Source: Dokdonella sp. (lineage in GTDB: Bacteria > Pseudomonadota > Gammaproteobacteria > Xanthomonadales > Rhodanobacteraceae). Taken from it: a stretch of 64,000 bases of DNA. Made by a program: the position numbers and the translations under genes. Each line of letters starts with the position of its first letter. Within the stretch, counting starts at the first letter, position 1. The stretch is taken from contig JAHCAR010000011.1 in assembly GCA_019634795.1 (NCBI GenBank), positions 58,349 to 122,348 of the forward strand. The letters are read 5' to 3'. The notes under the pieces are model-generated. The model was not told the DNA's origin. It was given only the letters and a program-made list of their open reading frames with translations, and made no database searches. Below are positions 1-64,000 of the stretch, piece by piece.

Positions 1-106
1 CGCCGAGCACCGGCTCCGTCTCGTAGGCCGGCATCCTGGACGCGGCCGGCACCGGCGCCAGTGTGGCGAGCAGCAAGGTTGCGGCATGGAAGCGGTAGAC
101 GGGCAT
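1..106 (-). CDS. Exported protein, N-terminal fragment (truncated by window edge)
   Basis: Reading leftwards from an ATG at 106, the first 35 codons stay open to the window edge. They read M-P-V-Y-R-F-H, then a hydrophobic stretch (AATLLLATLAPVPAA), then a polar start of the mature protein. That is a typical Sec signal peptide with a likely cleavage after an A-x-A-like site. The gene is divergent from recC, leaving a 5' region of 115-150 bases. Only the leader is visible, so the function cannot be told. No strong Shine-Dalgarno is seen, and a TTG further upstream in frame could extend it slightly. Confidence 0.5.
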   Translation of the reverse strand, partial: MPVYRFHAATLLLATLAPVPAASRMPAYETEPVLG

Positions 107-259
107 CGTCTGCAGGTATCGATAGGGCAACGCGGCGCGCGATTCGCAGGCATTGCGAAACGACCGCGGTCAAATCCGGACCGCCAGTGTAGCCGGCCTG
201 CGGGCGGGAGTTCGCGGCACATGGCAAACTCGTTCATCCGGGAGTCGGGCAGGCAGGGC

Positions 260-3200
260 ATGCAGGCAGCGCAATTCATCCATGGAAACCGGCTCGAGCT
301 CCTCGCCGACCGCCTTATCGACGACCTGACCGCCACGGGCCACGACGATCCGCTGCGGCCGCATGTCGTCGTCGTCGCCCATCCGGCCCTTGGCCGCTGG
401 CTGCAGGAACGCATCGCCGCGCGTTGCGGGATCGCCGTCAATATCGAATTTCCGCTGCCTTCGACCTTTGCATGGGAGGTCCTGCGCGAGGTCTCCGGGC
501 GGCTGAAGCGCGAGTCGGCGTTCTCGCGCGAGGCCCTGACCTGGCGCATCCACGCGGCGCTGCCGGCGTATGCGGAGCGGCCCGGATTCGACGCCGTCCG
601 CCACTATCTCGGCTCCGCTGGCGAGCCACGCCAGCGCCACCAGCTGGCCGCTGCCCTGGCCCAGACCTTCGATGAATACACCATGGCCCGGCCGAGCTGG
701 ATCCGCGCCTGGCATCGCGGGCGCCTTGTCCTCGAGGATGCCGACGAGCGCTGGCAGGCCGAACTCTGGCGCGCGCTTGCCGACTCGGTCGACGAGGCCG
801 ATCGCGCCAGCCTGATGCAGGAGGTCCTGGGCGGCCTGCTCGGAGGTGCGCCGGTTCCTTCGCGGCTCGAACGCGGTTTCAGCATTTTCGGCGCCGCCCA
901 CCTGCCGCCGCTGCTGCTCGAATTCTTCCTGACCCTGGCCCAATGCGTTCCGCTGCGCTTCTATCAGCCCAATCCATGTCTCGATTACTGGGGCGACATC
1001 GTTTCGGCGCGCGAGCAGGTGCGCCAGCGCCAGTTGTGGAACCGGCATGGCCGTCGCGAAGACGAGGCGCACCTCGAATCGGGCCATCCGCTGCTGGCTT
1101 CGTGGGGCGGCATCGGCCGCGAGTACCTCAAGGCCATCCATGCTCCCGAACTGGTCGTCCACGACGACGATGCTTTTGCGGCGCCGACTTCGAGCGGACT
1201 GCTCGGCTGGCTGCAGGCCGGCATCCTCATGCTCGACCCGGCGCATGCGCCGCCACCACCGTTGGAGGCGGCGCCGAGCGTACAGGTGCATGGCTGCCCG
1301 AGCCGGCGCCGTGAAGTCGAGGTCCTGCGCGATGCGCTGTTGCCGCTGTTCGAGACGCTCGACGACCTCAAGCCGCACGAGATCGTGGTCATGTCGCCAC
1401 GCATCGAAGAGTACGTGCCCTACGTCGCGGCCGTGTTCGGCGACGGCGACGATCCCCTGTCGATTCCCTACCGCATCAGCGACGTGGCGTTGCGCGCGAC
1501 CCATCCTCTGATCGATGCCTTCGCGCGCATCCTCGCCCTCGGCGAAAGCCGTTTCGCGGTCAGCGAAATCCTCGGCTTCCTCGCCGAGCCGGGGATCGCG
1601 CGCCGCTTCGGACTCGACGGCGAAGCGCGTGACTGGCTGCGCACCTGGATCGCCGACGCTGGCGTGCGCTGGGGCCTCGATGCCGATTTCCGCGCCGCAC
1701 TCGGTGCCGCCGCGATCGATGAAACCACCTGGCGCTTCGGCTTCAATCGGCTGCTGCTCGGCTACGCGCTCGGCAATGACGCGGAAATGCTGGCCGACGT
1801 CGTGCCGGCGACCAATGTCGAAGGCAGCCCGGCGCAATGGCTCGGCCAGTTCGCCCGCTTCGTCGATGCGCTCGCGCGCACGCGCGCCGGCTTCGCCGTG
1901 CCGCGCGGTGCGGCGGAATGGAAAAGCTGGCTGATCGACCGGCTCGATGCGCTGTTCGACGGCGAAGGCGGCGATGCCCTCGAGGCCGCGGCGATCCGCG
2001 ACCTGCGCGAGGCGATCGCCGCGTTCGGCAACGAGGCCTCGCGCTGGCTCGGTGCGGAGGCACTCGACTTCGCGGTCGTGCGCGGCGCGCTCGATGCGCA
2101 GATCGCCGCGCCGCGCGCATCGCGCGGTGGCCGCTTCGGCATCACCTTCTGCGGCATGGTGCCGATGCGCAATGTTCCGCATCGCGTGGTCTGCGTGCTC
2201 GGACTCGACGCCGGCGAATTTCCGCGCCGGCAGGCGCCGGCCGGTTTCAACCTGATGCGCAGGCATCCGCGCGCCGGCGATCGCAGCATCCGCGAGGATG
2301 ACCGTTTCCTGTTTCTCGAAAGCCTGGTCGCCGCGCGCGACGTGTTCCATCTCAGCCATGTCGATCGCGACGCAAAGACCGGTGCATCGAACCCGCCTTC
2401 GCCGCTGGTCGAGGAACTGACCGGATTTCTCGCTGGCGCGTACGGCGCCGAGGCATGGCCCGCGGTGCGCGCGTCCATCGTCCGCCAGCATCCGATGCAT
2501 CCATTCGCGGCCGCCTGCTTTCGCGCCGATTCACCCACGCCGAGCTACGACCGCCGCTGGTGGAACGCGGCGCGACTGCAGGGCGAGGCCTGGATCGAAC
2601 CATCGCCGTTCGTCCCCGCGGCTGCACTCGTCTCCACGCTGCAGGAGTTCCATGCGCTCGAGCTCGCGCCGGCGGAGGACTGGACCGAGCTCGACATCGG
2701 GGAACTGCTGGGCTGGCTCGCCCACCCCTTGCGTGCGTACTTTCGCCAGCAGCTTCCGCTCGAGCTGGCCGAAGCCGAGCGCGACGAGGACGTCGAGGCT
2801 TTCACCCTTGGCCGGCTCGCTCGCTACCAACTGGCCGACCGCCTGCTCGGACCTGAGGCCTCGCGCCCCGATCTGCACCGCGTGCAACGCGAAGGGCAGT
2901 TTCCGATCGGTGTGGTCGGTGAGCAATCCTGGCAGGAACTGCTCGGCCAGGTCGACGCACTCGAACAGAAGGCGCTGCACTTGCTCGGTGGCGAATTCGA
3001 AACCGTCGCGGCCGAAACCCGCAGCGTCGCGTTCGAGGACCTGCGCCTGCGCCTGACCGGCGCGGTCCGGCACAAGGTCCGCTGCGCGGACGGCCAGACC
3101 GCCCTGCTGCTCGCCAGACCGGGCCGGATCCGCGGCATCGACCTGGCCCGGCTGGCGCTCGAACGTTTCCTGCATGCTGGAGCGGAGTCCGATTTGCCCG

Positions 3201-3565
3201 TGTTCCTGATCGGATTCGACAAGGATCAGGTCAAGGCGCTCCGCCTGGGTTCGTTCGACACTGTCGGGCAATGGATTCAAGACCTGCTGATCTGGCGCGC
3301 ACGCGGCCTGAGTCGGCCATTGCCCACTTTCCGCAAGAGCGCCGAGGCATTTGCCGCCTCGTTCCAGCGCTGGGGAGACGAGGGCCGGGCGCGACGGGCG
3401 GCGCTGACCGCCTGGTCCGAAGGCGATTTTCCCGAAAGCGCCGATCCCCACCACCAGCTTTTCGCCCGGCATCGCGAAGATTCGATCCTCGGCGAGGTTT
3501 TCGAAGCCTTTGCCCATGTCGCCTTCGTCCCGCTGTATGGCGCGGCCGCGGAGATCGGGCCATGA
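260..3565 (+). CDS. recC: RecBCD enzyme subunit RecC
   Basis: RecC is the Chi-recognising, catalytically inactive helicase-like subunit of RecBCD, which processes double-strand breaks in the cytoplasm. From the ATG at 260 the protein has about 1101 residues, close to the roughly 1120 of E. coli RecC. It starts with the family pattern (HGNRLELLADRL, then GRWLQ and NIEFPLPSTFAWE). An in-frame ATG at 221 is possible, but the residues before 260 look unlike the family. The stop overlaps the recB start as ATGA (3562-3565), so the two are translationally coupled. There is no ptrA-type protease gene between recC and recB. Identification rests on family resemblance plus the adjacent recB and recD. 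Confidence 0.93.
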   Translation: MQAAQFIHGNRLELLADRLIDDLTATGHDDPLRPHVVVVAHPALGRWLQERIAARCGIAVNIEFPLPSTFAWEVLREVSGRLKRESAFSREALTWRIHAALPAYAERPGFDAVRHYLGSAGEPRQRHQLAAALAQTFDEYTMARPSWIRAWHRGRLVLEDADERWQAELWRALADSVDEADRASLMQEVLGGLLGGAPVPSRLERGFSIFGAAHLPPLLLEFFLTLAQCVPLRFYQPNPCLDYWGDIVSAREQVRQRQLWNRHGRREDEAHLESGHPLLASWGGIGREYLKAIHAPELVVHDDDAFAAPTSSGLLGWLQAGILMLDPAHAPPPPLEAAPSVQVHGCPSRRREVEVLRDALLPLFETLDDLKPHEIVVMSPRIEEYVPYVAAVFGDGDDPLSIPYRISDVALRATHPLIDAFARILALGESRFAVSEILGFLAEPGIARRFGLDGEARDWLRTWIADAGVRWGLDADFRAALGAAAIDETTWRFGFNRLLLGYALGNDAEMLADVVPATNVEGSPAQWLGQFARFVDALARTRAGFAVPRGAAEWKSWLIDRLDALFDGEGGDALEAAAIRDLREAIAAFGNEASRWLGAEALDFAVVRGALDAQIAAPRASRGGRFGITFCGMVPMRNVPHRVVCVLGLDAGEFPRRQAPAGFNLMRRHPRAGDRSIREDDRFLFLESLVAARDVFHLSHVDRDAKTGASNPPSPLVEELTGFLAGAYGAEAWPAVRASIVRQHPMHPFAAACFRADSPTPSYDRRWWNAARLQGEAWIEPSPFVPAAALVSTLQEFHALELAPAEDWTELDIGELLGWLAHPLRAYFRQQLPLELAEAERDEDVEAFTLGRLARYQLADRLLGPEASRPDLHRVQREGQFPIGVVGEQSWQELLGQVDALEQKALHLLGGEFETVAAETRSVAFEDLRLRLTGAVRHKVRCADGQTALLLARPGRIRGIDLARLALERFLHAGAESDLPVFLIGFDKDQVKALRLGSFDTVGQWIQDLLIWRARGLSRPLPTFRKSAEAFAASFQRWGDEGRARRAALTAWSEGDFPESADPHHQLFARHREDSILGEVFEAFAHVAFVPLYGAAAEIGP

Positions 3566-6500
3566 GTCGCGAGCTCGATGCCGCCAGCCTCGCCCTCGAC
3601 GGCCTGCACCTGATCGAAGCCAGCGCCGGCACTGGCAAGACCTACAACATCGCCCTGATCTACCTGCGCCTGCTGCTCGAACGCAAACTCGGCGTGCGCC
3701 AGATTGCCGTGGTCACCTTTACCGAGGCAGCCACGCGCGAACTGCGCGGACGCTTGCGCGAGCGCATCGCCGAGGCGATCGGGCGGCTGGACGGAAGTCG
3801 TCCCGAGGCAGGGGATTTGTTGGACCGGATACTTGAAAAGCACCGGGCCGACGCTGCTTCGCTGGGCGCTGCGATGAACGCCTTGTCATCGGCACTGGTT
3901 GGCTTCGACGAGGCACGCATTTCGACCTTGCACGGCCTTTGCCGGCAACTGCTGGCCGAGCATGCATTCGCGATGGGCCTGCCGTTCTTCGAACTCGATA
4001 ACGACGAGGGCAACGAGGCGGCCCACGAACTGGTCCGCGACTTCTGGCGTCGCCATGTGGTCGCCGAGGCCGACGAGGCCGTCGGCGCCGTGCTCGATCG
4101 CTGGGATACGCCCGAGGCCCTGGCCGCCGACCTGTTGCGTTCGCAGGTACTGGCCTTGTCGGCGACGCGTATCGATCCGCAGGACGCGGCAGCCTGGGTC
4201 GAACGCTCGCGCAGCGCGCTCGATCGCGATCTCGGGGAATGGCGTCGCCTGTACGCCGAGGGTCCAGTTGCAGCCGCGTTGCAGCAGTTGCAGGAGGCCA
4301 TCGCGCAGAAGTGGCTGAAGTCGGCGAAGACGACGCCGCTCGGCGTCGAGTCGATGCAGCGTTGCGTGCAGGCCTGCACCGGGGGCGCGGTCGAGGTCGA
4401 CATCGATGCGCTCGCCGCGCTTGCCGCCAGCGCGATCGCCGATGCCGTGTCGGAAAAGGCGAACAAGGCCGGCTGGACGGTGCCGCCCGAACTTGCCGAG
4501 GTATCGGCCTGTGTCGAGGCCTTGCGGACCGCTTCGCAAACGCTGCGCAACGCAGTGCTGGCACGGTTCACCGGCGCCGCCATCGCCTTCGTGCGCGAAG
4601 GGCTGGCGGCGCGCCGCGAGCGTCTGCGCCGACTCGGATTCGACGATCTGATCGGCCTCCTGCACGAGCATCTCGAAGGCGATACCGGCGCGCGCCTCGC
4701 GCGGGCGATCGCCACCGACATTTCGGCCCTGCTGGTCGACGAGTTCCAGGACACCGATCCCCTGCAGTACGCGATCCTGCGGCGCATCCATGCGGCGCGC
4801 GAGGATGCCGTGTTGCTGCTGATCGGCGATCCCAAGCAGGCCATCTACCGCTTCCGCGGCGGCGATATCCACACCTATCACACGGCGGCCCGGGATGCCG
4901 GCGCCAACCGCCATACCCTGCGCGACAACTGGCGCTCCGATGCGCCGCTGATCGCCGCGGCCAACGCGATCTTCGATGGGGTCGAGGATCCGTTCCTGGT
5001 CGACTTCATCGGCTTCGAGCCGGCCCGCTTTCCGTCGGCCAAGGGGGCCTCGGCGCACTGGCTGGCCAGTGCCACGCCGCTGACCGTATGGCGCCTGCCC
5101 GATCGCCTGGAAAAGAACAAGGCCAAACCGTGGACGTCACCGGCATTCAGCGAGCGCGTGCTCGGCGCGGTTTGCGCCGAGGTTCGCGGACTTCTCGCCG
5201 AGGCGAGGGAAAATGGACACGCACTGCCGGAAATCGCCGTGCTCGTGCAGAGCAATCGTCAGGCCGAACAGGCGGCGCGGGAGCTGGCCCGCTGGAACAT
5301 CGCCTGCGACTACCTAAGCGCAGCCAGCGTTTACGCGAGCGCCGAAGCGCTCGAGATCGAGCGCCTGCTGGCGGCCCTCGATGCACCGGCCGACGCGGCC
5401 CGCGTGCGCGCGGCGCTGGCGACCGAACTGCTCGGCCATGACCTTCAGGCCCTGCTCGAAGCCCAACAGGACCTGAGCCGCTGGGAGGAGCAACTCGCGC
5501 AGATCGCGCTGCTGCGCCAGCGCTGGCTCGAGGCCGGGCCCTACGCCGCGATCGCGCATTGCGTGCAGGCCGCCGCCACGCGCCTGTTGCCGCGCTGGGA
5601 CGGTCGCCGTCGCGTCACCAACCTGCTGCACCTGGCCGAGCTGCTGCAACAGGAAGCGGCGCGGCGTTCGACCCCGGGCGAACTGCTGCACTGGCTCGGC
5701 CAGCGCCGCGCCGAGGCCGACGAGGGACGCGGCGCCGGCCATGCCGAACAGCTGCGTCCGGCCGACGATGCCGGCGCGGTGCAGGTGCTGACCGTGCATC
5801 GAAGCAAGGGCCTGCAGTACGACGTGGTGTTTGCGCCATTCGCGATGGGTACGTTCTGGAAGCGGCTCGAGTCCCTGCAGCAGGCCGACGAAGCCGTGGC
5901 CTGGCATGCCGGCGATGAACTGCGCATCGACATCGGCGGTCCGCACTGGCAGGCGCATGCACTGGCCCAGCGCGACGAGCAGTTCGCCGAAAGCCTGCGC
6001 CTTGCCTACGTCGCGATCACGCGGGCGCGCCATCGAGTCTGGCTGGCCTGGGCCTGGGCCAACACCGGCCACCACAGCACGAGCCTGACCGGTCCCTATG
6101 CCTGGCTCTGGTTTCGCACCGCCGACGTGCGCGAGCCGGCCATGCTCGACGCACTCGGCAGCCAGCTCGAGCGCATCGATCCGGCGCTCGATGCGCTGGC
6201 CGACCGCTCCGGCCAATGCATACGAATCGAAGCGCTGACGCCCGAGGCGCCGCCGATCGAGCCGCTGGCCGAGGCCGTCGATGGCGCAAACCTGATCGTC
6301 GCCGAATTCCGTGGTCGCATCGAACGCGGCCTCGAGACCTCGAGCTACAGCCGCCTGTTCGGCGGCGGCCAGCATGCGCCGGTCGCCGACCACGACGAGA
6401 CCAGCGCGGCGGCCGTCGCGCTGCCCGTGCTGCCCGTGGCCGATCCGGTGCCGCAATGGCCGCGCGGTGCGGATTTCGGCAACTGCGTGCATCAGGCTTT

Positions 6501-7173
6501 CGAGGAAGTGCCGTTCGAGGCGCTGGCCCAACCGGGCCTGCAGCCCGAGCTCGTCCGCATCTGCGCCGATCATGGCTACATGGGCGACGATGCGGCGACG
6601 ATCGCTGCGATCGCACGCGCCAGCGTACGTAGCGAACTGATCGCCGGATCAGGACTGCGCCTGATGACCCTGCCGCGCGGCGAGTTCCTGGCCGAGCTCG
6701 AGTTCCTGTTTCCGCTCGGCGGCGCGCGGCTCGATGCATTCGAGGATCTGCTTTCCGCCTATCCGACCCATGCGCGCGCGCGCGGCGAACTGGTCTCGCG
6801 GCGCTCTGGCATCCGCGGTCTGATGACCGGCTTCATCGACCTCGTCGTGCGCTGGCAGGGCCGCTACTACGTGGTCGACTACAAGACCAACCTGCTCGGC
6901 CCGGCGCGCGCCGATTACGCGCCCGAACGCCTGCCGGCGGCGATCCGGGCCAGCGATTACGACCTGCAATACCTGATCTACCTGGTCGCCCTGCAACGCT
7001 TCCTGCGCAGCCGGCTCGGTGCCGCCTACGACTACGAGCAGCACGTCGGCGGCGCCCTGTATCTGTTCGTGCGCGGCATGCGCGAAGGCGACCTCGCCGG
7101 CATCCATCACGATCGCCCGCCCGCTGCGCTGATCGACGCGCTCGATGCCTGGTGCAACGGAGACCGGCCATGA
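3562..7173 (+). CDS. recB: RecBCD enzyme subunit RecB (helicase-nuclease)
   Basis: RecB is the 3'-5' superfamily 1 helicase and the only nuclease of RecBCD. The protein has 1203 residues. Helicase motifs are visible: ASAGTGKT near residues 20-27, VDEFQDTDP near 392-400, GDPKQAIYRFRG, LTVHRSKGLQYDVV and YVAITRARHRVWL. The C-terminal nuclease domain has D1093 (GFIDLVV) and D1106-x-K1108 (VVDYKTN). This is the same spacing as the E. coli catalytic D1067, D1080 and K1082, so the nuclease looks active. The start codon overlaps the recC stop and the stop overlaps the recD start, both as ATGA, giving a tight three-gene operon. The reading frame is open upstream of 3562, but that part is recC in another frame. 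Confidence 0.95.
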   Translation: MSRELDAASLALDGLHLIEASAGTGKTYNIALIYLRLLLERKLGVRQIAVVTFTEAATRELRGRLRERIAEAIGRLDGSRPEAGDLLDRILEKHRADAASLGAAMNALSSALVGFDEARISTLHGLCRQLLAEHAFAMGLPFFELDNDEGNEAAHELVRDFWRRHVVAEADEAVGAVLDRWDTPEALAADLLRSQVLALSATRIDPQDAAAWVERSRSALDRDLGEWRRLYAEGPVAAALQQLQEAIAQKWLKSAKTTPLGVESMQRCVQACTGGAVEVDIDALAALAASAIADAVSEKANKAGWTVPPELAEVSACVEALRTASQTLRNAVLARFTGAAIAFVREGLAARRERLRRLGFDDLIGLLHEHLEGDTGARLARAIATDISALLVDEFQDTDPLQYAILRRIHAAREDAVLLLIGDPKQAIYRFRGGDIHTYHTAARDAGANRHTLRDNWRSDAPLIAAANAIFDGVEDPFLVDFIGFEPARFPSAKGASAHWLASATPLTVWRLPDRLEKNKAKPWTSPAFSERVLGAVCAEVRGLLAEARENGHALPEIAVLVQSNRQAEQAARELARWNIACDYLSAASVYASAEALEIERLLAALDAPADAARVRAALATELLGHDLQALLEAQQDLSRWEEQLAQIALLRQRWLEAGPYAAIAHCVQAAATRLLPRWDGRRRVTNLLHLAELLQQEAARRSTPGELLHWLGQRRAEADEGRGAGHAEQLRPADDAGAVQVLTVHRSKGLQYDVVFAPFAMGTFWKRLESLQQADEAVAWHAGDELRIDIGGPHWQAHALAQRDEQFAESLRLAYVAITRARHRVWLAWAWANTGHHSTSLTGPYAWLWFRTADVREPAMLDALGSQLERIDPALDALADRSGQCIRIEALTPEAPPIEPLAEAVDGANLIVAEFRGRIERGLETSSYSRLFGGGQHAPVADHDETSAAAVALPVLPVADPVPQWPRGADFGNCVHQAFEEVPFEALAQPGLQPELVRICADHGYMGDDAATIAAIARASVRSELIAGSGLRLMTLPRGEFLAELEFLFPLGGARLDAFEDLLSAYPTHARARGELVSRRSGIRGLMTGFIDLVVRWQGRYYVVDYKTNLLGPARADYAPERLPAAIRASDYDLQYLIYLVALQRFLRSRLGAAYDYEQHVGGALYLFVRGMREGDLAGIHHDRPPAALIDALDAWCNGDRP

Positions 7174-8966
7174 ACGCCTTCGACGCGATCCGCGAGGACG
7201 GATTCAGCGCCCTCGATGCGGCCCTGATCGAAGCCTTCCGTTCGATCTGGCCGGACTGCGACGACGAGGCCCTGCACCTCGCCGCACTGGCCAGCTGGGC
7301 CACCGCGCGCGGGCACAGCTGCTTCACGCCGGATCTGCTCGATGAGTGGCCGGTCCACGGCGAGCCGGCTGCCGGCGAGCGCCGCATCCAGGCCTGGCAT
7401 GCGCAGCTGCGCGAAGGCCACTGGCCGCAAGCTGAGTTCATCGGCACGACTGACAGCCAGGCACCGATCGTCGTCGAAGGCCAGCGCGCCTGGTTGCGTC
7501 GTTACTGGCGCTACGAGCGCGAGATCGAGGCGGCATTGCGCCAGCGCGCGATCGCGTTTTCCGACTTGCCGACCGCTGCCGATGTGGCTGCGGCGCTCGA
7601 CGCCGTGCTGCCCTCCGCCGATGAGGACGAGACCGACTGGCAAAGGGTCGCTGCTACCGTGGCCCTGCGCGCGCCGCTGACCGTCATCTGTGGCGGGCCC
7701 GGCACCGGCAAGACCTTCACCGCCTTGCGCGTGCTGGCCCTGGTCCGGCATTTCGCGCCCGGGCCGCTGCGCATGGCCCTCGCCGCGCCGACCGGCAAGG
7801 CTGCACAGCGGCTCAGCGAATCGGTGCAGCTCGGCTTGCGCAAGCTGCCGCTGAGCGAGGCGCAGCGCGCCGATCTGCCGTCCGAGGCGACGACCCTGCA
7901 CCGGCTGCTCGGCTTCCACGCACAATCCATACAGCCGGCCCGCGATCGTGCGCGCCCGCTCGAGCTCGATGTGCTGGTCGTCGACGAATGCTCAATGGTC
8001 GACCTGCCGCTGATGGCCAAGCTGCTGCGCGCGCTGAAACCCGAATGCCGGCTGATCCTGCTCGGCGATCCGGACCAGCTGCCGGCGGTCGAGAACGGCG
8101 CCGTGCTCGCGGCCCTGGCCGCCTGCAATGCGGACAACCGCTTCGCGCCCGAGACGGCGCGCTGGATCGGCCAGGCCAGCGGCGAACGCGTCGCCGCGAT
8201 CGAGGGCCGTGGAGCGCTCGCCGAACGCATCGTCCGCCTCGAACGACCGCGCCGCTTCGGCGGTGCTTCGGGCATTGCCCGACTGGTCCGCGCGATCCGC
8301 GATGGGGACGCCGGGACGGTCTTCGACATTCTCGGCGACAGCGACGACATTGCCTGGTCGGAATGGCCCTGGCGCATCGACGCGACCGCAGTCCGACGCC
8401 AGCTGCACGACAACTATCGCGTGCTCGCCGAGGCCACGACACCCGCCGAGGCCCTCGAAGCACTCGGTCGCTACCGGATCCTGTGCGCCCTGCGCGAAGG
8501 CCCGCAGGGCGTTTCAGGGCTGAACCGTGCCGTGGCCAGCGCCTTGCACGGTGCCGTGGCCGACCGCGAGTTCGTCCACGGCCGGCCGATCCTGGTCACC
8601 AGCAACCATCATGCGCTCGGTCTCTACAACGGTGATGTCGGCATCTTCTTCGGCGAACGACCCGAATCGCCCTTGCGTGCCTGGTTTGCCCGCCGCGATG
8701 GCGAGGTCCACGCGCTGCTGCCGGCGCAACTGCCGGCCCACGAAAGTGCCTACGCGATGACCGTACACAAGGCGCAGGGATCGGAGTTCGACACGGTCGA
8801 GCTGGTCCTGCCCGAGCAGCCGCATCCCTTGCTGACCCGCGAATGGCTCTACACCGCAGCCAGTCGCGCGCGCTCGCGCTTGCGCATCCATGCAAGCCGC
8901 GAGGTCATCGGCGCCGCGCTCGCCCGGCGCACCCGCCGCATCAACGGCCTCGATCTGCTCGACTGA
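7170..8966 (+). CDS. recD: RecBCD enzyme subunit RecD (5'-3' helicase)
   Basis: RecD is the fast 5'-3' motor of RecBCD. The protein has 598 residues, close to the usual 600. It shows Walker A GGPGTGKT near residues 175-182, Walker B VVDECSMVD near 270, motif III LLGDPDQLPAVE and the C-terminal SF1 motifs YAMTVHKAQGSEFD and LYTAASRARSRL. Its ATG overlaps the recB stop (7170-7173). With RecB and RecC it should form a complete Chi-regulated recombination nuclease. A perfect hairpin lies about 75 bases downstream. No anomaly was seen. Confidence 0.94.
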   Translation: MNAFDAIREDGFSALDAALIEAFRSIWPDCDDEALHLAALASWATARGHSCFTPDLLDEWPVHGEPAAGERRIQAWHAQLREGHWPQAEFIGTTDSQAPIVVEGQRAWLRRYWRYEREIEAALRQRAIAFSDLPTAADVAAALDAVLPSADEDETDWQRVAATVALRAPLTVICGGPGTGKTFTALRVLALVRHFAPGPLRMALAAPTGKAAQRLSESVQLGLRKLPLSEAQRADLPSEATTLHRLLGFHAQSIQPARDRARPLELDVLVVDECSMVDLPLMAKLLRALKPECRLILLGDPDQLPAVENGAVLAALAACNADNRFAPETARWIGQASGERVAAIEGRGALAERIVRLERPRRFGGASGIARLVRAIRDGDAGTVFDILGDSDDIAWSEWPWRIDATAVRRQLHDNYRVLAEATTPAEALEALGRYRILCALREGPQGVSGLNRAVASALHGAVADREFVHGRPILVTSNHHALGLYNGDVGIFFGERPESPLRAWFARRDGEVHALLPAQLPAHESAYAMTVHKAQGSEFDTVELVLPEQPHPLLTREWLYTAASRARSRLRIHASREVIGAALARRTRRINGLDLLD

Positions 8967-9040
8967 GATTCCGGCTTCGTGGCTGCCGCATCGCCGCGAC
9001 TTCGGGCGACACCTGCCCGTTTCGAGTGACGAATCATTTG

Positions 9041-9059
9041 CGAACCGCCTCGCGGTTCG
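9041..9059 (+). terminator. Hairpin downstream of recD, possible terminator
   Basis: CGAACCGC (9041-9048) and GCGGTTCG (9052-9059) are perfect inverted arms with a 3-base loop. The hairpin sits 75 bases after the recD stop. There is no T-run after it, so intrinsic termination is uncertain. The rest of the gap 8967-9422 holds no recognisable gene. A GGAG at 9411 is the ribosome binding site of the next gene. Confidence 0.35.
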
Positions 9060-9422
9060 TTCGCATGCGCCTGAACTGCCCATGCCGTCACGCATTTCGT
9101 GTCGACATCGGACCAAGGCCGGGTTCCCCGCATCCGGGAGCCCGCAACCTGCCATCCCGAATAGCGTGACGCGGTTCACGACGGGCAGGGCGGTAACTGA
9201 ATGGGATTTTGTACATAGCGTGCATTCGTCACGTATTCACCATTCCGCTGGCGCACTTGTGTCGACCCGGTCACAGGCGACCCGCGCACTGGCCCACGCA
9301 TTGCTGAGTACAGCGTGCGTCGACCCGGAGTTCCTTCCCGAGCCGTTGACGATCCGGTTTTGCTTCGCGCACCGGATGTCGATTCGGTGGAGAGGAAATG
9401 GGCGCCTGACGGAGAAACGATC

Positions 9423-11498
9423 ATGAGGATCACGATGAACATCTTGACAAGTTCCACCCATGCGGTCGCGAAGCGCCTTCTGGCTACCGGCACGTCGATG
9501 CTGGTCCTGTTGCTTGCCGCATCGGTTCCGGCCCTTGCCAACGGCGGCGGTGAAGTGATTCGCAGCGGCAAGGACGTCAGGATGACATTCACGGGTCCGG
9601 CGAGCCCCAATCTCGGCGTGGCCAGCCCGGGCTACCAGATGACGGTGACCAATGCCGATCCGGTCGAGGTCGAGGACAGCGTCCGCATCCATCTCGAGGT
9701 TCTCGGCGATGAAGCACTGGCGCCGCAGGATGTCACCATTGAATTCGAAACGGCGCCGGGCTCCGGCATCTACGAGCCCTTGCCGGTCGCCAGCTGCTGG
9801 ACCGACCTGTGCGCCGACTATGGCGACGTCGAAGGCTTTCCGGTTGCCGCGGACTACGATGTATCGACCGCACTGCGCTTCACCTTCAAGCGGAGCGGGC
9901 AGTTCACCCTCAGGGCGAGCGTGGTCGGCGTCCACACCCTCAATTTCTACGCCAGTGCGAGCCTCGATCAGACCGTGGTCGCGCCGGACGTGTCGATGAC
10001 CTTCGACGGCCCGACCAGCATCGACCGTGGCGTCGAGGCGGCGGGCTTCATGTCGACCGTGGTCAACGACGGCAACGGAGCAGTTCCCGAGTCGATCGCG
10101 TTCCGCTTCGAAATCAGTTCGTCACAGCCAGTCGTGGAAGGCACGGCCAAGATCATGGTCGAAACGGAATCGGAATCCGGATTGTTCTTGGCCGTGCCGC
10201 TTTCCAGCTGCGGCAGCAATCTTTGCGGCAATGCGGGGCCTGACACGGCCCTCGACCTCGCGGCCGGGACCTCGGCGCTGGTCGGCCTGCGTCCGACATT
10301 CGAAGCCGTCGGCAGCTACCAGATCCAGGTCAGGGCGATCGGTGCCGACAGCGGCATCGAATACGCCAGCGCCAGCCGCGTGGTAGAGGTCGCGAGCGCA
10401 CCGGCAACTGTCATCGTCGTCGCCGGCGACGACCAGACCGCACTGGTCGGCCAGCCGATTCCGGTTGCGCCGACCGTTCGCATCATCGATGCCGGCGGTG
10501 CGCCGGTCGAAGGGGCCAGTGTGGTCTTTCGGGTCGGCCTCGGCGGCGGCAGCGTCAGCGAATCGAGCGTGCTCAGCGGCTCCGATGGACTCGCAGCGCC
10601 TACCCGTTGGACCCTCGGCATGACGCCGGGCAGCAACACGCTTTCGATCCAGGTTCCGGGCTCCTTTGCCAGTGGCGTAACGGTCGATGCGACCGCGATG
10701 GAGCCCGCGGAAATTGCCGTGTCGATGGCCACCCAGGTCGCGTTCGTGACCTACGGCGATACCCAGGAGCATGTTGTCGTGGTCAGCAACGCCGGTTCGG
10801 TTGCCGCCAGTCCGGTCGCGGTTTCGGTTCCGGTTCCCGCGGGCTATGCCGCCGAGTCTGCGCATTGGACCTGTCTTGCGGTCGACAACGCCGTATGTCC
10901 GGCCGACGGCGACGGCGGAATCGACGCGGAGCTCGACCTCCCAGTCGGCAGCAGCGCAATCTTCGTATTCTCAGCGACGGTGGCCGAGAACGCCGGCGAT
11001 GCGATCGATTTCCTGGCCCAGGCCACCTATGCGGGCGACGTCACGCCGCAGAACAATGTTTCCGTCTCGACCACACCCGTCGTGCTGTCGCGGTCCGGCT
11101 TCGAGGCCGGCGATCCGGGTGCCGGCCACCTTGCCGGCATCGCCGTGCCCCTGGCCACGCTGGATGCCGGGAACGAACTCATGGTCGATCTCGACAGCGT
11201 GCCGGTCGGACCGGTGCTGACCGTTGCCAAGGGAGCGACCGCAGCCGGCGACCGTTTCACGCTCGCCCTGGTCTTCGCCGGGCAATCGCGAGTCGCCCTG
11301 CTCAGCGTCTCGCGCGCTGGCCAGCCTGCAACCTGGTCGCAGACCCTGCTCGGGCCGTCGGCGATCCAGGCCGGGATCGGCCTGGTCGACGGTGGCGCGC
11401 CGGAGGCCGACCGACTGCTGGTGGTTGGCGAAGGTTTCGAGCTCGAGCCTCCCTTCGATGCCCTGCAGGCGATCCAGGTCACCGGCGTAGCACACTGA
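9423..11498 (+). CDS. Secreted protein with Ig-like/DUF11-like domains and internal GFE motif
   Basis: The product is an exported protein of about 691 residues. The start at 9423 is chosen because a GGAG lies 8 bases upstream and a signal peptide follows (RLLATGTSMLVLLLAASVPALA). The first half has two similar blocks of about 110 residues, each opening with a phrase like MTFTGPASPNLGV or MTFDGPTSIDRGV. Then comes a bacterial Ig-like segment (GDDQTALVGQPIPVAPTV) and a DUF11-like segment ending near VVLSRSGFE. About 125 residues follow the GFE motif and resemble the C-terminus of the RCC1-repeat protein at 33.6-37.5 kb. A cell-surface or extracellular role is inferred; no enzyme motif is visible. 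Confidence 0.8.
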   Translation: MRITMNILTSSTHAVAKRLLATGTSMLVLLLAASVPALANGGGEVIRSGKDVRMTFTGPASPNLGVASPGYQMTVTNADPVEVEDSVRIHLEVLGDEALAPQDVTIEFETAPGSGIYEPLPVASCWTDLCADYGDVEGFPVAADYDVSTALRFTFKRSGQFTLRASVVGVHTLNFYASASLDQTVVAPDVSMTFDGPTSIDRGVEAAGFMSTVVNDGNGAVPESIAFRFEISSSQPVVEGTAKIMVETESESGLFLAVPLSSCGSNLCGNAGPDTALDLAAGTSALVGLRPTFEAVGSYQIQVRAIGADSGIEYASASRVVEVASAPATVIVVAGDDQTALVGQPIPVAPTVRIIDAGGAPVEGASVVFRVGLGGGSVSESSVLSGSDGLAAPTRWTLGMTPGSNTLSIQVPGSFASGVTVDATAMEPAEIAVSMATQVAFVTYGDTQEHVVVVSNAGSVAASPVAVSVPVPAGYAAESAHWTCLAVDNAVCPADGDGGIDAELDLPVGSSAIFVFSATVAENAGDAIDFLAQATYAGDVTPQNNVSVSTTPVVLSRSGFEAGDPGAGHLAGIAVPLATLDAGNELMVDLDSVPVGPVLTVAKGATAAGDRFTLALVFAGQSRVALLSVSRAGQPATWSQTLLGPSAIQAGIGLVDGGAPEADRLLVVGEGFELEPPFDALQAIQVTGVAH

Positions 11499-11629
11499 TG
11501 GCGTGACGCGGATTCGGCGAGCGTCCAATCCGCGTTGCGTTGACTCGGACCCGGCTTGCCCGGGCGCGATCGGCGCAATTGGGCAAGCCGCGGTTCAAGA
11601 CCGGGCCGGCACTCGGGTATCCTGCCGGG

Positions 11630-12646
11630 ATGAACGACACGAACTCCCACGACACTGTCCGCTCCGTGCTCTGGCGCGGCGATCGCCTGCGCATGCTCGA
11701 CCAGCGCAAACTGCCGTTCGCCGAGGACTACATCGACTGCACGACGCCCGAAGAGGTTGCCCAGGCCATCCGCGACCTGGTCGTGCGCGGGGCGCCGGCG
11801 ATCGGCATTGCCGCGGCCTGGGGCGTGGTCCTTGCCGCCCAGCGTGGACGCGCTGCGATCGACGCAGCCTTGCCGCTGCTGCGCGCGGCGCGACCGACCG
11901 CGGTCAACCTGATGTGGGCGCTCGACCGCATGCAACGGGCAGCGGCGATCGACGCCGACGCCCAGGCACTCGAAGCCGAGGCCCAGCGCATCCAGGACGA
12001 GGACCTCGCGGCCAACCGGCACATGGGCGAACTCGGCGCGGGCTTGCTCGGCGAGAACGTCGGTGTGCTGACCCATTGCAATACCGGCTCGCTGGCCACC
12101 GCCGGCTACGGTACCGCGCTCGGCGTGATCCGCGCCGGCGTCAGCAGCGGCGATATCGCGCGCGTGTTCGCCGGCGAAACGCGACCCTGGATGCAGGGTG
12201 CGCGCCTGACCATGTGGGAACTGGCCCGCGACGCCATTCCGGCGACCCTGGTTTCCGACTCCGCGGCCGCCCACCTGATGAAATCGGGGCAGGTGCAGTG
12301 GCTCGTGGTCGGCGCCGACCGGATCGCCGCGAACGGTGACGTCGCCAACAAGATCGGCACCTACCAGCTCGCCATCGTCGCCCGCCATCACGGCGTCAAG
12401 GTGATGGTGGTCGCACCCTCGTCGACCGTCGACATGGCGACGCCGAGCGGCGAGTCGATCGAAATCGAGATGCGCGATCCTGACGAACTGCTGTCCCACG
12501 CCGGGCAGCGCACCGTGGTCGAGGGCGCCACGGCCTGGAATCCGGTCTTCGATGTCACCCCGGCCAGCCTGATCGACGCCATCGTCACCGAACGCGGCGT
12601 CATCGAGCATCCGGACGAGGACTCGATGCGGACGCTGTTCGCTTGA
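11630..12646 (+). CDS. mtnA: S-methyl-5-thioribose-1-phosphate isomerase
   Basis: MtnA converts methylthioribose-1-phosphate to methylthioribulose-1-phosphate in the methionine salvage pathway in the cytosol. The protein has 338 residues, normal for the family. Family signatures are present: [13 protein letters not shown], the catalytic cysteine in [17 protein letters not shown] (about residue 150), the catalytic aspartate in [20 protein letters not shown] (about 228) and the terminal [18 protein letters not shown]. The ATG at 11630 fits the family start; the frame is open further upstream but the extra residues match nothing. No other methionine-salvage gene is adjacent. Confidence 0.93.
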
Positions 12647-12707
12647 TCCGAACGCGGCCAGCCGCAGCCTCGCGCCGCCCCGGCTTGCTGCGCTGACGGC
12701 AGCGCGC

Positions 12708-13100
12708 ATGCGCCAGGTCGTCCTGTTCGGCGTCGGCGGCTTCATCGGCTTCCTGGTCGATGCCGGCCTGGTCCAGTTTCTCGTCTCGTCATTCGACGCC
12801 AACCGCTACGCATCGCGCCTGCTCTCGTTTCTCGCTGCCGCGACGGCCACCTGGTTGTTCAATCGTCGGTTCACCTTCGGCGGTGTCAGGCACTACGGCC
12901 GCTTTGGCGAATGGTCGCGCTATGTATTCGCCATGTGCGGGGGATTCGCGATCAATTTTTCGGTCTATTCGTGGCTGGTCTACCAGTACGCGCTGGTTCA
13001 TCGCCTGCCGGCCCTCGGTGTCGCCATCGGTTCGCTGGCGGGATTCGCGGTCAACTTTTCGGCGTCGCGATTCTGGATCTACCGGCATCGCGGCGACTGA
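12708..13100 (+). CDS. GtrA family membrane protein
   Basis: This small polytopic membrane protein of 130 residues has four hydrophobic segments. The N-terminal pattern (VVLFGVGGFIGFLVDAGLV) and the middle FLAAATATWLFNRRFTF are typical of GtrA-like proteins. These act in transfer of lipid-linked sugars during cell-envelope polysaccharide or O-antigen modification. It starts 61 bases after mtnA and may be co-transcribed with it. No partner glucosyltransferase (GtrB type) is next to it, so its exact role here is open. Confidence 0.8.
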   Translation: MRQVVLFGVGGFIGFLVDAGLVQFLVSSFDANRYASRLLSFLAAATATWLFNRRFTFGGVRHYGRFGEWSRYVFAMCGGFAINFSVYSWLVYQYALVHRLPALGVAIGSLAGFAVNFSASRFWIYRHRGD

Positions 13101-13248
13101 GCGGTGGGCCGTTCCGGCAGTGGCGCAGAGCTCCGGACTAGGGTCACCTTCGCATCTCTACGCCCGATCGCCGCGGAAGCTCGGGAGCAGGTGGATTTGG
13201 GCGCCACCCGCCGGCCCGGAAAACGAGCCAGGGCGCGGTGTTTCGTGG

Positions 13249-13254
13249 TAATAT
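13249..13254 (+). promoter_or_regulatory. Candidate -10 element upstream of gyrA
   Basis: TAATAT stands out in a GC-rich gap about 90 bases before the gyrA start. No convincing TTGACA-like box is found 17 bases upstream, so this is only a weak promoter candidate. The gap 13101-13341 holds no other recognisable feature. Confidence 0.3.
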
Positions 13255-13341
13255 TTCGTGTTTTCGCCGCGGCCAAACCGGCGTCAAGAAGCGATCATGG
13301 TAGCGATCGTAAATTCCTGATTTGCATGGAAAAAATACTCA

Positions 13342-15954
13342 ATGGCTGAGTTCGCCAAAGAAGTCATACGCGTCAATATCGAAGACGAGGTCCGGCAGAG
13401 CTATCTCGACTACGCAATGAGCGTCATCGTCGGGCGTGCCTTGCCTGATGTCAGGGACGGACTCAAGCCCGTGCATCGTCGCATCCTGTACGCGATGCAG
13501 GAGTCGAGCACGGTCTGGAACCGGCCCTTCGTCAAGTGCGCGCGCGTGGTCGGCGATGTCATGGGCAAGTACCACCCGCACGGTGACGCGTCGATCTACG
13601 ACGCCCTCGTGCGCATGGCACAGGACTTCTCGATGCGCTACATGCTCATCGACGGCCAGGGCAACTTCGGCTCGGTCGATGGCGACAACGCCGCGGCGAT
13701 GCGCTACACCGAGTGCCGCCTGCACCGGCTCAGTTCCGAACTGCTCGCCGACATCGACAAGGAAACGGTCGATTTCCAGCCCAACTACGACGAGAAGGAA
13801 CTCGAGCCGAGCGTGCTGCCGGCGCGCATCCCGAACCTGCTCGTCAACGGCTCGGCCGGCATCGCCGTCGGCATGGCGACCAACGTCCCGCCGCACAATC
13901 TTTCCGAGGTGCTCGGCGCCTGCATCGCCCTGATCGACGATCCCGATCTTTCCTTCGAGGACCTCATGCGGATCGTGCCGGGGCCGGATTTCCCGACCGC
14001 CGGCATCATCAACGGCTCGGCTGGCATCGTCGAGGCCTACCGCACCGGGCGCGGCCGCATCCTCGTGCGGGCCAAGGCCGAGGTCGAAGTCGAGGCCAAC
14101 GGCCGCGAGACCATCATCGTCAGCGAGCTGCCGTTCCAGGTGAACAAGGCGCGCCTGATCGAGAAGATCGCCGAGCTGGTCAAGGAAAAGAAGATCGAGG
14201 GCATCTCCGAGCTGCGCGACGAGTCCGACAAGGACGGCATGCGCGTGGTCATCGAAGTGCGCAAGGACGCCATGGGTGACGTCCTGCTCAACAACCTCTA
14301 CCAGCAGACCCAGCTGCAGGTGACCTTCGGCATCAACATGGTCGCCCTGGTCGACGGCCAGCCGCGCACCCTCGGCCTGCGCGAAATCCTCGAGGCCTTC
14401 ATCCGCCATCGCCGCGAAGTGGTCACCCGACGCACGATCTTCGATCTGCGCAAGGCGCGCGATCGTGCCCATATCCTCGAAGGCCTGACCGTTGCGTTGG
14501 CCAACATCGACGAGATGATCGAGCTGATCAAGACCTCCGCGTCGAGCGACGAGGCGAAGCAGCGCATGCTCGCGCGACGCTGGGAACCGGGCCTGGTGCG
14601 CTCCCTGCTGTCGGCGTCCGGCGCAGACGTGTCCAAGCCCGAGAAGCTCGATCCGGGTGTCGGCCTCGGCGACGACGGCTACCAGCTCTCCGAAGCGCAG
14701 GCGCAGCAGATCCTCGAAATGCGCCTGAGCCGCCTGACCGGTCTCGAGCAGGAAAAGCTCACCGACGAATACAAGGAACTGCTGAAGACGATCGTCGCGC
14801 TGATCGAAATCCTCGAGGATCCGGCACGCCTGCTCGCGGTCATCCGCGAGGAACTGGTCGCGCTGAAGGAAGAGTTCGGCGACGAACGGCGCACCGTGAT
14901 CCAGGCCAACCTCGACGAGCTCGACATGCTCGATCTGATCGAGCCCGAAGACGTCGTCGTCACGCTTTCGCATACCGGCTATGCCAAGCGCCAGCCGGCC
15001 AGCATTTACCGTGCGCAGAAGCGCGGTGGCAAGGGCCGTTCGGCCTCGGCCCTGAAGGACGAGGATTTCGTCGAGCGCCTGTGGATCGCGAATACCCATG
15101 ACACCCTGCTGACCTTCACCAGCACCGGTCGCGTCTACTGGCTCAAGGTCTACCAGATGCCCGATGCCGGCCCGAATGCGCGCGGCAAGCCGATCGTCAA
15201 CCTGCTGCCGTTGCAGGAGGGCGAGAAGGTCCAGGCGATCCTGCCGGTGCACGAATACTCGGAAGACCTGTTCGTGTTCTTCGCCACGGCCAACGGTACG
15301 GTCAAGAAGACCCCGTTGACCGAGTACGCCTACCAGTTGCAGAAGGGCAAGATCGCGATCGGCCTCGCCGACGACGATGCCCTGGTCGACGTGCAGATGA
15401 CCAACGGCGAAAGCGACATCCTGCTGTTCGCCTCGAACGGCAAGACCGTGCGCTTCGACGAGAACACCGTGCGTTCGACCGGGCGCACCGCCACCGGCGT
15501 GCGCGGCATGCGCCTGGCCAAGGGCGAGAAGGTCGTCAGCCTGATCGTGCGCGACGGCGATGGCGACATTCTCACCGCCACCGAGCGCGGCTACGGCAAG
15601 CGCACCGAACTGGCCGAGTACCCGCGCAAGGGCCGCGGCACCCAGGGCGTGATCGGCATCCAGTGTTCAGAACGCAACGGCGCCCTGGTCGGGGCCGTGC
15701 AGATCACCGAAGAACACGAACTGATGCTGATTTCGAACCAGGGCACCCTCGTGCGCACGCGTGCGGCCGAAGTCGCCAAGGTCGGCCGCAATACCCAGGG
15801 CGTGACCCTGATCCGCCTGCCCGAAGACGAAAACCTGGTCGGCCTGGTCCGTCTCGATGCGATCGACGACGAGGATACCGATGTCGGAGCGGACAGTCCG
15901 GCCAGCAACGGCGACGCGGATTCTGCCGGGGATTCCAGTCCCGCTGCGGAGTAG
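13342..15954 (+). CDS. gyrA: DNA gyrase subunit A
   Basis: GyrA is the DNA breakage-reunion subunit of gyrase, working as A2B2 with GyrB. The protein has 870 residues, in the normal range. The N-terminus ([20 protein letters not shown]) and the catalytic tyrosine in AAAMRYTE, at residue 122 exactly as in E. coli, are clear. A GyrA box (QKRGGKG) lies near residue 560, followed by beta-pinwheel repeats and an acidic C-terminal tail. In the quinolone region the sequence is [11 protein letters not shown]. The residue equivalent to E. coli Ser83 is therefore Ala, while Asp87 is kept. The ATG at 13342 has only a weak GGA upstream. Confidence 0.97.
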
Positions 15955-16051
15955 TCGTTCGCGCTCGTCCGCAGCAGACCAACGCCGAAGCCGCGGTATC
16001 GAACGCCTCATCGGCCGCCATCAACGGCAGGAAGCGATCGTGGTTCAATGT

Positions 16052-16377
16052 GGAATGCCTCTCCCGCTGGCGGGAGGGGCTGCCGACAGGCTGGTGAGGG
16101 TGGTTGGGCGGAGCGCAATCGGCACGCGCCGTAAACAAGCCCAAAGCGAAGCGCAAGAGCCCCTCATCCCCCTGCGGGACCTGAACTCGCGCCCTCCGTG
16201 GCGCTCGCCCGTTGGGCAGCATCCGCTGCTCAAAACGGCTTTCCTGCCGTTTGGTCTCCCGCAAGCGGGAGAAGGACAGGCGGAAACGGTTTCACGCAAG
16301 CACGGCGCTCGCGGCGAGGTTGGGCTGCGGAATGCCTCTTCCGCTGGCGGCAGAGGCTGCCGGCAGGCTGGTGAGGG
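16052..16377. repeat. Intergenic repeats between gyrA and sufT
   Basis: Two copies of a 49-base element lie in the same orientation at 16052-16100 and 16329-16377. Each starts GGAATGCCTCT, contains a CCGCTGGCGG-type palindrome and ends GGCTGGTGAGGG. Between them lie further small palindromes, such as CTCCCGCAAGCGGGAG near 16257. The two flanking genes are convergent, and the whole 15955-16431 gap contains no plausible gene. Such CCCGC-N-GCGGG / GGTGAGGG elements are common dispersed intergenic repeats in this bacterial order and may also serve as terminators. Confidence 0.65.
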
Positions 16378-16431
16378 GCTTTTGCGAGGACTTCACTGAG
16401 CGACGCATGGCGCCAGCTACGGTGCTGCCGT

Positions 16432-16989
16432 CTAGAACATCCCCGTTTCGAGCTTGGCCGCGTCCGACATCATGCTGTGGTTCCACGGCGGGTCGAACAC
16501 GAGGTCGACATCGGCCTCGCTGACGGTCGGAATCATCTCGAGCTTGCTGCGCACATCCTCGACGAGGATCTCGCCCATGCCGCAGCCCGGTGCAGTCAGG
16601 GTCATGCGCACGTTGACCTTGCGCTGGCCGTCCTCGGTCCTTTCGAGATCGCAGTCGTAGACCAGGCCAAGCTCGACGATGTCGATCGGTATTTCGGGAT
16701 CGAAGCACGTACGCAACTGCGACCAGACCAGCTTCTCGACATCCTCGTCGGCGGCATCGGGCGGCAATTCGAGCGGCGCCGGCGGGGTCTTGCCGATCGC
16801 ATCGGCGTCGCTGCCGGCGATGCGGAACAGGTTGCCGTCGACGAACACCGTGAAGCTGCCGCCGAGCGCCTGGGTGATATATCCGGCCTGGCCGGCAGGC
16901 AAGGTCACGCTCTCGCCCTGCGGAACCATCACGGCCGGGCAGTCGCGCTCGAAGCGGACCGGTTCTGAGGTTGAACTGTAGCCACTCAT
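16432..16989 (-). CDS. sufT: Fe-S cluster assembly protein SufT (MIP18/DUF59 family)
   Basis: This 185-residue protein has two parts. The N-terminal half carries the SufT pattern (CPAVMVPQGESVTLPAG, ITQALGGSFTVFVDGNLFRI). The C-terminal half is a DUF59 domain (CFDPEIPIDIVELGLVYD, then TAPGCGMGEILVEDV, then VFDPPWNHSMM). SufT helps mature Fe-S proteins, probably by carrying or delivering clusters in the cytosol. The cysteines in CFDPEIP and APGCGM are kept. No other suf gene is near. It is convergent with gyrA across the repeat-bearing gap. Confidence 0.87.
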   Translation of the reverse strand: MSGYSSTSEPVRFERDCPAVMVPQGESVTLPAGQAGYITQALGGSFTVFVDGNLFRIAGSDADAIGKTPPAPLELPPDAADEDVEKLVWSQLRTCFDPEIPIDIVELGLVYDCDLERTEDGQRKVNVRMTLTAPGCGMGEILVEDVRSKLEMIPTVSEADVDLVFDPPWNHSMMSDAAKLETGMF

Positions 16990-17083
16990 GTCGAGGCAGT
17001 CTTCGTCGATTTCATCGGCATTGGCCGGCCATTATGAGGCCTTGGCGGTGATTACACTTCATATCGGGGCTCGGTCCGCACGA

Positions 17084-18529
17084 TCAAGCCGAGAGGCCGG
17101 TTTCGCGCAGGCAGCGGCCGAGCAGGCGCAGGGCTGCTTCGATGTCGGCCGGCGGCAAGCCGGCATAGCCGAGCAGCAGCCCGGGCCGTGCCGCCGTGCG
17201 CAGCGAATACGGCGCCACCGTGTACAGGCCCAGTCCACGCTCGCGCGCGTGCGCGGCCAGTCGCTCGCAGTCGGCGTGACTGCCGGACCTGAGCCAGGCG
17301 GTCAGATGCATGCCGGCGTTCGAGTCGACCACTTCGAGTGCCCCGCCGGCGTGCTTGCGCAGGCCGGCCAGCATCGCCGCCCGGCGTGCACGCAGGCTCT
17401 GTGCAGCGCGGCGCAGGTGCCGCTCGAATCCACCGCTGGCCATGAAATGCGCGAGCGCTGCCTGTTCGAGCGTGTTGCTGCCGCGATCCTCCAGCCATTT
17501 GGCCGCGCGGAAAGCCTCGCGCAGCGAGGCCGGCAGGACCATGTAGCCGAGCCGCAGCGCAGGGAACAGCGTTTTTGAATAGCTGCCGATATAGATGACG
17601 CGGCCATCGCGATCGAGCGACTTGAGTGCGGCCAGCGGCCGTCCACCGAAGCGGAACTCGCCGTCATAGTCGTCCTCGATGATCCAGCAGTGCTGCCGCG
17701 CAGCCCATTCGAGCAGTTCCACGCGTCGCGCCAGCGGCAGCAGGGCGCCGGTCGGGAACTGATGCGAGGGCGTCACCACGGCCAGCCGGGCCTGGTTCGG
17801 CAGGGCCGATGGAACCAGTCCTTCCTCATCGACGCGCACGCCGCGCACGCGAGCACCATAGGCGGCGAAAATCTGCCGCGCGCCGCGGTAATGCGGATCT
17901 TCGAGGACCACCGAATCGCCGTCGTCGAGCAGCACGCGCGAAGCCAGCGCAAACGCCTGCTGCGTGCCCGAAATCACCAGCACGTCGTCCGCCGACGCCG
18001 CCACGCCGCGGCGTCGTGCAAGGTAGTCGCAGATCTGTTCACGCAGTGCCGGCAGGCCTTGTGCGTCGGGATAGTCGAACTCGGCACGCTCGACGGCACG
18101 GTTGATTTCACGCCGCCAGGCGCTGGCCAGGGCCGGATTGGTCAGCGGCACGCCGTACTGCAGGTTGTAGCGCAGACCCTTGTGCTCGTGTCCGGGCACG
18201 AATGCACCATCGCTGGCATTGAGGGCACGCCGCGCGTAGTCCGACAGCGGCGCCACCGGAACCGCACCGAGCCGCGGCGGCGTCGGCAGGCGGTTGCCGA
18301 TGTCGGCCACGTAGCTGCCCGAGCCGACGCGGGCATGCAGGAAGCCCTCGGCCTGCAGCTGTTCATAGGCCGCCAGCACCGTGTTGCGCGATATGCCGAG
18401 TTCGTTGGCCAGGTTGCGGCTGGCCGGCACGCGCGAGCCTGGCGCGAGGCGGGCTTCAAGGATCGCCGACTTAAGCGAGCGGATCAGCTGCGCATAGCGC
18501 GGACCCTGCCCATCCAGTTCCATGTACAT
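17084..18529 (-). CDS. MocR/PdxR-type regulator (GntR HTH + aminotransferase domain)
   Basis: The 481-residue protein has an N-terminal GntR winged helix (RYAQLIRSLKSAILEARL, SRNTVLAAYEQLQAEGFL) and a class I aminotransferase-like domain with the PLP lysine in IGSYSKTLFPALRLGY. Proteins of this type are PLP-sensing DNA-binding regulators, usually acting on a divergent gene. The divergent neighbour at 18625 is a PNP-oxidase-fold protein, which fits control linked to vitamin B6. An alternative start is the third codon (ATG, 18523). The operator is probably in the 95-base divergent gap, where ATTGGTCCTATTCAATTG-like sequence occurs. Confidence 0.87.
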   Translation of the reverse strand: MYMELDGQGPRYAQLIRSLKSAILEARLAPGSRVPASRNLANELGISRNTVLAAYEQLQAEGFLHARVGSGSYVADIGNRLPTPPRLGAVPVAPLSDYARRALNASDGAFVPGHEHKGLRYNLQYGVPLTNPALASAWRREINRAVERAEFDYPDAQGLPALREQICDYLARRRGVAASADDVLVISGTQQAFALASRVLLDDGDSVVLEDPHYRGARQIFAAYGARVRGVRVDEEGLVPSALPNQARLAVVTPSHQFPTGALLPLARRVELLEWAARQHCWIIEDDYDGEFRFGGRPLAALKSLDRDGRVIYIGSYSKTLFPALRLGYMVLPASLREAFRAAKWLEDRGSNTLEQAALAHFMASGGFERHLRRAAQSLRARRAAMLAGLRKHAGGALEVVDSNAGMHLTAWLRSGSHADCERLAAHARERGLGLYTVAPYSLRTAARPGLLLGYAGLPPADIEAALRLLGRCLRETGLSA

Positions 18530-18624
18530 GATTGGTCCTATTCAATTGCCGATGGGTGGCACTCGAAGGGGCCAATTTCCACTGCCATGATGCGTTCGTC
18601 AAGTCGCACTTCCGAGGTTCGGTC

Positions 18625-19272
18625 ATGTCCAGCCACCCCCGCCACAAGGTCCGGCGCGTCGCCCAGCGCGGCCACTACGACGCGCCGACCATCCACGCCA
18701 TACTCGATGCGGGTTGGGTGGCGCACGTCTCGTTTGCCGACCCGGGCGGACAACCCTTCGTCATCCCGATGCTGTATGCACGCGAAGGTGAATCGATCTA
18801 TCTGCACGGTTCGATCGCCAGCCGCCTCATGAAGACGGTGGGCGAGGGCATCGCGACGTGCCTGTGCGTGACCCATGTCGATGGCCTGGTGCTGGCGCGC
18901 TCGCATTTCCATCATTCGATGAACTACCGCTCGGTGGTCGCCTTCGGCAAGGCCGAGCCGGTCGTCGACGCGGCGGAGAAGGCCGTCATCTTCGCGCGCT
19001 TCGTCGATGCGCTGATTCCCGGTCGCGCCGCCGAATCGCGCGCAGCCGACAGGAATGAACTCGCCGCGACGGCCCTGCTGCGATTCACCATCGAAGATGC
19101 CAGCGCGAAGATCCGCACGGGCGGGCCGAAGGACGATCCGGCCGACCGGGATCTGGCGGTATGGTCGGGGGTGGTGCCGATCAGCCAGCACTACGCCGAG
19201 CCCATCGCCGCCGAGGATGCCGCGCCCGGCGTCGCGGTTCCGGCCTCCGTCCAGAGGCTGCTCGCCATCTGA
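18625..19272 (+). CDS. Pyridoxamine 5'-phosphate oxidase family protein
   Basis: The product is a 215-residue flavin-binding split-barrel protein of the PNPOx-like class. Visible features are GHYDAPTIHAILDAGWVAHV, the strand PFVIPMLYAREGESIYLHGS and the histidine-rich SHFHHSMNYRSVV. It is divergent from the MocR-type regulator at 17084-18529, which is likely its controller. The ATG at 18625 is chosen because homology-like sequence begins there; the frame is open further upstream across the shared promoter region. The substrate is unknown: proteins of this fold include FMN- or F420-dependent reductases as well as true PNP oxidases. Confidence 0.8.
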   Translation: MSSHPRHKVRRVAQRGHYDAPTIHAILDAGWVAHVSFADPGGQPFVIPMLYAREGESIYLHGSIASRLMKTVGEGIATCLCVTHVDGLVLARSHFHHSMNYRSVVAFGKAEPVVDAAEKAVIFARFVDALIPGRAAESRAADRNELAATALLRFTIEDASAKIRTGGPKDDPADRDLAVWSGVVPISQHYAEPIAAEDAAPGVAVPASVQRLLAI

Positions 19273-19421
19273 TCGGGCAGCGGGTTTCCGCGCAGTGACG
19301 ACGAACCAGCGACTTCTGGCGGTTACGCGAAACGGTGCCGGCCGGTATCATCGCGCACTCATTTGTCCCGGCGTTCCCCTGATGAGTCATCCCCGATACC
19401 GTTCCAGCGCGGCTGCCGTCG

Positions 19422-19853
19422 ATGTCCGTTGACGCCGAAGGCAAGCCGACGCCGAATCTCTTCCTCGGAATCGCCACGGCCCTGATGTGCGCGCTGGCTG
19501 CCGGCGCGGTCTGGTGCGTGTTGCAGCTCTACCTGCGTTTCGACCTGATCGGCGTCGCCTTTGCCGTTGCTGCGTTCATTGCCTGGGTGCTTCGGCGCCA
19601 GGGCTTCGGCCGTCGCCCCAGCGGCGCCCTGATTGCCGCGATCAGCACGATCGTCGCCTGCGTCTATGCCGGCTACCTGCTGGCCGCCGCGCGCGTGGCC
19701 TCGTTCCTCGGCATTCCGATGCGCGAGACCCTGCTGACCATGGGCCGCGACATGGCCACGGCCGTGGCCTGGGCCAATCTCACCGGCTTCCACATCGCCA
19801 CCCTGATCCTCGCCGTTTTCCTCTCGGCCTGGCTGGTCTGGCGCAAGGCCTGA
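19422..19853 (+). CDS. Hypothetical membrane protein
   Basis: A 143-residue protein with about four hydrophobic segments (ATALMCALAAGAVWCVLQLY, IGVAFAVAAFIAWVL, AAISTIVACVYAGYLLAAA and IATLILAVFLSAWLVW). I do not recognise the family. The start at 19422 is the first ATG of the open frame. Codon use matches the surrounding core genes, which supports it being real. The 149-base gap before it holds nothing recognisable. Confidence 0.65.
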   Translation: MSVDAEGKPTPNLFLGIATALMCALAAGAVWCVLQLYLRFDLIGVAFAVAAFIAWVLRRQGFGRRPSGALIAAISTIVACVYAGYLLAAARVASFLGIPMRETLLTMGRDMATAVAWANLTGFHIATLILAVFLSAWLVWRKA

Positions 19854-20009
19854 AGCGACAGTATCCCCGTCAATCAGCGGAGCACGTCAGCCAGGGAAGG
19901 AATGGACAGGCGGCGAGGTCCGGGCGGGGTTGCCTAGCGAATCCGCCGTGGATGCGCGCGGGTATGATGGAACGGAACTCTTCGACAAGAATTTTGGGAC
20001 TACCCGACC

Positions 20010-20558
20010 ATGGCAAAGGCGAATCCGCTCCAGGAACAGCTGCTCAAGGCGGGTCTGGTCAAGAAGTCGAAGGTCGCCGAAGTGGCACGCGAGCAGAACA
20101 AGGCACGGCACGCCAGGGGCACGCAACAAGCCAATGAAATACAGCTCGAGGCGGAGCGTGCGCGCGCCGAAAAAGCCGAGCGCGACCGGGCCCTGGCCGC
20201 CGAACACAAGGCAGCGCGTCGGGTTGCCGAACTGGCCGCCCAGGCGCGCCAGATCATCGCGGACAAGAAGGTGCCGTGTTCCGGCGAGATCGAATATCGT
20301 TTCACGGTCGACGGTGCGATCCGCAGCGTGCTCGTCGATGAAGCAACGCGCAAGTTGCTGGCGTCCGGAGCCCTGGTTATCGCGGGTCTGGACGGTCGCT
20401 ACGTGTTGCTGCCACGCTCGGCTGCCGACAAGGTGCGCGAACGCGACGCCGGACTGATCGTGCTCGACCACGGCCAGGACGCCGGCGCCGAGCCTTCCGA
20501 AGCCGAAGACGATGCGTACTACGCCCAATTCAAGGTGCCCGACGACCTCGTCTGGTGA
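20010..20558 (+). CDS. DUF2058 family protein (YaiL-like)
   Basis: The protein has 182 residues. The N-terminus reads MAKANPLQEQLLKAGLVKKSK, and a charged coiled coil follows (about residues 20-85, rich in Ala, Glu, Lys and Arg). A compact C-terminal domain ends in YYAQFKVPDDLVW, matching the E. coli YaiL/DUF2058 pattern. Members are described as nucleoprotein or polynucleotide-associated proteins; the biochemical role is not firmly known. It stands alone between a membrane protein and a convergent regulator. The 171-base downstream gap holds nothing recognised. Confidence 0.85.
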   Translation: MAKANPLQEQLLKAGLVKKSKVAEVAREQNKARHARGTQQANEIQLEAERARAEKAERDRALAAEHKAARRVAELAAQARQIIADKKVPCSGEIEYRFTVDGAIRSVLVDEATRKLLASGALVIAGLDGRYVLLPRSAADKVRERDAGLIVLDHGQDAGAEPSEAEDDAYYAQFKVPDDLVW

Positions 20559-20729
20559 GCCCGGTCAGATTGTTGGCGTCGCGTCGGGGCCATCACTTGA
20601 CACCCGCCTCGCCGGGGACCACCGATCCGCATACCGCGTCGAACCCCAATGGCCGGAGAACGATGGCGCGGAAGAACAGCTCGGAAACAGGATCGCTATT
20701 CCTGGCGCGGTACTTCGACAGCAGCCCGG

Positions 20730-22187
20730 CTAGCCCGCGCGCCGCAGGGCGGCGGCAAATCGTGTCATCGAGGCTGAAATGTCCCCGGCATCAATGACGC
20801 CGTAGCCGAATGTCAGCGCCGGGGCGCCGATGCCGGACATCGCATACTCGGCGACGGATTGCGCACCTGGCGCATGCCGACGCATCGCTTCGAAGATTCG
20901 GCCCTGCAGGTCGGGGTCGCGGATCCGTGCCGCGAGATGAAGGCCGGCCTCTGAAGGAAACGGTTCGAGCCATCGGCTCAAGCGACCCTCGAGCGCGTCG
21001 AGCAGGGCCTCGCGGCGCTCGGCGTAGATCGGTCGCATGCGCCGAACGTGGCGGGCGAGGTGGCCCTCTTCAATGAATGCGGTGAGCACGCTTTGGGTGA
21101 TCTCGTCGCAGTGCGCATCGGTGCATTGCCTGATTGCGACCAGGGTTCGGCGAGCCCATTCTGGCGCGACCACGAAGCCTTTGCGCAAGGACGGAAAAAG
21201 GCTCTTCGAAAACGTGCCGACATAGAAGACGCGGGCGTCGCGGTCGAGGGTCTGGAGTGCGTCGAGGGGGCGGTCGCCGTAGCGGAATTCGCCGTCATAA
21301 TCGTCCTCGATGACCACGCATTGCCGGCGTTCGGCCAGCGCCAGCAAGGCCTGTCGACGCCGCGCCGAGAGCACGACACCGGTCGGCGACTGGTGCGAGG
21401 GCGTCACGCAGATGATGCGTGTGTCATCAGGAATCCGCTCGACGCAAAGGCCCTCGTGGTCGACCGCAACGGGCGCCAGGATCGCGCCGGCGGCGGCAAA
21501 GGCGGCCCGGATCGGCGGATAGCCCGGATCTTCGATCGCAACCCGGGTGCGGCCCGGCTCGACCAGCAGTCGGGCCAGCAGGTCGAAGGCCTGTTGCGCT
21601 CCCGAGGTGACGACGACGTCGTCCGCCCTGCACGACACTGCGCGCGCAAAGGCGACATGGTGCGCGATCGCTTCGCGCAAGCCGGGCAGGCCCTGCGAGG
21701 GCGAATAGAAAAAGCCATGTCGGGACCAGCGACGCTGCGCCCTGGCCGTCAGCCGGCGCCAGACCTCATGCGGGAAAAACCGGTGCTCCGGGATGCCGAG
21801 TCGGAAACACCGTGGCGGCAACTCCCGGGCTTCCGGCGACGGCAGCTCGATTGTTTGCCACAGCGGATTGCGCGGAAATGAAGCCGGCTTCGTGACGGCT
21901 CGAACCCTGTTCAGGCGCTGGCGCCCGACCACATCGGCCACCACCGGTACCGCACCCGAGCGCGGCAGCAGGTAGCCCTCGGCGATCAGCAGATCGTAGA
22001 CCGCGACCATCGTGTTGCGGGCGATTCCGAGCGCCGCCGCCGCCCTCCGGGTCGCTGGCAGGCGAGCCCCGGCGGCGAGCCGTCCATCGAGGATCGCGGT
22101 GCGCAAGCGGCCGTGCAATGTCTGCGTGATCGTGCCGGTGTCACGCTGATCAAGGTTCAGGTCGAATGGAAAAACTGGTTCCATCAT
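20730..22187 (-). CDS. MocR/PdxR-type regulator (GntR HTH + aminotransferase domain)
   Basis: This is the second regulator of this class in the window, about 485 residues. The N-terminal winged helix is seen in LHGRLRTAILDGRLAAGARL and ALGIARNTMVAVYDLLIAEG. The fold-type I PLP domain carries the lysine in VGTFSKSLFPSLRKGF. The start is set at 22187 (MMEPVF) or 22184. The upstream ATG at 22211 falls inside a perfect palindrome (22196-22222), which must be DNA control sequence. It is divergent from the metallo-beta-lactamase-fold/cupin pair at 22327-23661, its likely targets. It probably also represses or activates itself through the palindrome next to its start. Confidence 0.86.
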   Translation of the reverse strand: MMEPVFPFDLNLDQRDTGTITQTLHGRLRTAILDGRLAAGARLPATRRAAAALGIARNTMVAVYDLLIAEGYLLPRSGAVPVVADVVGRQRLNRVRAVTKPASFPRNPLWQTIELPSPEARELPPRCFRLGIPEHRFFPHEVWRRLTARAQRRWSRHGFFYSPSQGLPGLREAIAHHVAFARAVSCRADDVVVTSGAQQAFDLLARLLVEPGRTRVAIEDPGYPPIRAAFAAAGAILAPVAVDHEGLCVERIPDDTRIICVTPSHQSPTGVVLSARRRQALLALAERRQCVVIEDDYDGEFRYGDRPLDALQTLDRDARVFYVGTFSKSLFPSLRKGFVVAPEWARRTLVAIRQCTDAHCDEITQSVLTAFIEEGHLARHVRRMRPIYAERREALLDALEGRLSRWLEPFPSEAGLHLAARIRDPDLQGRIFEAMRRHAPGAQSVAEYAMSGIGAPALTFGYGVIDAGDISASMTRFAAALRRAG

Positions 22188-22195
22188 CTTTGATA

Positions 22196-22222
22196 AATCT
22201 GGATCAAACAATGATCCAGATT
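22196..22222. promoter_or_regulatory. Perfect inverted repeat, likely operator of the MocR-type regulator
   Basis: AATCTGGATCA (22196-22206) and TGATCCAGATT (22212-22222) are perfect 11-base arms separated by 5 bases. The site lies 9 bases upstream of the regulator start on the minus strand and about 105 bases before the divergent gene. Position and symmetry suggest an operator for the regulator itself and perhaps the divergent operon. Binding by this protein is an inference. Confidence 0.7.
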
Positions 22223-22326
22223 ACGCCTAAATTGGGCGACGGGAAATACGGCTTCCGAGCATCGGATCTACCCCTGCGATCGGCGGACCAGCCCGAATAT
22301 TCCGCCATGCGAACCTGGAGCGAGGA

Positions 22327-23139
22327 ATGAACGTGACATGCTTTATTTGCGAGACCTGCGGAACCCAGTTTGCGGCATCCAGCGAACCGCCCGATCAATG
22401 TCCGATTTGCGAAGACGAGCGCCAGTACGTCGGCCAAAATGGTCAGGCCTGGACCACGCACGAGCGGCTTGCGACGTCGCACGGACTGCGTATCGAACAG
22501 GATGCCGGCCTTCTGGGCATCGGCGTTGCCGGGGATTTCGCCATTCCACAGCGCGCACTGCATTTGCCGACGCGAGACGGCAACGTGCTCTGGGAAACCG
22601 TCAGCCTGGTCACCGAAGAAGCCGTTGCCACCCTGAAGGCAAACGGCGGCGTGGACGTGATCGTCATCTCGCATCCGCACTTTTACGCGTCGATGGTGGA
22701 GTGGAGCGAAGCCCTGGGCGGCATACCGATCCTCTTGCATGCCGACGATGCCGAGTGGGTGATGCGGCCGTCGCCGCGCATCGAGTACTGGCGTGGCGAT
22801 CGACATCGACTGCTCGATACGGTGTCCCTGATCCGCTGTGGCGGACACTTCGCGGGTAGCACTGCCCTGCATTGGGCTGATGGCCCACGTGCCGGCGGAG
22901 CGCTGTTTCCCGGCGATGCATTGCAGGTTGCCCAGGATCGCCACCACGTTGCTTTCATGTACAGCTATCCGAACTACATCCCGATGCGACCGGCGGATGT
23001 GCGCGCCATCCGTGAAAGGGTCGCCATGCTCGAGTTCGACGATGTCTATGGCTACACATGGGGCCGCAACATTCTCGGCCATGCCCGGAACGCGGTGGAT
23101 GCCTCGTTCGAGCGCTACCTGCGCGCAATCGCAGCCTGA
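22327..23139 (+). CDS. Metallo-beta-lactamase-fold hydrolase with N-terminal zinc ribbon
   Basis: The 270-residue protein starts with a small Cys4 element (CFICETCGTQF ... CPICED), a rubredoxin/zinc-ribbon-like knuckle. A metallo-hydrolase-like domain follows with ISHPHFYASMVEW, LLHADDAEWVM, CGGHFAGSTALHW, FPGDALQV and a late histidine (ILGHARN). The usual HxHxDH motif is reduced to HPHFYAS, so metal binding is probably altered. It forms a pair with the cupin gene 42 bases downstream and is divergent from a MocR-type regulator. The substrate is unknown. A possible role in metabolite detoxification is only inferred. Confidence 0.75.
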   Translation: MNVTCFICETCGTQFAASSEPPDQCPICEDERQYVGQNGQAWTTHERLATSHGLRIEQDAGLLGIGVAGDFAIPQRALHLPTRDGNVLWETVSLVTEEAVATLKANGGVDVIVISHPHFYASMVEWSEALGGIPILLHADDAEWVMRPSPRIEYWRGDRHRLLDTVSLIRCGGHFAGSTALHWADGPRAGGALFPGDALQVAQDRHHVAFMYSYPNYIPMRPADVRAIRERVAMLEFDDVYGYTWGRNILGHARNAVDASFERYLRAIAA

Positions 23140-23181
23140 CCAGCCCTTCAATCCTTCTGTCCGGAATCCTGGAGCATACCC

Positions 23182-23661
23182 ATGCAACGATCGAATCATG
23201 CCCCGGCCCTGCTGCCGTCACGCTTCATGCCCGCCTGCATCTCGCGCAGCGACGCATTGCCCTGGGTTCCATCGACGACGCCTGGCAAGTCGTCGAAGCT
23301 GTTGCGGTTCCTGCCGGACGACAGCGGTTTTGTCGAATTGCTGCGCATGGAGCCCGGCGTCGCCATGCCGCTGCATCGCCACACCGGTGCCGTACACGCA
23401 TGGAATCTAAGCGGTAGCCGAAAGCTGTGCACCGGAGAGGTGATCGGACCCGGTGACTACGTGTTCGAACCGCCCGGCAATGAAGACTGGTGGAAGATCG
23501 TCGGCGACGAGCCGCTGCATGCCCTGGTCATCGTCATGGGCGAAGTCGAGTTCCTCGGACCGGGTGGCGAAGTCCGCGCACGCGCCTCGGCGAAATCGCA
23601 GCGCGAGGCCTACGAGGCCCATTGCCGCGAGCATCAGCTGGTCGTGCAGGCGCTCATGTAG
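23182..23661 (+). CDS. Cupin-domain protein (2,4'-dihydroxyacetophenone dioxygenase-like)
   Basis: A 159-residue single-domain cupin. The metal-binding motif is visible as MPLHRHTGAVHAW (His-x-His and a later His), then GDYVFEPPGNEDWW, then the second motif around PLHALVIVMGEVEF. The pattern SKLLRFLPDDSGFVELLRME resembles the 2,4'-dihydroxyacetophenone dioxygenase and ChrR-type cupins. It probably binds Fe or Zn. It follows the metallo-hydrolase by 42 bases and is likely co-transcribed with it. True dioxygenase activity is not shown by the sequence alone. Confidence 0.72.
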   Translation: MQRSNHAPALLPSRFMPACISRSDALPWVPSTTPGKSSKLLRFLPDDSGFVELLRMEPGVAMPLHRHTGAVHAWNLSGSRKLCTGEVIGPGDYVFEPPGNEDWWKIVGDEPLHALVIVMGEVEFLGPGGEVRARASAKSQREAYEAHCREHQLVVQALM

Positions 23662-23841
23662 CGTTGAGCGACGAGGCCCGGTGCTCGCGCGAGTACTGCC
23701 TGCAGATCACAACGATCGTTGCCACTGCACATTGCCGCGTAGCCTGCGTGCAGTCAGAGAAGACCTTGGGTGGAACGAAGCCTCGATACAGGATGGGTGG
23801 GCTGGGCGCTGTCGCTTCCTGCTTGAACGGCAGCCTCCCTT

Positions 23842-24495
23842 TCACGGTTCGCCGGTGGGCTCGACCGTGCCCGGGGGAAGCAGGTCTTCGAGGAAGAAGG
23901 CGGACAGCTCCGAGCGGCCGCCGAGGCCCGATTTCAGATAGATCGCGCTGGACTGCACGCGCGCGGTCTTCTCCGAAGTGCGCCGGGCTGCCGCGATTTC
24001 CTTCAGGCTCAGGCCCTTGAGCAGGAGGAAGGCGACCTCCTGCTCCGCTGCGGACAACTGCCACTGGTCCATTTGCAGGCTGATCGAGCGCGATAGCCCG
24101 TCCAGATACCGCTTCGATCCCGCGCGCCATGCCTCGGCCTGCTTCCTGAAGGCCGAGAAGTCCCGATCCTGGGCAGCCAGTCGCTTGCGCAATTGCCAGG
24201 CGCCACGCAGCAGGCGGAAGGCACCGAAGCATGCGACCACGGCGACCATGGCCTCGGCCAGGACGTGCCACGCGGCGACGCCCTGGCGCTGGTCGACCAG
24301 CAGGTCAATACCCGCCAGCAGCGCAATCAGGGCGAGCACGCCCGCGATGAGGGCGCGCTCGCCGATCTGCAGAGGGCCTTCCGCGGACCCTGCGCGGTCG
24401 TCGGCCTCGGTCTGCGCGGTCGGCCTGGTCGCGTGCCTGTCAGTCACGATCGTGATCGTCTCCGTCTCCGTCGCTGTGGCCGTCTGCATGTTCAT
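23842..24495 (-). CDS. LuxR-type HTH protein with two membrane segments
   Basis: About 217 residues. A Thr/Glu-rich start is followed by two hydrophobic helices (ALIAGVLALIALLAGIDLLV and MVAVVACFGAFRLL). Then come a basic/coiled stretch and a C-terminal LuxR-like HTH (LSAAEQEVAFLLLKGLSLKE, TARVQSSAIYLKSG). It looks like a membrane-anchored transcription regulator. The start is uncertain. The ATG at 24495 overlaps the upstream cytochrome gene by 56 bases, while a GTG at 24447 overlaps its stop by only a few bases and would suit translational coupling. A role in regulating the cytochrome gene it follows is an inference. Confidence 0.72.
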   Translation of the reverse strand: MNMQTATATETETITIVTDRHATRPTAQTEADDRAGSAEGPLQIGERALIAGVLALIALLAGIDLLVDQRQGVAAWHVLAEAMVAVVACFGAFRLLRGAWQLRKRLAAQDRDFSAFRKQAEAWRAGSKRYLDGLSRSISLQMDQWQLSAAEQEVAFLLLKGLSLKEIAAARRTSEKTARVQSSAIYLKSGLGGRSELSAFFLEDLLPPGTVEPTGEP

Positions 24496-25180
24496 GCTCG
24501 TTTTCGCCCAATTGCAGGGTCGTGCCGAACAGGTTCAGGCTGCGCGTCTGCGCATCATAGTGCTGCAGCAGGTATCCCATGAACAGTCCGGTCAGAATGA
24601 CGAAGGCCAATCCTGCCAGCGGGACAGCGCGTACCGGTTGCTGATCTTCGGCCGATGCCTGCTTCTTGCCCGTGATCATGCTGGTTTGCAGATGGTCGCG
24701 GTGCCGCAGCACGTGCGCCGCCACGCCGGCAATGTGCAGGAGGACCACGACCAGGAATGCATGGGCCAGGATCTCATGCGTCTCCTCGAGCCAGCCGCTT
24801 TCGGAACCGGTGGCCATCAGGTAGCCGGTGACGCCCAGCCCCAGTCCGAGACCTACCATCGCAACCGCGGCCCAGCTCGAGGCCGGGTTGTGGCCGATCC
24901 AGCGCCGGCTGGCGGATGAAAACATGCCCTTGAAGTAGGCCAACAGCTGTACCGGGTTCAAGGCAAGGTCGCCGAGACGCGCATGGCGCGTTCCGACCAG
25001 CGACCAGACGATCCGCAGGATGATCACGAACACCATGCCGATACCGGCGAGCATGTGCAGCGAAAACCGGGCCGAGTCGTCGTCGACCAGGTTGGCGATC
25101 GCATAGGCGGTGATGAAGAAGCCGGCAAACAACCAATGGAAGAGGCGCGTCGGCAAATCGTAGACAAGCACCTTGCGCAT
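24440..25180 (-). CDS. Cytochrome b561-family membrane protein with His/Asp-rich tail
   Basis: A 246-residue di-heme cytochrome b-type protein of the b561/Ni-hydrogenase b family. Candidate heme ligands are the histidines in PTRLFHWLF, FSLHMLAG, ETHEILAH and LLHIAGVAAHVLRH. About five membrane helices are seen. The start is set at 25180 because GAGG lies at a good distance and RKVLVYDLPTRLFHW is the typical N-terminus. After the last helix the protein ends in an unusual tail rich in His, Asp, Glu and Gly (GENEHEHADGHSDGDGDDH), possibly metal-binding. It should carry electrons across the inner membrane; the partner is unknown. The tail coding overlaps the next gene. Confidence 0.83.
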   Translation of the reverse strand: MRKVLVYDLPTRLFHWLFAGFFITAYAIANLVDDDSARFSLHMLAGIGMVFVIILRIVWSLVGTRHARLGDLALNPVQLLAYFKGMFSSASRRWIGHNPASSWAAVAMVGLGLGLGVTGYLMATGSESGWLEETHEILAHAFLVVVLLHIAGVAAHVLRHRDHLQTSMITGKKQASAEDQQPVRAVPLAGLAFVILTGLFMGYLLQHYDAQTRSLNLFGTTLQLGENEHEHADGHSDGDGDDHDRD

Positions 25181-25614
25181 GGAAGGATCCTCGGGAGTGA
25201 TGGTTCCCGAAGCATCCACGGACAAGCGCGGCCCGCCCATAAGGCGAATGACCTAGACCGAGAAAAATCAGTGGGATGAGTCGCTTGGACCTTCTGGATT
25301 GCGCCTGTGTGGCAACACCGCGCTGTGCTGCCCTCGAAATCGGCGCTTGAGCATCGCGCTGTTTACCCGATTGGATCGAACACCGATTTCAGATCTGCAA
25401 GTACCCTGCACGCGGCGCGGCCCTGGCACAGCCCAGGGCGTTCTCGTGCTGGCGCCTGAATGACTGCCAGCAAAACGGGTTCCCCCACACTCTGCCATGC
25501 AAGAATGTTCGAGCGTGCCCTCGTTCGTTACGAGGAGTGGCGCGAGCGGCTCTTTCGGGCCGCATCCGAGCGGTGCAAGAACGCAACCGCCATGAACAAA
25601 CAGGAGAACCGATC
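25181..25614. other. Gap without recognised gene
   Basis: This stretch lies between the cytochrome gene and the DUF1328 gene, which read apart from each other, so it should contain both promoters. I see no convincing gene, repeat or promoter motif. An AGGAG just before 25615 is the ribosome binding site of the next gene. Confidence 0.5.
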
Positions 25615-25785
25615 ATGCTGAAGCTGGCCATCATCTTTGGAATCATTTCGCTGATCTCCGGCGCGCTGGGTTTCACCGGCATATCCGGGGCCAGCGCCGG
25701 TATCGCAAAAATTATTTTTGGGATTTTCCTGTTCCTGCTCGCGCTGGCTGTATTGGCCATTGTGCTCGGAATTGCCGTCTTCTAG
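25615..25785 (+). CDS. DUF1328 small membrane protein (YtjA-like)
   Basis: A 56-residue protein made of two hydrophobic helices: [20 protein letters not shown], then [18 protein letters not shown] and a further hydrophobic end. The size and the [15 protein letters not shown] core match the DUF1328/UPF0391 family, inner-membrane proteins often linked with stress response. The start at 25615 is supported by CAGGAGAACC upstream; the longer frame upstream adds unrelated residues. It is monocistronic as far as can be seen. Confidence 0.88.
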
Positions 25786-25929
25786 GCGTGCAATCCGGTG
25801 TCCGACCACATGCAGGGCATGCGGCCGCTCGGGTCGTTTTCGTTTCGCCCTCGCTGCGGCCTGAAGTCCAGCCTGGCTTAGGTGCAGGCGGCGATGCTTT
25901 CCCGGTTATCGTTGCTGCCGGGGAGCAGG

Positions 25930-26244
25930 CTAAGACTCGCCGGCCGAGGCGCTATTAACGTTGCCTTCGTCATCCGAGTGGCAAGTCCAGGGCCTCTTGG
26001 TATTGGGCACCCTGATCGAAACCGTGATGCCATCGACCGACTGCACCGCAATGATGTCGAGCTTAGCGACCTCGACATTGGCGGACTTGGCAACGGCTGC
26101 AAGACAGGCATCCTGTGCCGCGGCATGCTCCGTGCCCAGCCTTTGCGAAGCCATGGGGCCCGCGCTGTCGGCGGCATGTGTCGCTGCTGCCAGACCCAGC
26201 ACGCCGAGGATCGATACACAAAAGAGTGAATGCCGGATATACAT
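25930..26244 (-). CDS. Small exported protein of unknown function
   Basis: A 104-residue protein with a signal peptide (HSLFCVSILGVLGLAAATHA, cleavage after AHA-A). The mature part is about 80 residues. It has the pattern ACLAAVAKSAN, then VQSVDGITVSIRVPN, then WTCHSDDEGNV, with two cysteines that could form a disulfide. Small periplasmic proteins with this W-x-C-x-x-D-x-x-G-x-V ending are common in proteobacteria, but I know no defined function. Confidence 0.68.
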   Translation of the reverse strand: MYIRHSLFCVSILGVLGLAAATHAADSAGPMASQRLGTEHAAAQDACLAAVAKSANVEVAKLDIIAVQSVDGITVSIRVPNTKRPWTCHSDDEGNVNSASAGES

Positions 26245-26715
26245 TCGTTTCCCTCCTGCTACATCTGCCTGTTCGGTCGACGAAGTATACGACGATCGAC
26301 CTTGCGATGCCGGACACAGGAATCACCGCCGTGCGTCGCCAGGCGCGTTGTTGAATTGCGCGCGGGTGAGGGTATGAATTTCGGGATTTCGCGCTGGCGC
26401 AGCACAGATGGGGCAGGCCCGAGTCGGGTACGCCAAGGCCTCGAGGTCGCTGCTGGATGTTGCGGACAAATGGGACTTGTCGGCTAAAATCCGGCACACC
26501 GGATTCGTCGCTGCATTCTTGATGCCAGGGTGACCCGGGATGAGTGCCATATTTGCCAAAGCGGAGTATTCCCCGTCCCCGATCAACTGCGCGCTTGTGG
26601 CAGGGTTAAGGGTAGGGCGAGTTCGGACCAGGCATCATCTTCCATCCTTGGCCAGGCCAAGGATGCGGGCAGAACAATGCTCGGTGTGTCCATTTGTCGA
26701 ATGAGTGCGTGATCC
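26245..26715. other. Gap without recognised gene
   Basis: The flanking genes are divergent, so both promoters should be here. I find no convincing gene. All frames contain only short reading frames with unlikely amino-acid composition. No clear promoter or repeat was recognised. Confidence 0.5.
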
Positions 26716-27567
26716 GTGCAACCCGTCAAGCCGATCCATCTCGAGCCCTACGTCGCGACCACCCTGGGTAACGCCGCCGAACGCAGGACGATAACTGCAG
26801 AACAGGTCCAGAGCATCGTGCCGGAACGCTATCCGGTCTATGCGATTGTCGCTACGCCGAAATCAGGTTCGACCTTCCTCGCGAGCGTGCTGGCCAAGTC
26901 GCTGGACCTGCCGCTCATTCCGCTCTGCTACGCGTATTCAAGCAACGAACATGATCTGTACCTGCCCGCGCTCGTGACGGCCACGGCATGCGGTGCGGTG
27001 AGCCAGTTGCACATGAAGGGCACGCCGCACAACGTGCAGTTGCTGAACCTGTTCGGCATCCGCCCCATCGTGCTGACGAGGAATCTGTTCGACTCTATCG
27101 AAAGCCTCGCGCGCGACTTCCGCAAGAAGTGCGAAATGCCCGGTCTGGGGCAGGGCATGAGTGGCTACTCGTTCGCCTGGCTGACCCGTGACGTGGCCGG
27201 CTTCGATGAAGAACGCATGATCGATTTCGTCATCGACTTCGCCATGCCCTGGTACGTCAACTTCTACGTGTCGTGGCAAAACCTTGCGCGCGCCAATGCG
27301 ATCGCGCCGATTTTTCTTCACTATGAAGACCTCATGAAGGACAAGGGCGGCGAGATTTCGCGAATCGTGCGCGAAATCGGTGGAACCGAAGTGCGCCTCG
27401 AAACCGAGGTCCTCGGCCAGGACTTCATCTCCGATGCGAGCACGAGCAACCGTGGAAGCGGTGAATCCGGGCTCGGCCTGAAGTGCCTCAGCAAGGCACA
27501 GGTCGCCGCGGTTCGCCGTCTGCTTTCATACTATCCCGATGCCGATTTCGAGAGTTGGCTTGCATGA
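26716..27567 (+). CDS. Sulfotransferase family protein
   Basis: About 283 residues, probably starting at a GTG at 26716. The PAPS 5'-phosphosulfate loop is seen in VATPKSGSTFLASVL (about residues 45-59). The 3'-phosphate-binding segment is seen in IVLTRNLFDSIESLARDF. A conserved FLHYEDLMKD segment and the end YYPDADFESWLA follow. Such proteins transfer sulfate from PAPS to sugars, lipids or peptides. The substrate is unknown. No sulfate-activation or glycan gene is adjacent. Confidence 0.78.
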   Translation: MQPVKPIHLEPYVATTLGNAAERRTITAEQVQSIVPERYPVYAIVATPKSGSTFLASVLAKSLDLPLIPLCYAYSSNEHDLYLPALVTATACGAVSQLHMKGTPHNVQLLNLFGIRPIVLTRNLFDSIESLARDFRKKCEMPGLGQGMSGYSFAWLTRDVAGFDEERMIDFVIDFAMPWYVNFYVSWQNLARANAIAPIFLHYEDLMKDKGGEISRIVREIGGTEVRLETEVLGQDFISDASTSNRGSGESGLGLKCLSKAQVAAVRRLLSYYPDADFESWLA

Positions 27568-27759
27568 ACGGCGAGGGCAGTGCGGCGCGATGCGCTCTGC
27601 ATTGATCCGCGGACAAACTCGGTTCCGCCCAGGTGTCCGAGCCAATGGCGGCATTCCGGTCGGGTTCGCCGCGAGGTGTGTCGCCAGATCTCCGCGGTGC
27701 CCCGATTGCTGCTCGACCATACCCGCAGCCACCCGGTTGGCGTCGGGAGATCGCACCCA

Positions 27760-29829
27760 TCAGGTCGACAACTCCGCATCGCCTTCGAGCACCTTCTGCT
27801 CGAGGTGGGGCTTCTCGCCGCTCTTCCAGAGTCTTGCCGTGTGCACGACCCGATAGCGAAGTTTGCCGCCATCCGGTGAGGTCGAACGGCGGATCGGGCG
27901 AGGGATGCAGACGAACTCCGTTTGCATGGCCTCGGCCGATGCATTGACCACGGAATAGCCATGGCCTCCCATGTCGATGAATTCGAGGTGCGGTGACAGA
28001 TCCGGGTTCGTCAGTGCCTTGGCCGCAGCGAGATCTCCGGACTTGGCATACTCGAGCGCGCTGCGAACGCCGCGATGCAAGGTCAGGTTGACGGTCGCCT
28101 GGGTGCGCTTCTGGCCTGGCGCCTCGGCCAGGAACAAGGGCCGCAGCGGATGATCCTTCGGCAGATTGTGTTCCTGGGCTTCGACCATTCCCGGTGCAGA
28201 GATCGACCCGGTGATGAAAGCGACGCCGACCGGTTCGAATGCCTTCGGCGGCAAGGCCTTGGCTGCGTAGCCGGCCCAGAAACTGTGGCGATCTCCGGAA
28301 ACCACGGCAAAACCGGTGATGCCGCGATCGCGAACGAAGTCGTAGAGTTCAGCACGTTCATGGTAGGCCGATGAGAAATCGTTGCCACCGAAACACGCAT
28401 ATCCGGGGACAGGCCACGGCTTGGTCAGGCCTTCCGGAAGATTCTGCGGATCCGCACGCCAATCGAGCGTGCCACCTGTCGCCGCCCACAGCTTCCACGT
28501 TGCGGTCGAACGCGCCAGCGTTGTCTTGAACCAGGCCTTCTGCGTCTTGCCGAGGATCGTGACCGGTGCCTCGTCCTTGCGGTAGTTGGGGATGTTGACG
28601 ATTCCATCGGAAATGGAATCGGGTGGTTTGCCATCCGCGTAGGCCCGGCCGGCATCGATGATTTGCATCGGCTCTTCTGGAAACATGCCGAGAAAGTCCG
28701 GGCTGCCGAGGGTCGACGCTTCCGGCCGATCGGTTTGATCCTGCATGCGATAGCTGAAGCGATCGGTGATGACGATTTCGACATGCCGGCCATAACGATA
28801 GGCGCGATAGGCGGTCAGGCTTTCGATCGCCTTGAGATTGTTCGGCTCGGTACCGAGGCCATCGTCATCGTGCGTTTCGATCGGTACCTTGACCACGTGT
28901 GGCCCATCGAACCGATCGAGCCCGGGCCCTGACGACTTCCGGATGCGGGCCGGAATGAATTCGAACCAGGCCTGGTTCGCCGCGACCTTGAGCGGCTGGG
29001 CCGGTTCGGTTTCGCCCGTGTAACGGATGTTGCTCTGCCAGCCCTGCCAGGAAAACTCGTGGTTGTCCCACATGCAGACGAAGGGGAAGCGTGCGCGCGC
29101 ATCCTGGATATCGGGGTCACGCAAGTACGCGCGATAGACATGCCGATAGCCTTCGAGCGTGGTCGGCACGTGGAAGTTGAGGACCTTGCGCGAATCGGGG
29201 ATGCGGCCGATGTCGTAAATCGTGCGGTCGTAACGCGTCTTGACCTCGTCAGGGTATTCGACGACTTCGTAGATGAAGTCACCGAGGTGCAGGACAAATC
29301 CGAGCTGGCGTGAGCGCGGTGCCTTCTCGTCTTCATGGATCATCCGGCGGTAGGCGTTCTGCGCGCCCTCGTTGACCGACTGGCACGAGACGAATGCGAA
29401 CCGGATCGGGCGTCCATCGCGCTCGCGTGGCGCTGTCAGCGTGCGGCCGATGCGGCTGCCATTGCCTTCGTCGTCGCTGAAGCGATACCAGTATTCCGTT
29501 GCCGGCCTCAGGCCCGCCGCCAGCACGCGACAGGTCCAATCCGATTCGGCCGAGACAGTGACGGCCGTCTGGCTGACTACCTGCGTAAAGGCCTTGTCCT
29601 CGGCCACTTCGAGGTGCAGGCGTCCGTCCTTCGCATTCGCGAACGGTCGGCGGGTCCACAGGATCACGCTCTCGGCATCCGGTTCAGCGGAGGCCACGCC
29701 TTCGGCATAAAGATCACGCCGCTCGCGCCACGGCAGCTTCGAAGCGGCGGGTGCCTTGCGGCTCCAGGCCAGCTCCGCGCCGATCGCTGCGGCCACGGCC
29801 AGAAATTCTCGACGGGTAATTGTGGGCAT
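27760..29829 (-). CDS. phoD: PhoD-like alkaline phosphatase, Tat-exported
   Basis: A 689-residue metallophosphatase of the PhoD family. The start at 29829 gives a twin-arginine signal (ITRREFLAVAAAIGAELAW); the frame is open upstream but those residues do not fit. The PhoD N-terminal domain (GVASAEPDAESVILWTRRPF) is followed by the phosphatase core with FVSCQSVNEGAQNAY, LHLGDFIYE, CMWDNHEFSWQG and SGDRHSFWAGY, which carry the metal ligands. It should hydrolyse phosphodiesters or monoesters in the periplasm or outside the cell using Ca and Fe. It is long for the family, with extra loops. No pho box was identified. Confidence 0.88.
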   Translation of the reverse strand: MPTITRREFLAVAAAIGAELAWSRKAPAASKLPWRERRDLYAEGVASAEPDAESVILWTRRPFANAKDGRLHLEVAEDKAFTQVVSQTAVTVSAESDWTCRVLAAGLRPATEYWYRFSDDEGNGSRIGRTLTAPRERDGRPIRFAFVSCQSVNEGAQNAYRRMIHEDEKAPRSRQLGFVLHLGDFIYEVVEYPDEVKTRYDRTIYDIGRIPDSRKVLNFHVPTTLEGYRHVYRAYLRDPDIQDARARFPFVCMWDNHEFSWQGWQSNIRYTGETEPAQPLKVAANQAWFEFIPARIRKSSGPGLDRFDGPHVVKVPIETHDDDGLGTEPNNLKAIESLTAYRAYRYGRHVEIVITDRFSYRMQDQTDRPEASTLGSPDFLGMFPEEPMQIIDAGRAYADGKPPDSISDGIVNIPNYRKDEAPVTILGKTQKAWFKTTLARSTATWKLWAATGGTLDWRADPQNLPEGLTKPWPVPGYACFGGNDFSSAYHERAELYDFVRDRGITGFAVVSGDRHSFWAGYAAKALPPKAFEPVGVAFITGSISAPGMVEAQEHNLPKDHPLRPLFLAEAPGQKRTQATVNLTLHRGVRSALEYAKSGDLAAAKALTNPDLSPHLEFIDMGGHGYSVVNASAEAMQTEFVCIPRPIRRSTSPDGGKLRYRVVHTARLWKSGEKPHLEQKVLEGDAELST

Positions 29830-30086
29830 GGCGGCAGAACCTCGGTTGCGACCCGCTGCAGAGATAGCACGGAGAGCAACAGGGCCCATGTCCCATTGGT
29901 CAGTGGCACAGCTTCCGGGAAGCCGGGCGCCGGGTGTACCCACTCAGCTGCTTGGTCTCGACAGCCATGATCGGCGCTGCGAAGCGGATTGCCTGGCCCG
30001 GCATGCTCGCGTCGACCCATTCGGCAACATCACACGGCACTCCAAGGACGGGCCGATTTCAGATAGCCCCGGCCGTTGGTGTGCGC

Positions 30087-30485
30087 TTATCCGTGCCCGG
30101 TCTGAGCCTGTGCTGACCGGTGACGGGATTCGCTGGCGGCCCTTGGGCTACGTGCCAATGCACGTTGAGCCCATAGCATCAGCAGGCATGCTGCAACCAG
30201 CGCAATGCCGAGGTAGCCGACCCACCCGAACAGCGCCTCTGACGGCGCGGCGGAAGCCGGGGCGCCGGTCATCATGGCCAATTTTGGGGTAGCGACGAGA
30301 TATGCCTCGTAGACGTCGGTCAGCGGATTGACGAACGCATTGACGAAGAAACCGTAAATCGTCATCCCGACGACGAAGAACAAGAGACGGTTCATGTTGG
30401 CGGCAAAGGGACGCAGTCCGAGCCATGCGAGCCACACCAGCGGCAACACCATGGACACGGAATAGACGATGTCATTGAGGTTCAT
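30087..30485 (-). CDS. Hypothetical membrane protein
   Basis: About 132 residues with three or four hydrophobic segments (IVYSVSMVLPLVWLAWLGL, LLFFVVGMTIYGFFVNAFV, GWVGYLGIALVAACLLMLWA) and a basic tail. The start at 30485 is chosen because GGAG lies 8 bases upstream (GGAGTACTCGTGATG). I do not recognise the family. The 257-base gap to phoD and the 270-base gap to the divergent TPR gene hold nothing else recognised. Confidence 0.62.
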   Translation of the reverse strand: MNLNDIVYSVSMVLPLVWLAWLGLRPFAANMNRLLFFVVGMTIYGFFVNAFVNPLTDVYEAYLVATPKLAMMTGAPASAAPSEALFGWVGYLGIALVAACLLMLWAQRALARSPRAASESRHRSAQAQTGHG

Positions 30486-30756
30486 CACGAGTACTCCGGG
30501 ATGCATTGGAACATCATAGTGCGTGGGCCCACGGACGTTCCAGTCTCCCTAAGTTCGCTATGCGACAGGTCCGAAATGATTGTGCCCGAAAGGAGTGCCT
30601 TTTTCGAAGCGACAGTCGCTCATCGGAAGCGCGACGGATCGCTGGTGCGAAGCTTCGTGGTGCATGTCCCCCGGCCCTCGCATTATTCGTTTCCATGTAT
30701 GCAGGACAGGGCAACGGCGCTGTCCAATCCGAGGAACAAAAGGAGTCGAAGATCAG

Positions 30757-31158
30757 GTGGACAAGCAACTCTACGCATCCCTCGCCAGCCGGGCATCCGA
30801 GCTGGTCGAGTCCGGCAACCGTGAACAGGCCATCGGGATACTGGAAGAACTCGTGCGCAGTGATCTGCCGGTATTCGATCGGGCGATGATGTGCATGAAC
30901 ATCGCCATCGTGTACGGGCAAATGGGCGAGCCGGAGAAGGCGCTGGAAAACTATACGCGCGCAGTTGATCTGGAGCGAGAGACGGATTCGTTCTTCATCG
31001 CCCAGAGCCAGGCGGCCTACCTTTCGCAACTCGGCAGGTATGACGAAAGCAGACGCTCGTACGAGGCGCTGCTTTCACACGCGCATCTCACCTCCGATTC
31101 CCGGGAGATGTTCCTTAAGAACATCGAGACGTTGAAGCGAATGGCGAGCCAGCCGTGA
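30757..31158 (+). CDS. Tetratricopeptide-repeat protein
   Basis: About 133 residues. A GTG at 30757 preceded by AAAGGAG is the likely start, since residues upstream look random. Three TPR-like helical pairs are seen: ASELVESGNREQAIGILEEL, MNIAIVYGQMGEPEKALENY and AQAAYLSQLGRYDESRRSYE-like. TPR proteins mediate protein-protein contacts; the partner is unknown. It has no signal peptide, so it is probably cytosolic. It is convergent with putP over a 30-base gap. Confidence 0.72.
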   Translation: MDKQLYASLASRASELVESGNREQAIGILEELVRSDLPVFDRAMMCMNIAIVYGQMGEPEKALENYTRAVDLERETDSFFIAQSQAAYLSQLGRYDESRRSYEALLSHAHLTSDSREMFLKNIETLKRMASQP

Positions 31159-31166
31159 CGGCTGGC
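31148..31166. terminator. Hairpin between convergent TPR gene and putP
   Basis: GCCAGCCG (31148-31155) and CGGCTGGC (31159-31166) are perfect arms whose 3-base loop is the TPR gene stop codon. The place, in a 30-base convergent gap, suits a bidirectional terminator. There is no T-run on either side. Confidence 0.4.
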
Positions 31167-31188
31167 CGCGCCAGGTCATCTTGCCCGT

Positions 31189-32682
31189 CTACTGCGCCGG
31201 AATCGCGCGGAACTCGTTCTGGCCCGCGGTGGCCAGGCTGACGAAATAAATCGCGGCCCAGGCAGCCGCGAAGCCCGGAATGATTTCGTAGATGCCGGGT
31301 CCGCCCATGAAGCTTGCGTCCCAACCCAGCGCGATCCAGGCGATCACGGTCAGTGCCCCGACCACCAGGCCGGAAACTGCTCCGGTCCCGGTCATCCGAC
31401 GCCAGGTAAGGGCCAGCACGATCAAGGGACCGAATGCGGCACCGAAACCGGCCCAGGCGTGGCTGACCAGGCCCAGGATCTTGGACGTGGGGTCCCATGC
31501 GATGACGGCAGCGACGATGCCGACCACCAGCACGCTTGCGCGACTGACCAGCACGGCCTCCTTTTCACCGGCCTGCTTGCGCAGGAACAGCCGATAGAAG
31601 TCCTCGGTCAATGAGGAAGAGGCCACCAGCAACTGGCTCGAAATGGTGCTCATGACCGCGGCCAGCAGCGCGGCAAACAGGAAGCCGGTCACCAGCGGAT
31701 GGAACAGCATGTCGGCCAGCACGATGAAAATCGTTTCGGCGTCTTCGACCTTGATGCCGTTGCGCACGGCATAGGCGCGGCCGAACACGCCGAGGCTGAT
31801 CGCGCCGACCAGGGAGATGATCATCCACGACATGCCGATGTTGCGCGACCGCGGCACTTCCCGCAGCGATCGTATGGCCATGAAGCGCACGATGATGTGC
31901 GGCTGCCCGAAGTAGCCCAGGCCCCAGGCAATGGCCGACAGGAAGCCGACCACCGTCAGCCCGGAAAACCACGACAGGTAATCAGGACCTAGTGTCGCGA
32001 GCGTCTCCGACGCCTGTGACACGCCACCACCGCCCGCTCCGTAAAGCACGACCAGGGGCATGATGATCAGGGCCAGCATCATGATCACGCCCTGGCAGAA
32101 ATCGGTCAGGCTGACCGCAAGAAAGCCGCCGATGACCGTGTAGACGAGGACCACGCCGAGCGTCAGGGTCACGCCGGTCGCGTAGGTGCTCATCGGGCTG
32201 AACTGCAGCACGCTACTGAATGCGCTTTCCGCGAGCTTGCCGCCGGCCACCAGGCCCGATGCGGTATACACGGAAAAGAACACCACGATGATCACGGCCG
32301 AGACAACGCGCAAGGCCATGGCCCTGCTCGGAAAGCGGTTGGCGAGGAATTCCGGAATGGTCAGGCTGTTGTCGTAGCGCTCGGTCTGCTCGCGCAGGCG
32401 CGGTGCGACGATGATCCAGTTCGCCAGCGCGCCGAGAGTCAGGCCGATACCGATCCAGGCCGAAGCCAGGCCGCTGACGAACAACGCTCCGGGCAAACCC
32501 AGCAGCAGCCAGCCGCTCATGTCCGATGCCCCGGCAGAAAGCGCCGCTACGGCCGGAGAGAGATTGCGTCCGCCGAGGATGTACTCTTCGGCAGATGCCG
32601 TCGAGTTGCGGTAGGCGTAGAAGCCGATCGCAATCATCAACGCGAAATACAGACCCAGGCTGACCCAGACGCCAATCGCCAT
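31189..32682 (-). CDS. putP: Sodium/proline symporter PutP
   Basis: A 497-residue member of the solute:sodium symporter family with about 13 membrane helices. The N-terminus (VSLGLYFALMIAIGFYAY, then ILGGRNLSPAVAALSAGAS and DMSGWLLLGLPGALF) is typical of PutP. Later AWGLGYFGQPHIIVRFMAI is the characteristic PutP loop. It imports proline with sodium across the inner membrane. No putA or regulator is adjacent. Length and motifs are intact. Confidence 0.9.
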   Translation of the reverse strand: MAIGVWVSLGLYFALMIAIGFYAYRNSTASAEEYILGGRNLSPAVAALSAGASDMSGWLLLGLPGALFVSGLASAWIGIGLTLGALANWIIVAPRLREQTERYDNSLTIPEFLANRFPSRAMALRVVSAVIIVVFFSVYTASGLVAGGKLAESAFSSVLQFSPMSTYATGVTLTLGVVLVYTVIGGFLAVSLTDFCQGVIMMLALIIMPLVVLYGAGGGGVSQASETLATLGPDYLSWFSGLTVVGFLSAIAWGLGYFGQPHIIVRFMAIRSLREVPRSRNIGMSWMIISLVGAISLGVFGRAYAVRNGIKVEDAETIFIVLADMLFHPLVTGFLFAALLAAVMSTISSQLLVASSSLTEDFYRLFLRKQAGEKEAVLVSRASVLVVGIVAAVIAWDPTSKILGLVSHAWAGFGAAFGPLIVLALTWRRMTGTGAVSGLVVGALTVIAWIALGWDASFMGGPGIYEIIPGFAAAWAAIYFVSLATAGQNEFRAIPAQ

Positions 32683-32954
32683 AAAACCCCGCTCTCAATA
32701 GCTTGTGGGCATGTGCCCAGAACGGGCCAGTCAATCACACCCTGCGTCGAAGAATCAATGTATTCCGGGCTGCCTCGGCTCGCGAGGACAGCCGAAAGCG
32801 CGGGGTTCGGTCGTTTCATGCCGAACTCGGCGCAGGTGCCTCCAGTGCGAATTTCGGACATTGGCCGCAGACGATTTTGCGGCTCGTCTCACTGTCGCCG
32901 TGTCTTGCGTTGGCCCCGGGTGCCATGCGACTGCCGTGCCTGGCTTCTGTTCAC

Positions 32955-33356
32955 CTACGAACTGGCAAGTGCTATCCGGCTCTGCTGGTCGGGTGCTACC
33001 GGCACGCAGCGGACCATCGCGAATCGGCCCTCGTCGGCATCGTGGTCCCACTGTTCGACGACGAGCACGCGGCAGCGTTCGGCGTCGTAGCGGACGAGGT
33101 GGACCGAATTCGGCTGTTCGCACCGGGTTCGCCGCGAAACCGCCGTATCGGCCTGGACGATTCCCATCGGTCGCGCCGGGTCGAGCGCGGGCCCTAGGGT
33201 CGGGCACATCCAGTGCAGATGCGGATCTCCTCGCAGCACCAGGTCGATCCCGGATTCAGCGAATTCGACCAGGGCCCCGCGACGGCCAATGGCGAGCTTC
33301 GAGATACCGGAGCCGGTAATTGCCCTTGGCGGGTGGTGCATGGCGACGACGTGCAC
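32955..33356 (-). pseudogene. Decayed 3' copy of the metallophosphoesterase at 37593-38414
   Basis: This frame reads VVAMHHPPRAITGS, then DLVLRGDPHLHWMCP, then PNSVHLVRYDAERCRVLVVE and DHDADEGRFAMVRCVPVA. The intact phosphoesterase has nearly the same phrases at its C-terminus (VVVMHHPLLAITES, DLVLGGHIHLPYVRP). The metal-binding GHIH has become GDPH. A TGA lies about 10 codons upstream, so only the C-terminal third exists. Similarity stops at the same codon (VPVA) near 32995 here and 37626 there. The two copies are in the same orientation and bracket the RCC1-repeat gene. The rest of 32683-33598 holds no recognised gene. Confidence 0.78.
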
Positions 33357-33598
33357 AGCCCCGATCCGGAGGATTGTGGCCGAATCAGGCCGTCAGGGGA
33401 TGAATTGGTGCTTGCATGCGTCCAGGATGCCCGAGGTCGGGATGGCGCCGGCCGTGGTATTTTTCTATACTTGCCGGACGATCCTGATCCGTCGGGACGG
33501 CTGCCGGGAATTTCCTGAGCCGAGGTGGAGTCGATTGGCGTTGGAAATCTGGCAGGGGAAGCGTCATCGATAACAAGGTCGCGGTATTCCTATTGAGA

Positions 33599-35041
33599 AT
33601 GTCCCTGTTGCTGGGCCTGATTCTCGCTGGTCTGTTTGCAGCCGGGCCGAGTTTGGCCGATGCCGGGCATTCGGGCGCACAGGTGCGAAGCAAGGCACTT
33701 GGTGACCCCGGTACGTTGGCGGCGGGGAGTTACCATACCTGCACGATCACCGACATCGGCACGATCAAGTGCTGGGGCTACAACTACAATGGCCAGCTCG
33801 GCAATGGCAGCACGATGCAGAGCAGCACGCCGGTTACGGTGAGTGGCATCAGCGACGCGACGGCATTGGCTGCTGCAGGGGCCTCCACGTGCGCGCTCAC
33901 GGGCAGCGGCACGGTCAAGTGCTGGGGCTACAATGGGAATGGACAGCTCGGCAATGGCAGCACGACGCAGAGCAGCACGCCGGTCACGGTGAGCGGGATC
34001 AGCGACGCGACGGCACTCGCTGCGGGAAATGGCCACATTTGCGCGCTCACGGGCGGCGGCACGATCAAGTGCTGGGGCAACAATAGCAGCGGCGAGCTCG
34101 GCAATGGCAGCACGACACAGAGCAGCACGCCGGTCACGGTGAGCGGGATCAGCGATGCGACGGGCTTAGCTGCAGGAGGTAGCCACACGTGCGCGCTCAC
34201 GGGCGGCGGCACGGTCAAGTGCTGGGGCAACAATAATGTTGGCCAGCTCGGCAATGGCAGCACGACGCAGAGCAGCACGCCGGTCACGGTGAGCGGGATC
34301 AGCGACGCGACAGCATTGGCTGCAGGAGGTCTCCACACGTGTGCGCTTACCGGCGGCAGCACGGTCAAGTGCTGGGGCTACAACCTCTTTGGCCAGCTCG
34401 GCAATGGCAGCACGACGCAGAGCAGCACGCCGGTCACGGTGAGCGGCATCAGCGACGCGACCGCGTTGGCTGCGGGCTATGTCCACACGTGCGCGCTCAC
34501 GGCCGGCGGCACGGTCAAGTGCTGGGGCAAAAATAGCAGTGGCCAGCTCGGAAATGGCAGCACTACGCAGAGCAGCACGCCGGTCACGGTGAGCGGCATC
34601 GGCGACGCGACGACATTGGCCGCAGGAAATTCCCACACGTGCGCGCTTACGGGTGGCGGCGCGATCAAGTGTTGGGGCGACAACTTGTATGGGCAGCTCG
34701 GCAACGGCAGCACGACGCAGAGCAGCACGCCCGTCCCGGTGAGCGGCATCAGCGACGCGACGGCGTTGGCTGCAGGAAATGGCCACACGTGCGCGCTCAC
34801 GGGCGGCGGCACGGTCAAGTGCTGGGGCTACAACGGCGATGGCCAGCTCGGCAATGGCAGCACGACGCAGAGCAGCACGCCGGTCACGGTGAGCGGCATC
34901 AGCGACGCGACGGCATTGGCTGCAGGATATGGCCACACCTGCGCGCTCACGGGCGGCGGCACGGTCAAGTGCTGGGGCGACAACTGTATGGCCAGCTCGG
35001 CAATGGCAGCACGACGCAGAGCAGCACGCCGGTCACGGTAA
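33599..35041 (+). CDS. Secreted RCC1-repeat protein, N-terminal part (frameshifted gene)
   Basis: The ATG at 33599 starts a signal peptide ([21 protein letters not shown]) followed by RCC1-type repeats of exactly 50 residues. Each contains [25 protein letters not shown] and [19 protein letters not shown]. Eight complete units are read here. In the ninth, one base is missing near 34984 (AACTGTATG, where other units have AACTTGTATG or an equal length). The frame then ends at 35041 in nonsense. The same repeats continue in the next frame to 37527, so this is the first part of one gene of about 1310 codons. RCC1 repeats form beta-propellers; the role is probably surface binding. It could be a pseudogene, a phase-off state or an assembly error. 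Confidence 0.8.
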
Positions 35042-35757
35042 GCGGCATCAGCGACGCGACGGCATTGGCTGCAGGATATGGCCACACCTGCGCGCTCACG
35101 GGCGGCGGCACGGTCAAGTGCTGGGGCAGGAACGCCAATGGCCAGCTCGGCAATGGCAGCACGACACAAAGCAGCACGCCGGTCCCCGTGAGCGGCATCA
35201 GCGACGCGACGGCGTTGGCTGCGGGCTCTTCCCACACTTGCGCGCTCGCGGGCGCCGGCACGGTCAAGTGCTGGGGCCACAATCTCTATGGCCAGCTCGG
35301 CAATGGCAGCACGACGCAGAGCAGCACGCCGGTCACGGTAAGCGGCATCAGCGACGCGACGGCATTGGCCGCAGGAAATAGCCACACGTGCGCGCTCAGG
35401 GGCGGCGGCACGATCAAGTGCTGGGGCAACAACTTCTATGGCCAGCTCGGCAACGGCAGCACGACGCAGAGCGGCACGCCGGTCACGGTGAGCGGCATCA
35501 GCGACGCGACGGCATTGGCCGCAGGATATGGCCACACGTGCGCGCTCACGGGCGGCGGCATGGTCAAGTGCTGGGGCTACAACTTCTATGGCCAGCTCGG
35601 CAATGGCAGCACGACGCAGAGCAGCACGCCGGTCACGGTAAGCGGCATCAGCGACGCGACCGCGTTGGCTGCGGGCTATTATCACGCTTGCGCGCTCACG
35701 GGCGACGGCACGATCGGGTGCTGGGGCTTTAACCTTTATGGCCGGCTAGGCAACGGC
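33700..35757 (+). repeat. Array of 14 tandem 150-bp repeats (RCC1 units)
   Basis: The 150-base unit recurs with its KCWG codons near 33775, 33925, 34075, 34225, 34375, 34525, 34675, 34825, 34975, 35124, 35274, 35424, 35574 and 35724. Spacing is 150 bases except for 149 across the frameshift. Large parts of each unit, such as the ACGCAGAGCAGCACGCCGGT segment, are identical at DNA level. Variation is concentrated in the few codons after CWG and after the Ala-Ala-Gly. Such identity favours copy-number change by recombination or slippage. Confidence 0.95.
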
Positions 35758-37527
35758 GAACCCGGTTTCTATACCGCGCCCCAGGACGTGATCGGCTCGC
35801 CCTTCCTGACGTTCTTCCAGCTCACATACACGTCCGGGGCGAATGGCAGCCTGAGCGGGGACGTATCTCAAACGGTCGCGGCGGGTATGGACGGTACGCC
35901 GGTGACCGCCTTGCCGGACATCGGCTATCACTTCACCGAATGGGACGATGCCTCAACGGAAAATCCGCGTACGGACACGGCCGTCGCCGCCGATATCTCA
36001 GTGATGGCATCGTTTGCGATCGACCAGTTCAGCGTATCGGCGTCGGCTGTCGGCAACGGCAGCATCACTCCGGCCTTGCAATCCGTCGATTACGGCAGCA
36101 CGGCAAGTTTCACCGCCATTCCGGATGCCAACCACCATCTTCTCAGCGTCAACGGCGACTCCTGCACGCCGATCGACCTCGGCGGCGGCAGCTGGAGCGC
36201 AAGCAATATCACGGCCCCTTGTGCGGTGACGGCGACCTTTGCGATCGACCAGTTCACGCTCGCTTATTCCGCAGGCCCGCACGGCACGATCACGGGGATC
36301 AATCCCCAGGTCGTGGATTACGGATCAAGTGGATTGCCTGTGTCGGCCGTGGCCGACATTGGCTACCACTTCGTCCAATGGAGCGACGGTTCGACCGCCA
36401 ACCCGCGCACCGACACGAATGTCACGGCCAACCTCAGCGTCAGCGCCAGCTTCGCGATCAATACCTATGTCGTGACGGCCGCATCCTCCGGTCATGGTGC
36501 GATTACCCCCGCATCGCAAGTGATTGATCACGGCGAGATGGCGAGCCTTGAGGTGACGCCCGAGGCCGGATACGCGGCAGCCGTGAGCGGAGACACCTGC
36601 GCCCTGAGTCCAACGACCGGGTCCACCTGGATCAGCACGGCGATCGAGGCCGATTGCCAGGTCACGGCGACCTTTACCTTGATCCCGGTGCCCGTCCTGG
36701 AAATTGCTGTCGATGACAATCAGAACTTTGCACGCTACGGAAGCCTGCTCAACTACATCGTGACTGTCACCAATGTGGGGTCCGCCGATGCGGCCAATGT
36801 CTCCCTGGCCAACTCCGTTCCAGCACAGATCGATGCAGCATTCACGACCTGGATATGCATAGGCGCTGGTAGCGGAGCAATTTGTCCCGCTTCAGGCACG
36901 GGCAGCCTGGACTCGACAGGGATCACCCTGCCGGCGGGGCGATCGCTGTCCTGGCTGGTCACTGCTCCGGTACACCCTCAGGCGACGGGCGAAACCGTCG
37001 AATACGTGGTTGATGCTCAATTGAGCACGGCCGAGACCGTCAGCGATAGTGATATCGACACCCTGGTGATCTATCGCGGAGGCTTCGATGCGCCGCATGA
37101 GGATGGCGGCAATGTAGTCGAGCCGGTCCTGAATGATTGCGGCCTCGATGCGCCGTTCGCGACGTTCGATGATGCGAGTGTGTGGACATTTTCGCCTTCG
37201 GCCATGACCGCAACGCATCCGATTCAAGTGTTCGCCACGGCACTCGACAGCAGCGCAATGGGCATCCGCATCGAGCAGTCGAACATGGAGCGGACCCCGC
37301 GCATTCGCATCGTCTCCATTGCCAGAGATGGCAGTCAACGAGCGAGTGCCTGGGTCGACGCAGGTGCAGGCACCCCGTTGGCACTGACGACCATTGATTT
37401 GGCCCAGGGAGGGCGAGCCGTGATGCTGGTCGGCGCCAACGAACCCCTGGAAGTCCCGTTGCCGGCGGGTATTGCGGAGACGCTTCAAATCCGGGCGCCG
37501 TCTTCCGCGAATGCGCCATGCCAGTAG
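34984..37527 (+). CDS. Secreted RCC1-repeat protein, C-terminal part (frameshifted gene)
   Basis: This part resumes the RCC1 repeats in the correct frame ([12 protein letters not shown]) and finishes units 9-14 at about 35757. Next come three or four InlB-type B-repeat-like blocks: [39 protein letters not shown] and similar. A DUF11-like domain follows ([20 protein letters not shown], near 36700-37060), then a GGFD motif (about 37080), then a 140-residue C-terminal domain. That domain is like the one after the GFE motif in the 9423-11498 protein. The frame is also open upstream of 34984, but there it translates the repeats in a wrong frame. Without the N-terminal part it has no signal peptide, so export would fail unless the frame is restored. 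Confidence 0.78.
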
Positions 37528-37592
37528 CAGAGCGCTGATTTTGCGTGGAATCGTGTGGATCCTTACGTTTTCATCGCAATTGGAATGTGCAA

Positions 37593-38414
37593 TCAAGTAG
37601 CCGGGTCCAATCGATGGGTGGCGTGCGCCACCGGCACGCAGCGGACCATCGCGAATCGACCCTCGTCGGCATCGTGGTCCCACTGTTCGACGACGAGCAC
37701 GCGGCAGCGTTCGGCGTCGTAGCGGACGAGGTGGACCGAGTTCGGCTGTCCGCCACGGGTTCGCCGCGATACGGCTGTGCCGGCCTGGACGATCCACATC
37801 GGTCGCTCGGGGTCGAGCACCGGTCCTGGCGCCGGGCGTACGTAGGGTAGATGGATATGACCTCCGAGCACGAGGTCGACGCCGCACGCGGCGAAGGCGG
37901 CCAAGGCCTCGCGATGGCCATGGGCGAGGTTTGCTACATCGGACTCGGTGATGGCCAGTAGCGGATGGTGCATGACGACGACGCGCACGACACCGGGCTC
38001 GGAAGCCTCGAGTCGCTCGCAGGCACGTCGGATCGTGCCTGCATCGAGCTCGCCGTCCTTGTGCCGCCGCGGTGTGGTCGAATCGACACCGACGACATGC
38101 AGTCCCGGTGCACGATACTCCGGTTCGAGATTGCCGAAGCTACCAAGGAAGCCCGCATACGGCTTGCGCCAGCGCGCAAAGAGATTGAACAATGGGATGT
38201 CGTGATTGCCGGCAACCACGAGCGCCGGTAGCCCGAGGCGGTCGACGAAGCGCCGCGCCGCGGCGAACTGGCTGCGCCGTGCGCGCTGGGTCACGTCGCC
38301 GCTGAACACGACCAGGCCGGGCTGTTGCGCGGCGACCAGGGAGACCAGGTCTTCGACGACACGGGATTCTTCGGTTCCGAAATGCGTGTCGGAGATGTGG
38401 ATGAAGCACTTCAT
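37593..38414 (-). CDS. Calcineurin-like metallophosphoesterase
   Basis: A 273-residue cytosolic phosphoesterase. All metal-binding motifs are present in order: ISDTHFG, FSGDVTQ, VAGNHDIPLF, VVVMHHP and LGGHIHLPY. The start is the ATG at 38414, which overlaps the stop of the lipid-kinase-like gene by 4 bases, so the two are translationally coupled. The frame is open far upstream, but that region is the neighbour in another frame. The substrate is unknown; related proteins hydrolyse cyclic nucleotides, nucleotides or phospholipids. Its 3' end is duplicated at 32955-33356. Confidence 0.87.
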   Translation of the reverse strand: MKCFIHISDTHFGTEESRVVEDLVSLVAAQQPGLVVFSGDVTQRARRSQFAAARRFVDRLGLPALVVAGNHDIPLFNLFARWRKPYAGFLGSFGNLEPEYRAPGLHVVGVDSTTPRRHKDGELDAGTIRRACERLEASEPGVVRVVVMHHPLLAITESDVANLAHGHREALAAFAACGVDLVLGGHIHLPYVRPAPGPVLDPERPMWIVQAGTAVSRRTRGGQPNSVHLVRYDAERCRVLVVEQWDHDADEGRFAMVRCVPVAHATHRLDPAT

Positions 38415-39361
38415 CCGGGATCGTCCTCGCTCGTGGCCGGATGCGGCGCCCGCAATCGCAGCGCTCGCTTCGCGATCGAGAATTCGAGCGGTGTGCGCAT
38501 CCGCGTGATCTCGCCATCGAGCGCCACCTTGACGCGCCGTTCTCGGCGACCTAGCGAAACCGACAGGGATCGAACGAGGCGGACCGAGACATCCTCGGCC
38601 TCGCCGAGACGGCCCAGCGCTCCGCGCAGGATCAGCCCGAACAGGCCGAGCTTGCCGATCGCGCGAAGGGTGACCGCGGCGAGCGCGTCGCGCCCGATCC
38701 GGCTGGCCCCCTCGATACCGAGGCGTGCGAACTGCAGTGGATTGTTTCCGACGACAAGAGTTGGCGTGCGCAGCTGGCGCTGGCCGTTGCCGTCGTCGAT
38801 GCCGATCGACCAGAGCCGATGATCGCGCATCAGCGTGTACAGGGCGGAAATGATTGCCACGGCGCGGTGTCGTCCGATGCGGCGTTTCCAGCCTTCGCGG
38901 TCCTCGAGTACTTCGGGATAGAGGCCGATGCTGGCATTGACGAGGAACGGACGGCCATTGACGAGACCGACCTGTGCCGGTCGTTCCGGTTCGCTTACGA
39001 GGATGTCGAGCGCCTTTTCGAGATCGGACGCTATGCCATGGACCCTGCCGAAATAATTGAACGTGCCCCTCGGCAGCAGACCGAGCGGCACATCCGCCTC
39101 CAGCGCCTCGCGTGCCACGGCATTGATCGTGCCATCGCCACCACAGGCGACGAGGACGGCGCCCTGCTGCTTCGCGTCCTCGGCCGCGACCTTGCACGTG
39201 GAGCCGACGTCGCCATCGCGGTCGAGTTCGTGGATGCGCACACGATGCCCGCGCTCGCCGAGCGCACCGCGGATGCGGGAGGGCAGGTCGCGATCCTCGT
39301 CGCGGCCAGACGCTCCGTTGACGACGATGACGAAATCGACCGCCTGTTGCGTTTCACCCAT
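38411..39361 (-). CDS. Diacylglycerol kinase-like lipid kinase (YegS/DAGK family)
   Basis: A 316-residue protein with the DAGK catalytic domain. It shows FVIVVNGASGRDEDRDL at the N-terminus, the nucleotide-binding ACGGDGTINAVAREAL, and the glycine-rich GLLPRGTFNYFGR. Members phosphorylate diacylglycerol, phosphatidylglycerol or sphingoid lipids with ATP at the membrane. The gene overlaps the phosphoesterase start (ATGA, 38411-38414). This suggests the two enzymes act on related phosphorylated lipids, which is an inference. Confidence 0.87.
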   Translation of the reverse strand: MGETQQAVDFVIVVNGASGRDEDRDLPSRIRGALGERGHRVRIHELDRDGDVGSTCKVAAEDAKQQGAVLVACGGDGTINAVAREALEADVPLGLLPRGTFNYFGRVHGIASDLEKALDILVSEPERPAQVGLVNGRPFLVNASIGLYPEVLEDREGWKRRIGRHRAVAIISALYTLMRDHRLWSIGIDDGNGQRQLRTPTLVVGNNPLQFARLGIEGASRIGRDALAAVTLRAIGKLGLFGLILRGALGRLGEAEDVSVRLVRSLSVSLGRRERRVKVALDGEITRMRTPLEFSIAKRALRLRAPHPATSEDDPG

Positions 39362-39563
39362 GATCTGCCTTGCGTTTTCGATGGGCCCATTTCATCGCAT
39401 CGCGATGAACGTCATCGAAACGTGGCCGTGCGCAGACGGCGCACATTAAGTCAGGCTTGGACCACGAGGGTGCCGGCAATGGAATCGTGAGGCGTGAAGA
39501 GAGTTGAATGCGGAACGGGCGGGAGGCGCAGGGTGGACCCGATGTGGTCCACCTGCGCTGTCC

Positions 39564-39953
39564 TCAAGGTTTGCTGCCAAGCTCAACAATCGGCTCGAAA
39601 CCACCGAAGATCAGGCGCTTGCCGTCGAAAGGCATCGGGTTCCGGGCCGGATCCATGCGCGGGTCGGCTCTTTCCGGATGTTCCATCCACTCCTTCATCC
39701 TGGCAAAGGCCGCGTCGCGTGTCTGCTTGTCCGGCCACTCGATCCAGGAGAAAACGACTGTCTCGTCGTCCCCGGCCTGCACGGCCTTGCGGAAATCCGT
39801 GACGTTTCCGTCCGGCACGTTGTCGCCCCAGCATTCCAGAATGCGCGTTGCGCCGAGCTCCATGAACACGCTGTCACCCAGATTGGCATGGTCGATGAAC
39901 TTCTGCTTGTTGGCGGTGGGTACCGCGATCACGAATCCGTCGATGTAGCTCAT
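39564..39953 (-). CDS. DUF1428 family protein (YbaA-like)
   Basis: 129 residues. The pattern MSYIDGFVIAVPTANKQKF, ECWGDNVPDG, VVFSWIEWPDKQTRD and FDGKRLIFGGFEPIV is the DUF1428 signature, an alpha-beta dimeric barrel fold. The biochemical function is unknown. It is the last gene of the TetR-GST-VOC-DUF1428 operon, with a 12-base gap to the preceding gene. The 202-base gap beyond it holds nothing recognised. Confidence 0.88.
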   Translation of the reverse strand: MSYIDGFVIAVPTANKQKFIDHANLGDSVFMELGATRILECWGDNVPDGNVTDFRKAVQAGDDETVVFSWIEWPDKQTRDAAFARMKEWMEHPERADPRMDPARNPMPFDGKRLIFGGFEPIVELGSKP

Positions 39954-39965
39954 CTCAGGTCTCCC

Positions 39966-40448
39966 TCAATTTGTCTTGACGGCAGCCTCGAGCGCGGCGA
40001 TGTCGATCTTGCGCATCGTCATCATTGCGTCGAAAGCGCGCTTTGCCTTTGCTCCGTCGGAGCTCGTCGTCAGGTCGAGCAGCAGCTGGGGCGTGATCTG
40101 CCACGAGTAACCCCAGCGGTCCTTGCACCAGCCGCAGGCGCTCTCCTTTCCTCCATTCCCGACAATGGCATTCCAGTAGCGATCGGTTTCCTGCTGGTCC
40201 TGGGTGACGACCATGAAGCTGACCGCTTCGTTCGGGATGAAATTGGGTCCGCCATTGAGGCCAACGAATCGACGTCCGAGCAGGGTGAACTCGACGGTCA
40301 GTTCGCTGCCTTCCTTTCCTCCGGGAAAATCGCCCGGCGCGGTGTTGACACGAATGACCCGGCTGTCGGGAAAGGTGGCCGCATAGAATTCGGCCGCCTT
40401 GCTCGCTTGGCCGTGGTCGAACCAGAGGCAGGTGACGAGATCGGTCAT
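39966..40448 (-). CDS. VOC family protein (PhnB-like)
   Basis: 160 residues of the PhnB-like glyoxalase/dioxygenase fold. It shows [69 protein letters not shown] and a C-terminal [15 protein letters not shown]. These proteins are common in stress or detoxification operons. The metal-dependent activity is not established. It lies 5 bases after the GST gene. Confidence 0.88.
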
Positions 40449-40453
40449 TTCGG

Positions 40454-41149
40454 CTACTCCTTGGCTATGGAATTGGCGGGTTGGTTCCGCCCTGTCGAGG
40501 CGGCGTTGAAAAAGGCACGTTGGGCGTCATACGCCCGCCTGAAGGCAGGTCTTGCTTCGCCGCGAGCGACAAAGCCCTTCAGGTTCGGAAACTCGTCCAG
40601 CAAGCTCGTATCGGCCAATCGGCGCAGAACATCGACCGTCATCAGATCGCCGGCGCTGAATGCCCCGTCGAGCCAGTCTGCTTCGCCGAGGCGGTGCGAC
40701 AAGTCCTTCAGTCGAACGCGAATCCGGTCGTCAACCGCACTCAGGCGCTGTTCGAACCACGTTTCCCCGTGTTCGCAATATTCGACCACTTCACGTTCTA
40801 CGATCGGAGGCTCGATCGTGCTGAGTGCCGCGAATACCCAGCTTGTTGCACGCGCCCGTGCATTCGCAGCCTCCGGCAACAAACCACGGAAGCGGTTCGC
40901 GATATGCAGGACGATCGCCCCCGATTCGAACAGGACGAGGTCGCCCTCCTCGTAGGTCGGGATCTGGCCGAAGGGATGGCGCGCCCTGTGTGCGGCTTCC
41001 TTCATCGACTCGAAGGAGACCGGGCGGACATCGTAGGCTTGGCCGACTTCCTCGAGTGCCCAGCGAACGCGCATATCCCGCGCCATGCCCCTGCCCTGGT
41101 CAGGCGAGTGTTCGAATACGCTGATGATGGGTCTGGAGTTCGCGTTCAT
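40454..41149 (-). CDS. Glutathione S-transferase family protein
   Basis: 231 residues. The N-terminal thioredoxin-like domain is seen in [20 protein letters not shown], the cis-proline and Glu-Ser motif in [20 protein letters not shown], and an all-helical C-terminal domain in [20 protein letters not shown]. It probably conjugates or reduces electrophiles with glutathione in the cytosol. Its start overlaps the TetR gene stop by 4 bases, so the two are coupled. Confidence 0.87.
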
Positions 41150-41790
41150 CGTCCTGCCTTTCGCTTGGAGGGCGCGGTCTGGAACAGCAGCTCGACGTAG
41201 CGACGCAGGTGGTCGACGCTTTCCCGAGCTACTTCCCGATCACCCGTGGCCTTGGCCAGGATGAACGCACCCTGCAGGACCGCCTGGGTGTGGCGCGCCA
41301 GGCTCGCCGGCGTCCAGTCCGCTCGAATGCCCCGCGATGCCACGGCCGCTGCGATGTCGGATTCGAGGGTGACGGCATGTCCGAGGATGCTGGCCGCACA
41401 GGCGTCGCGAATATCGGGATGGGTGCTGTACACCTCTTGCGCCATGGTGCCGACGAGACAGGTGAACTCGGCAAGTTCACCGTCGATGATCGCGCCGCGA
41501 AAGTCGATATAGCCGAGCACACGGTCGAGCGGATCCTTGTGCGCGTGGTAGGGCGCGGCACGAAAGAATTCGGAGGTCGTCTCCGCCCAGTACTCCGCCG
41601 CCGCGACGCCCATGGCCTCCTTGCTCTTGAAGTTGTGAAAGAAGGCGCCCGAGGTCACGCCCGCAGCCTCGCAGAGGTCGCTGACCGTGGTTGCGGTAAA
41701 TCCCTTGCTGCGGATGACATCGCGGGCCGCCTCGAGAAGGCGGGTTCGGGCGTCACCGCGTTCGGGTTCCTGTTTGGTCGGTCTCGGCAT
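41146..41790 (-). CDS. TetR/AcrR family repressor
   Basis: A 214-residue regulator. The N-terminal HTH (RLLEAARDVIRSKGFTATTV, LCEAAGVTSGAFFHNFKSKE) is typical of the family. The start is set at 41790: an ATG 36 bases further upstream would place the palindrome 41796-41821 inside the coding sequence. It is the first gene of the GST-VOC-DUF1428 operon and presumably represses it and itself through that palindrome, released by an unknown electrophilic or lipophilic ligand. Confidence 0.9.
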   Translation of the reverse strand: MPRPTKQEPERGDARTRLLEAARDVIRSKGFTATTVSDLCEAAGVTSGAFFHNFKSKEAMGVAAAEYWAETTSEFFRAAPYHAHKDPLDRVLGYIDFRGAIIDGELAEFTCLVGTMAQEVYSTHPDIRDACAASILGHAVTLESDIAAAVASRGIRADWTPASLARHTQAVLQGAFILAKATGDREVARESVDHLRRYVELLFQTAPSKRKAGR

Positions 41791-41795
41791 GGATC

Positions 41796-41821
41796 GAACA
41801 TACCAAGTGCTCGGTATGTTC
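41796..41821. promoter_or_regulatory. Perfect inverted repeat, likely TetR operator
   Basis: GAACATACC (41796-41804) and GGTATGTTC (41813-41821) are perfect 9-base arms with an 8-base spacer. The site ends 5 bases before the TetR start codon on the minus strand, an ideal place for autorepression. The arrangement also decides the start of the gene. Confidence 0.82.
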
Positions 41822-41963
41822 GTCAATTCCGGATCAATGCCGCCTCGTCGGTGCGGTCAGGGCGCGATGCAGCGGAGTCGTGCCGGTACGCGCCTGAGAG
41901 GACCACGCCGGGATTGACGGCTGAATATCGACAGCGATGAATTTGCAGAGCATTCGGAGCCGG

Positions 41964-42086
41964 GTAATGGATGTCCCGAATTGCCCGGATGTCCCGAATT
42001 GTCCGCGACTCGACTGTTTCCGTGCCGGCGCCAGCTTGGGGCATCCGGCGCTTTCAGTCGAAATCATGGGTGTCACCGATTGCGCC
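41964..42086. repeat. REP-like repeat cluster
   Basis: Three copies of the dispersed element occur: AATGGATGTCCCGAATTG (41966-41983), CCGGATGTCCCGAATTG (41984-42000) and AATCATGGGTGTCACCGATTG (42062-42082). They belong to the family with core TGGGTGTCCCGGAT that becomes frequent from here to 63.3 kb. The gap 41827-42138 contains no recognised gene. Confidence 0.6.
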
Positions 42087-42138
42087 GATTGCGATTTCCG
42101 ACCAGGGGGAGGGCAACCAAGCAACTGCGCGGCACGTA

Positions 42139-42708
42139 TCAGTGGTAGGAAGAGGGTGTAAGCTCCAATTCGCAGACTATCAGCAGCAAGCCATACAGGC
42201 CTGTAATCGAAATCTGCAAAGGCCGCCGGGAGACGAAAAACAGCCAAAGGGGAAGAATGGCGAGAGCGACCAGCATCGTGCCCTGCGCGCTCAGCAAATT
42301 CTCCGACCACCAGACTGCGTCGGCAACACAGGCGAGTGCGTTGTAGAGTGCGAGCGCGAGCAAAGAGAGCCGGCCATCGCGTTCGAACCCGATGCGTAGC
42401 GCAAGATCCTGCTTGCGCGGTTCGTAGGGCAGGACCAGCGCTGCAGCAACGAAGAGCAACAACGGCATCGAAAGCAGGAGCAGGAAATTTCCCAGAGTCC
42501 AGACGCTCATGGTCGTGGATAGCTCGATGATGCTCCACCAAAACTGGATTTGCGCGACGAAGACGAACGCCGCCCATGCCACAGGCAGAAAGTCGAATTC
42601 AAAATCCCTGCGGTTGCGAAGAATCATCACAGCGGAACTGAGCAGGCGCGTGACGCCGATGCCGAGAACCATCGAAATTGCGACGGCTATCCACCTGAAT
42701 GAATCCAT
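42139..42708 (-). CDS. Hypothetical membrane protein
   Basis: 189 residues with about six hydrophobic segments (WIAVAISMVLGIGVTRLLSS, FLPVAWAAFVFVAQIQFWW, LLLLSMPLLLFVAAALVL, GTMLVALAILPLWLFFV). The family is not recognised. A KQDLALRIGFERDGR loop is the longest soluble part. It is bordered by REP-like repeats on both sides. Confidence 0.62.
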   Translation of the reverse strand: MDSFRWIAVAISMVLGIGVTRLLSSAVMILRNRRDFEFDFLPVAWAAFVFVAQIQFWWSIIELSTTMSVWTLGNFLLLLSMPLLLFVAAALVLPYEPRKQDLALRIGFERDGRLSLLALALYNALACVADAVWWSENLLSAQGTMLVALAILPLWLFFVSRRPLQISITGLYGLLLIVCELELTPSSYH

Positions 42709-43173
42709 GTTGCAGCCTTCTCCTGGCGCCGCTCAGAGGCGGTACCGAATCAAATTCTCGCGCTGGCGCTCCATGCGCATGGGGCAATGGAGTGTGGCAA
42801 CTATACCTTCGTCAGGCGTCCCGGGAACGATTTGTGGGTGCCCCGGATCGACGCCCCGCATCGACGCCCGATCGAGGTGACCTGGACCACTGATCAGACT
42901 CACCCGTTTTCGCGGCGATGCGCGAACGTCACGAAACCGACTGCCGTGATGACCAGAAACCACGAGACTGCCAGGCAATGGAAATCAGGATCGGGATTGG
43001 CTGCCTTGGTGTTCGGAGCGTGCTTCAGGTAGCTCAGCATGGTGGCGGGGTCGATCCGCACGACGGAATGTGGAAGCGCGACATCCAGGATCGCGCGCGA
43101 ACTGGTGTCATGATCACACTTTGACTCTGCGTGGGTCTGCATCATCCATGGTTCACAACCGGGGTTGTTCTCA
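42709..43173. repeat. Gap with two REP-like elements
   Basis: The flanking genes are divergent. Two copies of the dispersed repeat are seen: TTTGTGGGTGCCCCGGATCG at 42831-42850, and its reverse-type form GCGCGACATCCAGGATCGCG at 43077-43096. A minus-strand frame ending at 42900 has one hydrophobic helix (FHCLAVSWFLVITAVGFVTF) and may be a gene remnant. I do not call it as a gene. Confidence 0.5.
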
Positions 43174-45105
43174 ATGTCGCAGCAATGCCGACGCGATCTT
43201 GCATCGCGGGTCCTTATTCTTGTCTTGTGTCTTGTTTCAACCTCCATTCGTGCCGCTGATGTTCCCGATGCGGCCCTCCGCGGATCCACTGTTGTCGTGG
43301 TGCGCGTCGAGGGACTGGCGCTGGGTTCCGAGGTTCAACTGGGTCGGGCCGGCGAGCTGCTCACCGCGAACCTGAATGATGAATACCGCTTTGCCGCTCC
43401 AGCGTTGCCGGGGTCGGCGCTGGGTATCGAGGTGGTTGCACAGCCACCGGGTCAGACCTGCGCGATTTCGAATCTCGCACCTGGCACGGTGCCGGCCGAT
43501 TCGTCGCCGGTGTTCGTCCGTTGTCTCAGCATTCCCGGCGCCTCGGTTGTCGTTCCGGAAACGTTACCCGGAGGTCCGCTGCGCGTACTGCGCGGCGAGT
43601 CCGCCGTGCGCGGCATCGCCTATCCTGGGCTGCCGTATGAATCGAGGCTGGGCGTCGTCGGTGGCACCTTTCCGTATGAGTTTCGGATTATCTCGGTGAC
43701 CATGGGCGGCACGCCGATGCCGCCCTCCAGCGTGTCGATCGATTTCCGCCACGGCACCTTGCGTTTCACCCCTGCGACCGAGACGTCGGTCGCGATCGAG
43801 GTCGAGATCCGAGACAGCGCGACGCCCCAGCGCTTGCTGACCCACAGTATCGCCATCGACGTTGCAACTGCCCCATTCGTATTCGTCGCAGAGGATGGAA
43901 TCGACAGCGCGGGCCGGGGCAGTCTCGAACAGCCGTATCGCACCCTGGGCTATGCCTTGCCCCGGACCAGCCCCACTCAGGCGATCATGTTGCGCCGGGG
44001 AAGCTACCTGACCGGCGGCATCATGATCGGCGATACGCATGCGAAGACGATCCTGGCCTACCCGGACGAAGTGCCGGAGATCGATCTGGACTACGCCGGC
44101 TCGATCACGGTCCGCATCGACCAGTTGCCCGGGGCGCGCCTCGAAGGTCTCGATATCCGTCACGTCCAGCAATACGGCATCTTCAGCGATCCGAGCACTC
44201 CGGGTCTGGTCCTGCGCCACCTGCGCTTCGTCGAGGGCCGTGAAGGATCGACACCGAGCGAGAATCCGGCCTTTGTGCATGGTCGAGGCGATACGGGAAG
44301 CAACTCGCGCCACGCCCTGATCGTGCAAGATTCCGATTTTGGTCCGTTCCAGATGCTGAGCTCGGGTGCCTTTGCGTTCACCTTGTTCGATGCCGGCGAT
44401 TCGCTGATCGAGAACAACCAGATCCGTCTCGGCGCGACCTCGGGTGGCATCCACGACAAGGACAACTCGCAGGGGAATACCTATCGCGAAAACTACATCG
44501 CCTTCTCGGCGGCGAACGCGACCGCGGCTGGCATTGCCGTATCAGCGCAATACAACTCCATCGATGTCCATATCCATCACAATCTTCTCGTCAATGCAGG
44601 CGTGCGTCTCGGAGTGCAGTGCTTCCAGGAAGTCTGCTACATGCGCAACCATGACGTCCACCACAACACGCTCGTCGGTGCCGGCCTGACCTTCAGCTGG
44701 GGGGTGTTCAACCCGACCAGCTTCGGAAGCCGCTTCAGCCACAACATCGTCAGCAGCGGAAGCGGGGCTCCCTACGCGTGGCATTCCTGCCTCGGCAGCG
44801 TGCCGACCGCATTCGACACGCAACTCGACATTGGTGAAAACCTGATCGAGACGACGAGTTCGCTCGCCATGCGCGATACCGAATGCGGTGGAGGCCCGAT
44901 GAACATGAGCTGGCCGACTTGGCGCGACACGCACGGAATGGATACGACAGAGTCCGGCAGTATCGTCACTGCAACAACCGCACTGACCGGATCCGGACCG
45001 ACCCTCGGATTGCCGGCCACCGACCCGCGTCGTCCGGCGTTGGGGCACCTCTATCAGCCGGCTCCGACGCTGGTTGACATGATTTTTGCCGACGGCTTCG
45101 AGTAG
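43174..45105 (+). CDS. Secreted parallel beta-helix protein with C-terminal IFADGFE tag
   Basis: About 643 residues. The ATG at 43174 begins an N-terminus with an export helix (RVLILVLCLVSTSIRAADV). The first 230 residues look like Ig/cadherin-type domains. From about residue 240 the sequence VAEDGIDSAGRGSLEQPYRT, then IMLRRGSYLTGGIMI, is the start of a right-handed beta-helix of the pectate-lyase type. It includes rungs such as DSLIENNQIRLGATSGGIHD and DVHIHHNLLVNAGVRLG. The protein ends in VDMIFADGFE, the tag also seen on other secreted proteins here. Catalytic residues are not evident; polysaccharide binding or cleavage is an inference. Confidence 0.82.
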   Translation: MSQQCRRDLASRVLILVLCLVSTSIRAADVPDAALRGSTVVVVRVEGLALGSEVQLGRAGELLTANLNDEYRFAAPALPGSALGIEVVAQPPGQTCAISNLAPGTVPADSSPVFVRCLSIPGASVVVPETLPGGPLRVLRGESAVRGIAYPGLPYESRLGVVGGTFPYEFRIISVTMGGTPMPPSSVSIDFRHGTLRFTPATETSVAIEVEIRDSATPQRLLTHSIAIDVATAPFVFVAEDGIDSAGRGSLEQPYRTLGYALPRTSPTQAIMLRRGSYLTGGIMIGDTHAKTILAYPDEVPEIDLDYAGSITVRIDQLPGARLEGLDIRHVQQYGIFSDPSTPGLVLRHLRFVEGREGSTPSENPAFVHGRGDTGSNSRHALIVQDSDFGPFQMLSSGAFAFTLFDAGDSLIENNQIRLGATSGGIHDKDNSQGNTYRENYIAFSAANATAAGIAVSAQYNSIDVHIHHNLLVNAGVRLGVQCFQEVCYMRNHDVHHNTLVGAGLTFSWGVFNPTSFGSRFSHNIVSSGSGAPYAWHSCLGSVPTAFDTQLDIGENLIETTSSLAMRDTECGGGPMNMSWPTWRDTHGMDTTESGSIVTATTALTGSGPTLGLPATDPRRPALGHLYQPAPTLVDMIFADGFE

Positions 45106-45289
45106 GGAGCAGCCGCGCAGAGCTTGCATGACGAGGCAGATTTCGCAATCCGCTCGGGCGTGATTCCGCCAGATTTCTTTGCAACGAGTGGACGATTTCC
45201 CGCGGACACGGCGCAGTCCCGGCGCCACGCGAACCTCGCCTTTTTGCCGCGCGCCTGTTAATCCGCCTACAGTTCAAATCAGGTGAATC

Positions 45290-46396
45290 TCAAGCCGGCT
45301 GCACGACCTTGCGTCGCCGTGTGACGGACTGGGCCAGAAGTCGACCGAGTTCGATGCACGGCTTCTCGATGTATACGAACACGGCTGTTGCGACGAGGAT
45401 CGTGAGGGCTGTGTTGATCCCGATATAGACGGCCAGGTGCTGGGTTCGCCACCAGGAATCCATGGGCAGGCGGGAGAGCAGCCAAAGCAGGGGATAGAAG
45501 ACGACCGGATGGAACAGGTAGATCGAGTAGCTGATCTGGCCGAGCCATGTCATGACCGGATTGCGTATGCGAAGGATCGTCGCGCCAATCAGGACGAGGG
45601 CGACGCCGATCGAATACGGGACTGAATAGCGCCAGGGAAGATCGGCGAGAAATGTCGAGACGAGAGGATATCCGATCAAATAAAAGAGCAGGATTGCGTA
45701 GAAGCCTGCGCGGGCAACGGAAGTTTTCAGTTCCCGGTCATACCAGGCTCGAAACAGGGTGCCCATCGACATGATGGACAGGTGCACGAGCCACAAGGTG
45801 CTCGTGTACGGGAACAGGTCGTGGCCCTGGCTGTGTGCAATCAGCCATGTCAGAACGACCAGCGCGAGGCCGCCGGAAAGCGCGGTGATAGACAAGAAGT
45901 TTCGAATCTGGCCGGCCAACAGGAAGGCGAGGCAGATCGCATAAAACGTCAACTCGACGAGCAGCGTCCAGTACAAGCCGATGGCGGGCGGCACGCCAAC
46001 GAGGTCCTGCATCAAGCTCAGGTTGACCAGGAAGTCCGTTGCGGTGAATTGCCTTCCCCAAAGCCAGTAGCAAGCGAACGCCCCGGCGGGTACCGAAAGC
46101 CAGTACGCCGGGTAGATCCGGAACAGCCGCCTTATCGCGAAATCCCATCCTGCGCCGGGCAAACCCGGCCGGGTACTGAATGGAATCACGAAGCCGCTGA
46201 TGACGAAGAAGGCGACGACGCCGATGCGGCCGAAGTCCCAGTAGTGCGAGACGTCGTAGAGCCACCCCGTGGACGTGGTCTGCGGGCTGAGCGTGTTGAA
46301 CGCTTCGCTGACATGAGTGCAGAGAACGAGCAGGGCAGCGATCGCCCGCAACGCATCGATGTGTTGCAGGCGATCCGAGTGAGGTGCCGAATTCAT
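45290..46396 (-). CDS. Acyltransferase 3 family membrane protein
   Basis: A 368-residue integral membrane protein with about ten helices. The N-terminal HIDALRAIAALLVLCTHVSE gives the conserved R and H of acyltransferase-3 enzymes. RIGVVAFFVISGFVIPFSTR and RRLFRIYPAYWLSVP follow, all typical. It transfers acyl groups (often acetyl) onto surface sugars such as O-antigen or exopolysaccharide. There is no polysaccharide cluster around it. The 184-base gap before it (45106-45289) holds nothing recognised. Confidence 0.88.
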   Translation of the reverse strand: MNSAPHSDRLQHIDALRAIAALLVLCTHVSEAFNTLSPQTTSTGWLYDVSHYWDFGRIGVVAFFVISGFVIPFSTRPGLPGAGWDFAIRRLFRIYPAYWLSVPAGAFACYWLWGRQFTATDFLVNLSLMQDLVGVPPAIGLYWTLLVELTFYAICLAFLLAGQIRNFLSITALSGGLALVVLTWLIAHSQGHDLFPYTSTLWLVHLSIMSMGTLFRAWYDRELKTSVARAGFYAILLFYLIGYPLVSTFLADLPWRYSVPYSIGVALVLIGATILRIRNPVMTWLGQISYSIYLFHPVVFYPLLWLLSRLPMDSWWRTQHLAVYIGINTALTILVATAVFVYIEKPCIELGRLLAQSVTRRRKVVQPA

Positions 46397-47000
46397 GCAG
46401 CGTTGGATTGGAGAGTTCGGATGCGCCCAGCGAACATTGGAGCCCTCCGCCCCCGTTCAATCATATTCAGCCCGGCAATGAGCGGGTTGGTCGCTTCCAT
46501 GCCATCGGTATGCAGGAGCCGCGCGTCATCCGCATGAAACGACGCATTTTCGATACCGGCAGACCCCGCTTCATGGGCAAGTCTTATCACATTGGTCTGC
46601 CGTGGTTCCCCGATAGCGGAAGGTATAAACCACCGCTGCCTCAAATGCAATTCGTACACGGACCATGTTTGCCCGGCTCGATGAGGCGCGCTGCCATGAC
46701 GAGGATTTCCGTGTTGCCGATGGCCTTGCCGGCGCGTTCTTCAGGGTTCAGGTGCCCGGATTGCTTTGTGCGGTAAAGCAGGACATCGGACAGGACAGCC
46801 GTTCAATGGCGCTCGCCGAAGCGAGGCAAGGCACGGACCTGGGCCGATTCGCCCAGCTATTGGCCAGCGCGCCGGCCGTGCCGGCGCCAGATCCTGGCGT
46901 CCGGCGTTTGCGGTTCGGATTGGAGGTGTTCCGGTTCGGCTCCTGCGTCGTACCCGTGCCCTGGGCAATCCCTCGCGCCAGGGCCACTGAGGCCCCCGAA
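46397..47000. other. Gap without a clear gene
   Basis: 604 bases between two minus-strand genes. A minus frame ending at 46393 reads YELHLRQRWFIPSAIGE, and a plus frame from 46665 runs on as antisense to the GH74 gene. Neither has family features or a convincing ribosome binding site. It may be decayed coding DNA. Confidence 0.4.
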
Positions 47001-49367
47001 TCAGAACGCGTCCTCGAAGCCATCCACAAAGATGCAATCGGCCGAACAGTCAATGCGATGGTTGCTGTACAGCACGCCCCGGCCGTTGCCGGCGACGTAG
47101 ATCCGTCCGTACAGGTTCTGGTCGGCCGCGATCACGCCGATGCCGCCGAACTGGTGCGCATCGTCGTTGAAGCGCGTCCAGGTCATGCCGCCGTCGTCCG
47201 AGCAGTACACGCCCCACACGCCATCGACCACGCCGACCACGTAGATCGCGGCCGAGTAGCTGGCGCCGGGCGCCGACTTGCCCAGCGCGACCGCCGTGGC
47301 GCCTTGCACATCGGGCCAGGGGTTGCTGCCCCAAATGGAGGCAAAGGTGCTGAGATCCTGCCAGGTCGCGCCGGAATCCGTCGAGTGGTACACGGCATTG
47401 CCGTCGACCAGCCACAGATCGCCCTCGGCATTCGGGTTGACCGCCAGAGAGGTGTCCTCAAAGTAGTTGGCCGCGAGTCCCGTCGCCACCGTGCTCTGCG
47501 TGAAAGTGTGTCCGCCGTCCGTCGAGACGTAGACCTTGCCCTCCGTGCCCCACCAATGGCCACCCGAATCGTAGGCATACACCTTGTTCGGATTGACGCG
47601 ATCCGCGGCCAGGTGATAGCCACGGCCAATGCCTGTTCCAATACTGGGAAGCGTCGGCAGATTGGTCGGCGTCCAGGAGGCGCCGTTGTTCGTGGTATAG
47701 GACGGCACGGAGTTGGCCGGCGCCCACACCACGTTGTTGGGTGCGGTAACGGCGATGCTCGCCGTGTAGCTCGGGTTCGTCACGGCGTCTGAAGGCAAGT
47801 TGGCGAACGCCGTCCATGTCTGGCCGCCATTGCTGGACCAGAAGCCATAGGCGCTGTTGTTGTTCCAGTTCGCCGCGCCGATGGTGACGACATACTGCGA
47901 ATTCGACCACGCCACGTCGGCGGCGAAACCGCTGTTCCAGTTGGGGTCCGGGCCGAGCGTCGGTGTCGTCGCGAGGTTCGTGTGAACCCAGGTGCCGATG
48001 TCGCCCGCACTATTGATCACCTTGTAAGTCGCTGAACCGGCCGGTGGCGTGACCAGCCATGCGACGGCGTTCTCCTCGATGCCGTCGACGACGCCGTTCC
48101 AGGTCGGCGACGTCGAGGAGGCATTGCGGGTTTCCATGACGCCGCCGCCGTGGACGTGCAGGATGTGGTCGGGGTCGGACGGATCGATCTCGATGTCGTC
48201 GACCCAGCCCGAGGCGATTTCGCCGGACGTCGCCGCTTCGATCTCGTGCCAGGTGAGGCCGGCGTTGTCGGACAGTTGCACGATCTGCTGGCCGGTGTAG
48301 TTGCCCCAGGTGCCGCTCACGCCCAACGCGATACGCGTGGTCGCGCCGCTGCCGTGCACCGACACGCCGCCGTAGCCGCCGGCACTGGTGCTGGCGAGCA
48401 GGGTCCAGGTGCTGCCGTCGAATTGGTAGAAGTGGCCGGGGCCGCCGTCACCCGGGCCGGTGCCCTGCGTGAACGCCACGTAGAACAGGCCGTCCGCGGC
48501 GCGCACCATATGCGGGATGTGGTAGCCCGATACCGGGGTCGGGACCGGACTCCACGACGCACCACCGTTGGTGGACATGTAGAGGTTCGAGCTGAGACCG
48601 GCCACGCTCACATAGTCGGGTGCGACAGCGGCGTAGATCGTCGGGGTCGCGGTTCCGGTGCCATGGGTCCCGGTGTCGTAAACGACCAACTCGACGCCCA
48701 TCGCGCTGCCGCCGGCAGCGCTGATCTGCGCAGCGGTCATCTGGACGCTCGACAGTGACGTGACCTGGGCCCAGGTCTGGCCCGAGTCGGCGCTCTTCCA
48801 CAGGCCGGCAGTGCGCGAACCGTAGAACAGGATCGACGGCTTGTTCGGATCGACCATCATGCGCTCGCCGATGGCGCGGCCCGGATTGTTGGCCCCGGTC
48901 GAGAACGGCAGGTTGACGGATGTCCAATGATCGCCGCGATCGCTGGAGATGTAGAGGCGCGCGGTCGCGCCGTCCGAGTTGTACAGACCCGTGCTCATGT
49001 AGACCCGCTGGTCGTCGTTGGGATCCAGCGCGATGCTCTCGGCGCCCTGGAAAAAGCTCTCGGCGGCACCGAAGCCGTCGGTGGTCGGCTTCCACTTCGA
49101 GTTGCTCTGGTCCCAGCGATAGGCGCCGCCGATGTCGGTGCGTGCGTAAAGCAGATTGGCCGTCGTCGGGTGGAAGATCAGGCCGGTGACGTAGCCGCCA
49201 CCGCCGATCTTCGCGTTCGACCAGGTGGTGATCCCGGCCGTACCTGAGCCCCTGGAGTCACCAGCGGAACCGAAACTGCCGGTTGTGCTACCGCCTGCGC
49301 TGCCTGCCAGAAGGATCGCCGCGAGGAATGAAAGGACAATGAGTGGTTTGCTGTACTTGATCATCAT
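47001..49367 (-). CDS. Secreted GH74-type glycosidase (xyloglucanase-like) with GFE tag
   Basis: 788 residues. A signal peptide (LIVLSFLAAILLAGSAGG) is followed by two beta-propeller-type halves. The GH74 hallmark is the start NAKIGGGGYVTGLIFHPTTA, followed by LLYARTDIGGAYRW with the catalytic aspartate near residue 78. A second conserved aspartate lies in KVYAYDSGGHWWG near residue 598. BNR/Asp-box repeats (SSDRGDHWTS, SADSGQTWAQ, STDGGHTFTQ, STDSGATWQD) are frequent. These enzymes cleave xyloglucan. There is no separate carbohydrate-binding module. The protein ends CIFVDGFEDAF, the shared C-terminal tag. No other glycosidase is adjacent. Confidence 0.87.
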   Translation of the reverse strand: MMIKYSKPLIVLSFLAAILLAGSAGGSTTGSFGSAGDSRGSGTAGITTWSNAKIGGGGYVTGLIFHPTTANLLYARTDIGGAYRWDQSNSKWKPTTDGFGAAESFFQGAESIALDPNDDQRVYMSTGLYNSDGATARLYISSDRGDHWTSVNLPFSTGANNPGRAIGERMMVDPNKPSILFYGSRTAGLWKSADSGQTWAQVTSLSSVQMTAAQISAAGGSAMGVELVVYDTGTHGTGTATPTIYAAVAPDYVSVAGLSSNLYMSTNGGASWSPVPTPVSGYHIPHMVRAADGLFYVAFTQGTGPGDGGPGHFYQFDGSTWTLLASTSAGGYGGVSVHGSGATTRIALGVSGTWGNYTGQQIVQLSDNAGLTWHEIEAATSGEIASGWVDDIEIDPSDPDHILHVHGGGVMETRNASSTSPTWNGVVDGIEENAVAWLVTPPAGSATYKVINSAGDIGTWVHTNLATTPTLGPDPNWNSGFAADVAWSNSQYVVTIGAANWNNNSAYGFWSSNGGQTWTAFANLPSDAVTNPSYTASIAVTAPNNVVWAPANSVPSYTTNNGASWTPTNLPTLPSIGTGIGRGYHLAADRVNPNKVYAYDSGGHWWGTEGKVYVSTDGGHTFTQSTVATGLAANYFEDTSLAVNPNAEGDLWLVDGNAVYHSTDSGATWQDLSTFASIWGSNPWPDVQGATAVALGKSAPGASYSAAIYVVGVVDGVWGVYCSDDGGMTWTRFNDDAHQFGGIGVIAADQNLYGRIYVAGNGRGVLYSNHRIDCSADCIFVDGFEDAF

Positions 49368-49615
49368 GGATACCGATTTTGGATTCGTTACTGGAGTTGC
49401 GTTGCGGCGCGAATCAATGGGCCGGCTGCGGCAGCGGCTCGAGCACCACCGCGGCGCCGCCCGTGACTGTGATCCGCAGCACTCGCTGCCCGGTGCGCGC
49501 CCCGTCGGCGATCAACGCACGCCGCGTTCGCGCAGTGGTGGCCGGCCGAGGATGCGCAAGCGCTTCGGTGAAGACCATTAGCCGATGGTCTATGACAATT
49601 GAGGCAACCTCTCAC

Positions 49616-49700
49616 ATGACATCCATGCACTACATCTGGATGACCGTCATGTGACAGACATCCAACCCAATCCATGCGACATCCACGAATCCGACAATTG
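49616..49700. repeat. REP-like elements upstream of the RAYT pseudogene
   Basis: Several degenerate copies in the reverse orientation are seen, for example TGACATCCATGCAC (49617-49630) and GCGACATCCACGAATCCG (49676-49693). They sit just before a degenerate form of the GTAGGAGATTTCCTAC palindrome near 49712-49728. The gap 49368-49762 contains no other recognised feature. Confidence 0.5.
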
Positions 49701-49762
49701 CCTGCGCTCGATGTCGGAAGTTTCCTGCAGACACGAGGCGGTTCTTACGCCACGTGACTCGC

Positions 49763-50330
49763 ATGACCACTGCCCGCAGCCACCTCGTCGATCTGCACGC
49801 GCGCGACTTCTGCCACTGCATCTCGCGCTGCGTGCGCTGTGCGTTACTGTGCGGAATCGATCTGCACGACGGAAAGTCCCATGAACATCGGCGCGAGTGG
49901 GTCGAGCATGGCCTGCTCGAACTGGCCGGGCTCATTGCCGTCGGCATTCATGCCTATGCCGTGATGAGCAGACATTTGCATGTCGTGCTCAGGATCGATC
50001 CGCTGACTGCGGAGGCACGGAGCCCGGAAGAGGTAGCGCGTCAATGGTCCACCTGCTTCTCGCCACGCAGGATGGCGAAGCCAATGAAGCGGGCCATCTC
50101 GTAGATGACGAGACGCTTCTGTGCAATGCCGATCGTCTCGCTCTCTGCCGTCAACGGCTCGGCAGCCTTGCCTGGTTCATGCGCAGCCTCAATGAGTCGA
50201 TCGCACGCCGGGCGAATCGCCAAGCCGCCTGAACAGGACGCTTCTGGGAAGGGCGCTACAAATGCCAGGCCTTGCTCGGTGACGCTGCCGCACTCTCCTG
50301 CACAAGCTGCGTGCATATGGCGCGCGCATG
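49763..50330 (+). pseudogene. REP-associated tyrosine transposase-like gene, frameshifted and truncated
   Basis: From the ATG at 49763 the product matches the intact copy at 59808 (TTARSHLVDLHARDFCHCIS, GIDLHDGKSHEHRREWVEH, AYAVMSRHLHVVLRIDP). Near 50050 the reading shifts frame. The match then continues in another frame with LCNADRLALCRQRLGSLAWF and MRSLNESIARRANR, meets an in-frame TGA at 50229-50231, goes on as GRFWEGRYKCQALL, and is lost near 50315. The last third is missing. The HxH pair of the HUH motif is kept as RHLHVVL. It is non-functional as read. Confidence 0.85.
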
Positions 50331-50346
50331 CATAGACACCAAATCA

Positions 50347-50566
50347 CGTTCAACCGAGTACGGGCAACCTGATGGATGAAATAGTCAGCGTTCCTGAGAA
50401 GAGCCCTGTCGGTACAAGTGCCATGAGTACGCGTGGGTGTTTGGGCCCCTCAGGATCGAAGCCCATCACGGCGCGAGGCGCATCCAGCCTCAACCACGAC
50501 GCCGAATAGTTGTCCGAGCAAAGCAACCCTTCGTCGCGATGGCTTGACCAGGAGGAGGCGTCAATA
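50347..50566 (+). repeat. Module B, copy 1
   Basis: This 220-base block matches 61196-61418. Shared stretches include CCTGAGAAGAGCCCTGTCGG, ACGCGTGGGTGTTTGGGCC, CTCAGGATCGAAG, CATCACGGCGCGAGGCG and, at the end, GGAGGAGGCGTC. It directly follows the RAYT pseudogene. Differences between copies are not biased to third codon positions and one copy has a stop in the longest frame, so it does not behave like a coding gene. The rest of 50331-50746 holds nothing else recognised. Confidence 0.75.
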
Positions 50567-50746
50567 GATCTCTCGGTTGTCGCGTGGGTGTGCCGGGTGT
50601 AGAGCGTTCGTCGGACAATGCGCTTTGGTACGCCACAAAGGGCGAATTCCGCTGCGGTGCAGTGTGTTGGGTCAGGTTTGCACCGGGCTCGACGGCAGGT
50701 TCTGCCACCACTCTGCCCGGATCAACCGGACGACAAATACCATCAC

Positions 50747-53700
50747 CTATTCCACCCCCACCCACCCCGTTCCCGTAACCAGCAACCGCCAATCCTCCGA
50801 TCGCGAATCCTTCAAATCCAGGTTCGCGGCAAGATAGTGCAAGCGCTGCGTATCAACAATCGGCGTGCCATTGGCATGGGCAGCGGTGCAGTAGCGATCC
50901 TGCTGGTAGAACGGCGGAATCGATTGGTAGTAGAGCGTTGCGCTGACGCGGGCGGGTTTGTGCCCGAGATCGCGGACGACATAGAGGATGTGGTCCGTGC
51001 CTGATCCGTTCTGGTAATCCGGATCGTCGGCGGCTTCGCCTTCGGGGCCGACCGCTACGCCGAGGTTTTCGTCCATCGGGAAGGTGCCGGGAGGGTGAAT
51101 CGGCGTCTTGTCTCCGAGGGCTGCGGCGATGGCGATGCGCTCGGCTTCTGGCAGAAAACCATGCGGTTGCAGTCGATTGTCTTTCGGGTGCGCGTTGATG
51201 CCCAGGAAACTCGTGGTCAGTTCGCCGGCGGCATTGGTGATGAGCTCCTGATAGATCTGCACCTGGTTCTGTGCGTCGATCGTCTGATAGTGCGGCTGCC
51301 AGGCATTCGGCAGGCGAGCGCTGCAATCCGGCGTCCACCAGAACTCGCCAGCGACCGGCTGGCGGTTCTGATCGATAAGGGTGCCTGCCCCATTGCTGCG
51401 TCCCGATGCCCACAGCAGCTTGCCCTCACCGTCTTCCACCTTGAATTCGATGAAAGCGCGACGGAAGCTGACACCGGAAGGAAATTTGTGTCCGGCGAGA
51501 TTATCGAGACTGACCTCGGCGTTCAGCACGCCGCTGCGCGCATCCCACTTCGGCGTGACGGCAAGTTTGACCGTGTGCTGATCGGCCTGTTGAACCATGG
51601 CGTTCTCGGTCACCTGCAACGGCGCCACCGCCATGTTGCCCACTCCCGGCCCCTGCGAGCGGATGCCGAGTACTTGCGGGAACTGCTGCGCCATCTCGAT
51701 CAGGAACGTATTGAGTCCGACGAGCTGATGCTGGGCGTAGTTCTCGCGCAGCGGGAGATCGATCGCTTCGGCGGGAAGGCGATAGTCGGTCTGCGGATAG
51801 TTGCTGTATTCCTCGATCGAGGCGATCTTGCTGACCAGCGGCTTGCCGGTGGAATCGGTGTTCGGCATATGGCACTGCTGACAGCTCAATGGCGTCGCCC
51901 CGGCGCCGCCCGGTAGTTCCTGAGAACCGAGCTTGCCGGTGCGATAGGCGCTGAATACCCATTCGGGATAGGTGGTCTGCTCGTAGCGCTTGGGGAAGCA
52001 ACGGAACGGATCGGGCGGGTCGGTCTGCGGCAGGCACTGCGCCTCGGGTTGCTCGCGATCGAGCACCGGCAGATGGATGCTGTGGCAGGCGCCGCAGACT
52101 TCCGAGGTCTGGATATCGGCGTTGTGCTTGGGCGTCACGCGCAGCGAATTCTCCATTGGCTTGGTCAACGGATCCTTGAAGGGACCGTTCAACTCATCGG
52201 CCGCGCCGACCGGAAAGCTGCCGCTGAACGTGGCCGCGAATCCGGTGAAGGTTGGATTGAGACTCTTCTGCTTTTGCGTAATGCAGGTGTTCCAGGGGGA
52301 ATCGGCAACTTTCGCCGCCTGCTCGTTCAAGGCCAGTTGATGACAACTGCTGCACGAAATTCCATCGCGTGCAAGTCCGGCGTAGCTGGCCTGCTGGGCC
52401 AGATGCGGCCAGCTTCGATCGTCGTTTGGGAACGGAACGACATTCAGGTCCTCGCGCGAGAACTGGCCGCACGCTCCGGTCTCGGCGTGGTTGTCGATCG
52501 CGCGCTGACGCTGGCCCATGTTGCCGTGGCATTGCAGGCAGGTATCCTGGATTACCGCGCGCGTCGCGGCCTTCTGTTTGGACGAAGCCTGCTTGTTCAT
52601 GTCGGCGTGCAGGATCTGCTCGCTTTCAAGCTGGGCGAAGAAGATCGGATCGCGCCCGGCCAGGCCCATGGGCGAACTGCTCCATTGCGAATACGGCGCG
52701 ATATTGACCGGTTTGCCGTCGCCATTCACACCGAGTGGACCCGGCGTGAAATCGAGCATGTCGAGCTGCAGGCCGGTGCCGTTGGCCTGGTGGCAGCCGA
52801 CGCACTGGGTCGAACTCATGAAATGATCCAGCGGACCCTGCCCCGAGATCAGCACGCTGTCGTAGGTTTGCGAGGGCATATTGTTCGGTACCGTCGGCAT
52901 CGATGAATGCTTCGACTGCGCGCGATCATGCGCCGCGATGCCGGGTGTGCCGCCAAAGGTATGCAGGAATTCCGCATTCGGCGCGGGCAGGGCTCCGTCG
53001 ACCGGAACCAGCTTGGCCAGCGGAATCGCGTTCTCGCGGTGATGATCCGGAATCGATGCCGGATCAAAGGTCGACATCGGCGGCAACTGCGTGACAAAGG
53101 TTGCCGGATGCCCGGTGATGTTGTTGATCGAGGCAAACGTGTTGCCGGAGACGGTCGAACCATGGCAGTTCATGCAGAAGCCCTGTCCGCCATCGCCCAT
53201 CGAGGTCAGCGGATTGCTCGATGCCGCGGGCCAGTCGAGCTTGCCACCCTGGCCCCACCAGCCGGTGAACCAGCCCGTTGCGAAGCTTTTCGAATCGCGT
53301 ACGAAGATCACCGCGCCGCTCGTACCGGGGGCCATGCAGTCGAAGCAATCGCCGTTGTACAGCGAGCGCGGCGATGGCCACATTTCCTTGACCATGATTG
53401 CGCCATCCGGAACCGGCGGCGGATTCGGCGGCGCGGAACCTTCGTCGGCGGGATGGTTCTTGCGCATCCACTCGAACATTTCGGGCGAATACCAGACCCG
53501 CGCCACCACATGCGTGCTCAGGGCCTGCGAGACGAACTTGCCACCCTCGAAGCGCGTGAAGAACGGCCCGGTATCGCGCGCGGTCGCGTCATGTTGCCAC
53601 GCGTAATCGTTGCCGTCGCTGCGCAACCGCCGATAGCAGAAGTTCTCCATCCACTCGGAGACGATGGGTTCATAGCGATTGAGTCGGATCTGATCACCGG

Positions 53701-53890
53701 CGACGAATGCGCCGGGTGTCTTGAGCTGCGCCTCCAGCTGGAGGCAGCGCGCAGGATTCTTCGCGACCACGCGTGAACACTGGGATTCGACCGCACAGCT
53801 TGGCGGCGAATCCGCGAATGTCATCTGTGAAATGCAAACCGAGGATGCAGCCGTTGCAGCCGCCAGGAAGAATCGTATCCAAGTGCGCAT
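50747..53890 (-). CDS. Secreted hexaheme cytochrome c with P460-like N-terminal region
   Basis: A 1047-residue protein with a signal peptide (FFLAAATAASSVCISQMTFA). Six CxxCH heme sites are seen: CMNCH (about residue 238), CVGCH (361), CLQCH (452), CSSCH (512), CGACH (598) and CQQCH (669). The region before the first heme (FTRFEGGKFVSQALS, DGAIMVKEMWPSPRSLYNGD) resembles cytochrome P460-type proteins. The last 350 residues are heme-free and look like beta-sandwich domains (AEVSLDNLAGHKFPSGVSFR). It should act in the periplasm or on the surface as an electron carrier or oxidoreductase. The substrate is unknown. Confidence 0.85.
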   Translation of the reverse strand: MRTWIRFFLAAATAASSVCISQMTFADSPPSCAVESQCSRVVAKNPARCLQLEAQLKTPGAFVAGDQIRLNRYEPIVSEWMENFCYRRLRSDGNDYAWQHDATARDTGPFFTRFEGGKFVSQALSTHVVARVWYSPEMFEWMRKNHPADEGSAPPNPPPVPDGAIMVKEMWPSPRSLYNGDCFDCMAPGTSGAVIFVRDSKSFATGWFTGWWGQGGKLDWPAASSNPLTSMGDGGQGFCMNCHGSTVSGNTFASINNITGHPATFVTQLPPMSTFDPASIPDHHRENAIPLAKLVPVDGALPAPNAEFLHTFGGTPGIAAHDRAQSKHSSMPTVPNNMPSQTYDSVLISGQGPLDHFMSSTQCVGCHQANGTGLQLDMLDFTPGPLGVNGDGKPVNIAPYSQWSSSPMGLAGRDPIFFAQLESEQILHADMNKQASSKQKAATRAVIQDTCLQCHGNMGQRQRAIDNHAETGACGQFSREDLNVVPFPNDDRSWPHLAQQASYAGLARDGISCSSCHQLALNEQAAKVADSPWNTCITQKQKSLNPTFTGFAATFSGSFPVGAADELNGPFKDPLTKPMENSLRVTPKHNADIQTSEVCGACHSIHLPVLDREQPEAQCLPQTDPPDPFRCFPKRYEQTTYPEWVFSAYRTGKLGSQELPGGAGATPLSCQQCHMPNTDSTGKPLVSKIASIEEYSNYPQTDYRLPAEAIDLPLRENYAQHQLVGLNTFLIEMAQQFPQVLGIRSQGPGVGNMAVAPLQVTENAMVQQADQHTVKLAVTPKWDARSGVLNAEVSLDNLAGHKFPSGVSFRRAFIEFKVEDGEGKLLWASGRSNGAGTLIDQNRQPVAGEFWWTPDCSARLPNAWQPHYQTIDAQNQVQIYQELITNAAGELTTSFLGINAHPKDNRLQPHGFLPEAERIAIAAALGDKTPIHPPGTFPMDENLGVAVGPEGEAADDPDYQNGSGTDHILYVVRDLGHKPARVSATLYYQSIPPFYQQDRYCTAAHANGTPIVDTQRLHYLAANLDLKDSRSEDWRLLVTGTGWVGVE

Positions 53891-54062
53891 CGCGCTACCC
53901 TCCCCAAGAGAAACCGTAGAGTCGCATATTTATCCAAAGCTTGCTATTGGTGTTTTGATGTGGCAATGGAACTTTGGGGTCGACATTGCGCGAAGGGGTG
54001 ATAGGCGCGTTCGCGCAAGGGGCGTTTGCAACAAAACCGTCAACATCCCGCGCCGAGGGTAA

Positions 54063-54130
54063 GCGGGACATCCAGGATTCCGGCTCGCTCCTGGTTTCAG
54101 GTCAAATCGTGGGCGAGCCCGATCGGCGCT
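54063..54130. repeat. REP-like elements between cytochrome and TauE genes
   Basis: GCGGGACATCCAGGATTCCG (54064-54083) is a reverse-type copy of the dispersed element. A degenerate copy reading CAAATCGTGGGCGAGCCCGA starts near 54103. The remainder of the gap 53891-54287 has no recognised gene. Confidence 0.6.
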
Positions 54131-54287
54131 GCTTCCCGCTATGGCCAGTCAAGCAGCGGCAAGACGATGGGTTGCGCCGCCCCATCCAACAGCACGAGCG
54201 TCCCGGCTCGCGGATCGCAGTTGCGGGTCGCAGTTGACGCTTCTTTCCCGGTTCGCCGCACGCGTTATCCGATCGTGGTTGTTCCGG

Positions 54288-55415
54288 TCATGGCTCCGCG
54301 GAACACTCTGTCGGGGTTTCGCTTGAAGGGGCGCTCGCAGCGGCAACCACAACACTGCTTTCAGCAGTCTCTGTCGACATGGGGTGCGGGGCATCCAGAT
54401 CCGATATGAAGTGCGGCGCGCGTCCCGGCGACTCCCTGCCGAGGACCTTGCCCCAGGCCCGGAGTCGCTCGAGCCCCAAAAGGGCCAGTACCACGGCGGC
54501 CACCGCCAGCCCGATGCCCACGCCGCCCAATGCCGCCTGTTCCGCGTAGCAGGTCCAGACGAACTGGCCCACGCAGAGAACGGCGACGAACAACAGGGTC
54601 GGCTTGCGTCCGATCAATTCGACGGCAAATGCGCCGAGCGGAGCACCGAGCGCCACGACCGGCGCCGCCGCCAGCCAGTTCTCGTAGACCCCGGGCTGGA
54701 CGCCCGTGAACATGTTCTTGAAGGCGATGCCGATCACCGAGGTGAAGGCCATGATGACCACCGAGGTCGGGATCGCGATCTTCAGGTCCGCGCGGCACAA
54801 CAGCACGAGCGCCGTATAGAGCACCATGTCGATGCCGACCCCGGTGACGGACGCGACCGTCGCGCCGGACAGCAGGCCGACGACGAGTCCGACCCGGAAA
54901 TCCCAGCGCTCACCGGGGCTGGTCATCCCGGAGTGCGAGGCGATTTCGCCAATCCTGTACAGGTGCAGCACACCGAAACTGGCCCACACCACGGCAAAGA
55001 CAACCTTGATCCACAGCGCGGGCACCAGCGGTGCGATGAAGACGATGCCGAAGGTCGTGCCGAGCAGGGAGCCGGCGGCCGCGCCCTTCAGCATGGCCCA
55101 GGCCAGCGGCTGACGACGCGCCATGATGAAGATGCTGGCGCTGGTCATGCCGATGGCCTGCACGGCAAAGCTGAAATCGCGGCCCAAAGTGGCGGGCTGT
55201 TCGAAAAACAGCACGAGCACGGGGAAACCCACCGTACCGCCACCCATCGGCGTGGAACCGGCGACATAGCTGCCGAATGCCATGGCCATGGCCATCGGCC
55301 AATGCGCCTTGGCCGTCGGCCAATCGCCCTGGACGAAAACGAGCCAGACCCAAACGGAATAGAACAGGACCAGCCAGGCCAACCAGATCCAGAGGCGCGA
55401 GCGAGGTCGATTCAA
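54288..55415 (-). CDS. TauE/SafE family sulfite exporter-like permease
   Basis: A 375-residue membrane protein with about eight helices and the family motifs. GSYVAGSTPMGGGTVGFPVL is the first conserved repeat, and LLSGATVASVTGVGIDMVLY the second. The last 45 residues form a soluble tail rich in Ser, Thr and Glu. Family members export or import organosulfonates, sulfite or C2 compounds. It is downstream of the multiheme cytochrome in the same direction, but a 397-base gap with REP elements makes co-transcription doubtful. Confidence 0.85.
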   Translation of the reverse strand: MNRPRSRLWIWLAWLVLFYSVWVWLVFVQGDWPTAKAHWPMAMAMAFGSYVAGSTPMGGGTVGFPVLVLFFEQPATLGRDFSFAVQAIGMTSASIFIMARRQPLAWAMLKGAAAGSLLGTTFGIVFIAPLVPALWIKVVFAVVWASFGVLHLYRIGEIASHSGMTSPGERWDFRVGLVVGLLSGATVASVTGVGIDMVLYTALVLLCRADLKIAIPTSVVIMAFTSVIGIAFKNMFTGVQPGVYENWLAAAPVVALGAPLGAFAVELIGRKPTLLFVAVLCVGQFVWTCYAEQAALGGVGIGLAVAAVVLALLGLERLRAWGKVLGRESPGRAPHFISDLDAPHPMSTETAESSVVVAAASAPSSETPTECSAEP

Positions 55416-55547
55416 GGGGGCATTCCGCGGCGAATGGAGAGAGGGTGATCCCCGATTATCGCATCATGCAGAGGGTCGGACGCTTGGACGCCGATGGCCT
55501 TACCCCGCAGTGTAGGAATTTGGCTACTCCCTGAGTGGTCCATTGAC

Positions 55548-55744
55548 GAGATTGTGGATGTCCAGAATCGCGTCGCCACCAGCGAGAAGACGACTACCAC
55601 TGATCGTCGAATTTGGCGTGACCTTGTCGCCGATCCGGGTACGGAAGTCCTGGCTGTTACCCCTCCCGTATCGGGCTCTACGCGTAGGAAATTGCCGATT
55701 GGGCAGGTAGGAGATTGTAGGGATTGTGGATGTCCCGGATCTCC
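55548..55744. repeat. REP-like elements and GTAGGA palindrome units
   Basis: GAGATTGTGGATGTCCAGAA (55548-55567) and GGGATTGTGGATGTCCCGGA (55720-55739) are copies of the dispersed element. Between them lie TCCTGGCTGTTACCCCTCCC (from 55648), which recurs at 57284, and GTAGGAGATTGTAGGG-type sequence near 55708. The gap 55416-56571 holds these repeats and module A; I recognise no gene in it. Confidence 0.65.
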
Positions 55745-55748
55745 TCGC

Positions 55749-55918
55749 GAGGATGGAGCGCGGGCGGTGTCGGAGAATCGGTCGCCCGCTTGTCGAATGG
55801 CGGTTGATGGAGCGCCAGAAAACGCCGATCTGGGCCAATTCGCACTGCTTACGATCCGAGCCGACGCCGGATTCTGCGGTCAGGTGATCTCGGACCAAAT
55901 TGTGGGTGTCCCGGATCG
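55749..55918 (+). repeat. Module A, copy 1
   Basis: This 170-base block matches 57485-57650 and 60830-60997. Shared stretches are GAGGATGGAGCGCGG, CGGTGTCGGA, GTCGCCCGCTTGTCGAATGG, CGCCGGATTC and the terminal REP-like ATTGTGGGTGTCCCGGAT. It is the only copy not preceded by RAYT gene sequence. Confidence 0.8.
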
Positions 55919-56571
55919 GTCCGGATCGCGTGCCGATTGCTGCGTGCGCTCAATGCGAATTGGCGGGGCCCGCGAACGTCCGGGCTCGGATCCGGGGTCA
56001 CGGATCTTTGTCTGCTGATGGCGGGTATCGCGGTGGATAGGAATGGCATTGGCGACGCGGCGCGGCATCCGAAAGCCGAGTGAATGGCCGCGCGATCGAC
56101 CAGGTGCGCGCCCGTGGCAGTCGGAGCTGCCGAATTGCGTAGAGGTAGGGAGTCTTGCCTCGAACGTGCCTCGCCATGCCCCATCCCGGACCGATCCATG
56201 CCAGCTCGGCGGCTCCGTTCCATTGTGAAATCACCCGAAGTCGCCCGGTCGAGCCGGGCCTTCGAATCGACGGTGCACGTGCCGACGCCGACGCGGCGGC
56301 TTGCCGATCCAGACGTCGAATTCTCGCAACGGAACGCGAGACGGGGTGCGCGATGTGGAATCGGCAATCGAATCCGTCCGCGAAACGCGCGGAGCGTTCG
56401 ATGAGCACCGATGGCGTGTGCGAGGTCGGCGCGGTCGGACTCGGCTGCGTCGTGATGGTCATGGCGTGCGTCACGCAGGCCTGGGCGGGACAAGGTCAGG
56501 GCGGGTCCGGGCATTCCGTGCCGGTCGCCGCGGCAACGAATCAACAAGTCGAATCAAGCAGGAGGAAATCG

Positions 56572-57150
56572 ATGAGCTTCGTGGAACGCTTCAATGAGTC
56601 GCTCGACGCCGCGCCGTTCGTGGATGAGGACTTGCGGGATTGGTATCGAATCGAATCAAAGGGGCCTTCGCCGCTTTCCGACGTGGGGGCGCTGGAGGCG
56701 AGACTGGGGTTTGCGGTTCCCGGGGACCTTCGGACGTTTCTTCTCGAGCAGGGCGGCTTCGAGACTAGGGGCTTCATCGACGCCTGGAACTCGTTCAAGG
56801 TGTTCTCGGCACGGGAAATCAGCAGTCATGGCGGCGGACTGATCGAGTCGATCGAAGACCAGTGGGGCGGGCGCCCGGAATTCGCCGAAAACCTGTCGGC
56901 CGACACGATTGCCGCCGTGAACCGTGACGTCGTGCTGTGGGGCATTCGATGCATCGACGACAACACCTATGTGTACTACTACTTCGATCGCGCCGGCCAC
57001 ATCGGCGACCTGTACCTCGACCAGGACGACATGAAGGGCACGCTCATCGAGTTGAAGCGCATCGCGAGCGGGCAGCCGGGGTCGACGAAGTCGCTGGATC
57101 AGCTGCTGACAGACGAGTTGAAGGCTGGCCTCGAGATCCCGATCGAGTAG
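56572..57150 (+). CDS. SMI1/KNR4 (SUKH) family protein
   Basis: A 192-residue cytosolic protein. The start at 56572 is fixed by a strong AGGAGG seven bases upstream; the frame is open further upstream but that part looks non-coding. The SUKH pattern is seen in LSDVGALEARLGFAVPGDLR, TFLLEQGGFE and FKVFSAREISSHGGG. A later DNTYVYYYFDRAGHIGDLYL gives the typical aromatic strand. In bacteria many such proteins are immunity proteins against polymorphic or contact-dependent toxins. No toxin gene is adjacent, so it is an orphan here, surrounded by REP and module repeats. Confidence 0.75.
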   Translation: MSFVERFNESLDAAPFVDEDLRDWYRIESKGPSPLSDVGALEARLGFAVPGDLRTFLLEQGGFETRGFIDAWNSFKVFSAREISSHGGGLIESIEDQWGGRPEFAENLSADTIAAVNRDVVLWGIRCIDDNTYVYYYFDRAGHIGDLYLDQDDMKGTLIELKRIASGQPGSTKSLDQLLTDELKAGLEIPIE

Positions 57151-57257
57151 TCTCCCGCACCATTTTCGGCGCCGTGTCGGAGCATCTTGTCCGGCACGGC
57201 CGCTCGATTCTGCGGGTCGATGGCGCCTGTTCGTCGTGGACGTGTGGATAGCGAGAA

Positions 57258-57310
57258 GCGGGACATCCATGATTCCGCTGGCATCCTGGCTGTTACCCCT
57301 CCCGGATCGG
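57258..57310. repeat. REP-like element with shared flank
   Basis: GCGGGACATCCATGATTCCG (57258-57277) is a reverse-type copy. The following TCCTGGCTGTTACCCCTCCC (57284-57303) is the same flank seen near 55648. The element abuts the RAYT 3' remnant. Confidence 0.65.
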
Positions 57311-57311
57311 A

Positions 57312-57447
57312 CTCGGCACCGAAACCAACTACTGGCGAGCCATCGGCTCGGCCCAGGCCTTGCTCGAGAAGGCCGTGGCGATGGGGCAGGGCCGGCTCAA
57401 GGGCATTGGGACTGCTCAGCGGCTATTGCGACCGCAGCCAGCCTCAC
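57312..57447 (+). pseudogene. 3' remnant of a RAYT gene
   Basis: The last 45 codons of the intact RAYT at 59808-60791 are repeated here almost unchanged (TNYWRAIGSAQALLEKAVAM). The stop codon is mutated (CCTCACTC in place of CCTGACTC). The similarity continues without a break into module A copy 2. The rest of the gene is absent, being replaced at the left by a REP-like element. Confidence 0.85.
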
Positions 57448-57484
57448 TCACACCGCCAGGACCACACGACAATTCGGGTTCTCC

Positions 57485-57650
57485 GAGGATGGAGCGCGGA
57501 CGGTGTCGGAAAATCAGTCGCTCGTTTGTCGAATAGGGCTTGCTGGAACGCCGGAAAGCACCAATTTTGGCCAATTCGCATTGCTTACCAGCCAAGCCGA
57601 CGCCGGATTCGGCAGTCGGGCGATCTCGGGGACCGAATTGTGGGTGTCCG
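57485..57650 (+). repeat. Module A, copy 2
   Basis: This block matches 55749-55918 and 60830-60997 and ends with GAATTGTGGGTGTCCGGG. It follows a RAYT 3' remnant in the same order as at 60830. Its right half encodes, on the other strand, the last 20 residues of the membrane protein at 57585-58988. Confidence 0.8.
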
Positions 57651-58988
57651 GGTTGTTTGCGCCCGTGAACGCACCACGTGATTCATACTCTTGGCGCCAC
57701 GCAAGATCATCGCAATCCCAAATACTATCTGCAGGAGCAACACTGTCCACACAGCGTAAGGGACGTCACTCAACGATTCAGGCTCTTCAGTCAAAACCAA
57801 TCCTGTGGCTACTGGTTGCGACAGGTTGTAGAGCATCGCTGCCTCACCCAGTAGCGGTGCGTTGAGGCTATCGGACAGCAACATCGGAACGAGCAAACGA
57901 CCGTTTGGTAGTGGCCAACTGGCCGCGATGGCCTGAAGGGACAATTTGCGCGCTTTGCGGGTGTCGCCCATGCTCCGGGTGGCACCGATGCCAAAGGCAC
58001 TGGCGGATGTGCCCAGTCCTCCAACAACAGGCCCCGAGTCAACATCCATCTCGAACCAAGGTTGATCAAGCTGATCGTATTCCCGATATCCCGCAAGCCA
58101 GCCCGAGGGTTGCCAGAAACGACGGTTGTGCGCCGAAAACCAAAGTCTCGCAGCATCGGGCCAAAGAAAGGGTGCGTGATGCAACAGCCAAGCATTGGCG
58201 GAACCGCGCACCGGCGTTGCAACAATGGGATCGCCAAACCACGCGTAGGGTGGCAACTCGCCATCCGGTGCCATAGTGCCGACGAAGCCGCGAATCGCGG
58301 TCTTGGCCATTTCGTCGTGGTCAGTACCCAGAAACTTATCGGCCCGGCGGATCGCATGCCAGGCCGCAGCTACATCGGCCGGGAAGGTCTGTTGCGGATA
58401 ATCGGCAAGCAGGCCATTTGCCGACTCAGCGAGTTCGGTGGCTAGCCCGGTGACTTGCTCGCGGAGCAGATCCGCATGAGGTGTCGATCCGAGCAGGCTC
58501 CATTGGCTCGCCAGCCCATCGATCAACAGCATGCGATAGAACACGTTCTCCTTTTTTATGTAATCCGATTTACCCCAATGGCGTACAACCCAATCCGCCT
58601 GAGCCGGATCAGCGAGCAAATCCGCAGCAGCATCAATTGCTCTGCGCGCATATTTCGAAGGCTGTTCGCCGCGAGGCGATCGTTGCCAAGCCTGATCCAG
58701 GTTTTCAGTGGCCCGCAAGTAGTAGACGGCGCCAAACAGTGGCCACTCGGTCCCGGAGATGTTGTTCAGCGACAGATGCTTCGCTGCGTCATTGGAGCGG
58801 CGCGCTCTGGCCCACTTCTCAAAAGCCGGAGTAAGTGCCCGGTGCCAGCGCCAGGATTGCGCAGCCGGTTCCGGGCCGCCGAGTGATGAATCACGAATTG
58901 CCTCAACCAGCGAGCCACCCGCCCAAACAAATAGGAATCCCAAAATCATGAGCGCGGCGCCAAGAAGGAAACGCAATACGCGGCGCAT
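57585..58988 (-). CDS. Large membrane-anchored protein of unknown function
   Basis: About 467 residues. The start at 58988 has GGAG 8 bases upstream (GGAGATTGCCTTATG). One N-terminal membrane helix (FLLGAALMILGFLFVWAGG) and one C-terminal helix (VWTVLLLQIVFGIAMILRG) flank a soluble, helical, Trp- and Ala-rich middle (WRWHRALTPAFEKWARA, FLWPDAARLWFSAHNRRFW, PWFEMDVDSGPVVGGLGTSA). The middle looks like an alpha/alpha barrel, but I do not recognise the family. The last 20 or so residues (TPTIRSPRSPDCRIRRRLGW) are encoded by module A copy 2, so the original 3' end was probably replaced by the repeat. Confidence 0.72.
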   Translation of the reverse strand: MRRVLRFLLGAALMILGFLFVWAGGSLVEAIRDSSLGGPEPAAQSWRWHRALTPAFEKWARARRSNDAAKHLSLNNISGTEWPLFGAVYYLRATENLDQAWQRSPRGEQPSKYARRAIDAAADLLADPAQADWVVRHWGKSDYIKKENVFYRMLLIDGLASQWSLLGSTPHADLLREQVTGLATELAESANGLLADYPQQTFPADVAAAWHAIRRADKFLGTDHDEMAKTAIRGFVGTMAPDGELPPYAWFGDPIVATPVRGSANAWLLHHAPFLWPDAARLWFSAHNRRFWQPSGWLAGYREYDQLDQPWFEMDVDSGPVVGGLGTSASAFGIGATRSMGDTRKARKLSLQAIAASWPLPNGRLLVPMLLSDSLNAPLLGEAAMLYNLSQPVATGLVLTEEPESLSDVPYAVWTVLLLQIVFGIAMILRGAKSMNHVVRSRAQTTRTPTIRSPRSPDCRIRRRLGW

Positions 58989-59151
58989 AAGGCAATCTCC
59001 AGTCGCCAAAACAATATCAAAGTACACTCGCGCCATGAATGCTCAGGAAGCGGAATGTTCACAAGATTCGCGCTTGGCAAGCGCGCCATCGGGTGACGGC
59101 ATCAACACATGATTGATTCTGGTCATTCGCATGCCAGTTCGCAATCCTTGG

Positions 59152-59223
59152 CAGTTTGTGGGTGTCCCTGTAATTGCCTTCCATATCAATTGATGGGTGT
59201 CCCGGATCGTGCCGCGGATCGGG
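59152..59223. repeat. Two REP-like elements
   Basis: CAGTTTGTGGGTGTCCCTG (59152-59170) and AATTGATGGGTGTCCCGGAT (59188-59207) are forward copies, the second one followed by CGTGCCGCGGATCGGG. They lie just past the 3' end of the truncated secreted-protein gene. Confidence 0.7.
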
Positions 59224-59246
59224 TACCACCGCACGAATCAGGCAGT

Positions 59247-59715
59247 TCAATCGAAGCCATTGCGGAACAGGCTCTCGATCAAGGTCGTGCGTGCAAAGTT
59301 ATTGATCGTGTTGGGCTCGCTGAGGCTATTCGGACCATAGGTGCCGACGCCGAAGTAGTTGGTCTCCTCACCGGCCAGAGCGTGCACGACGCCATCAACT
59401 GTTACAGAGCCTCCGGGTTGAACGTCGAAAGTGACATCGAGGCCGCCAAAACGACTATCGACGACGCAATTGCTCGCATTGATCGTCGAGCACGTCAGCG
59501 CGCTGACGCCGCTCTGCCAAGGTAGATAGCCGAGCAGGTGCGCAGCCGTGATCGGCAGGTCTCCAGAGTAATTGACCGTCATATGGAAACCTACGGCTTG
59601 ACCGGCGGTGGCAACGCTGTCGTCGACACTCAGGCTGGTAGACAAGTCGCCGTGCTGTGTAATCGTCATGTCGACTAACGCCGCGCCAGTAGTCGCCGAG
59701 AGAACGCAGCGAGAG
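59247..59715 (-). pseudogene. 3' remnant of a DUF11-like secreted protein with GFD tag
   Basis: About 150 codons are left. They read SATTGAALVDMTITQHGDLS, then TAGQAVGFHMTVNYSGDLPI, then WQSGVSALTCSTINASNCVV and end TTLIESLFRNGFD. This is a DUF11-type surface domain with the C-terminal GFD tag. Upstream of about 59700 the frame runs through a REP-like element (NYRNHGCPAFS) and then antisense through the RAYT gene. The true 5' part, including any signal peptide, is gone. The RAYT/REP insertion at 59719-59808 is the likely cause. Confidence 0.72.
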
Positions 59716-59718
59716 AAC

Positions 59719-59773
59719 GCAGGACATCCATGATTCCGGTAATTCCCTACGCGCCAAGTAGGAGATTTCCTAC
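59719..59773. repeat. REP-like element and palindrome just upstream of the RAYT gene
   Basis: GCAGGACATCCATGATTCCG (59719-59738) is a reverse-type copy of the dispersed element. GTAGGA-GATT-TCCTAC (59758-59773) is a palindrome with 6-base arms. A degenerate form stands at the same distance before the RAYT pseudogene at 49763, so it belongs to the element's 5' end. Confidence 0.7.
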
Positions 59774-59807
59774 AGACAAGGCGCTGCCCTGACGCCACGC
59801 TGCGGGC

Positions 59808-60791
59808 ATGACCACGGCCCGCAGCCAGCTCGTCGATCCGCACACGCCCGGCTTCTATCACTGCATCTCCCGATGCGTGCGGCGGGCGTGGCTGTGCGGG
59901 ATTGATCCGTACGATGGAAAGTCCTATGAACATCGGCGGGAATGGGTCGAGCAGCGCCTGCTCGAACTGGCCGGGATCTTTGCCGTTGGCATCCAGGCCT
60001 ATGCCGTGATGAGCAACCATGTGCATGTCGTGCTGAGGATTGATCCGCTGACCGCCGCGGCCTGGAGCCCGGAAGAGGTCGCGAGCCGTTGGGTTCGCCT
60101 GTTTCCGGCCATGCAGGAGGGCGAAGTCGATGAGGCGGGTTGCCGGCTGAAGGAAGAGACGCTCTTGGGCCATGCCGATCGCCTCGCCGTTTGTCGACAA
60201 CGCCTGGGCAGCCTGGCCTGGTTCATGCGCAGCCTCAACGAACCGATCGCACGCCGGGCCAATCGCGAAGACGCCTGCACGGGCCGCTTCTGGGAAGGCC
60301 GCTACAAGTGCCAGGCCCTGCTCGATGATGCCGCCGTGCTCACCTGCATGTGCTATGTCGACCTGAATCCGATCCGGGCCGGTATTGCCGAGAACCTCGA
60401 GTCATCGATCCACACCAGCGCCCATCATCGAATCGCGACCCTTCGCGAGAATCCCGATCGCGCGCAACAGCCGCTGGCCTCGATCCGAACCGCCGTGGCG
60501 TCCGGCTTGGCTTCCATCACTACCGAAGACTACCTCGACCTGATCGACTGGACCGCCCGGCTCACCCGGGCCGACAAGCGCGGTCGCATCGAGGCGAACG
60601 AACCGCCCGTACTGCGCAAGCTCGGCCTGAGCGAACGCCAATGGCATCAGCAGATGCTCGGCACCGAAACCAACTACTGGCGAGCCATCGGCTCGGCCCA
60701 GGCCTTGCTCGAGAAAGCCGTGGCGATGGGGCAGGGCTGGCTCAAGGGTATTGGGACGGCTCAGCGGCTCTTGCGACCGCAGCCAGCCTGA
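59808..60791 (+). CDS. REP-associated tyrosine transposase-like protein (RAYT, Y1/IS200-like)
   Basis: A 327-residue HUH-type protein. The HUH motif is NHVHVVL (His71, His73). Other family marks are GFYHCISRCVRRAWLCG, WVEQRLLELAGIFAV, GRFWEGRYKCQALLDDAA and CYVDLNPIRAG with Tyr182. The helix that carries YxRYxN with the usual catalytic tyrosine in many RAYTs reads LNEPIARRANR here. It is flanked by REP-like elements on both sides and followed by module A copy 3. RAYTs are domesticated relatives of IS200 transposases thought to move REP sequences. Two more, damaged, copies are in the window. Confidence 0.85.
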   Translation: MTTARSQLVDPHTPGFYHCISRCVRRAWLCGIDPYDGKSYEHRREWVEQRLLELAGIFAVGIQAYAVMSNHVHVVLRIDPLTAAAWSPEEVASRWVRLFPAMQEGEVDEAGCRLKEETLLGHADRLAVCRQRLGSLAWFMRSLNEPIARRANREDACTGRFWEGRYKCQALLDDAAVLTCMCYVDLNPIRAGIAENLESSIHTSAHHRIATLRENPDRAQQPLASIRTAVASGLASITTEDYLDLIDWTARLTRADKRGRIEANEPPVLRKLGLSERQWHQQMLGTETNYWRAIGSAQALLEKAVAMGQGWLKGIGTAQRLLRPQPA

Positions 60792-60829
60792 CTCACGACA
60801 CCAGGGCTACACGACGAATCGGGTTCTCC

Positions 60830-60997
60830 GAGGATGGAGCGCGGGCGGTGTCGGAAAATTGGTCGCCCGCTTGTCGAATGGCGCTCGCCGGAGCGCCAAA
60901 AAACGCCGATTTAGGTCAATTCGCATGGCTTACGAGCATAGCCTTCGCCGGATTCGGCAGTCAGGCGATCTCGGACCAAATTATGGGTGTCCCGGGT
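60830..60997 (+). repeat. Module A, copy 3
   Basis: This block starts 40 bases after the intact RAYT gene and matches copies 1 and 2. It ends in a REP-like ATTATGGGTGTCCCGGGT. Similarity with copy 2 extends leftwards through the RAYT 3' end, so RAYT 3' end plus module A moved or duplicated as one unit. Confidence 0.8.
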
Positions 60998-61008
60998 CGT
61001 GCGCTTGC

Positions 61009-61165
61009 GCAAAGCCGGTGGCTGCTTGCTCTGGTCGACCGTCGCGGCAAGAACAAGGCGACCGTCGCGCTGGCCAACAAGATGGTGCGCATCGTCTGGG
61101 CCGTTCTTGCGGGTGGCACGACCTACGATCCGCGCAAAGCCTTCCGTCCACAGCCTGCGCGCTAA
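61009..61165 (+). pseudogene. 3' remnant of an IS110-family transposase
   Basis: The frame reads WLLALVDRRGKNKATVALAN, then KMVRIVWAVLAGGTTYDP, and stops at 61163-61165. The ALANKMxRIxWAxLxxG ending is characteristic of IS110 (Transposase_20) C-termini. Everything upstream is module A and REP sequence, so the first 300 codons are missing. Module B copy 2 begins 30 bases downstream. Confidence 0.75.
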
Positions 61166-61195
61166 GCGAACTGCACACATCGAACCCCTTAAACC

Positions 61196-61418
61196 GCGTC
61201 AACCGAGTCCGGCCAACCTGATGAATGAAACGGTCACCGTTCCTGAGAAGAGCCCTGTCGGGACAAGTGCCATGAGCACGCGTGGGTGTTTGGGCCACTC
61301 AGGATCGAAGCTCATCACGGCGCGAGGCGAATCCAACCTCAACTACGACGCCGAATATATGTCCGAGCACCGCTCCTCTTCATCGCGATGGCTTGACCTG
61401 GAGGAGGCGTCCATATAT
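61196..61418 (+). repeat. Module B, copy 2
   Basis: This block matches 50347-50566 over its whole length and ends with AGGAGGCGTCC (61402-61412), which runs into a REP-like ATGTCCCGGATCG. The same AGGAGGCGTCC occurs at 63432-63442 just before the IS110 5' fragment. Because it follows the IS110 3' remnant here, it may be the non-coding right end of that element. A further degenerate REP (GTGGGTGCCCCGGACTGCGG) lies at 61443. The rest of 61419-61709 shows no gene. Confidence 0.7.
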
Positions 61419-61709
61419 GTCCCGGATCGCGTTCGAAGGAAAGTGGGTGCCCCGGACTGCGGGTCTAGCACGTACGAAAAACAAAAACAAGCTGTAACAA
61501 GTGACAGCTATCACAATATGGTAAGCAAGACTAGCCTGTGCAGTGAATAGGCGGTCACAGTTCGTTTCGGCCAAATGTCCTGATCGGACGAACTACCAAG
61601 TTGGTCGCGAGAGTGACCCGATTCAAGAGCGCTTCGAAACTCGCGCCTATTCCCCCTGGTCCCTCGGCGGTTCGCCGCGGAAACATCAGTTGGAAATCGG
61701 AGGTTACCT

Positions 61710-62783
61710 ATGCGACGGCTCGTTTTCATACTTGCAAGTTTGGCGTCTTGCTACCTCGCACCTGTCGCTTTCGCTCAAAACAAATGCGACTCAGTTCTTC
61801 TAGCAAGAACGTACAGCTCTCTTTCGATGCAATCACGACTAAGGGCTCACTGGTTCAATTCTGTTACCGAGGAATCCCTGAAAGACGCGAAGACCGAAGC
61901 TGGCGGTGCGTACGGACAGATATCGTTGAATTTTGGTCAGGCGAAAGAGGAGGCTCAGAAGCTTGCCGCTCTCAATGATTGGGAGTACTCCAAAGAAGAT
62001 TCGGTTGCGGCACTAAGGAACTCCCTTGATGCAGCCGGATTTGAAGCATGGTCTAAGTGCATGCAAGGAGATCCGGCGCATGAGCCCCTCTTTGAAGCAA
62101 GGGTCATCGGCCCGGCTGATGGTCTGGAGTTCGAAATCGTCCTGACTTGGCATCAACCATCTCGAACTGGCCCTGTTCCACTGAAAAATCTTTCAACTAC
62201 TATTCCAGGACTGCTCAATTTCAAGCCTGGAATGGATTTGCCCACGGGCATTAGCAACTTCAGGGTCCGTCGACAATCGCCTACAGAAGCAATTTTCGGC
62301 AGCTTCACCGGTACATTCGAAAAGGACAGGCTCCCAGCCGAAGTGCGCATTCCGGCCTACCGCCCAATTGCGCTTCCCTCATATCCCATTTTATTGACAG
62401 AATCGTCCCTCGTGCTTGGAGGATGCAAGAATCGGGGTGGCGATGTCTGTTTCAACAAGGGAGGCGTTGTCGTAACTCCGCCAGCGAATAACTCCACAGC
62501 CGTAGCATCGTTCCATGTCCCCTTTGGCGCCAGATACTTCTTGGCATCTTTGCGAAAGTACAGCGGGGCTGAATGTGAGAAGGGTGAAGCTACTGCGCGA
62601 ATCGACTTGGATGGTGTTGAGGTTGCCACCTATCCACTCCTTCTTGCCAACCAAGACCTGGTCGTTGGAATTCCAGAGGGAGCGCGAACGATTTCACTGA
62701 AGACTTCGTCCGATGGGTCGGAGTGGTGTGATGATCCCGCTTGGTACAGCGCAAGGTTTGAGAGAGTTGTTCAAGCTCAATAG
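61710..62783 (+). CDS. Exported protein of unknown function, AT-richer
   Basis: A 357-residue protein. A CGGAGG 6-7 bases upstream supports the ATG at 61710. The signal peptide is clear (RRLVFILASLASCYLAPVAF, cut before QNK). The middle has beta-type sequence (LFEARVIGPADGLEFEIVLT). The last 100 residues (ASFHVPFGARYFLASLRKYS, ARIDLDGVEVATYPLLLA) resemble a carbohydrate-binding-like beta-sandwich of the NPCBM kind, which is only a suggestion. Base composition and codon use are clearly more AT-rich than the core genes, a sign of recent transfer. It lies between two IS110 fragments. Confidence 0.72.
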   Translation: MRRLVFILASLASCYLAPVAFAQNKCDSVLLARTYSSLSMQSRLRAHWFNSVTEESLKDAKTEAGGAYGQISLNFGQAKEEAQKLAALNDWEYSKEDSVAALRNSLDAAGFEAWSKCMQGDPAHEPLFEARVIGPADGLEFEIVLTWHQPSRTGPVPLKNLSTTIPGLLNFKPGMDLPTGISNFRVRRQSPTEAIFGSFTGTFEKDRLPAEVRIPAYRPIALPSYPILLTESSLVLGGCKNRGGDVCFNKGGVVVTPPANNSTAVASFHVPFGARYFLASLRKYSGAECEKGEATARIDLDGVEVATYPLLLANQDLVVGIPEGARTISLKTSSDGSEWCDDPAWYSARFERVVQAQ

Positions 62784-62952
62784 CTGCCAGTTTTAGCTGG
62801 ATCTTGTGCACGCAAGATTCTTCTAGCATTTGAAGAGAGATATTCGTTGACCCGAGAGGGCGCGAATTCGAGACTGCGCTCCGCCAGTGTCCGGGAAATC
62901 GGGGGTGGCTCATGGTGGTCCCGTTCTTTTCCAAATCAACGTAGAGTGCAAT

Positions 62953-63255
62953 ATGGCTAAGTGGGCAGATTACGGCATTTCAGCTGTCCGGTACAATGCG
63001 GCACACACGCATCTCGACCGAGTGCGGGCGCATCCAGACAACGGGGACACTATTGGTGCTGCTACGGAATATGAGCGGGCGACCATCGTCAAAGCGATCA
63101 AGGACGGGTATAGCTTCGTCACCATCGTTTCGAGCGGCGGCAGCTGGCAGAAGGGGCAGCCGGTCTATATCATCATGGTCAATGGGGTCGAGTACCTCAA
63201 GACCGTAGACAACGGGCAGGCCAGAGACAACCTCGAAAACCTGCCGGAGTTCTGA
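62953..63255 (+). CDS. DUF3892 family protein
   Basis: A 100-residue protein. The pattern ADYGISAVRYNAAHTHLDRV, then ATEYERATIVKAIKDGYSF, then WQKGQPVYIIMVNGVEYLKT and the ending DNLENLPEF is the DUF3892 signature, as I recall it. The start at 62953 is the ATG nearest to the conserved N-terminus; the open frame upstream looks random. The function is unknown. It is the second gene of the cargo between IS110 fragments, 169 bases after the exported protein. Confidence 0.75.
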   Translation: MAKWADYGISAVRYNAAHTHLDRVRAHPDNGDTIGAATEYERATIVKAIKDGYSFVTIVSSGGSWQKGQPVYIIMVNGVEYLKTVDNGQARDNLENLPEF

Positions 63256-63288
63256 TCGGCTGGGAGTCAAGCTATCTTGCGCTTATAA

Positions 63289-63320
63289 GAATGCCGGGTG
63301 TCCCGGATCGTGGGCGCGCA
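63289..63320. repeat. REP-like element
   Basis: GCCGGGTGTCCCGGATCGTG (63293-63312) is a forward copy of the dispersed element, between the DUF3892 gene and the IS110 fragment. Confidence 0.65.
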
Positions 63321-63364
63321 TTAGGCACCGGTTGCTTTGCGGCTGGGAGGGTGGGTGTTGAGAT

Positions 63365-63442
63365 GGACGCCTCCTTCACCTACGGCGTCACGTTGCGCCA
63401 GACTGGAAGTACTACCAACCGGTCACAGCAGAGGAGGCGTCC
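63365..63442 (+). promoter_or_regulatory. Long-range inverted repeat enclosing the IS110 ribosome binding site
   Basis: GGACGCCTCCT (63365-63375) pairs perfectly with AGGAGGCGTCC (63432-63442), 56 bases apart. The right arm contains the AGGAGG that should serve the ATG at 63446. In the RNA the ribosome binding site would be closed, limiting translation from read-through transcripts. The leader may alternatively be part of a structured guide RNA such as those of IS110 elements. Confidence 0.6.
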
Positions 63443-63445
63443 GTC

Positions 63446-63976
63446 ATGAATCCTAGTCTCGTTGCCATTGATCTTGCAAAGCATTGCTATCAGGTCTGCG
63501 TGTTGGATGCCGAAGGCAAGGTGAAATCCAATCGCCGACTCTCGCTGGCCAAGTTCAACGAGTTCATCCACAAGGTGCAGGCGACGTCCTTCGCCATGGA
63601 AGCCTGCGCCAGTTCCAACTACTGGGGCCGGCGCTTGCAGGCGCTGGGACATCGGGTTCATTTGATTCCAGCGCAACATGTCAAAGCGTTCTGTCGGGTG
63701 CACAAGAGCGATGGCCACGATGCCCTGGCCATTGCCGAAGCCGCGCAGCGCCCGAACATCCACTTCGTTCCGGTAAAAACCCTCGAGCAGCAGGATCTGA
63801 AATTGCTCGGACGCATCCGCGAGCGCCTGATCCAGCAACGAACGGCCACCATCAACCAGTGCCGCGGGCTCGCGCGGGAGTATGGCGTTCACTTCGCCCT
63901 GAGCCGCCGAGCGTTAATGCGTGAATTGCCGGAGGCTCTGGAGCCGGCGGATGGCCGTCTGTCCTGCGTGGTGTAA
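63446..63976 (+). mobile_element. IS110-family transposase, N-terminal part (truncated or frameshifted)
   Basis: 176 residues. The N-terminal DEDD (RuvC-like) domain is complete: VAIDLAKHCYQVCVLD with Asp9, SFAMEACASSNYWGR with the Glu, and KSDGHDALAIAEAA with the two Asp. The helical part RIRERLIQQRTATINQCRGL also fits. A stop at 63974-63976 ends it at half the usual length of about 340. The C-terminal Transposase_20 domain with the catalytic serine is missing. A different frame is open to the window end, so a frameshift is possible and the rest may lie beyond 64000. It is preceded by a 190-base leader with a strong inverted repeat. Confidence 0.82.
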
Positions 63977-64000
63977 GACGACACCCTAATCTGCCGCTAA

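Follow-up and report, generated by a model that had tools for sequence, protein, structure and literature searches.

The short repeat that recurs in the 64-kb window, by which we mean the whole stretch of DNA analysed, is the terminal inverted repeat of a RAYT-like Y1 transposon and not a REP. We assign a probability of roughly three in four to the reading that such repeats are the ends of subclass 2.3-type Y1 (HUH, single-tyrosine) transposons, recognised through their cores, and that stacks of them arise from cut termini that are rejoined.

A transposon and its fragments in the window

With up to two mismatches, TGGGTGTCCCGGAT had 11 matches in the window compared with a mean of 0.47 in 100 shuffles (largest 4), and all 11 fell within 41968–63308, i.e., past 41.9 kb; GGGACATCCATGATTCC, searched with up to three mismatches, had 6 matches for an expected mean of 0.30. 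The repeat is 14 letters long. A sequence-only reading of the window had claimed at least 15 copies between 41.96 and 63.32 kb and had noticed none in the first 41.9 kb. In a looser scan, all 17 positions that it listed carried a copy, several of them weak (three or more mismatches), and additional weak copies were found at 41986, 50585, 54110, and 61414. The same scan gave 15 places in the first 41.9 kb, each with at least three mismatches and thus background, so both claims stood. By orientation, 12 of the 17 listed copies are right ends (RE, plus strand) and 5 are left ends (LE, minus strand; 43083, 49681, 54070, 57265, and 59726). The two orientations, taken earlier for two forms of one REP element, do exist, but the forms are the LE and RE of one transposon, inverted around the gene at 59808–60791. 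The stretch with the repeats, a putative accessory region in the sequence-only reading, has a lower G+C content (0.611 vs. 0.653). An Rfam scan of the window gave no match at gathering thresholds.

The gene, on the plus strand, encodes an intact RAYT-like Y1 transposase of the subclass 2.3 type with 327 aa, and belongs to a complete plus-strand element (59697–61009) consisting of a doubled outer left-end sequence, LE, the gene, and RE. The LE core is at 59721–59737 (minus strand), and the stacked outer left-end unit outside it is a 13-nt sequence, CGAGAGAACGCAG, present in two tandem copies (59697–59722, minus strand). The RE core lies at 60984–60997 (plus strand), with the stop codon 193 nt before it, and two outer RE-like cores follow downstream of the element (61414–61457, plus strand). 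The claim of one intact and two damaged RAYT genes was also borne out, the damaged ones lying in 49678–50302 and 57312–57656. The first belongs to a plus-strand copy (49676–50302) that has an LE (49676–49692) and the N-terminal part of the gene in a broken reading frame; the copy continues at 50350–50598 (plus strand), a stretch with an RE-like core at its end (50585–50598) and 227 nt in common with 61199–61425 at 89% identity. The second is an internally deleted plus-strand element (57260–57656) that retains LE (57260–57276), the 3′ end of the gene, and RE (57641–57654).

The other copies are ends only. A plus-strand right-end remnant at 55748–55918 (RE core 55903–55916) aligns solely with sequence past the stop codon, and shortly before it stand two RE cores in the same orientation (55555–55568 and 55727–55740; 55555–55740, plus strand). 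Stacked RE cores on the plus strand form a group of three at 41968–42080 (41968, 41986, and 42067) and a pair at 59159–59207 (59159 and 59194). Solo cores were found at 42835–42848 (RE, plus strand), at 43076–43092 (LE, minus strand, weak), and close to the contig end at 63295–63308 (RE, plus strand), and a short minus-strand doublet at 54065–54123 places an LE core (54065–54081) beside a weak RE-like core (54110–54123). The cluster would then comprise one complete element, derivatives with deletions, and ends that stand alone or in stacks. The segment 61010–61162 was considered as a possible IS110 C terminus and dropped, as it had no Pfam match; a search for IS110 with an N-terminal query matched solely a piece at the contig end.

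Conserved ends without hairpins

The transposase carries the HUH and Y1 tyrosine motifs of the TnpA-Y1 (RAYT/IS200) superfamily. In 45 aligned proteins, N70, H71, H73, and N187–P188 were invariant, as was W162, and Y183 and E163 were each present in at least 90%. Among 78 full-length relatives, YVDLNP was found in 75 elements, YVELNP in 2, and neither in 1. The HUH motif of the window protein and its nearest relatives is NHVH, the subclass 2.3 form being NHYH, and its middle residue varies among the 78 (Y, V, L, T, N, F, or S). An AlphaFold model of the protein (mean pLDDT 86.9) is predicted to have the Y1 catalytic fold: its best match in PDB was 4er8 (TnpA-REP; E = 7e-5), and entries for ISDra2 and IS608 came next (E of 0.005–0.04). 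A PDB search by sequence gave three matches up to E = 1, with no transposase among them. No match was found in 50,697 phage records and no relative in viral contigs, and 13 of 72,556 plasmid records had a match.

The two-ended architecture recurs in the relatives. The LE core was found before the gene in 73 and the RE core after it in 60 of the 78 elements, compared with 1 and 4 in the opposite-orientation controls; a further 43 elements gave 36 and 35, with controls of 0 and 4. In 18 of the 78, no RE core was present in the range searched, and three Thioalkalivibrio copies appear to stop right after the stop codon. Inverted repeats sought de novo exceeded the 95th percentile of shuffles in 43 of 69 elements, the remaining 26 having none over the threshold. 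The two ends covary, with 467 LE–RE matches against 403 when permuted and a maximum of 426 in 2,000 permutations. The typical forms are GGACAnCCA for LE and TGGnTGTCC for RE, with GCCAnCCA and TGGnTGGC in Colwellia and some others, and the LE cores of 56 elements were of the GGACA or GCCA kind. In Pseudoalteromonas, we could compare a filled with an empty site, once; the empty sites are 76–83% identical to the filled one and too distant for target calls at the base level. No hairpin was found in LE or RE, each end alone folding like its shuffles (mean folding z of about 0, n = 56).

The link between the repeat and this RAYT clade held up: among 233 genomes of the family, at least four motif matches were found in 8 of the 15 with this RAYT and in none of the 218 without it (Fisher P = 3e-11). 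The repeat also extends beyond this locus, the genome holding 32 matches with at most one mismatch. A dispersed REP family, as the sequence-only reading had it, is nevertheless not what these copies form. A canonical REP or REPIN family, in which a domesticated RAYT has spread hairpin palindromes over the genome, would share the link to a RAYT-like gene, and the short LE–RE doublets at 54065–54123 and in locus L034 are similar to REPINs in outline. REPs, however, are numerous (usually >100 per genome) and spread over the genome, whereas the 32 matches sit in four clusters, each in a single orientation, and the gene itself has five full-length copies. REPs also have a GT[AG]G foot and a hairpin, and the copies of this genome show no conserved GTAG hairpin. 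As the ends do not fold and the copies are clustered in one orientation, we consider a REP family highly improbable here. A palindrome of the GTAGGAAATCTCCTAC type in the window and in the left ends of C1 was tried as a REP-like feature and rejected, since it is not retained in the copies of C2, C6, and C48.

Outward head-to-tail stacks of terminal fragments

Extra copies of the terminal sequences are stacked outside the ends, head to tail. In the first set of 78 elements, 54 copies on the RE side had the same orientation and none the opposite, the numbers on the LE side being 48 and 1; in the second set of 43, they were 44 and 10 on the RE side and 33 and 2 on the LE side, and the 10 of 54 opposite RE-side copies were located in 4 of 35 loci. 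The stacked units have a common outer boundary, mostly 9–16 nt past the core, and a varying inner boundary. Only a smaller share of the pairs gave clean units (20 of 102, and 11 of 77 when an excess filter was applied); of 27 such units, 25 had their outer boundary 9–16 nt beyond the core, and the inner one ranged over 0–182 nt (Levene P = 1.7e-5).

Such geometry looks like a trace of the cutting by the transposase. The enzyme most likely recognises the short LE and RE core and would cut roughly 10 nt outside it. The cut terminus would then be joined, independently of homology, to a more internal site of an end on the same or a sister molecule, and each rejoining would add a truncated end copy outside the old end. 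Two steps could yield an identical geometry, if a new element inserted by the old end and the old terminus then anchored a neighbouring deletion that removed a variable part of the newcomer. Nested or partial elements of this kind are present at C1 (L033) and at 49676–50598, but two events are required for each unit, and many of the clean units are only about 16–30 nt long; we see this route as possible, though clearly second to rejoining.

Plain replication slippage or unequal recombination, with a transposase inactive in the stacks after insertion, would vary both boundaries, whereas the outer one is nearly constant. Slippage at microhomology found no support in the junctions of the first set, where the excess over 16 units was 0.5 nt, roughly what chance would give; the excess of 1.2 nt over 11 units in the second set is less clear, and some microhomology may be involved. 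In a control independent of the motif, in which ORF calling was crude, flanking direct repeats were found in 38 of 68 subclass 2.3 elements but in 5 of 53 controls 3 kb away, a difference that counts against plain slippage. Such repeats are not special to subclass 2.3, occurring at 19 of 26 other RAYT loci, as slippage or recombination could explain. Some arrays (L074) are perfectly periodic, and at L138 a block of several ends has been duplicated as one whole, indicating that these processes act on stacks after their formation; that they build them we find unlikely. Of ten other RAYT loci selected for inspection, three yielded no ORF; of the remaining seven, L207 and L220 had arrays of REP-like palindromes and L216 doubled terminal repeats.

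Right ends might alternatively be the boundaries of gene cassettes, the arrays being an integron-like store of accessory genes. The hallmark of integrons is a tyrosine-recombinase integrase with attC sites. In the one array that bears on this, at C1:597–601 kb, three ORFs (98, 141, and 138 aa) are found between RE copies of the same orientation, and the 138-aa ORF is weakly Rap1a-like, under the Pfam cut-off. However, Pfam had nothing for two of these ORFs and the ORF-bearing segments are single-copy in the genome, which leaves the cassette reading unproven and, in our judgment, improbable. A more tentative extension of the rejoining model, which we would not expect to hold in full, is that the stacks record one-ended Y1 strand transfer, with each round cutting a terminus some 10 nt beyond the core and joining it inward, free of homology. 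Where the inner site lies past a truncated end, neighbouring DNA would enter, so that RE arrays like that of C1 would grow as cassette arrays free of an integrase; the process may extend to other TIR-flanked RAYT groups, as the doubled outer ends of L216 would suggest.

Comparison with known systems

A literature search by sequence words gave only unrelated papers among the matches listed. The window protein fits subclass 2.3 of TnpA-Y1 class 2, which is described in the available part of Quentin et al. (2018; PMC6006769) as about 325 aa long, with WE and YVDLNP motifs and several copies per genome, and prevalent in Chromatiales and Alteromonadales; length and both motifs agree. According to the same part of that paper, neither automatic nor manual search found REP-like neighbours of these genes, whereas we observed conserved inverted ends and stacks. 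Our reading proposes the ends reported missing for the longest RAYT subclass, also among the most multi-copy, and subclass 2.3 would thus look like an ordinary mobile element whose termini can be defined. With the ends known and their boundary repeated by nature, binding, cutting, and strand transfer by a RAYT-type protein could be tested directly, and the stacks would be a recurring origin of short tandem repeats among Gammaproteobacteria.

RAYTs with REPs or BIMEs, as far as the accessible text of Nunvar et al. (2010; PMC2817692) describes them, similarly have a related transposase and inverted repeats on both sides; in their REPs, however, a GT(A/G)G head goes with a palindrome and the orientation alternates in BIMEs, whereas the ends here are hairpin-free and head to tail. 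With IS200/IS605 elements (IS608 and ISDra2), the transposase shares the predicted Y1 HUH catalytic fold. Those elements have no terminal inverted repeats (PMC2817692) but subterminal hairpins (PMC6006769), in the excerpts available, and the reverse was found here, the folding test giving no subterminal hairpins. There is also a likeness in architecture with TIRYTs, or TIRtrons, which in the portion available of Di Nocera et al. (2013; PMC3733652) have a RAYT-like gene between terminal inverted repeats that are not REPs, as do our elements. The motif GGGGWSAS, common to some of their TIRs, was not found in the LE cores of 56 elements, the core here being GGACAnCCA or GCCAnCCA, and 20 of 26 TIRYT proteins were assigned to subclass 2.1 in the available text of Quentin et al. 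(PMC6006769). The TIR repeats of TIRYTs, by the same portion of PMC3733652, occur as dimers or clusters, as the ends do here.

The repeat and the elements that carry it

The window holds 11 matches to the 14-letter repeat at up to 2 mismatches (0.47 expected by chance) and 6 to the reverse form with up to 3 mismatches allowed (0.30 expected), confirming the repeat that the sequence-only reading had reported. All 17 positions listed there bear a copy, 12 of them TGG.TGTCC-like on the forward strand and 5 on the reverse strand, and the first 41.9 kb, where none had been noticed, contain just 15 background places, every one with at least 3 mismatches. The G+C content is 0.611 in the repeat-bearing stretch versus 0.653 before it, and the window, C3:58349–122348, ends with contig C3 of the source genome, a 3.87 Mb draft of 51 contigs.

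The two forms of the repeat are the two ends of one element. The window copy of a 327-aa transposase gene has a left-end (LE) core, of the GGACAnCCA kind, 87 nt upstream of its start codon and a right-end (RE) core, of the TGGnTGTCC kind, 193 nt downstream of its stop codon, the two being mutually inverted. The one intact and two damaged genes seen earlier correspond to a complete element (59697–61009), a damaged N-terminal copy (49676–50598) and an internally deleted copy (57260–57656); a right-end remnant (55748–55918) and stacked or solo ends are also present. Beyond the first right end, the loci 49676–50598 and 59721–61457 have 227 nt in common at 89% (50350–50576 and 61199–61425), as if a copied unit had once extended to a second, outer right end. 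The N-terminal part of an IS110-family transposase (63446–64000; PF01548, NF033542), truncated where the contig stops, lies 137 nt past the RE core at 63295–63308; with this fragment as query, no second copy was found in the genome. Three predicted proteins (43165–45105, 47001–49367 and 59247–60200) end in IFADGFE, IFVDGFEDAF and LFRNGFD, a common C-terminal motif and possible sorting signal, and a 1047-aa protein at 50747–53890 (reverse strand) with several CxxCH motifs, seen by eye, is possibly a multihaem cytochrome.

Five full-length copies of the gene are present in the genome (on C3, C1, C48, C6 and C2, with 100, 96, 79, 77 and 76% identity), along with fragments; of the 16 places that the search listed, the final two have 48 and 33% identity. 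Confinement to the window locus does not hold, as the genome has 32 motif matches with up to 1 mismatch, grouped into four clusters, each with a single orientation (C1:121.6–130 kb, C1:597–601 kb, C3 and C50:83–91 kb). Every cluster contains a full gene (C1:124 kb and C3) or a remnant: a C-terminal gene part at the end of C1 belongs to the 597–601 kb cluster, and C50 weakly matches the left end and gene start (E = 3e-9). Motif and gene directions agree in the C1 and C3 clusters, and the C50 remnant is opposite to its motif.

Ends in related elements

A scan of species genomes gave 133 relatives, from which the best 80 loci were retained; 78 readable full-length elements, own-genome copies included, form the first set. 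When no motif was given to the search, 43 of 69 testable elements yielded an inverted repeat that scored above the 95th percentile of shuffles, usually located around −75 to −105 and +165 to +200, and the core patterns for counting were fixed from these repeats. An LE-oriented core lies at −200 to −40 in 73/78 elements (opposite orientation 1/78) and an RE-oriented core at +100 to +330 in 60/78 (opposite 4/78). Against the two-ended reading, 18/78 elements have no right core in that range, and the Thioalkalivibrio copies L063, L065 and L068 seem to diverge directly after the stop codon. With the same patterns, a second set, 43 different elements taken from family genomes and from plasmid or chromid records, gave 36 left and 35 right cores (controls 0 and 4); three repeats of first-set loci (L151, L152, L184) were excluded, and full independence of the two sets is not given, as part of the 43 share source genomes with the first set. 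Within elements, LE and RE match at 467 positions (56 elements; permuted mean 403, maximum 426 in 2000 permutations), an excess to which kinship among elements contributes.

Taken alone as 60-nt stretches, neither the LE nor the RE surroundings folded more stably than shuffled sequence (n = 56; mean z 0.1 for LE and 0.0 for RE, against −0.06 for a coding control). Joined on a single strand, LE and RE pair with a mean z of −3.2 (68% are below −2), as inverted repeats are bound to do. The feature is real and well supported, and its interpretation as a REP family was one step wrong, the repeats being transposon ends. In two Pseudoalteromonas shioyasakiensis megaplasmids an element sits between the genes for isocitrate dehydrogenase and acetolactate synthase, directly past a terminator-like hairpin, and in four further Pseudoalteromonas records this gene pair is element-free (2 filled and 4 empty of 6 intervals read); filled and empty sites are 76–83% identical, which does not suffice for calling a target site or duplication.

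Stacked ends

We counted exact copies of each element's own 8-nt core within 1 kb outside each end. In the first set, 54 copies outside the right end were RE-oriented and none opposite (at least one copy at 26/60 loci), and outside the left end 48 had the same orientation versus 1 opposite (26/73 loci). The second set gave 44 versus 10 on the right (22/35 loci, opposite copies in 4) and 33 versus 2 on the left (19/36 loci, opposite copies in 2). The analysis establishes a two-ended element, its cores, their distances from the gene and the geometry of stacking. Clear examples are L080, L113, L123, L103, L074, L116, L138, L141 and L145; L138, L141 and L145 come from complete plasmid records, which means that draft assembly is not by itself the explanation of the stacks. 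At L034 (9300–12400, in the C1:597–601 kb cluster), more than 12 stacked RE copies enclose three ORFs (98, 141 and 138 aa, with weak Rap1a likeness in the 138-aa one) and adjoin GmrSD_N and AAA_21 genes, possible defence genes.

In the first set, a single duplicated terminal fragment wholly accounts for 20 of 102 consecutive pairs, or 16 units once four periodic pairs are removed, and in the second for 11 of 77 under the same upper limit on excess. Over the 27 units, the outer boundary lies 4–16 nt beyond the 8-nt core (25/27 at 9–16) and the inner at 0–182 nt (Levene p = 1.7e-5 for the spreads). Near-identical elements at separate sites have the outer 8–10 nt in common in L070/L071 and hardly any in L109/L126, and the outer boundary therefore seems to be set by distance from the core more than by sequence. 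The transposase would cut about 10 nt outside each core, and the cut end would then be joined to a site further in, by which a truncated copy would be added. A serious competing account of the stacks is tandem insertion with a later deletion anchored at the terminus, and slippage or recombination can alter arrays after their formation. The excess match at junctions is 0.5 nt over the 16 first-set units, about chance, leaving microhomology priming unsupported in that set, and 1.2 nt over the 11 second-set units.

Motif-free direct repeats occur in the 600-nt flanks of 38/68 subclass 2.3 elements versus 5/53 at 3 kb distance. The same count at other RAYT loci (19/26) speaks against specificity to these elements; flanking repeats are therefore more widespread among RAYT-type loci. 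At L207 (G025:C1, ~1860742), next to a canonical RAYT gene, the 14-nt end fragment AAGCCGTTTCCTAC stands several times in tandem, hinting at truncated-end stacks also in GTAG REP systems.

The transposase clade and known systems

The NCBIfam profile for REP-associated transposases matched 45/45 aligned members at E ≤ 0.001, the window protein scoring under the family cut-off (34 versus 80 bits). Its AlphaFold model (mean pLDDT 86.9) is closest to RAYT structure 4er8 (E = 7e-5, the sole match under 0.001), followed by ISDra2 and IS608 transposases. The gene occurs at E ≤ 1e-30 in 15 of 233 family genomes, and 71 of the 233 have at least one motif match with up to 1 mismatch, in most cases one or two. 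The proposed correlation with the RAYT clade is borne out: at least four matches occur in 8/15 genomes with the gene and 0/218 without (Fisher 3e-11). The remaining 7 have 0 to 2, and in G224, which had the most loci read among the seven, the cores of the elements differ from the window motif. Three further RAYT-type genes over the NF047646 cut-off stand apart from the family (C4:63932–64369, C23:67704–68114 and C2:24692–25093), the C23 gene adjoined by GTAGGAGCG-type palindromes.

In length, WE, YVDLNP, copy number and host range, the family agrees with class 2 TnpA-Y1 subclass 2.3 as listed by Quentin et al. 2018 (PMC6006769, Table 1), who report REP-like flanks as lacking there. The new parts are the ends of this subclass and the stack geometry; the open-licence literature searched, from which most subscription papers are missing, gave no earlier description of these ends. 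RAYT-like genes flanked by terminal inverted repeats (TIRYT, TIRtron) have been described, and their motif, GGGGWSAS, differs from the cores here (Di Nocera et al. 2013, PMC3733652). REPs form hairpins, whereas the LE and RE ends do not, and the same absence of hairpins distinguishes them from IS200/IS605 ends.
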